DNA of 64,000 nt from Amphibalanus amphitrite. Taxonomy: Eukaryota; Arthropoda; Thecostraca; Balanomorpha; Balanidae. Shown here piece after piece: positions 1-64,000 of this stretch. The translations under genes were made by a program, and so were the position numbers. The notes under the pieces are model-generated. The model saw nothing but the letters and a program-made list of their open reading frames with translations, had not been told where the DNA came from and did not search any database. Where the stretch lies: the NCBI RefSeq assembly GCF_019059575.1, contig NW_024881825.1, positions 558,001 through 622,000 of the forward strand, written 5' to 3'. The stretch's first letter is position 1. Every line of letters starts with the position of its first letter.

Positions 1-67
1 TACCTGCGGCCGGGGGCGCTGGCTGGCACAGCGGTAATCCCCACGACCGAGCGAACACTCCCCAGTT

Positions 68-1833
68 GGGGCATTCCACGTCAAATCGAACAAAAATCGG
101 CTGTTTTGCACCTTACCATCAGCGATTTCATTATAAATTTGTGAGCGAGTTCCTGTGTCGCCCCGAACATTACATTGATATTTTTTTGCACATTCTGACC
201 ACAGGTCTTCTAAATATAGGGCATCGAATTTTTACAAAATGTTGCATCTTTATATTTTTGAACGACCATAACTTTGGTTGTACTTGTTTGATTTGAATGA
301 AATAAACCTTACTGTTTAGGTAATTTCTTAAGCATTTGTTTAGAATTGCACCTACTTAAATATATGACCTTGAAATTTGCTTAACTCTGTTCTTAAGCAC
401 AAAAATTGAAATAGCAAAAAAACACGTCACCTTCGATTTGGCTAATTTTCATATATTTTATTGTCTACTATATTCTTAACAACCTATGAAAAAATTAGAG
501 TGGGCCATTCATAAGTTTTGAAGAAAATGGCACATATGCAAACGAATGTTAGCACGCGCAGTGGAGGGGGAAGAGTGAATTTCGCCCCACCCCTCCTGTT
601 TTTCGCCAATATCTCATAGTATTAATGCGAAATTAATTATAGCTACCTGTCCAAAATGGAATTTCACATCTCATCGTGCAAGCAAGAAGAAAATCGGTTC
701 ACAACTGGTCTAGTAATAGCGGTGTAAAGTGAACATCCTGTCGCCGCGGCGACGCGGCGACTCGGCAGCCGGCGCCGACCGCTAGCCGCCGCCTGATTGT
801 AGACTGTGCCGGGACGGAACGGAACGGTTCCGTCTTTACATCGCGCTCCTTACCGCTGATTACGTTCGATTCGCGTCAAATTTTGTGAGAAGACTAAAAA
901 TTGTACAGGCAATCTTATGGTGTAAGAATTGTGAAAATCGGTTGGTAAACAATTGAAATATGAACGTGTAAACACAAAATTGTGATTGCTGCCTTTCCCG
1001 CGTTGGCCGATCCCGCCTCAGCCGGCGACATGTTACTCTTAGCAGGTCTCTAACTGCCGTATTTATTATTGGATTAACAAGAAATTCCCCATACATACTC
1101 AAAAATGTATATTCTTTCGTATAGTGAAGATAAAAAGACGTGAAGATATCGTTGTGTGATAATGTTTTCGTTGAATTTTTGGCTTCATGATGCATTTCCA
1201 CACGGCTCAAAATTCACCGCAAAATACCGTTTGCCTGAGACACTTTTACTATGGAACTTGAATGCTTGACTACGATGACTATGTATTTCCATTCTCGCAG
1301 AGTTTGGGATATCACTAATCAGCAATCATTCATTTCAGAAGCATGTCTTGACTCTGTCTTTCAAGGTCACGCGCGGTTGCGTGATGTTGATGCATGAAAA
1401 CGGCGTTTGCCGCGAGAGTTATGAATGGCCCACTCCAATTTTTTCACTGATGGTTAGGAACATTGTGACGGACATATGTAAAAATTACCCGAATCGAAGG
1501 TGACGTGTTTTATGTTTTAATTCAAGGTCAAATGCATTTCAAGGTCACTTCAATTTAATTTTATAATTAAAGATCAAAGCCTTATCAATTGCCTACAAGA
1601 CCCTGTTAATATCATTTTGATAGCAGAAAAGGAACCAGAGTTATAGACATTTAAAAAATTGATGTGTGGCATTTTTGGCTATATTCGATGACCTATATAT
1701 CAGCGATACTTAATCAAATTTCGAAAATATTATACGTAACTCAGTTTTGAACCATGCCCAGTCTGCCTATAAATTTTCAGAAAAATCGAAGGGGATGACG
1801 GATTTCGGTGTTTGATTTGACGTGGAATGCCCC
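68..1833. mobile_element. Non-autonomous DNA transposon with long inverted arms, in an alpha-tubulin intron
   Basis: The two ends are perfect 20-bp inverted repeats (68-87 begins GGGGCATTCC; 1814-1833 ends GGAATGCCCC), flanked by the same 4 bp, AGTT, at 64-67 and 1834-1837. Further in, the arms still pair imperfectly. The block with CACGTCACCTTCGATT near 423-438 is inverted near 1492-1507, and GAGTGGGCCATTCAT near 498-512 is inverted near 1421-1435. The inverted structure is therefore about 440 bp per arm around a loop of roughly 870 bp. No reading frame in the loop resembles a transposase, so it is probably mobilised in trans. The superfamily is not identified; a 4-bp duplication with a GGGG start does not fit Tc1/mariner (TA) or hAT (8 bp). 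Confidence 0.75.
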
Positions 1834-2134
1834 AGTTACTGCCATCTCCTGGGTAGGAGCCGGCCGAGGAAAACGCTGCCAGAGGTCAGCTTTGTTCCAA
1901 GGACCTCCCACACCAAACGTGAACGCACTTGCCAACTGCGCCACAAGGGTGGTAGATTGTGGACCGATTTACCTTGCACGGGAAGATTTGCAATTGATGA
2001 TTTCGTGCAAATTTTCAGCGAACATGTCAAATTGATGTATGATAATATAGCGAAAGTTTGTTGTTGCTTATGTAACGCGTGTAGAAGCTATTTGTGAAAA
2101 ACGTGAGGGGACAGGTTCTTAGGGCGCGGTTTAA

Positions 2135-3645
<1,511 letters not shown>

Positions 3646-3812
3646 GCGCTGGCGCAGGCCGCGCTGACAGTCCGGTGTTGGTCCCGTTTGTGAGCTGTGA
3701 TGATACGGTTGGCCGGCGCGTGGCCGCCCTGTGAGCGGCTGGCAAACAGCACCCGGTGGTTGTACCCGTAGCTCGTGTGATCGCGGAGGAGTGTCCGTTT
3801 CGGTTGGCGGAA

Positions 3813-3818
3813 AATAAA
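3813..3818 (+). terminator. Polyadenylation signal AATAAA of alpha-tubulin
   Basis: AATAAA lies 168 bp after the tubulin stop codon and is followed by a GT/T-rich stretch (TTTCTGGTTGTTC), the usual arrangement of a cleavage and polyadenylation site. It is the first such hexamer downstream of the gene. Confidence 0.7.
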
Positions 3819-4458
3819 CGTTTCTGGTTGTTCACAATTGGTATTACAAACACAAGCACAATACAAACGCGTAACACATGGTGGCTCCATTGTCGAATGG
3901 ATTGATATTGGTTGTACGAGCAAAGCGCACTTTGAGAATGGCCAGTCATTCCGATAACGTAATGGGCATTACACTGCAAGTCACACGTCACATGTAACAA
4001 AAGTTCATACTTATGCCTTCAGCTAGTGAACAGCTAGTGACACGGCGATCGGCCGGTCGCTGCTGATTGCTTGAGCTTATAGCAGCGAGCACTAGATGTT
4101 TGACCAGTGCGGTATCCAGCTACGAATGGTAAAAACGTGTGAACATGATCTAAAATGAACTCAGGTTTCAAACGGACTTCTCATAAACCTAGTCTCAGAG
4201 CGTAAAGAAAAATAACGAGTAACATCCTGAGGCTAGTCGGCTAAGGACCATGTCAATAACAAAACACACGACACATCTTGGGAGACGCTCTCGCACAACT
4301 GGCACGGTCACCGGGGCTCTGCGGTGGAGTCCTCACTCGGTATCACATGATCGCACCCTGCGCGGTCCTCTACTCTCTCAGTCGCACTTGTGAAAGAACT
4401 CAGCACTGCTATACATTAAACGGACGCCCCGGGGGGCGCGGCGGTCGGGAGGTAGCGC

Positions 4459-7400
4459 TCAGTTGCCCGCCACGTACGAGATCCAGTCGGACGTCATCGA
4501 CACGCGGTGGTAGATACCTGAAAAGGCGTGACCGTTAGAATATGCCCCAGGCAGCACAAAGAACACACTCGTGTGAAATGGATGGTTTGACGACGCCCCT
4601 ACTTGCGAATGCCCTGCTTAGCTCATGCATTAGAACATTACTAGGCGTCGGTGTAGAGGTAAAAATGATCTTATTTGGGTGATCAATGATAATCATTACT
4701 CCGGAACATATTTTCGAATTCCCCCGTCCAGATAAGTGTATTTTCTTGGTTAGCTACTTTTTCATTAATTAACTTAAAAAAAAAACGATGGACTGATCCT
4801 TCCACAAGCCACATTTCCCTTGCTCATAAGGTTACTCGTAGCCTTTTCTGTTGTCTCATCGAGAAGGGGACCTTCAGCAGCTTATGAGGCGAACTCAAAT
4901 AGAAAGTGGTCCAGGTGGATGATACCGCAGTGGCACGGAGTTGCCGATGTGCGGCCACTGACCTGGCTGCTTGCCCTGAGCACAGGAGTAGCCGGCAGAC
5001 ACGATGCCCATGAGATACCACCGGCCGTCGCTCTCGATCATCAGAGGTCCGCCGCTGTCACCCTGTCGGTGAGGTGACAGGTCAGACACTGTGTGACATA
5101 CAAACGTCAGCCGCTGTCACTACCGGTCAGAGCGGCTGACACTGACATACGGAGGTCCACCGCTGTTACCTTGTCACCGGTCAGGCAACATTAGGAATGC
5201 TGCTTTTATCACATAACATATAGTACATGTGCAAGCGCAGCACGAGCGTTCTCGTCGCCCCGTTCCTGTTATTTACACTCGTCTGTCACCCGTTTCTGTT
5301 TATTACCTGGCACTCGTCTGCAAGTGCTAGCCCATTCCTGTTATTAACCCGACACTCGTCTGCCACCTCGTTCCTCTTTATTACCTGGCACTCGTCTGCC
5401 GGTGCCACCGTTCCTGTTACACATCTGCCAGCCCGTCCCCGTTTATTACCTGGCACTCGTCTGCCGGTGCTACTGTTTATTACCTGGCACGAGTCCTTGC
5501 CGCCGTTGATGTAGCCAGCGCACATCATCTCCTCGTGGATGATGACGTTGATGCCCTTCTGGCGATGCCACTGTTCACACATGTGCCGGTTGATAACGGG
5601 AACGTCGACCACTTGCAGCTCCTTGGGGCGCACTCGAGAGCCTGGGGTTGGAGCGGGTGGTGCGGTCAGTGAGGCACCCACACGGCACGCACAGATCCCC
5701 GTAACACGGTGCACCGCCATTAGCGCCGCGCTGTACGAGAAACGATACTGTTGCCGCTAGATGGCAGCAGGGGTTAGCGCCTGAATGTAGACTGTGCCGC
5801 CGGACCGGCCGGCCGAGTGTTGCGGTAAAACCGATCACCGGAACACAGACAGTCGACACTAAAAGCTGGATTTCTTTGGACAAATAGCACTGAGTGCTTG
5901 CTAACATGCATTGTTGGCATAGGAAAGGCCCGTTTAAATATGAATATTATTTCATCCAACTAGTGATGTAGGAAAGCGACTTCATAAGCGATTGGGTCGA
6001 GTGAAATGACCAACACGGGTTACATTTGCTCGTTCCGGGCAAGAGAACTGGGAGACATTTGTGAATATTTTCTTATGGTATTTCTACCTGCAAGGCACAT
6101 AGGTAGCCGGCTAGTCAAATTGTATATACCACTGCGCCTCTTGTGGCCCAGCCCTAGGCGGCGCTAAGCCTGGTCCCCGCGCCCCCAGGCGTCCCGCTGT
6201 CACCTGGCCTCCCCAGTGTTCCCGCCGTGACTCACCGGGCCTCAGCGCTCCCCAGCCGGCCGCCCAGCCGTAGAAGCCCTCGAACTCCTCTCCCTTCTCG
6301 GGCAGGCAGATGGGCTGGATGTGCGGCGCGTACGGCACCGGCCGGTCCAATCTGCAGCAGAGGGCAGCACACGGGTCACAGCCAGCACTGTATACCGGGA
6401 CGGGCAGCGCTGGACATCGGGACACGACGGGGGTAAGCCGGCAACAGACACTCCGTCCTCAGAAACCTGGAGTCGTAGCCTTAGAGGTTGCTTTGATGAG
6501 CATTCGAATCGAATGAATTCATGCAAAGTAACGATAAATGCAGGTAAGCGTTTTGAGTTGCTGGTCGATCAGCACCAAATGTTACGGGCGGCTGTGACCG
6601 CCCGTTGTGGCATGCCTGGCGCCGCCCGTGGCGCCTCCCCGGCTGGCCGCGCCCGGCGCCGCCCCTGCCGCGTGGCCCTCGGGCGGGGTCGAGGGCTGGC
6701 GCTGGCTGGGCGGTCGGCGGCCCGGGAGAGGCAGGGAGACCGTGGTTACGAGCGGTTGGCTCTGTGGTTCTTGTTTGGGCCTCTGCCGATAATACAGTAA
6801 AGCATCGAGTCTGAGTGTGTTCAGCTCCCGCAACATTTGGCGCGGTCGGTAGGACTGCAGAAGACGACAAAGGGTGAGTTCATTAATTTCATTTGATGAT
6901 ATTTATTGAAATTTAGTTCATGAATGTTGATTGTCGTAACTAGTCTGTGCTCGACAAAAAGCGGGCGGTTTGCTCGAAAATAGAACGCCGATATTTTCTG
7001 TTCTGAGGGGAACGTTAGGAATAAGGCGGTCCGCCTGGGTGCAGTTTTGAATAATTTGGTGAATTGTTTCCGCTGGCCATGGATTTCAACGACACTATTT
7101 TGGTATCGCGAACCCCTCGTTTTGCGGGTATAGAGACAGATGATTGGGAGCGGTGGATATCTCGTTTCGAGTCGTTAACGGTGGGACTCGGAGACGTTGA
7201 GCGAGTTAAGCGGCTGTTGCCTCTGCTGGATGGCGTCGCACTCGATTATGCGCATTCGCTGTATCAGGGTGACAGTTCGTACTCTGAGATAAAGTCAGGA
7301 CTTGGGGTCCGGTTTGGTCGGTTAATCGAGCCCTTACAGGCGCAGGCCGAGCTGGGGCGCGCCTCCCAGTCGCCGGGGGAATCAGCTGAGAGCTTCGCTG

Positions 7401-10400
7401 ACCGTATTAAGAGACTGGGGCGGGCTGCGTTCCCTCATTCTACCGGTCCGTCAGGGGAGGGAAAAGGTCCTGAGGAAACGTATGCAGAGAGGGCGTTCGT
7501 GATGAAAACCCTGACGAGTCGGTTCATATGTGGACTTCGGGATGAGTGGCTCCAGACGAAACTGTGCCACCGTAATCCTGAGTCACTGTCTGCGGCTGTA
7601 GCGGTGATCCGAGAGCTGCATAAACGCCAGGAGGTCGTCCAGGCGGTACGCGCTGCTAACCCATCGACGCATACAGGTACTGGGCCCCTTCCCCTGGGTG
7701 CTGTAGCGTCAGCTGTTCATGCAGAGGTAGGAGGTGGGTCGCAGCAGGATGCAAGGATAGCTCAGCTGCAGCAGGAGATCGGCCAGCTGCGGTCTTCGTT
7801 GGAGGCGTTCGCCGTTGCCAAGACGGACCACCTGCCTGAGGCTGTCAAATGTTACGGGTGTGGTGCCCCCGGCCATTTTCGGCGTGACTGCCCGGTGGTA
7901 CGCCGTGGTCAGCCGAGAACTGGACCGAGAGCCACCAGGGTGAAATGTTTTTCGTGCGGGCAGGAGGGTCACATTCGGAGCAACTGTCAGTCGGCTGTAC
8001 AAGCTGCCACCCCGCTCCAACCGTTTTGTTTATTCTGTGGCGAGGCTGGGCACTGGATGGCGGCATGCCATTCTCGCCTGCAGCAGGGGCCTCCAGCAAT
8101 GGGTGGACGTCGGGGGCTGATGTCGAGGGAAGCCCTTCCATCTGATAAGCCGGCGGAAAACTAGGAGCAGCTGGCCCTGTGGGACAAGAGCCGGCTGCGT
8201 GTATCCAGTCCCGATTAACTGCAACAGCCATTCGAGTCCACTTGGGCAGCCTCGAAGTATGGGCGCTGGTCGATTCGGGTGCCGACTTTTCCATGGTCAG
8301 GGATGGGCTCCAGCAGCGGTTGAAAACGGAACTGGCTTGTCAGGCCACCACCCCGACGCGGTCCGCGAAGGGAGCTGGTGGTAGCCCCCTGAACATCGTT
8401 GAGGTGCTCCGTGATGTCCCTATCCAGGTGGAGGAGGAGTCGATTGTGTGTCCACGACTGGCTGTGGTGTCGGGGCTGGTCTATGACGTGATCCTTGGAC
8501 GTGACTTCTGTTGCCAAAACAGAACTATCATTGACGATGAGAAGGGGGTGATCCGTATGAAAGGGATGACGATTCCACTTCCAACATACCCTGAGATCCG
8601 TCCCCCGCGGGCTAGAGTCATTCTTGGCGATGCAGTAACACTACCAGGTCGTTCGGTAACAACGGTAGCAGCAGTGGTGCAGCGACTTGATGGCCAGGGA
8701 CCTTTTGTGACGTCAGCAGGCTCGGTAAGTGGGATGATGGAGCCAAGCCGCACGGCGGAGCGTGAGGATCTATTGATTCCACGGGCTGTGGTGGTGATCG
8801 CCTCCAATGGCACCATACCTATCCGGTTGACGAATGTCGGAGCGGAGGGCGTCCGTCTCTTGAAGGGCTCTGATGTCGGGACGTTCCTTGCGTTTGGGGG
8901 CGGTGAAGACGCCCTGTGTGTTTTGTGTCCCGGGGCAGACTGTGCCGATTGCAATGTGGCGAGCTGTGGAGATGGAGGTAATCCATCTCATGATCCTGGA
9001 GAGGTGGAACCGGAGGTGCAGCAAGCCCTGTCACCAGAACTGACAGACTTGAGTGAGAGAGGTCGTAACAAACTACGGGGTTTATTTGAGACCTACAGTG
9101 ACGTCTTCAGTAAAAGACCGGGAGACATTGGTCGTACAGGTGTGACAAAACACAGGATTGACACGGGGGATGCAGTCCCAGTCAAACAACGTCCACGACG
9201 GATACCCATGAAAGTCCGAGACCAGGTAGAGAAACAAAAAGAAAAGATGTTACAGGATGGTGTCATTGAGGAAAGCGAAAGTCCGTGGTGTTCGCCGGTC
9301 GTGTTGGTGCGCAAGAAAGATGGATCCTTCCGCTTCTGCGTCGACCTGAGGGCTGTGAACGCAGTGACGAAGGGCTTCGCCATGCCGCTCCCACGAATCG
9401 ACGACTCGCTCGATACCCTGTCAAGGGCGAGGTGGTTTACCACGCTGGACATGGCCACAGGGTATTGGCAGGTTGAACTGGCGGCTGAAGATCGAGAGAA
9501 GACGGCATTTTCGACTGGAAAAGGCCTCCATCAGTTCAGAGTCATGGCAATGGGTCTCAAGAACGCCAGCGGCACTTTCCAGAAGATGATGGAACTGATT
9601 CTCGCAGGCCTTGACACCAAAAGCTGTTTGGTGTACTTGGATGACGTCATCTTGTTCAACAGGACCGAGGAAGAACATCTGGCTACCCTGCAGGAGGTAC
9701 TCCTGAGGATTCAGCAAGCCGGGCTGAAGCTAAAGGCACAGAAATGTCGATTCGCACGCAAGGAGGTGACTTTCCTTGGACATCTCGTCTCCGAGGAAGG
9801 GATACGTCCAGATCCGCATAACGTGGACAAGGTCCTGGCCTGGCCGCAGCCGTCATCTGAGGAGGAGATGAAAAGCTTCTTAGGCCTGTGCGGGTACTAC
9901 GCGCGGTTTATTCAGGGGTATGCCGCGATTACAAAGCCACTTAGGGACGCCGCAGTAGAGGAGGGACGAATCAGGTGGTCCGAACCGATGCGCATTGCAT
10001 TCGAGCTGTTGAAGTCCACTCTGTCCTCGCCTCCCGTACTGGCTTTGCCAACAGGTGAAGGGACGTTCGTCCTGTATACAGACGCATGCAACTCTGCTGT
10101 GGGTGTGGTGCTGGCTGAACGCATTGGAGATGAGGAAAAGGTGATCGCCTATGAGAGTAAGGCACTCACAAAGCAACAGACGAGATGGCCGACTTACGAT
10201 AAGGAACTCTGGGCGATCGTTCATGGCATCAGACATTTCCGTCAGTACACTGTTGGTGCCAGATTTGAAGTGGTGACCGACCACAAGCCGCTGGCAAACA
10301 TACCGACATCGATCGCAGCAGAGCGAGACGGCACAGGACGTCGTGGTCGATGGGCGATCGAGCTGAGTTCTTTCGACTTCAATGTTCGGATCCGCAGCGG

Positions 10401-13400
10401 TCTGGCCCACGGGAACGCTGATGCGCTGTCTCGCAGACCACCAGATATGGCGTCTGCGGTCCGATCTGGTCAAGCCCAAGGCCAGGGGTGGCGTCCCGGT
10501 CGCTCTGTCTCAGAGAGAGGAGATAGAACGGAGACGGTGGGGTCAGTAGCGGGCGGCTCGCCCGCGCCGACGGAAGGCGGTTCGCCTGAGTCGGTTGTGA
10601 CTCTTGTAGCTCCAACTGCTGTATTCTCAAGGCTTACGCAGGAACCGGCTGCTGTATCAGTCGCTGTGTCACAATCAGTCCAAGAACGGACCCTCCCTCC
10701 AATCGCCCAGGCGCAAGCCAGTGACGCGACGCTGTCGGCTCTCCGAAGAGCACACGAGAGGAAGGAGAAGCCAAGGCCTGCAGCGTTCGCTGGGTGGGGA
10801 GTGCTGCGAAAACACTGGAGCAAGGTGCGCGTCATGAATGGAGTAATCGGCATTGCCTCGGGTCGACAGTTCCAGGCGGCGGTGCCTCAAACTGAGCGGG
10901 CCGAGATCATCCGACTGGCGCATGATGATCCATCGAGCGGGCACATGGGTCGCAGACGGACCATCGCCCGGGTGAAGGCTCGATTCGTCTGGCCGGGGAT
11001 GAATGAGGACATCCGGAGCTTCTGTGCCTCGTGCACGCCGTGTCAGCGGCGGTACAGACCGGCACCCAAAAGACGAGCACCGATGGTTACCGAGGTTACC
11101 TCACGACCCTTCCAGAGAATAGCCATGGACATCACGGAGATGCCTGTGTCGAGAAGAGGCAACCGATATGTGCTCGTGATCATGGATTACTTCTCAAAGT
11201 TCGTACGAATCTTCCCGATGCCGAATCAGAAGACAGAAACGGTGATGGAGGCACTCCTTCACTGGGTTCAGGAGCTTGGTGTTCCCGAGAGGCTTCACAC
11301 AGATCAGGGCGCTCAATTCGAATCTCTGATGATGCGTGAGCTGTATCAGAGGCTCGGCATCCACAAGACTAGAACAACGCCTTATCATCCTGAGAGCGAC
11401 GGGATGGTGGAGCGCTTCATGAGGACCCTGAAAGACATGGTGTCGAAATACATCGACAGCCAGGGCCTTGACTGGGACGAAAGTACCAGATCATACGCCA
11501 TGGCCTACAATTCTTCCCTCCACGAAACCACCGGTCACACACCTTTCTACATGATCCATGGCTTTGAGCCTCGGTTGCCTCTGGATGTAATGTACGGAAC
11601 CGATGAAGTCGCAATACCAGCTGAAACCTTCCTGAACAAACGGCTGAAGAACATGAAGCGGGTCTTCGCACAGGTGAGGAGAGCCTCCTCCCAATCAGCT
11701 GCTCGAATGGCGGTTCGCCATGACAGCAAACTCAATTTTACCGCGTACCCAACGGGCTTGAAGGTGTGGGTACGAGACCACACTGCCGCTGTGGGAGGAA
11801 AACCGAAGCTGGGTCTGCCGTTTAAAGGACCGGTGACCATCGTCGAGAGAAGAGGCACACCGGGGGAGGAAGTTACCTACCGGATACAGGACGTCCGCGG
11901 CAAGACACGCGTCGTGCACCACAACGACCTCAAGGAGTTCATCCCTCGTCGGACCGACTTGCAGCCAGTTCAGGATCCGAGTGGTCCAAATGGACGTGGT
12001 GAGGCCGTGGGGGTGGATCCCGTGAGCGACTGTGGTAACGAGCATGGCGTTCTGCTCGAGGTGCCGCTAATGCACTTACTCGGGAGAGCTGGCCCATCTG
12101 GTGATGTGGGCGTCGCTCAGAGGGGAATGTTGCCGCCAATGTCATACGTGACCAGATCAGGCCGAGTATCGCGACCACCTGAAAGGTTCCAGGCGGGACT
12201 ATGAGTGTGGTGGAGGTGGTGAAGGCTGTGATTGTGTATATAGTTGTAATGTAAATAGCGTGTCGTGAGTGTCGCATTGTTCAATGTATGATTGTTTCCG
12301 TGAGGGGGGAGGGGTGTTACGGGCGGCTGTGACCGCCCGTTGTGGCATGCCTGGCGCCGCCCGTGGCGCCTCCCCGGCTGGCCGCGCCCGGCGCCGCCCC
12401 TGCCGCGTGGCCCTCGGGCGGGGTCGAGGGCTGGCGCTGGCTGGGCGGTCGGCGGCCCGGGAGAGGCAGGGAGACCGTGGTTACGAGCGGTTGGCTCTGT
12501 GGTTCTTGTTTGGGCCTCTGCCGATAATACAGTAAAGCATCGAGTCTGAGTGTGTTCAGCTCCCGCAACACAAATGCCACTCACGTGAGCACGGCCACGT
12601 CGTATCGGTCGGCCTGCGGTGTGAACTGGAAGCGCGGGTGCACCTGGATGGCGCGCACTTTGAACTTGTAGGCCGGCAGCGGCTCGCGATTCGAGTTGAG
12701 CACGTAGTCGCCCAGGGTGATGGTGATCTGTCCCGGCCGGGCCCTGCGGCGACAGCGTGCATGAGACGTCAGCGATTATAGCATGTCACATCTCAGCACC
12801 GCCGTCAGCGTAGTTACATTGACCCGACCTGTGACGCCATCGGCGACCTCGACGTGTCAATTAATTCGGCTCCGCTGGACATCTTTTTCAGGGCTATCAG
12901 CCGTTTAACTTCAAAAATCGGACCGGTAGTTTCGGAGATAGGGGGTGGGGAAGGGGGGGGGCTCTGTAAAGGAATAGTATCCCCCACTACCCCAGTCATG
13001 CGCGGGTGAAACTGACGTGACCAAGCAGTGACCCCGTCAGTCTGACCTGGCCACTCAGTGCCCTCGATAGTTTGACGCTATCACGCAGTGACCCCGTCAA
13101 TCTGACCTGGCCACGCAGTGTCCGGCGGTGATGACGTGCTGTCGGTTGATGAGCGATCCTCCGCACCGACTGGTGCCGATCAAAATGTACGCCTGCGGAT
13201 GACACGAACACAACAGCGGGTCAAACATGAATTCGATACTAAAGCGTTCCACTGTCTATTTACGAAATACTTTTCCAAACTTTTATCGTTTGCATTTCGA
13301 AAAGAATGTGCAAGTTTCGTAAATCATGCTTGACCGACAGTTGTGAGAGAGAAAATAACTATAATAGCATTTTAATGACTTGTGCTGCCGTGTGATGCCC

Positions 13401-16400
13401 CATGCCGTGTGAGGACCTCATCGTGGCACCGTTCACCGTCTGTCAGCTGTCCACTTCTTCATCACTTTCGACAGGATACCTTCCAACCGTTTGTGCGTAT
13501 CGTCCTACATTCCTACGATGGTGTCTCGTGCACATTGTCCGCCCCCAGTCCTCACCTGCCAGGGGAAGGTGCCGAAGCCGGCCTGGTTTCCGCCCACGAT
13601 CCGCCGCGTGATGCCGATCCGAGACGTGTCCGAGAGGCCACATCCTGACGGCGGCGGCCGGGCGCGGACAGGGCGCGTCAGTGTACCGTCAGGAGGGACC
13701 CGGGTCTCGGGGGGGGAGGGGGTATAACAAAGAAATACGGCAAGCTGAATCGGGTAATGACTAACGAATGAAACTTTCCGGCAGAATGTTATATATTACT
13801 TAAAAATGAAACACTGAAAGAAATGTAATAAAAAAGAAACACGCAAATCTGTCACATGAAGCGGCCCGTTCCCGGTCATCTCAGTAAGCGCTCAGTCGTT
13901 GAAAGTCTGGATGTTGTGGCGTCTGCCTGCCGCAGGCGCTGTCTGCCCGCAGCAGCAGCGGCCTCGGTGCCGGTCAGAGCGGCCGTCTGGGTCACCGCGC
14001 GGTCTCAGCCGTCGGTCGCTGTCACGGCGGCCAGTCTCAGCCGTCGGTCGCTGTCACGGCGGCCGTCTCAGCCGTCGTCTGTCGGCCTCCACCGCGTGCG
14101 GTGCTGTCGGTCGGTGGTGGTCGGTGCGCGCGCGGCTAGACTACACACCTGCTGAGCGGCGGGCGCTGGGGGTGTCAGGGCGGCCAGTCCACTGGGTCAG
14201 CGGTCAGCGGTCCGGTCAGCGGCACAGGTGAAAACAACACCGGTAGAGAAACAGAGAAAGAGCCTCATGCAAGAAAAGATACCTTATTTAGTGAAAGAAT
14301 CTTCAAACTTGATTTTGATATTAAGCATAGCGAAATTTATCATATTTTGACGAGGCTTGAGAGTTGAGAGAGTTGCAAAATTCTATTTAATAAATCATTG
14401 TTTCCACCTTGAGCCAGATGTTTCGTCAAAACAGTACCTAAGGTCCTTGGTCGGTATTGATATTGCTGCTGTATTGAAAAGGCGCTGTTAGTTATTTGCA
14501 GTTGAACCAACATGTCGCATAGGCATCACCGCATCAGTTTTTTTAAGTATTATTTACAAGCCGTGGGTGTGACCAGATAATTAGTAGTTAAGCGGAAATC
14601 CTATATTTTGTTCAATCAAAGTAATCTGATGAATGAAGTAAAGTAACTATCCTTTCAGTTTTACTTTATATATCGTTAGTGCAGCAAAAACAACAACAAG
14701 TTCATCTCTAACCGTCTAGTCCAAAATACACTGCCTACTAGTCTATTCTGATCGCTTGATTTCGCGTGATTGCTCAAGTTTCTACGGCTAATACCATGCT
14801 GGCGCTAACCTACAGCTAAACTGCGTCAGGGTGGAAGACTTACGTGTATAGTGACCCTCTCCCCGTGCAGGCTCGAGGTCGGTGCGTGGGTGTGCTGCGG
14901 TGCTACTTACAGTTGGTGGCAAACAGTGATTCCTCCCCGGTGGGGGAGAGCATCAGAGGTGATGCATTGGCCGTGGCATGTTGGCCCTGTACAGGTCTAA
15001 TAGATAGTCGCATTTGAGAAATTTGTCAGATCTGCACCATACAATATGTGCTCTTTGTAAGGTCGAGAAACACTTAAACGCACTAAACTGATAGCTGTGT
15101 AACGCGGATGACGATGCACCCTCATCCGTCGCGCCGAATGCTTGTTTCGAGTGTTTTGGTGTAGCTGTGCTCGCTGGGTGTGACGATAACTATTAAAAGC
15201 CCTAATGATGGTGGCAGGGGCGACTTTCATTCCGGGCGGCACATGGGTGCCCTAATGACGCACCTGTGTTCCGGCAGGCGAATATTGAAATGCTAAAATA
15301 TCTACTCTGGTCATTACTCTTATTGCGAAAAGTATCACTGGTGGCCGGGCCTGTGCTAATTTGCCGCCATGGCTTCGTGAACCGTGTCTGTGTGGAATCT
15401 GTCAGTGGTCTATCCTGGCGTAATTGTCTGTCCGCAGCGGGTCTCTGTCCCTCCAACTCCCTCCCGCCCGTCTCTGTCCCTCCGGGTCTCTGTCCCTCCG
15501 GGTCTCTGTCCCTCCGAGGCCCTCCGGCCCGTCTCTGTCCCTCCGTTTCCCTCCGGCCCGTCTCTCCGTTCGGTCCTCGGAAGTCCTCTGCGGTCCTCTG
15601 CGGTCACCCCGGACCGGCGCCACTCACCAGGGTCGTTGCGGACCGGGCCGTAGTCGACGTTGGGCGGCGGCGGCGGGTTGAACGACTTGGCCGACCGGCC
15701 GCCGTGGTCGCAGCAGACGAACATGAAGCCGCCGCAGCCGCCGCGCGCTACGCCGCCCGACATCCAGCACATGAGCGTGAACTGGCACGAGCCGCACGAC
15801 GCCCGATCGCCCAGGAACCGCTCGTCCACCTGAGGCCGGAACCGGTGCACCACTGCGGGAGACAGGGAGAGGGGGGGGGGGGTCAGGGACCGGGGGACAC
15901 ACCACTTCGGGAGACAGGGCAGTCAGGGACCGGGGCTTAAACATTGCGGGACACACGGAGGAATTCACGGGCTGCCAACTGTACTGACACTTCTGTAAGA
16001 AACGAGCAACCTCAAGGCAGGAGGCTGCTGTGTTTATCCGAAGGACTAAGTAACGTAAACATTCCTTGTGATGGCGACAGTACGATACTAGACCCTGTTG
16101 ACGAAATTCCATCAAGTTTTCTCACGGAATTAAGCACATTGGAGAGTAATTGGATACGACACGGATCCCGGCCTGTTATACATATAAGTGCTGTGTCTCC
16201 GATGTCCGTGTCCCCGTGCCGTGTCTGCGGACTTTCCATGCTGGCACCGCTCGGGGACGCGTCAGCCCGTGGACGGGGTGACGCCACGCGGTCAGCGGCG
16301 GCCGCAATCGACCCAGTTCCGGCGCTGTCCGGTCGGTCGCAGCCGGCGCCGCCGGCAAGGCTGTCCGATTGCGTCACAACGGCCGGCTGTGTCAACCGGC

Positions 16401-19400
16401 ACGGACGTCTTGGCCAATGGAGCGGCAGCGACCGGCCGCGGCTGGTGCGAGAGGCTCTGTGTCGCCGAGCGGCCCGCACGGTCATCGTGAGACGTGGTCA
16501 CCGGACGCCGTCGGCACTCAGCAGTGAGGCTGTCAGGGATTGTGGAACGCTGCTTGGTGCCTGTAGTGAGGTAGTGGGGCTGTGAATTGCAGTGGGCGCT
16601 GTTGGCTGCCGGTAATGAGGCTCTTTGCTGGCTGCTGTCCGCCGGTAGTGAGACTACTTAGTTATGAGCTGCAGTGGGACGCTGCAGGTGCCGGTAGACG
16701 GGCAGTGTGGTGGCTGCCGGCTGACAGTAGTGTGACTGTGAGCAGCCGTGGGTCGTGGATGCTACTGGGTGCTGGTAGTGAGGCTGCCAGCGGCTGTGGC
16801 ACACTGCCGGTCGTGGAGGTCGCCCGTCGTCAGGCACTCACCGTTCCGCGGCCGGCAGCGACAGACACGTGCGTTACCCAACCGGTGGCACGGTGAAAGG
16901 ACGCGGCAGGGTCAGCGCGGCCGATGACTGCGCTCCGCCACCTACCACCGCCGCTGGGGCCCTGCCGCCTTGTCATGCGCAGTTTACCGGGTATCGTCTG
17001 ATGGGCAGGCGTCTTTGTCTTCCTTGTCGAGTGAAATTGCAGTCAACAGTGTGGTCCATTCAATGTCCAACCAAGTGGTTCACTTCAAATCTCCTCACTT
17101 AGCCAGGAAGAGCGTCGAGGATGCATGCCAGATGCAAAATAAACTCTATGGCTTGCACATGTTCATTTCATAATATGGCGTTAGCCGCGAATGTGCACGC
17201 CACATGTTCTCATAACACGGTTCCGTGAGATGAAACACTAGTAGGCTCGTTTCGGGTGGGTAGCTGCGGCAGCGGGGCGCGTCCCACACGGTCGTGGCAG
17301 CGCGGCACATGGCAGCAGGCCTCTGCACCGTGACTGGCCGCTCGGCGCCTTGCCTCACCGCCGCCCCGGCGCTGGCGCGTGGCACACCGGTCCGCCAGCG
17401 GCGCTGATGCAATAAAGTGTGTAACAGAGCCGATCGCCGGCCCTGTCGGCCGGTCCCGAACTGTGGCGGAGCCGCTGTGGTCCTGTCGGCTGGTCCAGCT
17501 GTGACACTGTCGGATGAGCTGGCTGTGGCACTGTCGCCCGCAGTCGGAGCCGCTGTACCCCACTCGGGGCCCGCGGGCCGCAGCTGGTTCCGTGGGGGTC
17601 TCCGTCGCCCGCGGCGCGGCCGATCTGACCAGTCATCGCCGCGACGCGCCGGCAGTTGCCCAACGCGGCCAGGAAGACGCGATTGGAAATCGTTGGGCAA
17701 CGCGGCACCGGTCTGCCGACGTCTTGTTGGAAGTCCTTATCTTTGCGCGCTATGGTCACCGGTTGCCACACGCTGACATGGTCTCGGGATTTGCATTGTT
17801 TGCGGATACTGGTGCTCGGTTGCGACAGATCGAGAGTGACTTCAAGGCCAGCCGTGCCTCCTCGTGGAATAGGCGCCTTCGAAGCATATAGAAGCTGTTT
17901 TCTCACTAGAAAAGAACTAGTGGTAGCTCTTATTGGAAGCTCTTGTACAATAAACTTCCTTAGCACAAACCACCCCCACAGTGATGCGTAAAACGACTGT
18001 CACATTCGTCGACAGCCCTCATTCGATACGCTTAGTCGGCGGCTGCTTTCAGAGTAACCGAACTGATGGGGCAGAGAGGGAAGCATGGGAAGCTTTGAAG
18101 TCTGATACCAGACTACCAAATCGCGATCCACCAGTGAACTTCACAATTCACGTGTGTTTTTTGTGTGTTCCAAATGTTTCGAATGTATGGTGCAAAAAAA
18201 AAAAGACAGTTGGATTCAACCGCCAAAACTATTAAAATGCACCCAAAAACGAAACGTACATCGCACTAATTTTGTTGGAAGAAGGGAATTACAAAGTCTT
18301 ACTTCCTTGGGTACATTACTCCCCAAATGCTCCCACCGCGCAGGTGAGAATGCTACATTTCAGATGTAATCCAGTAAGTGATAGAATGGATCTCAGTGTC
18401 TGTCTTCAAGCTTTGAACTCAACGATTTGCATGCAGTTATGTAAAAAAAAGAATATTAATTGGGAATATTCATTTAAATGAAAAGACGTGGAAACTGTCT
18501 TCAACTAAGTTAAATTGAACGGTCACTCAAATCTATTGGTTATTAGTTTGGATGAATGGGCTACCCCAGGCATGGCACTGGCTGCATTAATGGGCATATG
18601 TCTACATAAACTAAAATGGAGCTGAACATGACAATCGAGCGGAAAGAAAATCACTTCTGGCGGTGCCCACTTGAGCAGTAAATAACCCGGCGGCACCGCT
18701 GGGGTAGCTTATGGGATAGCTTATTTATGGGGTACCTCATCGCCGGTGCAGGCTCTCCACCAACGGCTAGGTAAATCCCATTGTGACATCTAGGGACCAT
18801 TGAGCCGGCTTCTAGTCATCGGTCGATGAGTTGGAATCTGAAGACGATTGAAGAGTTGCAAAGCTTTGTTACAATGAGCTGTCCTTGCTTTACCGGTTAT
18901 TGTTAGATACCTGACGAGATCATTTGTTATATAACATAGTGCCCCCTTCTCTCTGCACATACAGCTCATAGCTCTCTAAATTTCCTCTCTTTCACGCCAC
19001 GCTCAGTTGCTGCCTGGTTTAAGTTGCCTCAAGCCGCAGTGCAATTTGCAAGGCAACTATTGCGCTCGGAGTATTTGCAACACCCGGAACGGCCGGCGAG
19101 CCCGGCGCGGCGCGGGTTGGGCAACGGGCGACGGCGGCCCGGCGCCGGCTGACACCGTTGTGAAACGAGCGCGCTCGTTCCGCGTCCGAGCGGCGGTGTG
19201 CCCCGAGCGGCCGCCAGAGCCGGCGCCCCGGCCTTGGGTCAAAGCGAGCGGCCGGCTCACACATTTGTCAGCGGTTGCAGCAAGACAGGAGCGGGAGGCG
19301 GTGCGGGCCGGGGCGGGAGATGAGGGTCATAGAAAGGACTCGGGTGCATGGGGCGGTGCACGGAATTCCCCCGACGTGACCGACTGGCTCGGCGCGGAGG

Positions 19401-20778
19401 CTGGCATCAATGCGCGGTTGCATCATGAACTGTGCTCGCCATGATTCTCCGACAGGTCACAGCGCTTCATTTGTTTTTCGAGATGGTGCTAAGTCGCGGA
19501 CTTCTGTTGGATTGATACTAAAGGACTAATGGATTGTGCTCACAGTTAACTTAGATGCCTGAAGTGTACGGTAGTTGGTAGCGCACGCGGTCCCTCCCCC
19601 TCGCTCCCATCTGGCTCACCTGGTCTGGCGCGCCGGTAGGGCCGGCCGGCGCCGTCCGCCCAGGTGCGGCGCACGGGCCGCGCGTTAAAGCCGGTAGTAG
19701 CCGGCAGGCCGTAGCGCTCCAGCACCGAGTCCTGGTCGCCCAGGCGCGCCTGCAGCGCCGTGAACAGCGCGTTCATGACGGCGATCGAGCGGGTCATGTT
19801 GACGTCGTCGGCCTTCCACTGGGTGACCTCGGGCAGCAGGGCGGTCAGGTTGGTGGCGTCGTCCAGCAGGTAGTCCATGGCCGCGTCGAACAGCGTCACG
19901 TTGTAGGCGGCCAGCTCGTACTCGAGCGCCGACAGCGAGTCGTCGGCCGGCTCCTGCGGCGGGTCGGTCGGCGGTGCGCCCAGGTCCCAGGCGTCAGAGT
20001 ACAGCTGCAGCGAGCTGTCCACCGACGACCGGTGGCCCGGGTGGTCCTCGGACTGCCGGCCGGGCTGGTTCTCGGACTGCCTGTGGTGGTGGTCCTCGAT
20101 CAGCCGGTCAGGGCGCTCATTGGAAGGCCGACGGTGGTCTTCCTCCGTCGCCCGATGTTCAGAGAGATGTTCAGAGCGCTCCTCGGATAGATGTTCCGGC
20201 CGCTCCTCGACTACCCGGTGAGGGCGCCCCTCGACTACCCGCTGAGGGCGCCCCTCGGACGGGTGCCCGGTGCGCTCCTCCCCGGCCCTGCGGCCGTCAG
20301 CGGTCGGTGGTCGCTCGCTGTGGTCGGCCGGACCACTGGCAGTGGTGAAGCTGGCCCGGAGCGGACGCCGAGTGTCCGTCTCCTCTGGCAGCTCGGTCGG
20401 CCGCGGCGTGTGCTGCCGCTCGGCCGGCCGGCGGCTGTCAGGGGTGACCCGCCCGGCCGGCCGGGGCCCGCGCTGAGCAGGCCGCCGCCGCTGGGGCTCG
20501 TCATGACGTTCAGCGGGCCCCTCGAGCGGCTCCAGCGGGGTGCTCAGGTCGATGGTCTCCTCCACGTAGCGCGGGAACTGCGCCGGCGCCGGCCGTCCGG
20601 TGGCGGCGGCCGCCTCCCGGACACCGACCACCCTGGGCAGGACGCGCGGCTGGTGCGCCGGCCGGCCGTCGGGCAGCGGCCCGCCGCCGGAGGAGCGCAG
20701 CTGGTGCAGCTCCTGCTGCAGCTGCAGCTGCTGGCAGCCGACCAGCGGCAGCAGCGCCGTCAGCAGCAGCGCCAGCAT
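4459..20778 (-). CDS. Secreted trypsin-like serine protease with N-terminal clip-like module (Notopleural/CG8170-like)
   Basis: Nine coding exons, 5' to 3': 20778-19620, 15852-15628, 13644-13556, 13192-13107, 12743-12585, 6351-6236, 5641-5484, 5062-4963, 4517-4459. All junctions are GT/AG, all phases match and the protein is 716 aa. It starts with a signal peptide ([15 protein letters not shown]). A Pro/Arg/His/Glu-rich low-complexity stalk follows, with degenerate repeats such as [17 protein letters not shown] and three N-glycosylation sequons. A six-Cys module lies at about residues 406-434 (C-x2-C-x5-C-x10-C-x6-CC). Cys463 precedes the activation site R476|IVGG. The triad is His516 (TAGHC), Asp568 (YDVAV) and Ser667 (GDSGGP); Asp661 predicts cleavage after Arg/Lys. 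The zymogen layout resembles arthropod Notopleural/CG8170-type proteases. The start is chosen by the signal peptide; a 5'UTR exon is not identified. An intact retrotransposon sits in the intron 12584-6352. Joining exon 1 to the rest rests on phase and order only. Confidence 0.88.
5063..5190 (-). repeat. Tandem copies of the acceptor and start of the GDSGGP exon
   Basis: The exon begins at 5062 with GGTGACAGCGGCGGACC (minus strand). In the intron just upstream of it, two degenerate copies of acceptor plus exon start lie near 5104-5130 and 5152-5188. They read GTGACAGCGGCTGAC and GTAACAGCGGTGGACC after a CTGACCGGT motif. The spacing is about 50-60 bp. The exon copies are truncated after roughly 20 bases. 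Confidence 0.6.
5265..5483 (-). repeat. Tandem copies of the exon end and donor site (GTGCCAG|GTAATAAAC)
   Basis: The real exon ends at 5484 with GACTCGTGCCAG followed by GTAATAAAC (minus strand). The intron then repeats GACGAGTGCCAG|GTAATAAAC or close variants at about 5440-5463, 5380-5402, 5341-5363 and 5299-5321, with a weaker copy near 5270. Most copies keep an apparently usable CAG|GTAAT donor. Confidence 0.7.
6576..6579. other. Target-site duplication CAAA (left) of Ty3/Gypsy element 1
   Basis: CAAA at 6576-6579 directly precedes the 5' LTR, and the same CAAA at 12571-12574 directly follows the 3' LTR. A 4-bp duplication fits Ty3/Gypsy integrases, which give 4-6 bp. Confidence 0.8.
6580..6835 (+). 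repeat. 5' LTR of Ty3/Gypsy element 1
   Basis: 256 bp, starting TGTTACGGGC and ending CCCGCAACA (TG...CA). It is very GC-rich in the middle and matches the 3' LTR at 12315-12570 base for base as far as I can read. Confidence 0.93.
6838..6855 (+). other. Primer-binding site of Ty3/Gypsy element 1
   Basis: TGGCGCGGTCGGTAGGA begins 3 bases after the 5' LTR. The leading TGG is the complement of a tRNA 3' CCA end. Which tRNA it matches was not determined. Confidence 0.6.
7079..8164 (+). CDS. gag: Gag protein of Ty3/Gypsy element 1
   Basis: Structural protein that packages the element RNA into intracellular particles. The first ATG in the frame is at 7079 ([13 protein letters not shown]), giving 361 aa. 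The N-terminal half looks like a retrotransposon capsid domain, with a conserved [13 protein letters not shown] segment around residue 150. The C-terminal part has three CCHC zinc knuckles: [14 protein letters not shown] near residue 258, [14 protein letters not shown] near 290, and [14 protein letters not shown] near 318. The frame closes at TAG 8162-8164. Pol continues in the -1 frame, overlapping by 19 bases. Confidence 0.93.
   Translation: MDFNDTILVSRTPRFAGIETDDWERWISRFESLTVGLGDVERVKRLLPLLDGVALDYAHSLYQGDSSYSEIKSGLGVRFGRLIEPLQAQAELGRASQSPGESAESFADRIKRLGRAAFPHSTGPSGEGKGPEETYAERAFVMKTLTSRFICGLRDEWLQTKLCHRNPESLSAAVAVIRELHKRQEVVQAVRAANPSTHTGTGPLPLGAVASAVHAEVGGGSQQDARIAQLQQEIGQLRSSLEAFAVAKTDHLPEAVKCYGCGAPGHFRRDCPVVRRGQPRTGPRATRVKCFSCGQEGHIRSNCQSAVQAATPLQPFCLFCGEAGHWMAACHSRLQQGPPAMGGRRGLMSREALPSDKPAEN
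8146..12204 (+). CDS. pol: Pol polyprotein of Ty3/Gypsy element 1 (protease, RT, RNase H, integrase)
   Basis: The -1 frame opens after a stop at 8143-8145 and runs to 12204. There is no ATG near the beginning, so expression by -1 frameshifting from gag is likely. Counting residues from 8179: aspartic protease VDSGADFS near 30; RT with the catalytic YLDD box near 485 (9633-9644); RNase H with [10 protein letters not shown] near 632; integrase zinc finger H-x5-H-x29-C-x2-C near 914-955; DDE core with Asp in AMDITEM, Asp in TDQGAQF and Glu in DGMVERF; then a GPY/F-like C-terminal segment ([10 protein letters not shown], ending HHNDLKEF). No internal stop is present. All catalytic boxes are intact, so it may still be active. 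Confidence 0.94.
12302..12314 (+). other. Polypurine tract of Ty3/Gypsy element 1
   Basis: GAGGGGGGAGGGG abuts the 3' LTR start TGTTACGG. This is the expected position of the plus-strand primer. Confidence 0.8.
12315..12570 (+). repeat. 3' LTR of Ty3/Gypsy element 1
   Basis: 256 bp, same ends and sequence as the 5' LTR. It is followed by the duplicated target CAAA (12571-12574), then 8 bases of host intron, then the protease-gene donor site at 12584-12583. Confidence 0.93.
13000..13106 (-). repeat. Tandem copies of the exon end and donor of the His516 exon
   Basis: On the minus strand the exon ends GGACACTGCGTGGCCAG|GTCAGA at 13107/13106. The intron continues with GGTCACTGCGTGATAGCGTC, GGGCACTGAGTGGCCAG|GTCAGA and GGTCACTGCTTGGTCACGTCAG. 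These are three decayed copies of the same junction with a spacing of roughly 30-40 bp. Confidence 0.65.
14006..14085. repeat. Short GC-rich tandem repeat
   Basis: CTCAGCCGTCGGTCGCTGTC followed by ACGGCGGCC is repeated about two and a half times in the intron between exons 2 and 3 of the protease gene. No function is visible. Confidence 0.6.
15430..15575. repeat. Minisatellite with GTCTCTGTCCCTCC units
   Basis: The motif GTCTCTGTCCCTCCGG and shortened variants recur about seven times. The tract is in the intron just 3' of the clip-like exon on the minus strand. Open frames through it are a by-product of the repeat. Confidence 0.7.
15853..15960 (-). repeat. Duplicated acceptor region of the clip-like exon
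   Basis: On the + strand the true boundary reads CACCACTGCGGGAGACAGGG and is followed by GTCAGGGACCGGGGG. A second copy (CACCACTTCGGGAGACAGGG, GTCAGGGACCGGGG) lies directly beyond it and a third weak copy (ACATTGCGGGACAC) at about 15940. The acceptor plus a few exon bases have therefore been tandemly duplicated. Confidence 0.6.
15961..19560. other. Intron of the serine protease gene, no further gene seen
   Basis: This is the bulk of the 3.8 kb intron between the signal-peptide exon and the clip-like exon. It is mostly GC-rich sequence with short degenerate G/T-rich repeats (for example 16560-16800) and an AT-rich stretch at 18150-18550. Open frames here show no recognisable domain and no periodic codon preference. 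Confidence 0.5.
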
Positions 20779-21837
20779 CGCGGGGCGCCGGCGCTCTCTG
20801 CCGGCATACGGAAACGGTCCACGGTCAGCATCGCCGACGCGGCGACAGTCACGGTCAGAACACTGCACACACACAAACAGAATTACGAGGACATTAAGCG
20901 TGCATCAGTGGACGACATTCGACAGCATGGACAACATTGCTTCAATCGTGTCTAGCGCACATCAAAACTGGAATGCGACATTGCCACCAGCCAGCACTAG
21001 TGACAGCGACTTTTGATGCCCAATTCGGTAGCGCTTTGATTCTGCTGCTCTTGTAGCCTGAGCAGTACCTACGGCGTGTCATTTGTGAAAGTGTTCTGGG
21101 CGACAGGCAGTCAAGTTGCGGCAGATCGACCTTTCTGCGGCGCACATTGCTTAAACGGCCAGTGGCGCAACATAAGCACTGCTCGAGTCGCCGAAATGCC
21201 GTGTAATGGCGGGAGAACACGAAACGAACTTTTGGTGACAGAGACACATTCCTACTGATAAGCTTTATACTGGAGAAGGGCTGTGCAGGCGCACAAGTGT
21301 TGCAGAAATATTCGCACGTGCACGGATACGGGTGCACACGGCGGTCAGATGAGACGTCTACACGATGTGTTCGGCTGTGCTGTTGATACTGACTGCCATT
21401 GTGATGGCTGTCACCTTGATGAGCTAATCGGCCTGTTGTTGTGCCTGTACCCCTCTGTGTGTGCCTGTACCCCTTGTTGTGCCTGTACCCCTCTCCCCTC
21501 CCCTCCCCACCGGGGATCCCTCCCCTCCCCTCCGCTGGGCTGGGGTCGTCGCGAGGCCAGCAGCCGGACACCGGCCTTGGAACTCGGAGGCGCGGGTCGT
21601 TGGACGTAAACACCGCCGGCGACCTAGAGGTAACTTGTGGGTTATTGACCTAGAGGGGACTTGTGGGTACTGTCACTGACCCAGAGAGTGAGCCATTGGG
21701 TGCGGACTGCTGACGGCCAGAAGGAGCCAATTATTACCGAGCCAGAGGGAGCTGTGGGTACTGACCCAGTCACTACCGCCACGAGCCGGAGTGCTCGCAA
21801 TGATTACATACATAGTCTCGGTGTCAGGGGCCATTAA

Positions 21838-22369
21838 AGGAAATAGTTCACTTTCACGAAATTATTTTTTTTTTTTTGCAACGGATTTATGATTTTTTAT
21901 GTTCAAAATAATCAGCAAAGAAAATAAAACCTTTTTATAACAAAAGATTATTTTCTATATTTTGATATAGGAAGAACTTTTCAGTTTCTGTAAGGCACAC
22001 GCGATCCAGTATGAAAAGAGCATGGGTCCCGAAAATTCTTCAGAAACAGAGAAATTATCGCAGCCACCGGCATTTGGGCGATCTGCTCGATCTGATAATG
22101 TTCCCCTGAATGTCCTAATTGATCAGTACGAGAATTTCTCTAGAGTTCTCGTAGATAATTTCTCTACTTTCTGAAGAATTTTCGGGACCCATGCTCTTTT
22201 CATACTGGATGGAAATATATGCAAGGCACACACACGGGACGAGAAATAGAATATCTTTGCCTAGGGTGATCGTTGGGCTGTAAAAGCTCCTGATTTATGC
22301 TCGTCTCAGCCCAAGCTACGGAACTGCTATTCCAGTTCAAAACCCATGTTAAAAAGTGAACTATTTCCT
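21838..22369. mobile_element. MITE with TTAA target duplication and internal hairpin
   Basis: The ends are inverted repeats AGGAAATAGTTCACTTT, flanked by TTAA at 21834-21837 and 22370-22373. Inside, 22004-22059 and 22154-22210 are long inverted arms (ATCCAGTATGAAAAGAG... and its complement) around a loop of about 90 bp. There is no coding capacity. TTAA suggests piggyBac-type mobilisation, but the TIR is not diagnostic. Confidence 0.75.
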
Positions 22370-22553
22370 TTAAGCACGGCCCATCAGCCGGCGGTGTGGC
22401 TCAGAGCAGCCGGTGGTGGGCGGCTCCCGTGCGTGTCGCGTACTTTCACTGCGCTGCGAGCGCCGCGGGGCGCCGGACCGGCACACGCGGTCAGCGCGCC
22501 GGCGCGGCCTTGGCAAGGTCGGACGGCGGGCGACGCTCCCGCCCGCCGCTCAG

Positions 22554-22583
22554 CTGACCGACCGACCGACCGACCGACCGACC
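22554..22583. repeat. (GACC)n microsatellite
   Basis: About seven perfect GACC units, followed by GGGC repeats. Confidence 0.9.
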
Positions 22584-22949
22584 GGGCGGGCGGGCGGGGA
22601 GGAGGGGCACAAACAAACAAAGGCAGAGCCGATTAACACCCTCAGCCGCTCAGCTGACCAAACAGGTGTTGGTGGGGGGAGGGGTTACAAACAAAGGGAG
22701 CGGCGATTAAAGTGCTTATGCTCCCGTCTCTCGCTCAAGATGGGTGAGCGGACCTTCCATGCGGCGTAATCGTTCGGGTGTTCAAATGAAAACGGTTAAA
22801 ATATACACCTTCGACGCGCTTTTATAGCACATTCCCAAGTGACAACCAGAACAGCGTTTTGAAGTAGTTTGGATTGTTAAGCCAGTCTACTTGATCGGCA
22901 TTTGTATGGGATGCGCAGCTGTCTTGGGTCAAATTCGCTATTCCGGTCA

Positions 22950-23520
22950 CATAAGAGATGTGTTGTGATGAGTCACAGCCTCCATAATTCGTTTGCATCT
23001 GTCCTGAGCCACAATCTGCGTGGAACGTTATCTGTTTATGCTGAGTTACAGTGTCCCTTATACGCTAGGCTTTTGTGCTGAGTCGCAGTCCCGCGTATAC
23101 GATGGTTATTTGTACTGAGTCGCAATCTCCTAAAAACGTTATCTAATTGTGCTGAATCGCAGTCTCCGGTGAATGATATTTACTTGTGCTGAGTCGCAGT
23201 CTCCCGCAATCGCTAGCTTTCTGTGCTGAGTCGCAGTCTCCCGTTTACGCTAGCTTTCTGTGCTGAACCGCAGTCTCCCGTTTACAAGAGCTTTCTGTGC
23301 TGAGTCGCAGTCTCTCGTTTACGCTAGCTTTCTGTGCTGAGCCACAGTCTCTAATTACGTCAGCTTTTTGTTCCGAGTCGCAGTCTCCACATACGTCAGC
23401 TGTTTATGCTGAGTCGCAACCTCCCAAATACCTTATCTATCTGTGCTGAGTCGCAGTCTCCTGGCTGCGTTAGTCATTTATGCATAACTGCAGTTTACAA
23501 AAATCGTTAGCTTTTTGTGT
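22950..23520. repeat. 37-bp minisatellite, copy 1
   Basis: About 14 units of roughly 37 bp with a conserved core TGCTGAGTCGCAGTCTCC and a more variable remainder (for example CGTTTACGCTAGCTTTC). It lies inside the duplicated block. Confidence 0.85.
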
Positions 23521-23675
23521 GGAGTTACTGATTCCTTGCGGTCTACTTGCTATGGAACAGGCTCGTGCAATCTCACTGCCGCTTGTTTACTCGTATTAGG
23601 CTAGGCACTTTTTGCTCTCATGTGTCAAAGTGAGAAGAAGAAAGGAAGAGCAAGAGAGATAGAAAAGGAGGGGGA

Positions 23676-23778
<103 letters not shown>

Positions 23779-24179
23779 GTGAAGATGGAGAGATCTTTTC
23801 AGGGAATTCACGAGTGCGTTTTTTTTTTTGGGGGGGGGGGGGGGGACTAGAGATTACGAATGCATGTGAATTGCTGGAATACATGAATGGGTGCAAACAA
23901 AGGGAGCGGCGATTAAAGTGCTTATGCTCCCGTCTCTCGCTCGAGATGGGTGAGCGGACCTTCCATGTGGCATTATCGCTCGGGTGTTCAAATAAAAACG
24001 GTTAAAATATACACCTTCGATGCGCTTTTATAGCACATTCCCAAGTGACAACCAGAGCAGCGTTTTGAAGTAGTTTGGATTGTTAAGCCAGTCTACTTGA
24101 TCGGCATTTGTATGGGATGCGCACTGCGCAGCTGTCTTGGGTCAAACTCGCTATTCCGGTCACATAAGAGATGTGTTGT

Positions 24180-24745
24180 GATGAGTCACAGCCTCCATAA
24201 TTCGTTTGCATCTTTCCTGAGCCACAATCTCCGTGGAACGTTATCTGTTTATGCTGAGTTGCAGTGTCCCTTATACGCTAGGCTTTTGTGCTGAGTCGCA
24301 GTCCCGCGTATACGATGGTAATTTGTATACCTATACTGAGTCGCAATCTCCTGAAAACGTTATCTAACTAATTGTACCTACTGAATCGCAGTCACCGGTG
24401 AATGATATTTACTTGTGCTGAGTCGCAGTCTCCCGCAAACGCTAGCTTTCTGTGCTGAGTCGCAGTCTCTCGTTTACGCTAGCTTTCTGTGCTGAACCGC
24501 AGTCTCCCGTTTACAAGAGCTTACTGTGCTGAGTCGCAGTCTCTCGTTTACGCTAGCTTTCTGTGCTGAGCCACAGTCTCTAATTACGTCAGCTTTTTGT
24601 TCCGAGTCGCAGTCTCCACATACGTCAGCTGTTTATGCTGAGTCGCAACCTCCCAAATACCTTATCTATCTGTGCTGAGTCGCAGTCTCCTGGCTGCGTT
24701 AGTCATTTATGCATAACTGCAGTTTACAAAAATCGTTAGCTTTTT
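24180..24745. repeat. 37-bp minisatellite, copy 2
   Basis: Counterpart of the array at 22950-23520 with the same unit order. It carries small insertions such as a duplicated ACCTA near 24328. Confidence 0.85.
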
Positions 24746-24904
24746 GTGTGGAGTTACTGATTCCTTGCGGTCTACTTGCTATGGAACAGGCTCGTGCAAT
24801 CTCACTGCCGCTTGTTTACTCGTATTAGGCTAGGCACTTTTTGCTCTCATGTGTCAAAGTGAGAAGAAGAAAGGAAGAGCAAGAGAGATAGAAAAGGAGG
24901 GGGA

Positions 24905-25081
<177 letters not shown>

Positions 25082-25583
25082 GTGAAGATGGAGAGATCTT
25101 TTCAGGGAATTCACGAGTGCGTTTTTTTTTTTTGGGGGGGGGGGGACTAGAGATTACGAATGCATGTGAATTGCTGGAATACATGAATGCCCAAGGCTCT
25201 TTAATGATAACTGTGTTAAACAAAGCCACCATTAGCTGGTTTCACAATGCCATCGTTGCTCCATTTTCTAAGATGACAGGGGTGTTACACACGATAATGT
25301 TGTGACACTGTGTTGTAAATTGTGCGCCATCCGTCTTTTTTTCTAGGCTGGGACAAACACATTCAACCCCTGATCACTCATTTACCCACCCCTGTTGGGA
25401 CTGGCGACCATCCCACAGGCAGTAATTTAATTCATCACTAAATATGATAATGATAACTTATGCTTGTGAAGACAAAGGGCAGAAAGGGCAGGACCAGGTG
25501 GATATTCAGCAGGATCAAGAGTGCTCAGGAGGTGTAATGTGTATGTAATCTTTAATGACATTTTAGCATTCATGATTCAACTA

Positions 25584-26906
25584 CCGGGTGTTCACTAAAA
25601 AATGGGACAAATTTGTTTCGTGTGTATTTCGTGAAAAAATCACGCCAGTGAAACAAGTTCAGCACCACTACATTATCCTTCTTCTCCTCTTTCGAACTCT
25701 ACAGCTCTCGAAGGCCTGTGTTCCCCTTGTCTGCCACAAAGCGGATCTTTGTCCGCGTGCGCCTCCATAGCTTTTGGCACGTGTCTGCCGTAATGGCAGC
25801 CATTTGGCGGCGGATTCGCTTGGTTAGCTGCTTCTTGGTCTCTGCTTCATACCCACCAGCGTACACACGTGACTTCAGGAGAGCCCAAAGTCGTTCGATG
25901 GGGCGGATTTGTGGTGCCGCTGGTGGGTTATCCTCCTTAGCCACAACAGGTATTTTCAGCTCTTCGAGGGTGGCAAGGACGTCCTTCTGGTAATGCGCCG
26001 GAGCGAGATCTGGCCAGAAAATAACCTTTTTACCACGGTAGTTGGCATCTACAAACTCCTTGAGCCTCGGTAGGCATTGGGTGCGGTAGACGTAGGCGTT
26101 CATTGCGCCACTCTCCATGATGAAGGGCTTGCTCAGCCCGTGTTCAGAAAAGGCCACCCAAACCATGACTTTTGGCGTGAACTTCTCCACTGTGGCGAAC
26201 CGCACACCATCCCCGGCTCCAGATGCATCATCTGTATAAAATCCAACATTTCCCGGCTGACTGTGACCTTTCATAGGGAAATATGACTCATCGTCCATGA
26301 TAATTTGAGTTTTGTTGGTGAGCTTCATAGCGCTCCTTCGAAGCTTGCCACACCTGGTCTTCTGCTTTATTTTTTGGTCCTCTGTGGCCGCCGGAACACG
26401 CTTTCGGCGTCTGTAGCGTAACTTCGTCTTAGTGCTAAGTACTTTGCTGATGTAGCTGAGGCTTACACCAAACTTCCGTGCAGCCTTTCGCTGTGAGGCG
26501 CCGATGTGTTCCTTCATGTACCTTTGTAGGTTTAAGATCTCTTTTGGGGTCATTTTTTTCGCCTTCCGACCACTTCCCGGCTTCCTGCTAAGGGAGTCCC
26601 CTGTATCAAGCTTTTCCATGACGCGATACAGTGTTGTTTTCGAAATTCCCATCTTTTGGAAGTGTTTGTAAGTAAATGACTTCCCTTTGGACCAGTGCTC
26701 TTTATAAAAGGTGCCAATGAGCTCCCTTCGCTGTCTGCCTGTTAACCCGTCCATTTTGTCTGGGGGCTGATCAAAAATGAATTCAAGCGCGGTCATGTGT
26801 TAGAAATGTTGTATTTTCCACGTGCACTAAAATGCAGTAATCTATCCAGACGCACTTTCAACTGACAGCGCACAGAATATTGTCCCATTTTTTAGTGAAC
26901 ACCCTT
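25584..26906 (-). mobile_element. Intact Tc1/mariner-superfamily transposon (DD37E type)
   Basis: A 1,323-bp element bounded by TA at 25582-25583 and 26907-26908. The 25-bp inverted repeats 25586-25610 and 26880-26904 are perfect (starting GGGTGTTCACTAAAAAATGG); the outermost two bases differ (CC versus AA when read from each end). It holds one uninterrupted transposase gene. Perfect TIRs plus an open frame point to a young, possibly active copy. Confidence 0.93.
25699..26796 (-). CDS. Tc1/mariner-like transposase, DD37E
   Basis: A DDE/D transposase that cuts at the TIRs and reinserts the element at TA. The protein is 365 aa and starts at ATG 26796 (MTALEFIFDQ). An N-terminal paired-like helix-turn-helix region covers roughly residues 20-150 (RRELIGTFYKEHW ... 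ISKTTLYRVMEKL ... GASQRKAARKFGVS), with a basic stretch RYRRRKRV. Catalytic residues are Asp in IIMDDESYF, Asp in FWPDLAPAHY and Glu in RPIERLWALLK. The last two are separated by 37 residues, which defines DD37E. A Gly-rich turn like the family's is partly visible around GVRFATVEKF. There is no stop or frameshift. Confidence 0.94.
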   Translation of the reverse strand: MTALEFIFDQPPDKMDGLTGRQRRELIGTFYKEHWSKGKSFTYKHFQKMGISKTTLYRVMEKLDTGDSLSRKPGSGRKAKKMTPKEILNLQRYMKEHIGASQRKAARKFGVSLSYISKVLSTKTKLRYRRRKRVPAATEDQKIKQKTRCGKLRRSAMKLTNKTQIIMDDESYFPMKGHSQPGNVGFYTDDASGAGDGVRFATVEKFTPKVMVWVAFSEHGLSKPFIMESGAMNAYVYRTQCLPRLKEFVDANYRGKKVIFWPDLAPAHYQKDVLATLEELKIPVVAKEDNPPAAPQIRPIERLWALLKSRVYAGGYEAETKKQLTKRIRRQMAAITADTCQKLWRRTRTKIRFVADKGNTGLREL

Positions 26907-26908
26907 TA

Positions 26909-29900
26909 AGTTTCTGGCTTATTAGCTATTGTAACGTTTTACTACATTTACAACGGAAAAATAGCTTATATTGAAGGCGCTACAATAAGCCTTTGAGACA
27001 ATCTGAGAGCTAAATAGGAGCTGACCTTGACTTCGGAAAACATTGCGACCACCATTCATGTCCGCTGATGCGAGATGACCTCGTTCTCGGCAGACTGGGC
27101 CAACTCTGGCGGCTAGAGGATAGAAAACAATGCGTGTTTGTACGCCACCATTCGCCGCGGTGTACGGGCCTCGTGTGACGTAAGAAAGGCGGCGATGACG
27201 TCACTCATACGAGGGTCACGCACTACAGAAGAGCAGCAAATGGTGTTTTGATCGGCCGGATACCAAAGAGAGTCCTCTCTGATGTTCAGCGGCGGTGTCA
27301 AGGCCGCTGCCCTCACAGAAAACACGCTGCAAGACGCGTGACGAAGTGTGTGACACCGTGTTTGGTCATGTCAATTTTTGGTTTTTACTTGAATGCTGTG
27401 TATGTGCCTGACATCGAATATGCGTGCAATCATCCCTCGACTCTCCTTGTTAAGCATGCTTCATTCTGGTAAGCTTTTTTAAACCCTATTACTGACAGGC
27501 CCCTGGTTAAAAGGTGAGTTTCTTTTGGGAAAGTAAGGGTTCAGTTATATTGGTTTAAACAAGTTGCGGTTACATTTAAATGTCGGAAACTGTCATTGAA
27601 TTGACGTATAAACAACAGCATAGTTGCGACAGCAGCGATATACCTATGCATTATTCTCAAGAAACCGAAGGCCAAGGCACATTTTTTTTAACCACGCTTG
27701 AGGCTTTAAGGACAGGAGCAAGTCATTTGTGTGTCGCCTCGTGCAACGTGCAAGGTGCTAAGGGCATATTTACCCAAAGTGCTACGCCTAACTGAAATGA
27801 ATAAATCGTATGTTATAAGAATAAATGATGCATTTACGTATTCGCGTAGATATGCAGTATAGTTTTACAGGTACTTTTATTAGCCAATGGAAGCACAATT
27901 AAAGTTCAGTTTTAACCATGTTATCGACGTAAAAGATGCTGCTTTTGAAAATCAGCAGCAAAGCTACATATGTGCCTACATTACACAAGACTGTAGGCGC
28001 ATATCAATTTTATCAGAGGCATACCTTTTGCTCTGCTACGATAGATGTAAGCCTTAGCATGATAATGATTAATTTTACCTCACATTACTCTTGTAGTTAC
28101 TGGCACATTACGATGCCTAAATACAAGACGACTAGTTAGATCATTAAATGGTTTGTAAATCTGATAACAGAAATTGATAAAAACTGGTACCATTGATACG
28201 GAACTGGTCCAGTCCAGTAAAAGCGCGATCAAACAAAAACCGGTTGCACATGAAGCCGTTTGACTGCACATTGGTCTCTTCCTTTTCTTTGCGTCAGAAA
28301 TCGCCACAGAGCATATGGCAGAGCAATAATGAAGGTAGTTCTGCAGATAACTTTTCATGTGTTGCATGGAGCTCTGGTAACTCACCAGCCATGCGCGGCA
28401 CGGCGCAGACGGCTGGATATTGCAGCCGTCAGCCACAGAACGGCTTGATAATGCAGTCGTCAACACAGGATGGCCACCACGCTCTCACTCGCCGCTAACT
28501 CTGCACTGAGACGATCCGACGCCGCCGCCGCCGCCTTCGCGGCCGAGTTTTCAGAGTGTGACGGCGGAGAAAAGCGTTCAGCGCACCGGCAGGGAGTGAT
28601 GCCGAGTCATCCCCGGCGACTCGGCGCCGCAGTGACTCCGAGTCGTGACTCTGACCTGACACGACTCGGCAGTTTGTCCAGTCACTTTCGACAGGTTTAT
28701 AGTGGCAACGCGTCATTCGATAGCGCACACTCACATTTGCAAAACAGGTAGGAGTGACAACTGATAACGTCGGGTGCAAATCGAACATTTGGTTTAATAA
28801 AACTTTCGGCTTCTATAATGTACATAGATAGGTATATGGATGGGCTGGTGCCAGTGCCAGTGACAAAGTGTGCGCTCTTGCAGATCAGTGTGAAAGGTGG
28901 CGGCAAAGCTGGCTCAATGCAGGAGGTGCAGTACTGTGAAACAGAGAGTGCCTGAGCGAAAATGAAAGTAATGACCCAGCCGACTGCTCATCTGCCGTAG
29001 AACCGTGAATGATGGCAGAGTCTCGCACACACAGGAGCCGGTGTATGAGAGCGGATACCGACACCCACGGCGCTGCTGATCGGGTCACCTACCGGGAGGT
29101 GATGGTGCGGGCCGTGCTGTCCGTGCTCGGAGCTCCGGGGCGCGGCGGGGCGGCTGGCGACCGTCGCTGGGGTCGGCGGCAGCTCGGTGGGACACGCGCA
29201 CGGGACGGAGCGGCCGCTGGACTCGACTGGCGCCGTGGCCGGACTGCCGTCGACCGGCCGCGCCGCGCGCCTGGCCGGCGTGTGCCCTCTCACCGGCAGC
29301 GCCGGCGGCAAGGTCGGCGTGCGTCGGTCGGCCACCGTCGGTCAGCCGTGTCACCGAGCCGTGTCACCGAGCCGTGTCACCGAGCCGACCGCCGAGCGAC
29401 GGCCGAGCGGCGCAGCTGCCGGGAGCCGTCCTCATGGCACGGCAGGAATCCGAGACAAAGGTGTGCTTCAGATGTCTGTATCGGTATCCATGGACAGGTC
29501 GGCTCGTTGCCCCACATGGCATGGGCCTGAGGTTACATTAAACTGACGGATAAACAATAACATGTTGGTGCCCGCCGTGGAATGAACAGATGCCTATACT
29601 CCGATTAGAGGCTGGCCATGACTGGAGCTATGAGTGGGCTCCGTCGCTCCATGATGCTAGTAGTAGGCACGGCGCGAGGGTCGATGACACTGAGTGTGAG
29701 CAGCTGATCATTTATTACGGGTAATCCATCAAGTGAGTCTGATCTGGGATTGTGATTTATTGGATATCGAGGCCCCTAAGCAAATAATATTTCTTTCCTG
29801 AATAAAACAGCCAACATACCATGGAAAACGGGCTCGATTCTTAAATTTTATAATACAATGTATACAGCATGAACGTATAATCATAATTATTCAAAAAACG

Positions 29901-30000
29901 ACCAAAGTATATCCGCTTTAATCAATGGTTTATTTCCTAGATCGTGATTGAATGAAACAAAAAACTTTCCCTCCTCTTTACGGCAAAATGGTATAAAGCT
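26909..30000. other. Intergenic stretch, no supported gene
   Basis: Mixed AT-rich (27470-28140) and GC-rich (28490-29450) DNA. Short open frames occur on both strands, especially in the GC-rich half, but none contains a recognisable domain. I see no clear inverted or tandem element apart from minor GTGTCACCGAGCC triplication near 29347-29390. Confidence 0.5.
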
Positions 30001-30009
30001 CTTGAGGTA

Positions 30010-30470
30010 AGTACATACATACGAATCGACTTCTCGTTCCGCCCCGTCCCGTCCCACTGTCGCGAAGGCTGATGTCCCGTCACGTCCCGCATTGTTGTGT
30101 ATCCTGACGTCCGTCCCGTCCCGTGTCGCTGCCGTGTCTTCTGACTTCCCGTCCCGTGTCGTTGCTATGCTAATTGACGGCCCGTCCCGTCCCACCGTTC
30201 CTGTATATATAGTTATAGTGTATAACCCTATTGAGTTGACGCCCTGTCCCGTGTCTCTCCCTTGTCGTTGACGTCCCGTTCCGTCTACATATACCTCTGT
30301 TGACGTCCCGTTCCTCTGGTGTATCAGTTGGTGTCCCTTCCCGTGCATACCTACCTCTACTGAGTTCGTTGACGCATGTGCCTCTACCCACGGTATATAG
30401 AGAACTACCTCTACCGTGGTAGAACTACCTAACTGCCTCTACCGTGTCCGTTGACCCGTCTACACCTCTA
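30010..30470. repeat. Degenerate tandem repeat with GACGTCCCGTCCCGT motif
   Basis: Units built on TTGACGTCCCGTCCCGTGTC and, further right, CCTCTACCGTG/GTTGACG recur irregularly about 15 times. Open frames that cross it are repeat artefacts. Confidence 0.7.
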
Positions 30471-30788
30471 CGATGTCCTCTGGCGCGGCCGTGGCCTGTT
30501 TCCTACTGAGAAGGGCCAAAGTAGGCCAGCCCGGGGGTCTGCTGTGCGTCACCTCCGTCCCCGCGGCCCGCACGGCCGCTCCGGCGGTGTCTCTCAGTGC
30601 AGCAGCGCCCACGCCGGCGGCCTTGCGACACTCTGCCTCGTCTGTGTGTGTTTTGTTGGTGCCGCGACCTGACACGCAACCGTGCCCTCGGGCGAGTGAC
30701 CTCTGCGCCGCTATTATGGTCGCCGAGTGACCTCTCGGTCACGTCTTCTAGTGCACGTTCGCCGCCCGTGTTATCAGCTCCGAGCGTG

Positions 30789-30793
30789 TTGCC
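30789..30793. other. Target-site duplication TTGCC (left) of Ty3/Gypsy element 2
   Basis: TTGCC at 30789-30793 precedes the 5' LTR, and TTGCC at 35479-35483 follows the 3' LTR. Confidence 0.85.
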
Positions 30794-30939
30794 TGTAGTA
30801 GATTGCCCCACCCCTGGCTGCGCCAGTGGCTCATGTGCCGCTGTACCTGGCGCCGCCCCTGACTCGGCCCGCGGCGCACGGCCTGAGCCGAGGCCGCGGT
30901 TCAATAAACCAGTACAGAACGGACCGCCGTGGTGTAACA
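30794..30939 (+). repeat. 5' LTR of Ty3/Gypsy element 2
   Basis: 146 bp, TGTAGTAGAT ... GTGTAACA, with AATAAA at 30903-30908 that could serve as polyadenylation signal. This is a very short LTR. Confidence 0.93.
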
Positions 30940-30940
30940 T

Positions 30941-30957
30941 TGGCGACGAGGACGCGC
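30941..30957 (+). other. Primer-binding site of Ty3/Gypsy element 2
   Basis: TGGCGACGAGGACGCG starts one base after the 5' LTR. The tRNA was not assigned. Confidence 0.6.
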
Positions 30958-30980
30958 GGCTCGCGTGGAACTAGCCAAGG

Positions 30981-33900
30981 ATGGCTGGTGTGGGGAGAAT
31001 GGCGGAGTTCGACCCACAGGCCGAAAGTTTTGGGACCTATTCACGGCGCATGGAACAATTTTTCATCGCTAATGGTGTAAAGGAAGAGGAAGAAGTGCGT
31101 CGACGAGCAATCTTCTTGAGTGTGGTGGGCAGTGACGTGTTTAGCCTACTCGAGGACCTGATCGCGCCGGCCACGGTGAGCTCACTTAGCTACAAGGAGA
31201 TCATCAAACTCCTGCTGGGACATTTTGAGCCGGCATCCTCAGCAATCGTGGCACGGTTCAGCTTTAATCGCGCCGTGAGAGAAGACGGAGAGTCTGTCTC
31301 GGCATTTGTGGCTCGTTTGCGTCGGTTGGCCAAGCCCTGTCATTTTCTGAGTGAAACACTGGAGGAAATGCTGAGGGACAGGTTCGTGTGCGGCCTTCAA
31401 AATGCACATATTCAAGCCAAGCTGCTGAAGGAGCAACATCTCTCTCTGGCGTCGGCTATTGACATCGCCCAACTCAGCGAGGCGGCGGACGCAGACGCTT
31501 CGCTGTTGAGCGGAGCGGTCGCGGCGGATGACGTCATCCACGCGGTCAGCTGGCACGGTGCCAGGAGGGGCGGCGCTGGAGGTCGAGGCGGCGGCCGCGG
31601 CCGCGGTCGCGGTGGCTGGATCAGCAGCGGCCAGCAGCGGAATCTGCAGCAGCCCAGTCCCAGGACGGGTGGCGAGGCTGCAATCTTCACTGGATCTTCT
31701 CCAGGACGGGTACGAGGCGGTGGCGACAGCGGACGGCGTCGGGGTGTCGCGCTCCGCCAGCCGCAGTGCCCGTACTGTCTGCGACAGCAGCACGCGGAGA
31801 CGGAGGACTGTCCGGCGCGGCGGCTGCGCTGCTATCGGTGCCACGCTGTGGGGCACGTGCGAGCCGCCTGTCGTGCCGGTTGGTCTCCGCGGGTGTATCA
31901 TCTCGACGACGATGGTCTGGAGGCATTCCGAGACGGCGGCGGGCCCGGACCGTGGACTGAGAACCACGGCTCCGGGGTGATGGACATGCGCCAGTCGTCG
32001 GGAGCGGCCGCTGCCGGGGAGTGCCGCGCAGCTGCAGAGGAATCGGGTCCTGCTTACTTGGAAGGTACGGTCTCAGGTGACGTGTCTGGTGGTGAGCCTG
32101 GGGAAGTAAGGCAGGGGCCGGACGATGATGTGTATTTTCTGTTCAAATCTCGTGAGATTGGTGGGACCGAGCGAAAACCACCATTGTGTGTTGATGTGTT
32201 TGTGGATGGGAAACCGGTACGAATGGAGGTAGACACTGGGGCAGCGCTATCGGTTTGTTCAGAGCAGGGGTACCGAAAGATTTGGCCTAAAGGGGGACCG
32301 GTGATTCAGCCATGTACCAAAGTGCTGAAAACGTACAGTGGCGAGATATTGCCGAGCGTGGGACAGGTGCAGGTACAGGTCAGATATGAGGGTCAGGCTG
32401 CTGATTTGTCTCTGATTATCCTGGAGGGTTCAGGTCCGTTTTTGTTGGGAAGGGACTGGCTGGCCAAGCTCCGACTAGACTGGCCAGCTATTTGTCGGCT
32501 GTCTACCGAAGCGTCGATTGAGGGTCTCGTGGCTGAGTTTGATGATGTTTTCAGCCCACAACTAGGACGCTACGCGGGCGATCCGGTGAGCATTGAGGTG
32601 GATGCCGGAGTTCAGCCGCGCTTTTTCAAGGCTCGCCCGGTGCCCCTGGCGTACCGGGAGCAGGTGGAGCACCAGTTGCAGGCCGAGATCGATCGGGGCT
32701 TGTGGGAGCCCGTGAAATCGAGTAAGTGGGCGGCACCGCTAGTGCTAGTGCCGAAATCTGACGGGTCAGTGAGGATTTGTGGGGACTACCGCCTGACCAT
32801 TAATAAAGCGGCTCCGGTTGAGCAGTATCCTTTACCGCGTTTTGAAGAGCTCTCAGCAAAGCTCCAGGGGAGTACGGTGTACTCAAAGGTTGATCTCAAA
32901 TCGGCCTACAATCAGCTCCCTCTAGACGAAAAATCGCGAGAATATCTTACCGTCAACACTCTAAAAGGCTTGCTGAAGCCCACGAGACTCGGGTTTGGGT
33001 ATTCATCCGCACCAGCACTTTTCCAAAGAACGATGGAGGTGCTCTTAGCGGGCATCCCAGGGACATGCGTCTTTCTGGATGATGTCGTAGTCTCGGGTAA
33101 GACGCTGCAGGAGCATAATGTCGCACTGCGAGCGGTGTTGACGCGTATCCGTGAGGCCGGACTGCGGCTTAACAAGGACAAGTGCGTTTTCGGAGCTCAC
33201 AGGGTGGTGTACCTGGGTCATCAGATCAGTGGTGAGGGTGTCGAACCGACAGATGACAAAGTGGAGGCGATCACAGCGGCCCCGGAGCCGGAAAATGTGT
33301 CCCAGCTGCGCTGCTGGCTGGGACTGGTTAACTTCTACGGGAAGTTTCTGCGTGGTCTGGCCACTACGCTGTCACCACTGTACGCTCTTTTGCGAAAGGA
33401 TGCTGTTTGGAAATGGGCGGACGCGGAAAAGGAGGCATTTCAGGATGCCAAGCGCCTGTTACGGAACCCTCCCGTTCTGGCACACTTTGATCCTCAGTTA
33501 CCGATCACGCTGGCATGTGACGCCAGTCCGGTGGGGATCGGTTGTGTCCTCAGTCAAAAGACGCCGTCCGGCGAGCGCCCAGTAGCGTATTATTCGCGCA
33601 CGCTCAATGAGACGGAGCGGCGTTACTCGCAAACTGACAGAGAGGGCTTAGCGGTGGTGGCAGGGGTCAAACATTTTCACTTTTATTTAGCTGGCAAGAC
33701 GTTCGTTATCCAAACGGATCATAAGCCCCTGCTGGGTTTAATTGGCGAGATGAAACCCCTCCCGCTTATGGCTTCGCCGAGAGTGATCCGTTGGGCGATT
33801 ATGTTAGGGTCATATGACTATCATCTGGAGTATATACCGGGCGCGAGACAGGTTCATTGTGACGCTCTGAGCCGTTTGCCGGTGCCGGGGGACGTGACGT

Positions 33901-35279
33901 CAGTGAGTCCCGTGCCGGCGGAGACCATTCATTTGCTGGAATTTCTGGATGATTCGCCGGTTTCTGTGGCTCAGATCCGCAGTTGGACAGAGCGAGACCC
34001 AGTGCTCTCGGCGGTTTTACACTTTGTTAGAGATGGGTGGCCACAGCAGTCGGCGCCGCTGGGCCCCGAGTTCCAGCCGTTCAAAAGTCGGGCGGCAGAG
34101 CTCAGTGTGCAGGATGGGTGCATCTTGTGGGGCTCCCGAGTCATCGTTCCGACTCAGGGGAGGAAACGGGTACTAGCCATGTTACATGAGGGGCATCACG
34201 GTGAGTCACGCACAAAAGCTTTTGCGCGCATGTACGTATGGTGGCCCAATTTGGATGAACATATTGTCGCGATGACGAACCAGTGTGACACATGTCAGAT
34301 GTATCGTGCCAATGTGCCGGACACGCCTGTTCATCCCTGGGCGTGGCCGTCTCGTCCGTGGGAGCGCATACACTTGGATTACTGTGGACCGATGTCGGGC
34401 TGGATGTTTTTAGTCATTGTGGATGCGCACTCAAAGTGGGTTGACGTGTACCCGTCGCGCAGCACGAGCACATCCGCAACATTGGAGCACCTACGCCAGT
34501 CATTTGCTTGTTGGGGGATGCCACACACGATAGTGACGGACAACGCACAGTGTTTCCTGTCGGAGGAATTCAAAGCGTTCTGTAAGCGGAACGGCGTGGT
34601 ACATTTAACGACGCCTGCGAGGTCGCCTAAATCGAATGGCTTAGCTGAAAAGTGTGTGGGAACTTTTAAACTCAGTTTCAAGAAGCAGCAGTCAGGATCT
34701 GTGCACACAAAAGTTTCGAGATTTTTGTTTCATTACCGAGCTACTCCCCATACCACGACTCGCGCTACACCGGCGGAGTTGTTTTTGGGGCGGCGTATGC
34801 GAACACCGCTGAACGCTCTAGTGCCTGATTTAGGTGCGACAGTGCGGCAGACTCAAGCGAAACAGAAATTGTATCGCGATCGGCACACGGTTGGTCGTCA
34901 GGTGGCCGTGGGCGATGCTGTGTTTGTGTCTGCAGTGGACCAGCTCAGCAGTGGCGGGGGGAGGACGTGGCTGCCCGGTGTCCTGGTGGGGAGAGAGGGT
35001 GTGAAACTGTCAGTACGACTCAGAGATGGGCGTGTGATCCATAGACACCTCGACCGTGTGCGGACGTCTGGCCAAAATGTTTGCAATGCTGCCCATCGCA
35101 ATGTCAGCATTCCCAGTGTTGGATATCCTCCCTCATGTGTGCGTGAGCCGTCCTCACGGGCCGCTGAGACGTCGCCCTCGGCGACGGAGGCCGAGGGAGA
35201 CGGCCCGGGGGACGGGGGACGTTACGCTTTGCGAGACCGTGCGCGGCTCCGTCCGCCTGAGAGACTGTCATATGTGTAA
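30981..35279 (+). CDS. Gag-Pol polyprotein of Ty3/Gypsy element 2
   Basis: A single 1,432-aa frame; starts at 30981 or at the next ATG at 30999 (MAEFDPQAESFG) are both possible. Order: capsid-like N-terminus (residues about 10-180), an Arg/Gly-rich stretch (about 195-215), two zinc-knuckle-like clusters within CPYCLRQQHAETEDC and CYRCHAVGHVRAAC, protease VDTGAALS near 417, RT with palm box CVFLDDVV near 698 (FLDD in place of the usual YxDD), RNase H with LACDASPVGIG near 844, integrase zinc finger HEGHHGESR ... CDTCQMY near 1068-1110, and a DDE core with Asp in HLDYCGP, Asp in VTDNAQCF and Glu in SNGLAEKC near 1223. The pol part resembles the K02A2.6-like/Mag-related group. No stops or frameshifts are seen. 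Confidence 0.95.
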   Translation: MAGVGRMAEFDPQAESFGTYSRRMEQFFIANGVKEEEEVRRRAIFLSVVGSDVFSLLEDLIAPATVSSLSYKEIIKLLLGHFEPASSAIVARFSFNRAVREDGESVSAFVARLRRLAKPCHFLSETLEEMLRDRFVCGLQNAHIQAKLLKEQHLSLASAIDIAQLSEAADADASLLSGAVAADDVIHAVSWHGARRGGAGGRGGGRGRGRGGWISSGQQRNLQQPSPRTGGEAAIFTGSSPGRVRGGGDSGRRRGVALRQPQCPYCLRQQHAETEDCPARRLRCYRCHAVGHVRAACRAGWSPRVYHLDDDGLEAFRDGGGPGPWTENHGSGVMDMRQSSGAAAAGECRAAAEESGPAYLEGTVSGDVSGGEPGEVRQGPDDDVYFLFKSREIGGTERKPPLCVDVFVDGKPVRMEVDTGAALSVCSEQGYRKIWPKGGPVIQPCTKVLKTYSGEILPSVGQVQVQVRYEGQAADLSLIILEGSGPFLLGRDWLAKLRLDWPAICRLSTEASIEGLVAEFDDVFSPQLGRYAGDPVSIEVDAGVQPRFFKARPVPLAYREQVEHQLQAEIDRGLWEPVKSSKWAAPLVLVPKSDGSVRICGDYRLTINKAAPVEQYPLPRFEELSAKLQGSTVYSKVDLKSAYNQLPLDEKSREYLTVNTLKGLLKPTRLGFGYSSAPALFQRTMEVLLAGIPGTCVFLDDVVVSGKTLQEHNVALRAVLTRIREAGLRLNKDKCVFGAHRVVYLGHQISGEGVEPTDDKVEAITAAPEPENVSQLRCWLGLVNFYGKFLRGLATTLSPLYALLRKDAVWKWADAEKEAFQDAKRLLRNPPVLAHFDPQLPITLACDASPVGIGCVLSQKTPSGERPVAYYSRTLNETERRYSQTDREGLAVVAGVKHFHFYLAGKTFVIQTDHKPLLGLIGEMKPLPLMASPRVIRWAIMLGSYDYHLEYIPGARQVHCDALSRLPVPGDVTSVSPVPAETIHLLEFLDDSPVSVAQIRSWTERDPVLSAVLHFVRDGWPQQSAPLGPEFQPFKSRAAELSVQDGCILWGSRVIVPTQGRKRVLAMLHEGHHGESRTKAFARMYVWWPNLDEHIVAMTNQCDTCQMYRANVPDTPVHPWAWPSRPWERIHLDYCGPMSGWMFLVIVDAHSKWVDVYPSRSTSTSATLEHLRQSFACWGMPHTIVTDNAQCFLSEEFKAFCKRNGVVHLTTPARSPKSNGLAEKCVGTFKLSFKKQQSGSVHTKVSRFLFHYRATPHTTTRATPAELFLGRRMRTPLNALVPDLGATVRQTQAKQKLYRDRHTVGRQVAVGDAVFVSAVDQLSSGGGRTWLPGVLVGREGVKLSVRLRDGRVIHRHLDRVRTSGQNVCNAAHRNVSIPSVGYPPSCVREPSSRAAETSPSATEAEGDGPGDGGRYALRDRARLRPPERLSYV

Positions 35280-35320
35280 AGTGTTAGTGGCGACTGTTCA
35301 AAAGTGTCATGTTTTGTCCT

Positions 35321-35332
35321 GAGGTGGAGGGA
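35321..35332 (+). other. Polypurine tract of Ty3/Gypsy element 2
   Basis: GAGGTGGAGGGA directly precedes the 3' LTR. Confidence 0.7.
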
Positions 35333-35478
35333 TGTAGTAGATTGCCCCACCCCTGGCTGCGCCAGTGGCTCATGTGCCGCTGTACCTGGCGCCGCCCCTG
35401 ACTCGGCCCGCGGCGCACGGCCTGAGCCGAGGCCGCGGTTCAATAAACCAGTACAGAACGGACCGCCGTGGTGTAACA
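35333..35478 (+). repeat. 3' LTR of Ty3/Gypsy element 2
   Basis: 146 bp and identical on reading to 30794-30939, with AATAAA at 35442-35447. Confidence 0.93.
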
Positions 35479-35483
35479 TTGCC

Positions 35484-37412
35484 CGCCATTCAGAGGGGTG
35501 AGTAGAGGTCCCATAGCGGAGTTGGCATCCGCTCCGTCCGGCCCGGTGTCACCGCTCTGACACCGGCACACGCGGACTGGTGCGAGGATCAGAGGGTGGT
35601 GCATTGTCCAGCGCAGCACTGCTTTGAGACACTGTGGTTAAAAAATGACACAAATTAATGGGTTGTATACTGCATAGGATGAGTGGCCTCGTGGGAATGA
35701 ATAGACAGGTGATCAAGGCCAGATACAGAGAAGAGAGGAGAGAGAGAAAGAGATTGAAGAGAAAGAAAGATGCGTCCCCTGGATGGCAGCAGTGCTCCGA
35801 GACGAAGTTTGTTCTATCGGCAGAGTCACGTCGGACACCACTATTGCAGTAAGTCGTGCCCGTATTGGCCGGCCTTCCCTGACCAGTCGGACGGCAGGCG
35901 CAGTCCGACGCAAGACCACTTTCTCTCCACATAGTGAGCCTATGGCCGCAGTGTGTGATAAGCTCGGTTACCCCATCGAACGGATGGCACCGGTCGCCAA
36001 GTCGCGGAAATCTGCGGAACCCGCCGGCGCACAGTATTTGGGGGGCGTGTTATACCGGTTTTTATAACTATTGATGGCACAGCCGTGAACAATTTAGGCA
36101 TCGGACGCGCATATCTCCAAATGCTGGTTTGTAACTAGGTCATATAGCCAATCCTTATGCAGTCGGCATTACGTGCTGCGGGTTATAATGCCGACTAGGT
36201 ACTTATGAGAAGAAGCTCTGTACCCCTTCCTAGAAGACTTAGACCAGCATTTATGTACCCAGCACGACTGAAGGACACATTATTTTGTCTGTGTCATGAG
36301 GTGATAAAGCTGGATGGGGAAATACATAGATGTAACGGATGTAAAGCGCTCGTTTGACGTTTTCATCGGTTCGACGGTTCGGTGCCGATTTTTTATTGCG
36401 ACAAGGCAAAGCAAAGGTAAACTTACGAATGCATATTTTTGGGTTTCTTTTAATGAATAAGTTTTTCACTGCATTCGGCAAACAACAAAATAAAGATTAC
36501 ACTATCAAGACTCATCAACCGATATGCAATATCATGACCCCCATGTGGCAACGGGACCGACTAACGGGTTCGGTGATATATGGAAACGTTGTCTTCATGA
36601 TTCGTGAGTCATGAGTAATGTCCAGGTCACATCCAAATTCAATTTGGAGCTGTATTGGTATAGCCCACTTCATCTGCCTTCACTGGGTCTGCTGCGAGTG
36701 TTGGCTCTCCTGCCGAGAGTCGGCATTGCGCCACCGGTCCCCCCCCCCCCCCGCCCCCCGAGAGGTGCCGGTGACGGTGACGGCCAAGGTGCAGTGGTGA
36801 CTGGTGAGTGGTGACCTACACCAGTGGATTGGTACTGGTGATGGTGGCGGCCAAGGCGCGGTAACTGGTGACCTACTCGAGCGAGCGGTTGGTACTGCAG
36901 TGGTGGTGAGGCGCTGGGTGGCGGGATAGGTGTTTGTGTCCGTGAAAGCCAATGCCGGCCTGTTTGACGCCTCAATAATTGTGTAGTATACCTACCTTCC
37001 AAAGGATGAGGACGCTCTACCGTTGGTATTGTCCTGTCAGAGGAGTGAGGCCACTCACTGATGTCGTGATGGTTGCAGCACCTTTCATCTGATTACAACG
37101 GCACGTCCTTGCAGTGCACAAAAGAAAGCCTCAGGTAATAAGTGTCAAAATGATCACTTTGTTTTTTTTTTCTACGTCAGGCCATTATTACATTTGAACG
37201 CCGGGAGATGTTCAATTAGCTCTCTAGCTTACAGTTTACGATAAGTAGACTTCATTTATAGGTACCTATATAATAATAAAACGATCTGCAAGCTAAAATT
37301 AGCGAGGGCACATCCGGCCAATGAAGCAACGAAGTTAACGTCTTCTTGGAGGCAAAAAGTCACCTCCAAAAATTTGGTGGAGGGTGGTGCTAAGCAGCAT
37401 TGGTTAAGCAGA
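35484..37412. other. Intergenic stretch, no supported gene
   Basis: Contains a purine-rich tract (35728-35772), a C homopolymer (about 36740-36757) and a small tandem duplication with GGTGACCTAC and GGCCAAGG motifs (36765-36905). I recognise no coding region. Confidence 0.5.
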
Positions 37413-37420
37413 CTGAAAGC

Positions 37421-39241
37421 CAGGGGCGGATCCAGGAAAACTCCAAGGGGAGGGTCATGAATCGAAGTGGTGCCCCTACCTATACCCAAAATTAAAAACT
37501 CAACGGATTTCGTCCACTTCATTTTGGTGGTGCCCCCATTTTCAGTTTTTTTATTTTTTTATTTTTAGTCAGTATCTTAACTCTTAGCCACAACCACATT
37601 TACCAATTGTAAGCAAGTATATATGAATGTGCTATGTGCATAGATGCTATGTGTATATATGTTGTGGACGCTGAGTAGTGAGTAGGTACTTACCAGGAAC
37701 GTTATCAGGTAAGCAAATCGTTGTCAGTCCGACGAACTTGACCCTGGCGTCCTATAGGGTCTGTCCTTGACACTTCAGGCTTGTCAGGGGCACCAAAGTC
37801 CTTTAAGGGACACCACAAACCTTTCAGGGGCACCTACGGCCTTGTAGGGGCGCCACAGGCCCGCCAGGGGCACCACAGGCCTGCCAGGAAGTAGGGGCAC
37901 CACAGGTCTAGCAAGTATACACGACAGGCCTGTCAGGGGCACAACGGACCTGTTGGGCCCATGAGCACCCCTAGGGGCAGGGGCACCACAGTCCTTCCAG
38001 GGGCACCGCAGGCCTGTGAGGGGCACCAGCGGCCTAGCAGGGGCACCAGTCAACACAGGCCTGCCAGGGGCAACACAGACCTGCAAGGGGCACCAGAGGT
38101 CTGCCAGGAGCACCACCGACCTCGCAGGGGTAACTTGGGCCTGTCAGGGCCCAGGGGCACCACGGGCCTGTCGAGAGGCACTTCAGGCTTTTCAGGGGCA
38201 CCATAGTCCTCTCCGGGCGCAGGGGTAGCAGGGGCACCAGAGGCCTGCCAGGGGCACTACAGGCCTAGCAAGGGCACCACTGGTCTATCAGGGGCACCAC
38301 GAGCCTGTCATAGCCAGGCATCTCAGGCTTGTCAAGGCCCAGGGGCACCACAGGTCTGTGAGGGGCACCAGCGACCTAGCAGGGGCACCAGTCAACACAG
38401 GTCTGCCAGGGGCGCCACAGACCTGCCAGGGGCACCACAGACCTGCCAGGGGCACCAGAGGTCTGCCAGGGGCACCACCGGCCTCGCAGGGGCACCTTGG
38501 GCCTGTCAGGGGCACCACGGGCCTGCCGAGGGGCACTTCAGACTTTTCAGGGGCACCAGTCCTCTCCGGGCGCAGGGGGTACCAGCGGCCTAGCAAGGGC
38601 ACCAGAGGCCTGCCAGGGGCACCAGCGGCCTAGCAAGGGCACCAGAGGCCTGCCAGGGGCACCACAGGCCTAACAAGGGCACCACGGGCCTGTCAGGGAC
38701 ACCTCAGGCTTGTCAGGGCCCAGGGACACCACAGTCCTTCCAAGGGCACCGCAAGCCTGTCAGGGGCACCAGAGGCCTGCCAGGGGCACCACAGGCCTAG
38801 CAAGGGCACCACTGGCCTGTCAGGGGCACCTCAGGCTTGTCAGGGCCCAGGGGCACCACAGTCCTTCCAGGGGCATTACAAGCCTGTCAGGGGCACCAGA
38901 GGCCTAGCAAGGGCACCACAGGCCTGCCATGGACACCACAGGCCTGCCAGGGGCACCACCGCCCTTGCAGGGGCGCCTCAGGCCTGTCAGGGGCACCACG
39001 TGCCTACCGGGGACACTTCAGGCTTGTCAGGGGCGTTACAGTCCTGTCAGGGCCCAGGGGCACCAGGCCCGTGGTGTCCCTGCTAGGCCTGTGGTGCCCC
39101 TGGCGGTCCTGTGGTGCCCCTGTCAGGACTGTGATACCCCTGATAGGCCGGTGGTGCCCCTGGCAGGTCTTTGGGCCCCCGGGCCTCAAGGGGGGGGGCC
39201 ATGACCCATGTGACCCCCCCCCCCCCTTGGATCCGCCCCTG
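37421..39241. mobile_element. hAT-like non-autonomous transposon loaded with a minisatellite
   Basis: The ends are inverted repeats CAGGGGCGGATCCA (37421-37434) and TGGATCCGCCCCTG (39228-39241), flanked by the same 8 bp CTGAAAGC at 37413-37420 and 39242-39249. An 8-bp duplication with a CAGGGG terminus is the hAT signature. The 1,821-bp body is almost entirely a roughly 20-bp minisatellite; no transposase is present. Confidence 0.88.
37770..39190. repeat. 20-bp minisatellite (CAGGGGCACCACAGGCCTGC) with inverted end
   Basis: About 70 units of 20-21 bp. The first part is in one orientation; from about 39067 to 39175 the units are reverse complements (GGCCTGTGGTGCCCCTGGC). Higher-order blocks repeat, for example GTCCTCTCCGGGCGCAGG at about 38210 and 38562, and GTCAGGGCCCAGGG at about 38142, 38715 and 38841. 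The unit starts with CAGGGGC, like the transposon terminus. Confidence 0.9.
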
Positions 39242-40135
39242 CTGAAAGCTACTGAATAGTGAATATTTTTGTAAATATCCCACCCAGATCATTGGATTGT
39301 ACCTGCCACTGCAGTTTCTACTATGTAAATTGTCACACTACGCTAGCTTTCATCCCACCAACTTTCGCACGGTTCCAATAAGCCAAGTTACAACTAGGGT
39401 AGGTACAGGTCTCGCGGGTTTTAGCGGTAGGTCGCTCGGCGGGCGGGAGGGCAACTAGTTCCGCCCCTGTATCGGCGACCCTTTGCTCCGCCCAATTACG
39501 CACGAGCGTGTACTACATCACGTAGTAGCGTGGGGGAGGGGAGGGTTAGGGTGGCAGCGTGTGTAGAGGCTAGAACCGGTTTCTACCGCCTGGGCCGGCG
39601 ACCCGTCATGCGGTCAGGAGACAGGGAAAGGTCAGAGGTCGCATACAATGTGCGGTGCTGTGCCCCGTCCTCTCCACGTGCTGACCGGCGCACGACCCCG
39701 TCCGTTGGCCAATCGGTGTTGAGCGGTCAAGGTCGCCCGTAGCCAGCGGGCTGAGTGAGCCGGCAGCGTGCCGATCCAAGGTCGTGAATAGTATTAGCCG
39801 GTTACCAATGGGGCCGGCAGACGACTGTTTAGCGCTGTTATTTCTTGGGGACGTTTCTGCTAATTATCCGTGACCTGATGAGGCCGGATATCGTGTCACA
39901 CTACAGTTTTATTTTCTGCCGCACTCTAGTTCCAAAACTACCAGACACAAAGCTTACCGCAGAAAATGTTTTATGGATTTTTGACATCATTTTTAAAAGA
40001 TAGGCATTTGGGTTCTGGTTACACCAATGTTATTTGTTGTTATCTTTGTTATTTTTAAAACCAAATCTATATGAGTCGCTTGAAGAAGCATCAAACCATA
40101 TGATAGGAGATAAATATGCCTTAGCCTTCGACTTT

Positions 40136-40765
40136 TAGGGGGAGAGGGGTCCGAAACGACCTTTCTCCCTTTTTCAATCCATGTCTCCCTAAGTATTGTA
40201 GGTATCGTCAGTCGTCACCAAACTTTCAGGGACCCTCTGGGCATCAATTTTACACCATGCGGGGCCGTCTTTTTCCAGAGAGTATGATAGGTTGGCCAAA
40301 AATGACATCAGAATAACGTCATAGGTCTGCAATTTTCGACAAAGAAAACTTTTGCGGGAATAGCTGCCACGCCTACAGTTTTGAACATAGATAACAATGT
40401 GCAACACAATAAGATGTATATCATTAAAGCATATTATTTCAGCAATCATCATATTATTTTCCAAAAATAACCGAAAGTTTTCTAAACTTCGAGAAAATCT
40501 TGATGATATAGAACCTAGCCCGCGCCCCGTAGGGGGAACGCCCCCTTGTCCTTTTCCGTATATATCTCCTAAACGACTGTAGATATCGTCACCAAACTTT
40601 CAGGGCCCCTCCGGTTATCAATGTTACACATTGTGGGCAAAATTTATCCAGAGGCTATGATAAGTTGGCCGCAAATCTGACGTCATGTTCTGCCATTTTC
40701 AACAAAAAAAGGTTTCGCGGGAAGCGCGGTCAGGCCTTGCAGTTTTGAAGATAGAGAAAAATATT
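40136..40765. repeat. Two diverged direct copies of a ~250-bp repeat
   Basis: Segments about 40150-40400 and 40530-40755 share, in order, CGTCACCAAACTTTCAGGG, a GTTACAC/TTTTACACC block, ATGATAGGTTGGCC/ATGATAAGTTGGCC, a TGACGTCA-like motif, GCGGGAA and CAGTTTTGAA. They look like old tandem copies of an unidentified repeat. Confidence 0.65.
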
Positions 40766-40788
40766 CCGAAAATACTCCGGCTTCAAAA

Positions 40789-40828
40789 ATCGACTCCGAC
40801 TCCGACTCCGACTCCAGCTCCGACTCCG
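40789..40828. repeat. (GACTCC)n hexanucleotide repeat, first tract
   Basis: About six units of CGACTC/CAGCTC type. Confidence 0.85.
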
Positions 40829-41166
40829 GGCATTTCCCTATAAGTCCATATCATGATAGAAAAGTTCATGTCGGAGGTCTTTTTATCTTGCCTGAGACAA
40901 TCATTCGCGCGTTCCATGGCCTTACATCGCGCAGTTATAGATACTCTAAAAATAACGTTCAGTACCATAAGCAGTTTCTAGCACCACCGGTCTTCTGGTT
41001 TTTCGCTGAAAATGATCGTCCAAAACAGAAACCTTGCCTTAGCTTTGACAAAGTCTGGTTTGGAAACATCAACGAGCATAATATTTCCAAGCAAACATGT
41101 GTAGGGCATGACTTTGAGCTATGCCAAATTAACTCCGACCCCGGAGTCGACGTCAGTAAGATTTTG

Positions 41167-41253
41167 GCGACTCCGACTCCGACTCCGGTCAAAACTATAG
41201 ACTCCGACCGACTCCGGCTCCGACTCCGACTCCGACTCTGCAGCCCTGGCCGG
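41167..41253. repeat. (GACTCC)n hexanucleotide repeat, second tract
   Basis: The same hexamer as at 40789, interrupted by GGTCAAAACTATA, ending ACTCTGCAGCCCTGG. The two tracts are in the same orientation about 340 bp apart and may belong to one unidentified element, but no inverted ends or target duplication could be shown. Confidence 0.75.
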
Positions 41254-41743
41254 CTATCCAACACCGTTTAAATTTTGAAAATCGGCCGGTAACTTTCCGA
41301 GATCTTGGGGGCGGGGCGAAACGTTCCCCCCTCCCCCCCCCACGGGTGGTAGGGCCCGCCGATAGCCCTACGGGACGGGGGCTAACGCGGTCCATCAATA
41401 TGCCAATTATCAGATCAATAGCTCGACTTTTTGGAAAACTTACGGTGAAAAAAATCACAATTGACATAAATTTGTCAAACTCCCATTTTCGGCCCATCTA
41501 TGCTGATCTATGCCAGCTACGATTTTTTGTATAGACATACGTGGCGATCCGCCACTTATGGCGAGTTGTTCGAGAAAAATGAGAGGAGGGGTTCGTTCGA
41601 CCGCCCTTTCAAGTGCAAATAATAATTGTTATAAAACGGTAACATCGGAAAAATACAATTCATTGTATCTTTCTCAATAAATTATTGTGGATTATTTCGT
41701 AATGATAGATGCATTTTAATAAGCAAAAATATTTTTAGTTGAT

Positions 41744-41919
41744 CTGAGGCCAGTTTTACCAACGGCAAAATCGCCGGCTGCCGGAATATTTTGCCCATAG
41801 CGGTTACTTTTTCCGATCATTAATTATTATATATTTAGGGGTTATTATTTGACCTTGAGGGAGACTTTTAAAAAAATACTGGCAGCCGGCCATTTTTCTG
41901 TTGGTAACACTGGCCTCAG
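41744..41919. mobile_element. Small MITE-like inverted-repeat element
   Basis: About 40-bp imperfect inverted ends: CTGAGGCCAGTTTTACCAAC at 41744 and the complement of CTGAGGCCAGTGTTACCAAC ending at 41919. Both continue to a CGGCTGCC block. It is 176 bp with no coding capacity. No target duplication was found, so it could also be a simple inverted duplication. Confidence 0.6.
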
Positions 41920-42069
41920 CACGCTTCCATTCTATTCTATGCCTAAACCTATCACCCTGGTCCAGCTCCTCCCAACCCCTGCTTTCATAGACATGCCACA
42001 CCGCCCGAGCTACAAGGCTGGCGGCGAGCGCCTCACCCCTCCCTACACGCCAAACAGCGCCGGGCTCTC

Positions 42070-43155
42070 GTGACCTCTAGCCTCACCGCCCGAGGGCTCG
42101 GCCGTTGTCCAAGGACGCCCTGCGCGCGGGCCGCAGTGATAGCCTCTGCTGAGTCCCGCTTCCATTCAACGTTTACTACGCGCTGGGTTCATTCATGCCT
42201 CTGTGTTTCAGCGTCCTACCCGTTGGGTGGCGCCACTGTAGTCATAGGCGACTGCAGGGAAGCCGCGGTCAGAATGCCCCAAACGGCGGATTTTGAGGTT
42301 TTCTTTAAATTTCTCCGAAACTATCCGGCATACGGTTAAACCTTTTTCCATGATCATGGTAGGGAGCTATACGAATAAATCGGTCACATCTTCAAGCCTA
42401 CAAAGCTGAAGACGAAAAAGATATAGCCGGAAAGGCAAAGCCTACCCTTAAAACCCGCGAGACCTGTACGTACACGCGAAACAAAGTGCAGCTGAGTGGC
42501 AGCAGTCTAGCTGCACATAAGACCCGGAAAACGTTCCGTGCACCGATATATCGGCGACCGCCGGCGTTTCGCTCGGTCGCGGAGCCGTGAACCTTTGTCC
42601 TGTTGGCCAATCAGTAGTCGTATGGTCGTGGCGCGGGCGTGGACGGGGGCCGGTTACACACATAGCCGGCCTCTGGCCTCTGGCTGCGGCCCGTGATCAC
42701 GGGTGGATGTTGGGAACTGAACATGGCGAGCCGCGCCAGCCAGCGGCGCCCCACGCGCGGCTCACGAACCACAGACGGTAACACTTGACGAGTGAACACC
42801 TACATCGCAAACATGAGCCGGTGGGTAACGATGAACGGCGGGCAAAGACAGGCGCCCCATTCCCCACGGCACGACACCGGTCAATGCGGAAATTAAAAAC
42901 TGTCAAACATACCTTTTCAACAAGAACCTACGCTAGTAAAACTTCGACAGAACAGGGTGTTACGTGCTTGAAAATGGAAGAAAATTGTTAGCTTTGCAAA
43001 AAAAAAAAAAAAAAAAATACCAAGTAACCATTGGTATCGAATACCTACTTGCAGCGTGCAAAATCACTAAAAGCTGCTGCAGCCTGCAGCATTACCAAAC
43101 CGTTCAAAAACTGTGTTCAAATGGCTTTAAGCCGGTTGACCGGAAGAAGCGGCCT
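42070..43155. other. Intergenic stretch, no supported gene
   Basis: A GC-rich segment around 42540-42780 and an A homopolymer at 43000-43017. Short frames show no recognisable domain. Confidence 0.5.
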
Positions 43156-43205
43156 TGCACTGTGTATACACAGTGCATACCTGCTCACTATAGTGAGCAG
43201 GTATG
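43156..43205. repeat. Two overlapping perfect palindromes
   Basis: 43156-43177 (22 bp, centre GTATAC) and 43176-43205 (30 bp, centre CTATAG) are each exact self-complements and share two bases. Each could extrude a cruciform or form a stable RNA hairpin. They border a GC-rich segment. Confidence 0.9.
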
Positions 43206-43499
43206 ACCGACCGACCCGGTCGTCCGATCGCGTCGCCCACGGGGACGGACGGGGTGTCCCCTGCAGCCGCTCTCCGCCGCGCCGCGACCCTGGACAGCCG
43301 GCGCCGAGCGCGCCTGTCGAAAACCGGCCGGCCGGCCGCCCGGCCGCTCTGTAGAAAGGAGAGCCCACTTTCACTGGTCGCGGGCCGAGTGCGCGGTGCG
43401 CCGGCCGCCGCGTGACCCTGACCCTGCCCCTCCGCTGAGACCGACAGGATGGCCGGTCGGCGGCCGGCGCTGCAGTGGACACGCACCCTTCCCACTCAT

Positions 43500-45589
43500 G
43501 GATGATAGTTGCATTATGAAACCTGGGCCTGCTGTGAAAGGTGGCTCCTTGCTGATTTCAATTAATAGTATTGCTCAAAGGTACAGTTGCGAACAGTGGC
43601 AAGTCAAAGTAAAATATGTCCCGTTCCTAGACCTGTTAAAGGGAGATAATGAGCTTTCTTTTTTCTTAAATAAAAATTACTCGACATCTATACTATTTCT
43701 GCTATAGTTTCTATAAAATATGAAAATTTCCTAGCACATTTTGGTATGTGAAAAAGGTTTTTATTTTTGCAAAAAAGAAGCAGTACCTACTTGCAGTACT
43801 TGTAACACCCACCGAAATGCGTTGTCCTTCTCTATAAAAAAAGTCGCAGTATATATATGGCGCTTTTGTTTCAAACAGCGACGCTTGGGTTTTTGTTTAT
43901 GTTATCGCCTTGTCGTTGCTTGGTTGTAAGGATTCTAATTTGAATTAGAGTTAATTCGGTTTAGAATTAATTAGATTCTAATTCGGGGGTACATAGTGCC
44001 TACTCTTCTTTGTTTCCAAGTATTATTTTGCGCCACAAATGAACGGCATGCGCCAGAAACGCAGCCAAATCTTGCGATTGCGACTACGAAATTCATTATT
44101 TTGGCCTCAGAGCCTGAAGCGAAAAATACAAGCATATTTATTTCAAAAAGACTTCAGGTTTGTCGAACGGTGTTATGAGAATTTTGATAACAGTACTGCA
44201 TAAGTTTTTCAGTATGCCGCAAAAGTGTTGTATCTATCTTCTTTTATTGTGCAGTCGGCGGGACCGATTCAAAATTGAGTCGTTGCTACTAAAATAGCAG
44301 CATATGGCGACAGATGATGAACAGGAAAAATAGTTGCGTAAATTTAGACATAAACCACCCCAAACCATGAATATCTTTTGAAGGCACTATAGACGACCAT
44401 TAACTAACTAGATGTGATGAAGATCAAATGTAATGAATACGCTCATTTTACAAAATTACATGCAAGTACCAAAAAGTGATGTAAGTACTTATTCAACGGT
44501 CATTTTCAGCGCTCCCCGCTAACGTGACTTCAAGTTGAGATATTTGCGGCAAGGTACCGAATTGAGCAAAATGGTTTTAATTTACATTATAACTTGTTGT
44601 GTTTTGTCAGAAAATGGTCCTAACTCAGATTTTGTGGAAAAAGGTCATAATCTCCCTTTAACGTTCTATGGTGACAGTTCTATGACAGACAGTTCTATAG
44701 TGACAATGACCTCCGACGGATCCACCCGGTCATCCGGGTGGGTCGATCATTGAGATTGGCGAATGGCGACTTCCCATTTTCAGAAATATATGTAGGCAAT
44801 AGACAAAGACATACTTATAGTTGTTTGCAAAGTCTCATCTCAGCCCTCAAACGATGTTGATAAATAGCACGCTAAATTGTTGGATGCATCGATCACACAC
44901 TTGGGTACTCTCGAAGAACCGCATAAAACAATTAAACCATAAATACGCACATGACCTAGCCTAAAGGTAGGTAATCCGCGCCAGATGCGCCGTTCGTTCA
45001 GCGGCCGGCTGCACGGGCGGCGCTCCGGTCCGTCCCGTGAAACCCGTCTTCACGAGCTGACCGGGGGGCTGCCGATCGACCCCGTCAGAGGTCCAGCGCC
45101 AGCCGCTGTGTCCGCCGCACATGCACTGAAAACAATTTCACCCAAAACTGGCGAGTAAACCGGTGCCTCGCGGGTACCCCTATCCGCAACCATTTTTAAC
45201 CACCCTCCCAGGAGTCAATTTAGGACATAACACTTTCGCAATTCACTCTGGAGAGTAGTAACCCTCCACGACTATTCGCACACCAGTGGCTCGCGACCCC
45301 TCCATCGAAAGGTATTCATCGACGCCTACCTGGCAGCAGCGCCCCTCAAACCCCTAGGAGATGGGGTTACCCTCCACGCCTACCCTTCGCCGACCATGTC
45401 ACGAGGGCCAAAAAAACTCCCACGCTTGACAATATTTGCGGGAAAATATCTATATTATAGCAATCTCACACCTAGAAAACATCGGTGAGAAAGTTTCACA
45501 TCGGTGGGAAAGATCAAATCGAATTCCCATAGAAATTTCGACATGACTCAGTCACCGGCAGTCATGCAGACCGCCCGAAATCAAGGAGA
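43500..45589. other. AT-rich intergenic stretch, no supported gene
   Basis: Mostly AT-rich with a local hairpin-forming AATTAGA/TCTAATT cluster at about 43930-43985. Nothing recognisable is encoded. Confidence 0.5.
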
Positions 45590-45599
45590 TGTGTCGCCG
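45590..45599. other. 10-bp target-site duplication of the I-type retrotransposon (3' side)
   Basis: TGTGTCGCCG at 45590-45599 is repeated exactly at 51231-51240, on either side of the element. Confidence 0.88.
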
Positions 45600-45619
45600 T
45601 TCTTTCTTTCTTTCTTTTG
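45600..45619 (-). repeat. (AAAG)n 3' tail of the non-LTR element
   Basis: TTTC repeats on the + strand (AAAG read along the element) lie between the 3' UTR and the target duplication, the position of a retrotransposon tail. Confidence 0.75.
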
Positions 45620-45744
45620 TTGAATAGGTGCTTCGGACCTTGCGGACCATTGCGCACCGTTTGTGTTGATCAATGATATACTTATATACGTAGCATGGTT
45701 AATATATTGTGAAGTCTAGTGTGTTGTGTTGTAGTATGTGAATG

Positions 45745-48700
45745 TTATAAACGATTTATGAGATTTGTTGCGGTAAGATATGAAAATAAGAGATGTAAGA
45801 GGTCTTCATAATCATTTCCTAATAAAACCGGTACCGTAAGTTGCAGTGCATTCTGCCTACAATATTGATGCAGAACGTTTCTTTCATTATCATATTTGTG
45901 GCAGTGCAAGAGGATATGCTCAATACTAAGTGGCACTCTGCAATGGGGACAGGTGGGCCGAGGCCGGCGATCAAAAATGAATGAGTGAGTATGGTAAGTA
46001 TGGCCGATGCGAAGTCTAGCTAGCGCCTTTTCTTCTTTTCTGGAATGTCTAGTAGAAGATGACCAGCATCCGATCTTTGGTTTGATTCGATAAAGATGTG
46101 AGCCTGGTCCGTTGGTATTCCAATTGAGTTGCCAAAGATGATTGCAGCGAGATTTGATGGAAGTGCGAATAGAATCAATATCGAAGTGTGCTTGAGAAAT
46201 GTGTGGAAGTTCCAAGGCTTTTTTGGCATAGTGATCAGCCATGGTGTTTCCCATTATGCCAGCATGACCAGGTATCCATAAAAACTGTACTTTGGTACCT
46301 ATCTCCGAAAGGTGCTGGTGAATTTGGGCTATACTTATGTGTGTATGTTGTGAGGTGTTCAAATTCTGAAGGCTTTGAATAGCGGACTTCGAGTCGGAAC
46401 AAATGCAAGCTCTCTGGACACGATATTGTTTGATCAGCTGGAGTGCGACTAAGATTGCATATAATTCAGCAGAATATATTGACGTGTTATTGATGAGCCT
46501 CTTCCGCATCCTAATGAAATCTGGAGAGAAAATGCCTATACCGGTGAGGTCGTTAGCTTTCGACCCATCTGTGTATATGAAACGATATGTTGCATTTTCT
46601 GTCTGATATTTCAAAAACGTTTGTTGGACCTCTTCAGGCGAGAGAGACTTTTTGGATGTTGTGAAAAGCAAAGAAATAGCGAGATGATGGAATAACCATG
46701 GTGCGAACCCAAGACGAGCTAGTGGAAGAACAGCAGGCATGTTGTAACCCAATTCTTCTTCATATTTTCGAACTCTAGATGCTATCGTAAGGCCTGTTCG
46801 TTTTTCGCATCGTCCGAGATAATTAAAATGTAGTCGAGGGAGCACATCTAAAGCTGCGAATGCTGCATGCTCCGGAAACTGTTTAATCTTCGCATAATAT
46901 CGTAAGGTAAGGTCGATGCGTCTAATGTGTAAGGGAAGTATGTTTGCTTCTACTTGAAGAGAATGTATTGGAGAGGTTTTAAGGGCGCCTAATGCCAGCC
47001 TAAGAAAATTATTTTGTACAACCTCTAGCTTTTGCAGAGCTGCATGGCTACCGCCAGCGTACATCACACAACCATATTCTATCACTGGAAGAACAAGTGC
47101 TTTGTAAAGACGCAATAAAGTAAGTCGATCTGCGCCAGCTGGTGTACTAAGCAGACACCGGAATAAATTAAGTCTTCTTTGGCACTTTGTACGTATGTGT
47201 TTTATGTGTTTGTGCATATTCAACCGTGGGTCAAGGACGACTCCTAAGAACTTAAAGTGAGGTACCAGTGGAATATCTTTGTTTTTCAAAGTTGGAAGGC
47301 GTGAAGGTCGAAGAGAAACATGCTTCGAAAAGATCATCAATGCAGATTTCTCTGGAGAAAATTCTAATCCGTATCTATCAGACCATCTTTCAAGATTTTC
47401 GAGTGCAGCTTGTAATCTTTGAATGCCTACGTCATAATCGGGTGTAGTGCACCATATGGCACTATCATCCGCAAATAAAGAAAACTTAACTCCAGAAGGA
47501 ATATCATGGAATAAGTCATCAATCATAATGTTAAAAAGCAGAGGAGAAAGACAGCTGCCCTGCGGAAGACCGTTTTCAGTTTCAAAGAAGTCGGAAAAAA
47601 TCGAACGACGCCTAACTCGAAAACGTCTGGAACCAGTGAGGAAATTGAGTAAGTAATAGCCCAGATTTCCTTTAATTCCAAGTTGCTTGAGTTTCCAAAT
47701 CAAGGCTGGCTTGTAGACCATATCGTATGCACTTTTAATGTCTAGGAATATTGCTGTAGTGTGTTGTTTCTTTTTGTAACCTAGTCGAATATCGCTTTCA
47801 AGTCGAATTAATTGATCTACTGTACTATGATTGTTTCGGAAGCCACATTGAAATCTTGAAAGCATGTCCTGCTGCTCGAGAATGAACGAGAGACGCTTAG
47901 AAACAATGCGCTCCAAAAGTTTTCCTAAGCAGCTTGTCATGGCTATAGGTCGGTAACTGGTAGGATTGTGTGTCGCTTTCCCTGGTTTTAATAACGCTGC
48001 TACTGTACTTGTCTTCCATTCTTCAGGAAATAAATGATTGGCAAAAAGTGAATTGAACGTTTTGAGAACCAAAAGTCTCGAACGCTCTGAAAGATTGCGA
48101 AAGAAGGCGTAATGTAATTTGTCCGGGCCGACTGAGGTGTTCCCGGAGGCACTTATGGCATTGTTAAGTTCTTGGAGAGTGAAAGGAACATTATAACTTT
48201 CGTCATTGTTAGAATGAAAAGATGCATGATCAACCTGAAAACGTCGACGTACTGCAGCCACAAAATCTGGAGAGTATCTTGCGTCGGAGCATAGTGTGTG
48301 AAATTTGTGATGCTAATGAATTGACAACTTCCTTTGGTTCACTAACTACACGACCCGTTGGAAGATGGATAACTGGGAAAGTTGCACTTGTCTGCTTCCC
48401 AGTCATTCTACGGATCAAGTCCCATATCTTACTGAGTGGTGTACTACAAGTGAATGAAGAAAGAAAATGTTGCCATGACTCACGCTTAGCGATCTTGATA
48501 ATACGCTTGGCGTTTGCGCGCTCCTGATTTCGTGAGATTAAGGCCTGGTCCGTTCGGAGTCTTAAATATGTACGAAAGGCTCGCTTTCGCTTAGCGATGG
48601 CCTGCTGCACAACCGGTGACCACCATGGTACTGCTTTGCCTTTTTTACAAGCTTTTGTCATTGGAATGCTCTGTTTGGCTGCCGAAATAATTGTTTCTGT

Positions 48701-49513
48701 AATGTGAGATATTCCGTCTTCTGGATTTGCAGAACGATCCTGCATTTGAGCCTCACAAAGTTGGGTGAACTTCACCCAGTCGGCTTTGTTAAGGTTCCAA
48801 CGGGGAACAAATGATGGTATTCCGGTAATTGAAAAACTAAATTTAAGAGAAATCGGGTAATGATCACTGTCATGGATGTCACTATCAACGCTCCAAAGAA
48901 ACCAAGGGGCGAGACACGGAGAACAGAGTGATAAGTCAATGGCTGACTCTGTGTTGTGAGATAAATTAAAATGTGTCGGCTGGTTAAGATTAAGGGTAAC
49001 TATCCTATGGACGTCAATAAAGTCTTCGATTATTTTGCCTCTACCGTCTAACAACTGTTCATCCCACCAAGCTGGGCTGTGGGCATTAAAATCACCCATA
49101 AGAAGAAATGGATGACGGAATTGCTGAACGAGATGGTTGAGCTGTCGAAGAAGTTCGGAATTATCGAAATCCGGAGGAATATAAATACTACATACATCTA
49201 TGTCTCTACCGTTGATGTACAATTACATGGTACATGCAACGGCTTGTAGATCTGTGTGTATATCGAGTTCGCTATGTGTATAATCATTCTGTACGTATAG
49301 CGCCACACCACCGTGGCGGCGCTGTCCGTAAAGCTCATCGTGCCTATATAAAGTGTAGTTTGATAAATTGAAATTGTACTGATCAGTTGGTAAAAACCAA
49401 GTTTCCTGGAGAGCAATGAGTACCGGTGTTAAGACAGAGAAAAAGTTTTTTAGTTCGGCCCACTTAGAAAGCAGGCCTCGACAGTTCCATTGTAGCATGG
49501 TGTGCGTATTCAT
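45745..49513 (-). pseudogene. ORF2 of the I-type element: endonuclease, reverse transcriptase, RNase H (disrupted)
   Basis: Target-primed reverse-transcription enzyme of the element. The frame starts at ATG 49513 (MNTHTMLQWNCRG), overlapping the ORF1 stop as ATGA. The AP-type endonuclease shows ALQETW and MGDFNAHSPAW, plus SDHYPI. RT shows GPDKLHYAFF, LPQGSCLSPLLF and FADDSAIW. RNase H shows YTDGSK, SAELYAI, CSDSKSA and PGHAGIMGN. A C-terminal zinc finger begins CPHCRVPLSIEHILLHC. Two lesions are visible: an in-frame TAA at 49225-49223 inside the endonuclease, and a frame change near 48290-48300 in an ACACAC run, between endonuclease and RT. The 838-codon RT/RNase H part (48261-45745) is otherwise open. 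Confidence 0.93.
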
Positions 49514-51108
49514 GGTTGTCGACGAGAGGAGTTTCCACGGCTGGGCGAGGCCCAGCTCGACGCGCGGTTCCTACCCATCGAGACGCGAATCGGCGGACGT
49601 GGTTGGCGATCCCCTGTGCGAGGAGAGGAGGCCTGGGGATGGGCACCGCTGCGCCCCTGTACTCTGGTCCAGTCAGTAGTACGGCTTGTTCCTGGGGTCG
49701 GTTTCGTTTTCTGGGCGATCTCGGGAGAGACAGCTGGCTGAGAGTCAGGCGAGGGCACTGGCTCATCGATCTCGATGGCCTCAGTGGTTTGGGTCGTGCT
49801 TGTGGATGCGGCCGGTTTGGGAGCGAGAGGCTTGAGAAGCTCCAGGGGAGGGAGTGCGGCGATCGGCTCGGTCTGAGTACTGCATGAGACAGTTTGAGTG
49901 CTGGCGGCTTTTGCATAGGATTTGCCCGGAGTCGGAGTGGCGTTCTCTGCTTCTACCCGGCGTCGTGCGTCGGGATAGGAACAGGCGGTTTTGGCTTTCA
50001 CTTCACAGATGCGTTTTTCCTTCTGCCAGACAGGGCACTGTGAGGACGAAACAGAGTGATCTGTGCTGTCACAGCTAAGGCATTTGACTGGAGTGGAGCA
50101 TGCTGAGCCCTCGTGTGGGGCTTCTCCACACTTCTGGCATCTGGCGGACTGGCGGCAAGTAGAACTACCATGACCGAAACGCTGACACTTAAAGCAGCGG
50201 AGGGGGTTGGGAATGAACACTCGGACGTCCTTCCTAACCCAGCCGATCGTGATCTTTTCAGGCAGAGTCGTCGTGTCAAAGGTGAGAACTAGCAGACTAG
50301 TGTCTCGCCGTTGCCCATCGCGGAAGGTGGTCAGGCGGCGGATGTGTGTTACACCATCACCCCTCAGCTCAGACAGAATCTCATCCTCAGACATATGACG
50401 GAGTTCCGGAGCAAAAATCGTGCCCTTGGAAGAGTTTCGGCTTTGGTGGAGCGAGACTGTCACCTTCTTGCCGCAGAAAGTCGTGGTCTTCAGAAGCGGT
50501 TTGGTTTCTTTTCGGGAGTTTGTTTTTACGATCAGAGTGCCGTTTGCCGGAGCCTCGATAGCTAGATCCATGGAACCAGTGATAGCAGCGATCTGCTTCC
50601 TAGGCCAAAAAACGTTCATCTTCCGGAAAGAAACGTCGTCGTCGCAGGGCTTGATAACCAGAAAAGAACCGTGGAGAGGCAAGTAAGGCTCGAGCGGAGC
50701 GCGATCAACCGAATCACAGGCAGGTGCGTTGTCTAAGTTCGTGCGCGGGTCAGAGCTCCGGGAGTGGTCGGTGAACGGGCGAGGGTCATGGCTCCGGGCG
50801 AGGTCGGTAGACGAGCGAGGGTCAGAGTGCCGGGCGGGGTCAGAGGTCGAGCGAAGGTCAGAGGCGTGGTCAATGGACGAGCGAGGGTCGGTACCGGGTA
50901 GATTAGTCGAGGGGCGGGCAGAGGAGGGAGGGGTGACGATTGGGCGGGAGTCGGTATCCATGGAGGCGGGAGTGAGGTCAGGAGCAGGAGTAGAGGTTGG
51001 AGGGGAGTCAGAGTCGGAGTCGGTATAGGAATCAGAAAGCGGGCGCTGACGGCGCCGCTTCCCCATGATGGGGCAAACGGGATGAGGGTGTGAGCAGTGA
51101 GAGTTCAA
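49510..51108 (-). CDS. ORF1 (gag-like) protein of the I-type element
   Basis: An RNA-binding protein that forms the ribonucleoprotein with the element RNA. 532 aa from 51108; an alternative start at 51066 (MGKRRRQRP) has a basic N-terminus and may be the real one. A Ser/Asp/Pro-rich N-terminal region with repeated SDPRSSTD-like units covers residues about 20-125. A central domain follows, then CCHC knuckles CFKCQRFGHGSSTC, CQKCGEAPHEGSAC and a C-x2-C variant CLSCDSTDHSVSSSQC near residues 305-360. The C-terminus is Pro/Ser/Arg-rich. The frame is open throughout. Confidence 0.9.
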   Translation of the reverse strand: MNSHCSHPHPVCPIMGKRRRQRPLSDSYTDSDSDSPPTSTPAPDLTPASMDTDSRPIVTPPSSARPSTNLPGTDPRSSIDHASDLRSTSDPARHSDPRSSTDLARSHDPRPFTDHSRSSDPRTNLDNAPACDSVDRAPLEPYLPLHGSFLVIKPCDDDVSFRKMNVFWPRKQIAAITGSMDLAIEAPANGTLIVKTNSRKETKPLLKTTTFCGKKVTVSLHQSRNSSKGTIFAPELRHMSEDEILSELRGDGVTHIRRLTTFRDGQRRDTSLLVLTFDTTTLPEKITIGWVRKDVRVFIPNPLRCFKCQRFGHGSSTCRQSARCQKCGEAPHEGSACSTPVKCLSCDSTDHSVSSSQCPVWQKEKRICEVKAKTACSYPDARRRVEAENATPTPGKSYAKAASTQTVSCSTQTEPIAALPPLELLKPLAPKPAASTSTTQTTEAIEIDEPVPSPDSQPAVSPEIAQKTKPTPGTSRTTDWTRVQGRSGAHPQASSPRTGDRQPRPPIRVSMGRNRASSWASPSRGNSSRRQP

Positions 51109-51240
51109 GGAGTGGGACAGTAGGGAAAAACTGGATCAAAGTAGGTGTGTAGGTTGGTGTAGGAAGAGTTCTCAAACAAACCCGTGAAATGCTAACTGCC
51201 GGAGCAAGTCAACGATCACCTCAGCCTGTGTGTGTCGCCG

Positions 51241-52560
51241 CTGCTTTCGTGACCTATATAAGAATCAAAATGGTCTCATTTGGTAGTTTCGGAAGAAAAA
51301 GCGTTGCCAATCGTCCCATGATGAATATTGCAGAGGTTTTAAAGATGCACCCTAACAATTGTACTTTCGCCCCCACTTGAAAACCGCCAAACAATGTGCC
51401 AACATATCATTGGTTCAAAAAAAGTTAAAAAAAAAATTGTTGTAATTCAAAACTGTATGAGACAGCACCATCTAGTTGTAACAGTAGATCCAACTCCTTC
51501 AGGGCAGGTTATGTAAAGGTTCGCCATCCACGGATACGCGTTTACGATACCTCGAGTAGTTCCAACTCTTTCAGTGAGGGCTGTGCCAATGGCTCGACAC
51601 CCGCGGGGACAATATCCGGTGCTGGGTAGCTACCTTACTGCAGGCTGTGGGTACAGTGCATATTTACGAGTAATAAGGCAGGCAAGTCTGCTTACCCTCT
51701 AGCTAGAATCTGGACATGGCGAGTTAATACACATATACCACCCGCAGAGCAACGCTTAATTCGCCAGCTTCGGGTGAAATTGTTTTCAGTGCAGAGTCGC
51801 TAATCCGCGGATCACACACCAGCCGGAGGTTGCAACATGGCTGGCAGTTCCGCCTCTCCGACCGGTGCCAGCTGTATATGGCCGCCGAACTGAAAATCTC
51901 CGTGTTGTATTAGTGCTGGGCACTGACCTATTTTATCTCTTAGATCCGGCAAAATATCTACAGACCAGACTATCGCAATGCTTTGTGAAATGGGGCTAAT
52001 GCCTCCGCGGTAAACTTTCACTCTCGTTTTAAGGGTAGCACTAGGATAGCATTTCTTGCGAAATATAGTGACGACAACAGCATCGCAAACTATCGCATTA
52101 TAGGTAAGCATGAATCATTCAGGAGTGAGTAAGATGCGTCAAACTTTATGTAGGTATTATTGTATTATGCAGTCAATGCTCCTTTTAGCTCCAGTCTTCG
52201 CCAACCTTTATATTGTTAACGCGCACGTTGAGGTATATAACATCTAATAAGTTCAATTTTTTTAATATCAAGGTCGAGTGCAACTGAGCCAAATTCTAAC
52301 AAGAGCTTGAAGTGTGCGGTTCTTTTAGTTTGTGACAATTTTGTTTTTCATGCAAGAAAGGATTGTCATGGATCGATGGGGTTTCATGGTTTCATGGACA
52401 AAAATACCAAGAAGCGCTAGTTGCAAGACTATACGCAAGTGCTCTCAGCTGTGCACACTGCACGGTTATCTGCAAAGGTGCTAGAGTGTGATATTTACGT
52501 TTTCAAGTGAGCTTTGAAGCTATTTAGCCAAAGAGGAAGGTGTCATTAAGTGGCTCAATT
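51241..52560. other. Intergenic stretch, no supported gene
   Basis: Ordinary AT-rich sequence. A sentence-like repeat TCCAACTCCTTCAG/TCCAACTCTTTCAG occurs at about 51489 and 51559. No coding region is recognised. Confidence 0.5.
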
Positions 52561-52599
52561 CGAACGGTTGTCGAATATCGTCAACATATCGTCGATATA

Positions 52600-53250
52600 G
52601 CCACATCAGCCCGAGTCGCGATCGACGTTCGGCGGCCATACCCTATACCCAGTCCGCTTCGAGCTGGGGCTTTCACCGGGGGGTCGCTCGCGCAGCGCCG
52701 GTGCCGGCGCGCCCGCGCAGCGAAAGTGCGCCCATGCAGCGGATGGTGGCGCGGCCTGGCACCGAGTGGCGTCACTGCAGCGCCCGTCCGATGACGCCGG
52801 TCGGCGCCGACGGTCGGTGACGTAACGCGCCGGCCGGCCAGCTGACCGACGCGACGGCGAGCCTTTCTTGCCCGCCGGCGGCGCGTGAATGTTTTGCTGC
52901 CGGCGCCGAAGGTCACTGGGCCAGTTGGTCGCGCGCGCGGCGAGCGGCACCGAGAGGGGCCACATCTCGGCGGCCAGCTTCCCTTTCACGACGGTGCCGG
53001 CAGTGCCGTCAGCGCCCGTCACGAGGCCGCGTGTCACAATCGACGGGCAAGGCCGGCCGAGAGGCGCCGGCGAGTGTAGTTACACCGCGGAGGGCCGCGA
53101 CGGCCGGCATCTGCGCCCGGGCGTGGCTCCACTTCACGCTCGATTGGGAAACCAGCTCTCCGACGACGGGGGTGACGTGACAGGAAGGAACGGGAGGACG
53201 CTGATGCCGTGTCATGGGCAGCACAGCATCCATCCGAGATGCATTGCTGG
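52600..53250. other. GC- and CpG-rich island, no gene assigned
   Basis: The segment is markedly richer in CG dinucleotides than its flanks. Overlapping frames on both strands are open simply because of composition, and none shows a domain. It could be the 5' end of an unseen gene or a relic. Confidence 0.4.
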
Positions 53251-53772
53251 GACGTCATATAACTTATAAGTGAACCTCCGCACGGTCTAAAATGTGGCAA
53301 CTTTGTAACGCCCTCACTGCGAGAGAATGTTTTGCAGGGACACCGGACATGGAACTTCAGTGAGTGGTAAGCTCCCGAGTTCTCGCCGCTTGTGTGCATA
53401 GCTATCTCAGCTCAAATATTCATAAAAGTCACCAGGAGTCAGCTTAGTTACGTGACTTCAACATTATAAGACAATCGGGGAAGGGGGGGGCAGGGTAACT
53501 GTTGTTTTGGACCCGGATGATGCTGAAAAGCGATAGGTTCGATGAGAGTTGCAATGAAAATACTTCGATCGGCAATCGGCAGACGGCAATCTGAAGTACG
53601 CCAAATGCCAGACCAAATACCGCGCCCTCACTATGTTTCTAGAAAAAAAAAACAAAAACTTATGCTGACTAGTGAAAAAAGATTGTCAAAATCGGGAACA
53701 TGAATCAGTGAATGCTACTTTTGGTGACCTATAGTGACCTAAGCTTTGACAAAAACCATATTTATAATTTAA

Positions 53773-54252
53773 AGGGACCCTCCCACCTTAACATTAGAAT
53801 TGAGTTGAGATAGCCAAAATGGGGTCCCTGGCTCACAATTACCGGTTTCGGCACTCACAACATCGAGAAATGCCTTAACTCCGAAATATTGAATTTCAAA
53901 ATTGCAGCATTTTGATTCAGAGGGGCTAATGCTTAGGAATACCCCTCTGAATGTGTCAACGTCAGCGCAAATATCTAACGATTTTTAAATGTTTGACTAA
54001 AACGTTTTGTAGCACGCGGTGGTATATGCTATTTGCGCGCAACATCTGCCGCAAACGCCGCACTTCTAAAATAAAGTCGCTAGAAACAGCGGAGATCCCA
54101 AAAAAGTAAACAAAAGTAAAAGTCGAATATCTTGAAAACCGGTGAATATTTTTCGGTGAAATTTGGTAGATATTCGTTTTTGCTCTTTCTGAACCGAGCG
54201 ACATCACTTTCATGCCAATTCATAAACTTTTTTTGAAGGTGGGAGGGTCCCT
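53773..54252. mobile_element. MITE with TAA target duplication
   Basis: Inverted ends AGGGACCCTCCCACCTT (53773-53789 and 54236-54252) are flanked by TAA at 53770-53772 and 54253-54255. A 3-bp TAA/TWA duplication fits PIF/Harbinger-type MITEs. No coding capacity in the 480 bp. Confidence 0.75.
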
Positions 54253-54805
54253 TAAAAAAAACTTATAGAGAGCTGCCAGTCGCTTTATCGTGACATTCGA
54301 CGTGGCATAAAGAAAGTAACACGGTGGTCGGTGACTGTAAAATCAGATCGGTGACCGGACCAGATGCCCCGGGCCCGGACGGTCCCCGGCTTATCCCAGG
54401 GCACACCGTGTGATGTAGGTATTGTTCGCCCCCAGAGGCAGACACACTGTGATGTATGGAGGCGGTATTTGCCCTGGTGCAGAGCGTCGCGTGACACCCT
54501 TCTGGCCAAGGAACTCGCTGTTTGTACTTTGTACCGCTTCAGCACTGTGACGGGATGGAGAAACACGGACAAAATTTGGTGGCAGCTTCTCCCGCAGACA
54601 TCTGCCGTGGAAGCCCTCTCTAGTTCTACGGGCTACATATACCTACTTCCGACTTCGCGTGTCAGAGTTGCACTTCCGACTTCCGAGGTCGGCTGCAATG
54701 TTAGGAAGCGGCCGGTTTCACTGCAGTACATCCGCGGCGCACCGCGTGTGGGTGAATTGTGACGGCTCTATCATCGACAACGTCACTAGCGCGGCGGGGC
54801 GCATA

Positions 54806-54943
54806 GGCGGCGGAACGGGGAGGGCAGCGGGGCACCGTGCCCCCTTTGATTTTGGCATTTTAACATTAGCCCTATGGGCGTTGCATGAAAGAATGGGACC
54901 AAAAGTCGGCAGTGCCCCCACTTAATTGAAGGTGTTCCGCCGC
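54806..54943 (-). mobile_element. Small MITE family A, copy 1
   Basis: 138 bp with GGCGGCGGAAC/GTTCCGCCGC ends and TA on both sides (54804-54805, 54944-54945). It contains the family body with CCCATAGGGCTAATGTTAAA and GTCGGCAGTGCCCCC (on opposite strands). It is inverted relative to copies 2 and 3. Confidence 0.85.
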
Positions 54944-55040
54944 TACCGGTAGTGGCGGAACACCTTCAATTAAGGGGGGGGGGGCACTGCCGACTTTTGG
55001 TCCCATTCTTTCCACGCAACGCCCATAGGGCTAATGTTAA

Positions 55041-55925
55041 CCCTCGCATGTGTGCGGCGTTTGCTAGCTTCTAATGTGTAGGGGGGGGGGTCGGTTGGAC
55101 CCCCCCCCCCTTGCCGTTTGGCCCCTGATCGAGCTAGAGCTTCGCGGAAAAACGAGCGTGTTGCCCGTGACGAGAGGAAGCCGATGATACCCAATTTTAA
55201 GGTCCTAGGTCATTGGTTGACCTTCCAGGTCAGGTCAATGACCCAAAGTCGGGAAAATCGGGACCTGTTAGAAAGTCGTAAAGTGTGGCTGCTAAGGGGT
55301 TTTTCGGGGTGCTGATCACGAATATCGTGTTAGTTTTGATCACAGATGATGTCTTGAAGCATTTAGACCAGGTCGGGTCAGGTCAGGTCAGGTCAACCAG
55401 TAGGCGTCGTGAATGGGTATTCGTAGTACGTGTCAACCGCCTCTGACAGCTTCGTAACATGTTACGAAGTCACCAAAACTACTTCGTAAATGTTCAAATG
55501 GTTGCTAAATTCGAATTCAGCTCCAAAAACTAGCCTAGAAACATGTAAAACTCGAAAAAGTGACCCGAGGTCACTCGAGGTCACCAAAGGTCAATGACCT
55601 GACCTGACCTTCAGGTGACCTTGACACACACGGGAGTAACATCAAATCACATGTTTGAACGTTTGAAACCACGAAAAGCTTGCAAACACGCGGCTAGTGC
55701 GAGCCGACATACGCGAAATCGCGATTCCGGCCAAACAGGGTCTCGGAAAAGAGGTCACAGGTCAAAGGTCATTTGGTTCAGGGTCATGAAATTTTCAGGG
55801 TAGGTGTAAAATTGATCAATGCGAGGGTACTGAAAGTTTCGTCGCGATCGGCCGCTTTTTACGCGAGTTATTCGCGAAAAACCATGGGGGGGTCCATCCG
55901 ACCCCCCCCCCTACACATGCGAGGG
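55041..55925. mobile_element. piggyBac-like non-autonomous element nested in MITE copy 2
   Basis: 885 bp with 13-bp inverted ends CCCTCGCATGTGT, flanked by TTAA at 55037-55040 and 55926-55929. The CCC...GGG ends with a TTAA duplication are the piggyBac signature. The uninterrupted family copy at 58330-58475 has a single TTAA at the same point, an empty-site control. It contains runs of AGGTC/AGGTCA. No transposase frame. Confidence 0.88.
55373..55395. repeat. AGGTC pentamer array
   Basis: Four to five direct AGGTC/GGGTC units. Further AGGTCA and TGACCT half-sites lie at about 55205-55240 and 55565-55625, all within the nested piggyBac-like element. Confidence 0.7.
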
Positions 55926-56799
55926 TTAAGACTCCCAAATCAAAGGGGGGCACGGTGCCCCAGTGCCCTCCCCGTTCCGCCGCCTATGTCTTCGAGAACC
56001 GCTCAGTTTCAAGTCGCTAAGAAGTGGATGAAATAATACAACAGCTGTAGCTCGGGCCTTGAGTCCGGATACTTCGACGCTCTCTCAACTGAGCTACGAG
56101 ATAGAGACAGAAGTTGACGTAATGACATGATGTGGAAAGTGAAAATAATACCTAGGTATTGATGGAAATTTATGGACTTAGGTACGCTACAAGAAGATTG
56201 AATTGGTCAACCAATTCAAATTCAATCTACTTGTGGAGTAAGTCTATAGATTTTCATCAATAGTTACCACTTACCATTGAAGTTACTTGCTATCATGTTG
56301 ATTTTATACATAAGAACCTCATTCATTTTATTTGTATGACATGTTTGAATGCAATTTTCTCAATAAGTGAAGAAAAATGTTGGTAGTGCTCAACAACACA
56401 TTGGTAGTGCTCAGCTGAACATTGGTAGTGCTCGGGCATTCCCAGGCCTATACAAAACGACGCCCCTAATCCCTATAGAGTATAAGACCAACGATCAGCA
56501 GGACGTTTCGATTTTGCCTGATGACGTCATTTTCTTGAAAAATGTTTTAACACAATTCCACCTTATTTAGGACATCCTTGAAAAGCTGACTACATACACT
56601 TTTGGCGCACGAGTTTCATACCGGTGACGCGCCGATTTTAGGGGTAAGGCCGCTGGCTGGGTAGATTTTATTTTTAATTATTGCATTTCATCACTGTGTC
56701 AACTAGCCTGTCTGTTTCTGTCCCAACCATTAACTTGTTGCATTGCGATCTGTTATACTTTTCAGAATCCAGAAGCTTTGTACTCATCATTCTTCACCG

Positions 56800-59700
56800 A
56801 TGGAAGATGCTGTGTGCCCGTTTGTCTACTGGTCCCAGACCAAAACAAAAGTTCACCTAAAAATTGATCTCAGGGAGGTAAAGGTAAGTAGGAAATGCAT
56901 TTTCATTTTTGTGATGCATCAGCTCTTTTCTGGAGACAGCATGGGCATGACATTGCTCCGAACTCATGAAGTTCCACATGTGCGTACAGTGTCCCAAAAT
57001 TAGTGAAGTTCGTAATTTTTAAGACCTTTGCCCATCAGAATTTGGGTTGAAAATGACATACAAATGAAAAAATCATATTTTTGCTTCCAATTTTACCAAA
57101 AGAACATTTTCCTGGATGGTCTTTTTATCCTTCACTCTACTACACCTGTATATAAAGTCACGCTGTCCCCACTTTTATGGGCCCTATCTAACCCTCAATT
57201 TTCCACTCATCCTCTTTTGGCTGAGTAATTATTCAGTCTGACGCCCAAGTGAAAATAAATTTTTTGGACACTACATATTGCAAACTCTGCTAGAAAGGAG
57301 GTAATTACCTGCTGGCAGTCTAGGCCAGCAGTCTGATTTCAAATTACCTTGGGTAGGTATATGACCTTTAGATGTGCTTGCTTTAGTTTATCAAATTGTC
57401 ACAATAGTACTAATTAGTCTCATCCTACTCTAGCTTGCCTGTGTAGGTAGGTGTGGTATTTGCCTATACCCGCTCAGAACAACAATCTCGTAATCAGCAA
57501 TAAGATTTGACAATTCTTTTGTGGATATTCCTGTTAATTCATGAACAACACTATGGTGCTGCCATATCAAGCTTATGTGGATAGCAGTTGAAGGGCTGTT
57601 TCCATTTGTACAGAAGCCGGATGTGGATTTACTTCCCGAGCAGCTGGTGTTCAGGGCTGAAGGTCTGGGCAACTCTGGCAACCAACTGTATTCCTTCACC
57701 CTGGATTTGTTCCAACAAGTCATACCAGAGGTGAGCAGAGCTCTGTGAATTTTGTAATGATCAACTGGGTGTGAATGCAATATGTATTCAATTGTTTGAC
57801 CAGTTATTTTATTATTATTAAAGCTTTGCTATTTGGTTATAGGTACTGGTTCACAGGCATAGTTATAGTTACACACCACAATAGGCAGGGAGGGAAGGAG
57901 CTGCCATTTGTAAATGGTTGCCAGCACCATAACTGCAATAGCCTGCTGTATTTCCTGTCTCAGTAGCGCAGCACCTGGTGTAACACGCTTATTCCCCACA
58001 CTCAGGAGACCCATGTAACACGCTGATCTTCCCCACCCCCAGGAGACCCAGTACCAGGTGTCAGACCGCAATGTTCAGGTCACGCTGACCAAGGAGGACG
58101 AGGAATGGTGGCCCCACCTGACTCGCCAGAAGACCAAACTCCCCTGGCTGAGGGTAAGATTGTACCAATGGGCAACAATGAATTATAGCCAGTGACCATT
58201 TGTTTGCAGTCATTAACTCATTATTTTTCTTATGTGCTCTATTTTAAAAAGTGACTATGCTACTAGGGGACCCATCCTTTGCTCAATTTTGTTATTTTAT
58301 TAGAAACTGGTGAACGTTGCCGATCATTAGCGGCGGAACACCTTCAATTAAGGGGGGCACTGCCGACTTTTGGTCCCATTCTTTCCATGCAACGCCCATA
58401 GGGCTAATGTTAAAATGCCGAAATCAAAGGGGGGGGGGGGGCACGGTGCCCCGGTGCCCTCCCCGTTCCGCCGCCTATGTTGCCGATCCTTAGCAGGACT
58501 GTCCGAACAGTGCCGATCATTAGCAGGAGGACTGTCTGTGCCGCCTGCGACTCTCACGCAGAGGGCTGTGCTGACCGGGCAGCCGGCCGCTCCCCGCTCC
58601 CCGCTCCCCACCCGTGTTTACCGCCTCAGCAGATAGTGAGATGACTGACAGATTGCTGTCTGGGCAAAAACCCAGATAACTCGGGCGGTCTGGAGCGGCA
58701 GATACTGCTGACAGCGGGAAGATTGACACGCCCACACGGGCCGGCCGCGGTGTCGCCCTCCGACTGTCGCTATGTGCGGTCGGCCCCTAACTGGACCCGC
58801 CCCACCGTGCAGACGAAGGGTTACAGCGGCTGGGGAACGGCCCATATGGTTTTCGACACGTTTACTTAGCTCTGAATTTCTTCTAACTGAAGTGCAAACA
58901 ATTTTATCGTGTTTGCTAACACAACACTGCCATGCTGAAAACTATCAAGGAACGTCGATGATTGCAGATCGCAATGTGATTCATCGCTGGGCGCTGGCAT
59001 AATACAGTGAAGCCCTACTACATGAAATCGATCTTCTATACCTCAAGTTATAGTTGCAAACTACACAGCAGGACACTCAACATATTCGTGTTTAGTTGCT
59101 CCATCCTGACCGTGTCACGCGCTCAAGCTCCAGAGAAATTACTCGAGTGATCGGTTGAGTTCAGAAACATGATTCGTGTTTTTAAAATTGCCGACATTCA
59201 GTGTTTGAGCAACTGTTCACTGCTCATTGCTCCCAAAGTGGGTGATCTACGAATCGTAAATAAATGACTCCGCTCCTCATACCACTGGTAGCCGCCGACT
59301 GCAGCGTCCTCTATAACTCTGGCCGCCAGGTGGACTTTGACAGGTGGCGCTCGGAGAGCGAGGACGAGGCCGAGGGCCGGGACGTGATGAGCGACTACCC
59401 GGACGTCTACGACCGGCTCCTACAGGAGGAGACGGCACCGCGGGACAACAGGCGTGAGTGAGGGGAGGGGAGAGGGCGCCCAGAGACAACAGGCTTGAGT
59501 AGGGGAGGGAAGACCGCGCCCCGTGACAATTATAGGCGTGAGTAGGGGGAGGGGAGGAGACGGCGCCCCGGGATAACAGGAGTGAGTGCCTGAGTAGGGG
59601 AGGACAGGAGACAGCGACTGGCTCCTGCAGGAGGAGACCGCGCCCAGAGACAATAGGTGTGAGCAGTGCTTTCCGCGATAACTAATTTTTGGACCTGCGA

Positions 59701-62700
59701 TAACGATAAAACGATAAGAAAGGTTTACGATAACGATAAACGATAAACGATAAAAAATTCAACAAATTAACAGCGATAGCGATAAAACGATAAAACGATA
59801 ACGATAATTGTTTTTTTTTTAAACAGCGATAACGAAGCGACAAACGATACAACGATAACGATAATTGTTTTTTTAACAGCGATAACAAAAGCGATAAGAA
59901 ATAGAGCTTAAATAAGTGTACTTAAAGGTTATTTGCAGATCTATACACTAAGCAGATGGCAACAGGTTGCGCGCACATACTGTCGCGCGGCATACACTGT
60001 CGATCGTCTTCCATTTTTCCATCATCCCGTTTTACATTTTATCGTTTATCGTTGATAACTTTTGTAACTTGCGGTAAGTGGAGGAGCGATAATTTTGAAA
60101 ATTTAGCGATAAAGGATAACGATAACTGATTTACTTAACAGCGATAATTATCGTTTATCGTTTATCGCTCATCCTATCGAATGCGGAAACCACTGGGTGT
60201 GAGTAGGGGAGGGAGACCTCGCCCCGGGACAACAGGCATGAGTGAGGGGCGGGGGCGGGGGATAGTGCAGCGGACTCTACCGGACGGGCTGGTAGGAGAC
60301 GACTATTGACCATTCGCTACTTTTGACTGGGCCCTGTACTACTACCAGTTGGCCTGTGCAATGTTCTGCAACAATATATTTGTTCACATCTTCCAGTGAA
60401 ATTACAAACATGCCTTTGAGAGCTCTGCAAAAACTTAACTGAGTGTTCTCACAACAAGTCAGCGCCTTCAGTGCGAAGTATTGTTCAGAAGGCCAAAGTT
60501 CCCTCGGAGGACTCACCGCCGCCCGCAGGTCGCCGTTTCCGGTGAATAGCCTATGTGAGAGCTAACTACTTGATCGTGTACAACCTGTTCGCCACTGTTT
60601 TCAGTGAACAACTTCCGCGAGAGCTACCTGATCATGTACAACCTGTGGCAGCTGCTGGGATTCGCCGTCATCCTCGGCAAGCTGGCGTTCCGCTATAGAC
60701 TCGAGGGAGAGGGTGCGTACAGTACTTCTGCCGGGGTGGCGCTCTCAGCCTGCGCCTCGCTGGAATCGCAATACTTGGATTTGTGGTGGCTGCCTATGCT
60801 GCGATCATTTGAAAATTGAAATGTGCACGATGCATTATACTGCTATCTGTTATGTTTTAATATTGTAATAGTTCTGCGCTGGTGCTAATGCATAAAACAT
60901 AGACATAAATCTGTTCTACGCTAGCCCCGCCCGCTGCCCGCTGGTCTGACCGACCGCCCGCTGCTGCCAGACTCGATGCTGAAGGCCTACGACACGGTGG
61001 GCGTCAACATGAAGCTGGCGCAGGGCCTGCAGGTGCTGGAGATCCTGCACCCGCTCTTCGGCATGACCAGGGGCGGCGTGCTCGAGCCGCTGATGCAGGT
61101 ACGACTGTCAGGGACTGACAGATTCATTGCAGGGACTGTCGGGGTGCGCTACTCTGGGAGGGCGGGGCAGGGGGAGCGGTGCGCTACGGAACTGACTGGC
61201 TGAAATCTGTGTCGGACCAGCTTGGTTTTATCGGATTTCGCGCAATCTTATTTTACCAATGCATTCAAGAGTCTGATGGTGTGTTGTCAGGTGGCTGGCA
61301 GGAACCTGATGTTGTTCATATTGCGGTATTTGATGTCATATCTCTGTCTCAGGAGCCTGACGTTGTTCGCGGTGTTGTATTTGATGATTTATCCCCGTGT
61401 CTGTCGTCAGGTGACGGGCAGGAACCTGACGTTGTTCATATATTGCGGTATTTGATGTTGATTTCATATCTCTGTCTCAGGATCCTGACGTTGTTTGTGG
61501 TGCTGTATTTGATGTTATATCCCTGTGTCTGTCGTCAGGTGACTGGGAGAACCTGATGCTGTTCGTGGTACTGTATGCTGTGTTTGATGTCATATCTGCC
61601 ATATTTGATGTTATATCCCTGTGTCTGTCGTCAGGTGACGGGCAGGAACCTGATGCTGTTCGTGGTGCCGTATTTGATGTAATCTCTGTGTGTCGTCAGG
61701 TGACTGGCAGGAACCTGATGCTGTTCGTGGTGCTGGAGGGCGAGCCGAGGATGCAGACCAAGCCGGCCGTATTCTACCTGTTCGTCGTCTGGAGTCTGGT
61801 CGAGCTGGTCAGGTATGTCAGACTGGAGTCTTGTCAGGCAGACTGTACCTCCGGGGACCCGCACTGGCTACTGCACACTCCGTATCATCAGATCAGCTTT
61901 GCCTATAGCGCTGCTGTACTCCAGGTACCCGTATTACACGCTCCGTGTTATCAAATTAGTCATACCTTTTCCATTGTGCGTCAGGTTACCCGTACTGTCA
62001 AACCCGTGCTACCTGTCGCTCCGTATTACCAAATTAACCTCGACTATGTCGCTGTGCTCCAGGTACCCGTACTACACGCTGCGCATCATCCGGCGAGAAA
62101 TATCGTTCGTCACCTGGCTGAGGTACACCATCTGGATCCCGCTCTACCCGCTGGGCTTCATCACCGAGGGCGTCCTCTACCTCAGGTGAGAACGTACCTG
62201 CCGCTCTACTACGGAGTGCGCCCTGTACCTCAGGTGATACTATCTTTCAAGGCTGGATAGCGCTATACCATCTGCACGCTTTCGGTGCGATTCTGTTTGA
62301 ACTCTGGTGAGGCAGCCCCGCCTTAGCTCCGATAATTTACCTATCGTCTTACTCCTTTTGTGCCCAAGTGTATCTGGTGCATGTATTTTCCACAATTGTG
62401 TTGTAGGCTGATCTCTAACATAGAATTCACATAGAATTCTCGCCATCGGCACCCTCTGACAGGTACTGGGCAGTTCTATTATGTTAATTTTCTTTCTTGT
62501 TTACTTGTTTGATTTTACTTGGTTGGAGCTTGGTATTACTTTTAGTGGCTGCTCGATATAATGGCCAGGACTAAGCTAACGTGACCGAACCGGGTGGGGG
62601 ATGGTGCCTAGTGATAGGCTGTGGGCCTTTGTGCCATCTCCCCATAACACCACTGTCGTCAACATTGTTTCTAAATAAATGGTTGTTGTTGTTGTTGTTT

Positions 62701-63246
62701 TGACCGCGCCTCGTCCACCCGGCCAGGGCGCTGCCGTACTTTGAGGAGACAGGCCGCTTCTCCCTGGCCATGCCGAACGCAGCCAACATGGCCTTCCACT
62801 TCCCCACCGTGCTGAAGGCGCTGCTGCTCTGCGCATTCATGCCAGGTAGGCTTCATGGTGGCGGGGAGCTCTCGGATCACTCTGGGACAGTGGGTCGACG
62901 GTGGAGAGCTCTCCGAGCGCTCTGAGACGGTGGCGATTATCGATGTCACATCGAGCACCACCCATATTCTGTGCTTGACTTGTTTGGCGGTTGAATGATA
63001 GCTTTCACAGTGCCATTGAAAAAAATAATTATATTTTATTTGGTCTTCCCACTGTGCAACTGAAGCAGCCCGGTGAAATGTTCCCTCAGTCCTCCGTTTT
63101 GCCCCAGCTACCGGCTGCACCTCTCTGGCCCCGCCCTGACCTTGGGTTCCCTCTGCCGCCGTGTTACAGGCATACTTGTGGTGATGCGGCACATGTACCG
63201 GCAGCGACGCAAGGTCATCGGACCAGCAAAGGTCAAACAGCACTAG
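56800..63246 (+). CDS. HACD3: Very-long-chain (3R)-3-hydroxyacyl-CoA dehydratase 3-like (CS domain + PTPLA)
   Basis: Dehydrates 3-hydroxyacyl-CoA to trans-2-enoyl-CoA in the ER fatty-acid elongation cycle. Ten exons: 56800-56883, 57614-57730, 58043-58153, 59330-59453, 60605-60712, 60971-61098, 61700-61812, 62063-62185, 62727-62845, 63170-63246. All are GT/AG with consistent phases, giving 367 aa, close to the roughly 360 of animal HACD3. The start ATG has a purine at -3 only weakly (CACCGATGG) but matches the family N-terminus (FVYWSQTKTKVHL). Residues about 1-100 form the CS (p23-like) domain, including WWPHLTRQKTKLPWL; a charged linker follows; then about six hydrophobic segments. The dehydratase motif LRYTIWIPLYPLGFITEG is in exon 8, with catalytic Tyr290 and Glu297 seven residues apart, as in the family. 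The C-terminus KVKQH fits a KxKxx ER-retrieval signal. Its introns hold two MITEs and several junction duplications. Confidence 0.95.
57978..58042 (+). repeat. Duplicated acceptor of HACD3 exon 3
   Basis: TGTAACACGCT ... CCCCACACTCAGGAGACCCA (about 57979-58013) is immediately repeated as TGTAACACGCT ... CCCCACCCCCAGGAGACCCA, whose AG at 58041-58042 is the acceptor used in my model. The first copy also ends in CAG|GAGACCCA and could act as an alternative acceptor. Confidence 0.75.
58330..58475 (+). mobile_element. Small MITE family A, copy 3 (uninterrupted), HACD3 intron 3
   Basis: 146 bp, GCGGCGGAAC ... GTTCCGCCGCC, flanked by TA (58328-58329, 58476-58477). It contains the intact TTAA that is split in copy 2. 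It sits between two GTTGCCGATC-CTTAG/ATTAG sequences, so the target itself was part of a short tandem repeat. Confidence 0.85.
59414..59655 (+). repeat. Tandem copies of the exon 4 end and donor site
   Basis: Exon 4 ends GGGACAACAGGC|GTGAGTGAGG at 59453. The intron repeats this junction as GAGACAACAGGCTTGAGTAG (about 59482), GTGACAATTATAGGCGTGAGTAG (59522), GGGATAACAGGAGTGAGTG (59569), and a longer copy with GGCTCCTGCAGGAGGAGACC ... GAGACAATAGGTGTGAG (59623-59663). Another copy (GGGACAACAGGCATGAGTGAGG) lies beyond the MITE at about 60224. At least five copies. Confidence 0.8.
59664..60195. mobile_element. hAT-like MITE rich in CGATAA, HACD3 intron 4
   Basis: The ends CAGTGCTTTCCGC and (complement) CAGTGGTTTCCGC are inverted. 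The exact 8-bp duplication GGTGTGAG is at 59656-59663 and 60196-60203. The interior is dominated by CGATAA repeats in one orientation on the left and TTATCG on the right, so the whole element can fold. 532 bp, non-coding. Confidence 0.88.
61265..61699 (+). repeat. Tandem copies of the acceptor and start of HACD3 exon 7
   Basis: The real exon starts at 61700 after GTCGTCAG, reading GTGACTGGCAGGAACCTGATG. Upstream copies with the same TGTC/GTTGTCAG|GTGxCxGGCAGGAACCTGA core begin at about 61290, 61410, 61537 and 61636. Each is followed by TTGTTC and a GTATTTGATGTCATATCTCTGTCTCAGG-type spacer. At least four upstream copies keep 20-35 exon bases. Confidence 0.85.
61915..62062 (+). repeat. Tandem copies of the acceptor and start of HACD3 exon 8
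   Basis: Exon 8 starts GTACCCGTACTACACGCTGC after CTCCAG at 62062. Copies in the intron: CTCCAG|GTACCCGTATTACACGCTCC (about 61919) and CGTCAG|GTTACCCGTACTGTCAAACC followed by CTCCGTATTACCAAATTAACC (about 61980). Each copy carries an AG acceptor. Confidence 0.8.
62186..62240 (+). repeat. Duplicated exon 8 end and donor
   Basis: Exon 8 ends CTCTACCTCAG|GTGAGAACG. About 50 bp on, CCTGTACCTCAG|GTGATACT repeats the junction. Confidence 0.65.
62565..62700 (+). mobile_element. Possible retroposon remnant with (TTG)n tail, HACD3 intron 8
   Basis: A GC-containing segment ending in AATAAATGG followed by five to six GTT/TTG units looks like the 3' end of a truncated non-LTR element or SINE. No frame is recognisable and no target duplication was identified, so this is only a suggestion. 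Confidence 0.3.
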
Positions 63247-64000
63247 GAGACGGGACGCGCCTGGGCAGAGGAGGGGTCTCCGGTCAGTCAGTGGCGGAAG
63301 GGAAACACGAAAACATCACGCGTGAAAAGAACGTTTATCGAAACAAGTGCGGGGTGACTGAATCACTGATGTAGAGGAGTGTTTTCGGATCGATTCGTCA
63401 ACGATTTTTGTCTTCTCAACTAGTGTTTCTCATCTGTTCTTTTTTTACTTTTTAAACATTTCTCGGTGCTTATTGATAGACTCGGCTCTGATCAGTGTCA
63501 GCTAGTCCGCCGGTACCAGCTGTTTCGCCGGCTGTCCGCTGGATGGCAGCACTGCCGGGTCGCCGCGCGGACCGCAGGAGTAGGTGACCGTGGTGATGTG
63601 ATATCAGGTGGAAGTGGGTCGTGTCTATCTCCCCGGATGGTCGGTGGTTCACCTACTGTCCTCCAGCGCGCCGCTGACCAGCCGACCGACGGGCGCCCCG
63701 CCCAGCGGCGGCAGCGGGGTAGTGGGCGCAGCGAGCTCGCTACCGTTCACGGTTACTGGCCGGTGGTAGGGGCGTACAGTCCCCTACCGCTGGACTCTCC
63801 CTCCTGGACCGCTGACCGGCTGCAGCGGCAGACGTAGTTCGGGTCTCGGGCCGGCCACTTGGGAGGCAGGTGGAGACTGATGAGATGCCTCCGCCGCCCC
63901 TCTCTCCCTCCCGCCTCTGTGTGGTCGGTGTAGGGGGCTAATCTGGGTCGTCAGCTGCCTGTTCAGATGCCGCCGGCGCGGTGCTATTCCCTGCTCAGAG
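63247..64000 (+). other. 3' UTR and downstream region of HACD3
   Basis: No AATAAA was seen on the + strand in this stretch, so the transcript end is not placed. No other gene is recognised. Confidence 0.4.

What the first reader, a model, noticed from the sequence alone, without database searches (positions are those of the whole stretch)
4459..63246. Splice-junction-centred tandem duplications in two unrelated genes
In the serine protease (introns after exons 1, 4 and 7) and in HACD3 (introns 2, 4, 6, 7, 8) the DNA next to the exon is a run of decaying copies of that exon/intron junction. The copies carry either the AG plus the exon start or the exon end plus GT. They hug the boundaries and are largely absent from the middles of exons and introns. 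Most copies contain the proto-splice word CAG|GT. A known model of intron gain proposes that tandem duplication of an AGGT-containing exon segment creates a new intron; here duplications around existing AG|GT sites appear common. I infer a lineage-specific process that repeatedly duplicates splice boundaries, producing arrays of alternative splice sites.
Basis: partly seen in the sequence, partly recalled or inferred. Interest (0 to 1): 0.85.

Follow-up and report, generated by a model that had tools for sequence, protein, structure and literature searches.

The report
Decayed tandem repeats crossing barnacle introns
In an acorn barnacle's genes, short stretches of DNA have been copied head to tail many times in the introns; some copies include exon/intron junctions, and the junctions are probably not special targets but simply places where such copying is harmless and stays visible.

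Summary
The window is from the acorn barnacle Amphibalanus amphitrite: the HACD3 and serine-protease models match its annotated proteins at 99% and 716 of 716 residues. But they do not hug boundaries in general. With 10 introns of two further genes (DZIP1, a BTB gene) added, 13 of 54 boundaries lie inside a tandem array; interior points of the same 27 introns predict 14.8. Arrays cover 28% of intron length against 4.9% in DNA with few or no called exons; exon interiors are largely spared. Counted by founder events, junction-crossing arrays are 2.4- to 3.6-fold in excess; estimator and visibility bias (~1.9-fold) leave a borderline residue (P 0.02-0.22 by definition). Best reading: a gene-wide short-tandem-duplication process filtered by selection: copies inside exons are lost, copies across a junction are spliced out. 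A striking recent case is ZSWIM7: nine near-identical 95-bp copies of exon end plus donor. No RNA or sister-species test was possible.

The parts
4459..20778 (-). Serine protease gene (9 coding exons; trypsin domain), 716 aa, identical to A. amphitrite LOC122388654
56765..63246 (+). HACD3 (very-long-chain 3-hydroxyacyl-CoA dehydratase) gene, 10 exons (start of the first exon not proven), 99% identical to the A. amphitrite protein
15886..15928 (-). SP intron 1: decayed copy of the exon 2 acceptor
13006..13123 (-). SP intron 4: 3-4 copies of exon 4 end plus donor, 30-bp unit
5289..5495 (-). SP intron 7: array of exon 7 end plus donor
5044..5175 (-). SP intron 7: decayed copies of the exon 8 acceptor (AG lost in both)
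57992..58050 (+). HACD3 intron 2: 37-bp tandem copy of the exon 3 acceptor
59410..59666 (+). HACD3 intron 4: several copies of exon 4 end plus donor (40-bp unit); the array goes on at 60196 behind an inserted element
60566..60646 (+). HACD3 intron 4: decayed copy of the exon 5 acceptor and exon start
61279..61735 (+). HACD3 intron 6: about 6 copies of the exon 7 acceptor plus exon start
61913..62090 (+). HACD3 intron 7: copies of the exon 8 acceptor plus exon start
62163..62237 (+). HACD3 intron 8: copy of exon 8 end plus donor
20037..20257 (-). Two arrays of 24-bp (8-residue) repeats inside SP exon 1: the same kind of duplication tolerated within an exon
14002..14189 (-). SP intron 2: purely intronic tandem array, more than 350 bp from any boundary
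15438..15565 (-). SP intron 2: purely intronic tandem array, 62 bp from the donor

Best explanation
Short tandem duplications (units of roughly 10-130 bp) arise often in this barnacle's genes and pile up in introns. Selection removes those that fall inside exons, except in-frame ones in tolerant regions. A duplication lying across an exon/intron junction leaves one intact junction at the exon and pushes the other copies into the intron; if the exon-proximal site goes on being used, the protein is unchanged and the extra copies decay neutrally. Junction-centred arrays are therefore the visible edge of a gene-wide process, helped by the exon holding one copy constant. Shown: the copies, array density at boundaries no higher than in interiors of the same introns, sparing of exon interiors, neutral-like decay of AG/GT, annotated proteins without extra copies. 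Inferred: selection as the cause of exon sparing; origin by break repair or slippage followed by array expansion; constant use of the exon-proximal site in RNA.
For: Boundaries inside arrays 13 of 54 against 14.8 expected from interior points of the same 27 introns; exon points 3 of 108. Introns 28.0% covered by arrays, 18 of 27 with at least one; 4.9% in 600 pseudo-introns from 19 stretches with few or no called exons; 4.4% in window intergenic DNA. Simulated uniform duplication with constrained exons by itself gives a 1.25- to 1.66-fold apparent excess of junction-crossing arrays. Of 24 junction-spanning copies 17 keep the AG/GT. 24-bp repeats inside SP exon 1 and GSGGGS-type repeats in a DZIP1 exon. 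Annotated HACD3, SP and ZSWIM7 proteins contain no extra copies.
Against: At founder level junction-crossing arrays are 13 of 30, or 14 of 31 with ZSWIM7, against 3.6-5.8 expected (2.4- to 3.6-fold). After the estimator's baseline (1.29-1.39) and a detection bias of about 1.4, multiplied as if independent, 7.4-11.0 are expected for 14 seen, P 0.02-0.22 by definition; window genes 9 against 4.1-6.1, P 0.02-0.16; independent genes 5 against 2.9-5.8, P 0.16-0.69. The window's genes do show a boundary trend. The independent sample is one gene cluster on one contig with exons predicted by a caller trained on the window. If exons held one copy constant, exon sides should be better conserved than intron sides; they are equal (450/524 and 441/508). 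Why arrays favour introns over other DNA is not explained.
Confidence: 0.7

Rival explanations
1. A duplication process aimed at splice boundaries, for example breaks favoured at AG|GT or at co-transcriptional structures near splice sites.
For: In the window's genes the junction 50-mers score above interior offsets (10 of 36 against 27 of 218 at offsets 50-500) and array points fall off with distance (25, 17, 11%); founder-level excess 2.4- to 3.6-fold before correction and P 0.02-0.22 after it; ZSWIM7 array.
Against: No peak in independent genes (10 of 34 at the junction, 91 of 242 at offsets 50-500); boundaries 13 of 54 against 14.8 expected; corrected founder excess not significant in the independent set (5 against 2.9-5.8, P 0.16-0.69). 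The two window genes were singled out because they showed the pattern.
Confidence: 0.15
2. The arrays are kept by selection as alternative splice sites or splicing regulators.
For: Some copies keep splice-site scores equal to the authentic site (SP exons 4 and 7, HACD3 exon 7).
Against: AG/GT kept in 17 of 24 copies, as neutral decay predicts; the annotated proteins compared show no copy in use; in ZSWIM7 the 95-bp unit would shift the frame if a later donor were used.
Confidence: 0.05
3. Intron gain by tandem duplication of an AGGT exon segment (Rogers/Hellsten model): the introns themselves were made by the duplications.
For: 11 of 23 junction copies hold CAG|GT. Same-intron donor/acceptor similarity is at or above the 95th percentile of different-intron pairs in 4 of 28 introns, 1.4 expected.
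Against: The best of these four, DZIP1 intron 2, falls from 21 to 9 with its corrected acceptor; the other three (12-14) stay within the different-intron range (maximum 17).
Confidence: 0.04
4. Chance or assembly artefact.
For: Long near-identical arrays such as ZSWIM7 can be mis-assembled.
Against: Shuffle controls; 1 of 27 shuffled introns has any segment; the window copies are diverged, which assembly error would not make.
Confidence: 0.03

Closest known systems
Tandem duplication across an intron-exon boundary, potato RdRp gene (Ma et al. 2016, PMC4974935; abstract and introduction read)
   Same: A tandem duplication crossing an intron-exon boundary, carrying splice signals with it.
   Different: There it created a new intron; here no new intron is shown, copies lie inside existing introns and decay, and some arrays have many copies.
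Internal direct repeats in Daphnia pulex neointrons, ascribed to staggered breaks (PMC4202315; passages read)
   Same: Crustacean introns with significant internal direct repeats (55 of 90 new introns; 100 of 617 established ones, as the paper gives them).
   Different: Here the introns are not shown to be new, yet 18 of 27 hold arrays, by a different detection method, so the numbers are not directly comparable.
Minisatellites / tandem repeats in introns, D. pulex survey (PMC3152781; passages read)
   Same: Tandem repeats densest in introns.
   Different: In D. [quoted passage not shown] here units of about 10-130 bp are enriched in introns.
Small tandem duplications from fill-in at breaks with 3' overhangs (CST, Pol alpha-primase; PMC8355091, passages read)
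   Same: A known way to make tandem duplications under 100 bp.
   Different: Induced breaks in mouse embryonic stem cells; nothing here shows that it operates in barnacles.

Membership tests
Tandem duplication / minisatellite array | Head-to-tail copies of a unit of about 10-100 bp above chance | tested here: met
Tandem duplication / minisatellite array | Copy number varies between alleles | not tested
   needs a second haplotype; the genome search did not complete
Splice-boundary-targeted duplication process | Higher array density at boundaries than at interior points of the same introns | tested here: not met
   13 of 54 against 14.8 expected over 27 introns; window genes alone 9 of 34 against 6.2
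Splice-boundary-targeted duplication process | Excess of junction-crossing founder events after correction for detection bias | tested here: inconclusive
   14 against 7.4-11.0, P 0.02-0.22; independent genes 5 against 2.9-5.8, P 0.16-0.69
Intron gain by AGGT duplication (Rogers/Hellsten) | Donor and acceptor regions of the same intron are homologous | tested here: not met
   28 introns; 4 at or above the 95th percentile, the best one lost on correcting its acceptor, the others within the background range
Intron gain by AGGT duplication (Rogers/Hellsten) | Intron absent at this position in relatives | not tested
   no genomic sequence of relatives was available
Functional alternative splice-site array | Intronic copies used in RNA | not testable with these tools
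   no RNA reads; three annotated proteins show none

The most novel reading that the evidence does not exclude
Barnacle genes suffer a transcription- or splicing-linked break process with a real, mild preference for exon/intron junctions (about 1.3- to 1.9-fold beyond estimator and visibility bias), so that introns keep growing by copies of their own splice sites; ZSWIM7, with nine near-identical donors, would be a present-day case of the spliceosome choosing among equal sites.
Probability: 0.17. Interest if true: 0.75.

Novelty: new member of a known kind. Interest (0 to 1): 0.42.

Why it matters
Short tandem duplication is a known mutation class. What stands out is its amount inside the introns of this crustacean and that it repeatedly copies splice sites, which makes a natural test set for how the spliceosome picks among duplicate donors and acceptors (ZSWIM7 above all) and for whether duplications ever become new introns. 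It also warns that junction-centred patterns can come from visibility and selection without any junction-directed mechanism.

Tried and rejected
Tried: window-wide scan; exon caller trained on the window's genes (14 of 15 known internal exons exact, on its own training genes) run on sampled genome stretches; point profile; array-level counts. The first expectation for junction-crossing arrays was too low, because arbitrary pseudo-introns also gave O/E 2.19-2.39; it was repaired (pseudo-introns 1.29-1.39, 671 arrays). The first simple count (13 of 30 against 3.9-5.1, P<=0.0001) is therefore not to be read at face value. One search used expected values that I had entered by hand, one of them too low; one search recomputed them and replaces it. 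On that recount I moved the odds slightly towards the boundary-preference reading.

Left out of counts: SP intron 5 (large Gypsy insertion) in the intron tables; simple repeats of 1-6 bp; an uncertain DZIP1 exon (block 23204-23423). ZSWIM7 is not in the 27-intron tables; it was added, and its array runs 65 bp into the exon, beyond the 45-bp cap (one search also gives a 70-bp cap). That the exons at block 42637-43937 belong to DZIP1 is a guess. Two of the 34 sample boundaries belong to a retrotransposon-like frame (L017), and the minus-strand exons of L023 are uncertain. The one channel exon (L029) has no junction copy at either end and is in no table. Two of the 19 background stretches had one weak exon call each (L002; L016). 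The DZIP1 intron 2 acceptor was first miscalled by 60 bp; no array was found in that intron. Searches used first-order Markov resamples as null, true dinucleotide shuffles; points within one intron are not independent.

Rejected: GC content as sole driver (L013 and L014, 53-55% GC, have about 1% coverage). Literature searches listed no paper on junction-centred duplications in barnacles among the rows shown; only open-licence PMC papers are held, so this is weak. Pooled by hand: the percentages by distance.
Full report
What the window is. The HACD3 model (10 exons, plus strand, 56765-63246) and the serine-protease model (9 coding exons, minus strand, 20778-4459) were built by hand from the sequence. 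Pfam gives CS + PTPLA and Trypsin. A protein search gives Amphibalanus amphitrite at 99% over the whole of HACD3 and LOC122388654 of the same species for the protease, identical at 716 of 716 residues. The splice junctions are thus those of an independent annotation, and neither protein contains an extra copy.

Noticed in passing
window 59664-60195: A 532-bp insertion with inverted ends (CAGTGSTTTCCGC...) and the 8-bp flanking duplication GGTGTGAG, like a hAT-type MITE (name from recall); it landed in one of the duplicated donor copies of HACD3 intron 4, so its target-site duplication is itself a decoy donor, and it splits the array.
   Followed up: partly
L008:7883-8737 (C2:527883-528737 of the same genome): ZSWIM7: nine near-identical 95-bp copies of exon end plus donor in a row, i.e. 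nine equal 5' splice sites; the annotated protein contains the segment once.
   Followed up: partly
window 7055-12204 and 30975-35279: Two Gypsy-like LTR retrotransposon reading-frame sets, the first inside SP intron 5 (named by eye).
   Followed up: no
window 25699-26799 and 45745-51135: A Tc1/mariner-like transposase frame, and several frames of a non-LTR retrotransposon, all on the minus strand (named by eye).
   Followed up: no
window 37776-39179: About 1.3 kb of 20-bp repeats, followed from 39064 by about 115 bp of the same unit in the opposite orientation.
   Followed up: no
window 23039-23461 and 24414-24690: The same 37-bp minisatellite occurs twice about 1.4 kb apart, each followed by a long GA run.
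   Followed up: no
block C2:510001-590000, about 20512-20573 and 21149-21216: DZIP1 intron 2: the stretch upstream of the corrected acceptor resembles the donor region of the same intron (score 21, maximum 17 among pairs from different introns), some 640 bp apart.
   Followed up: partly
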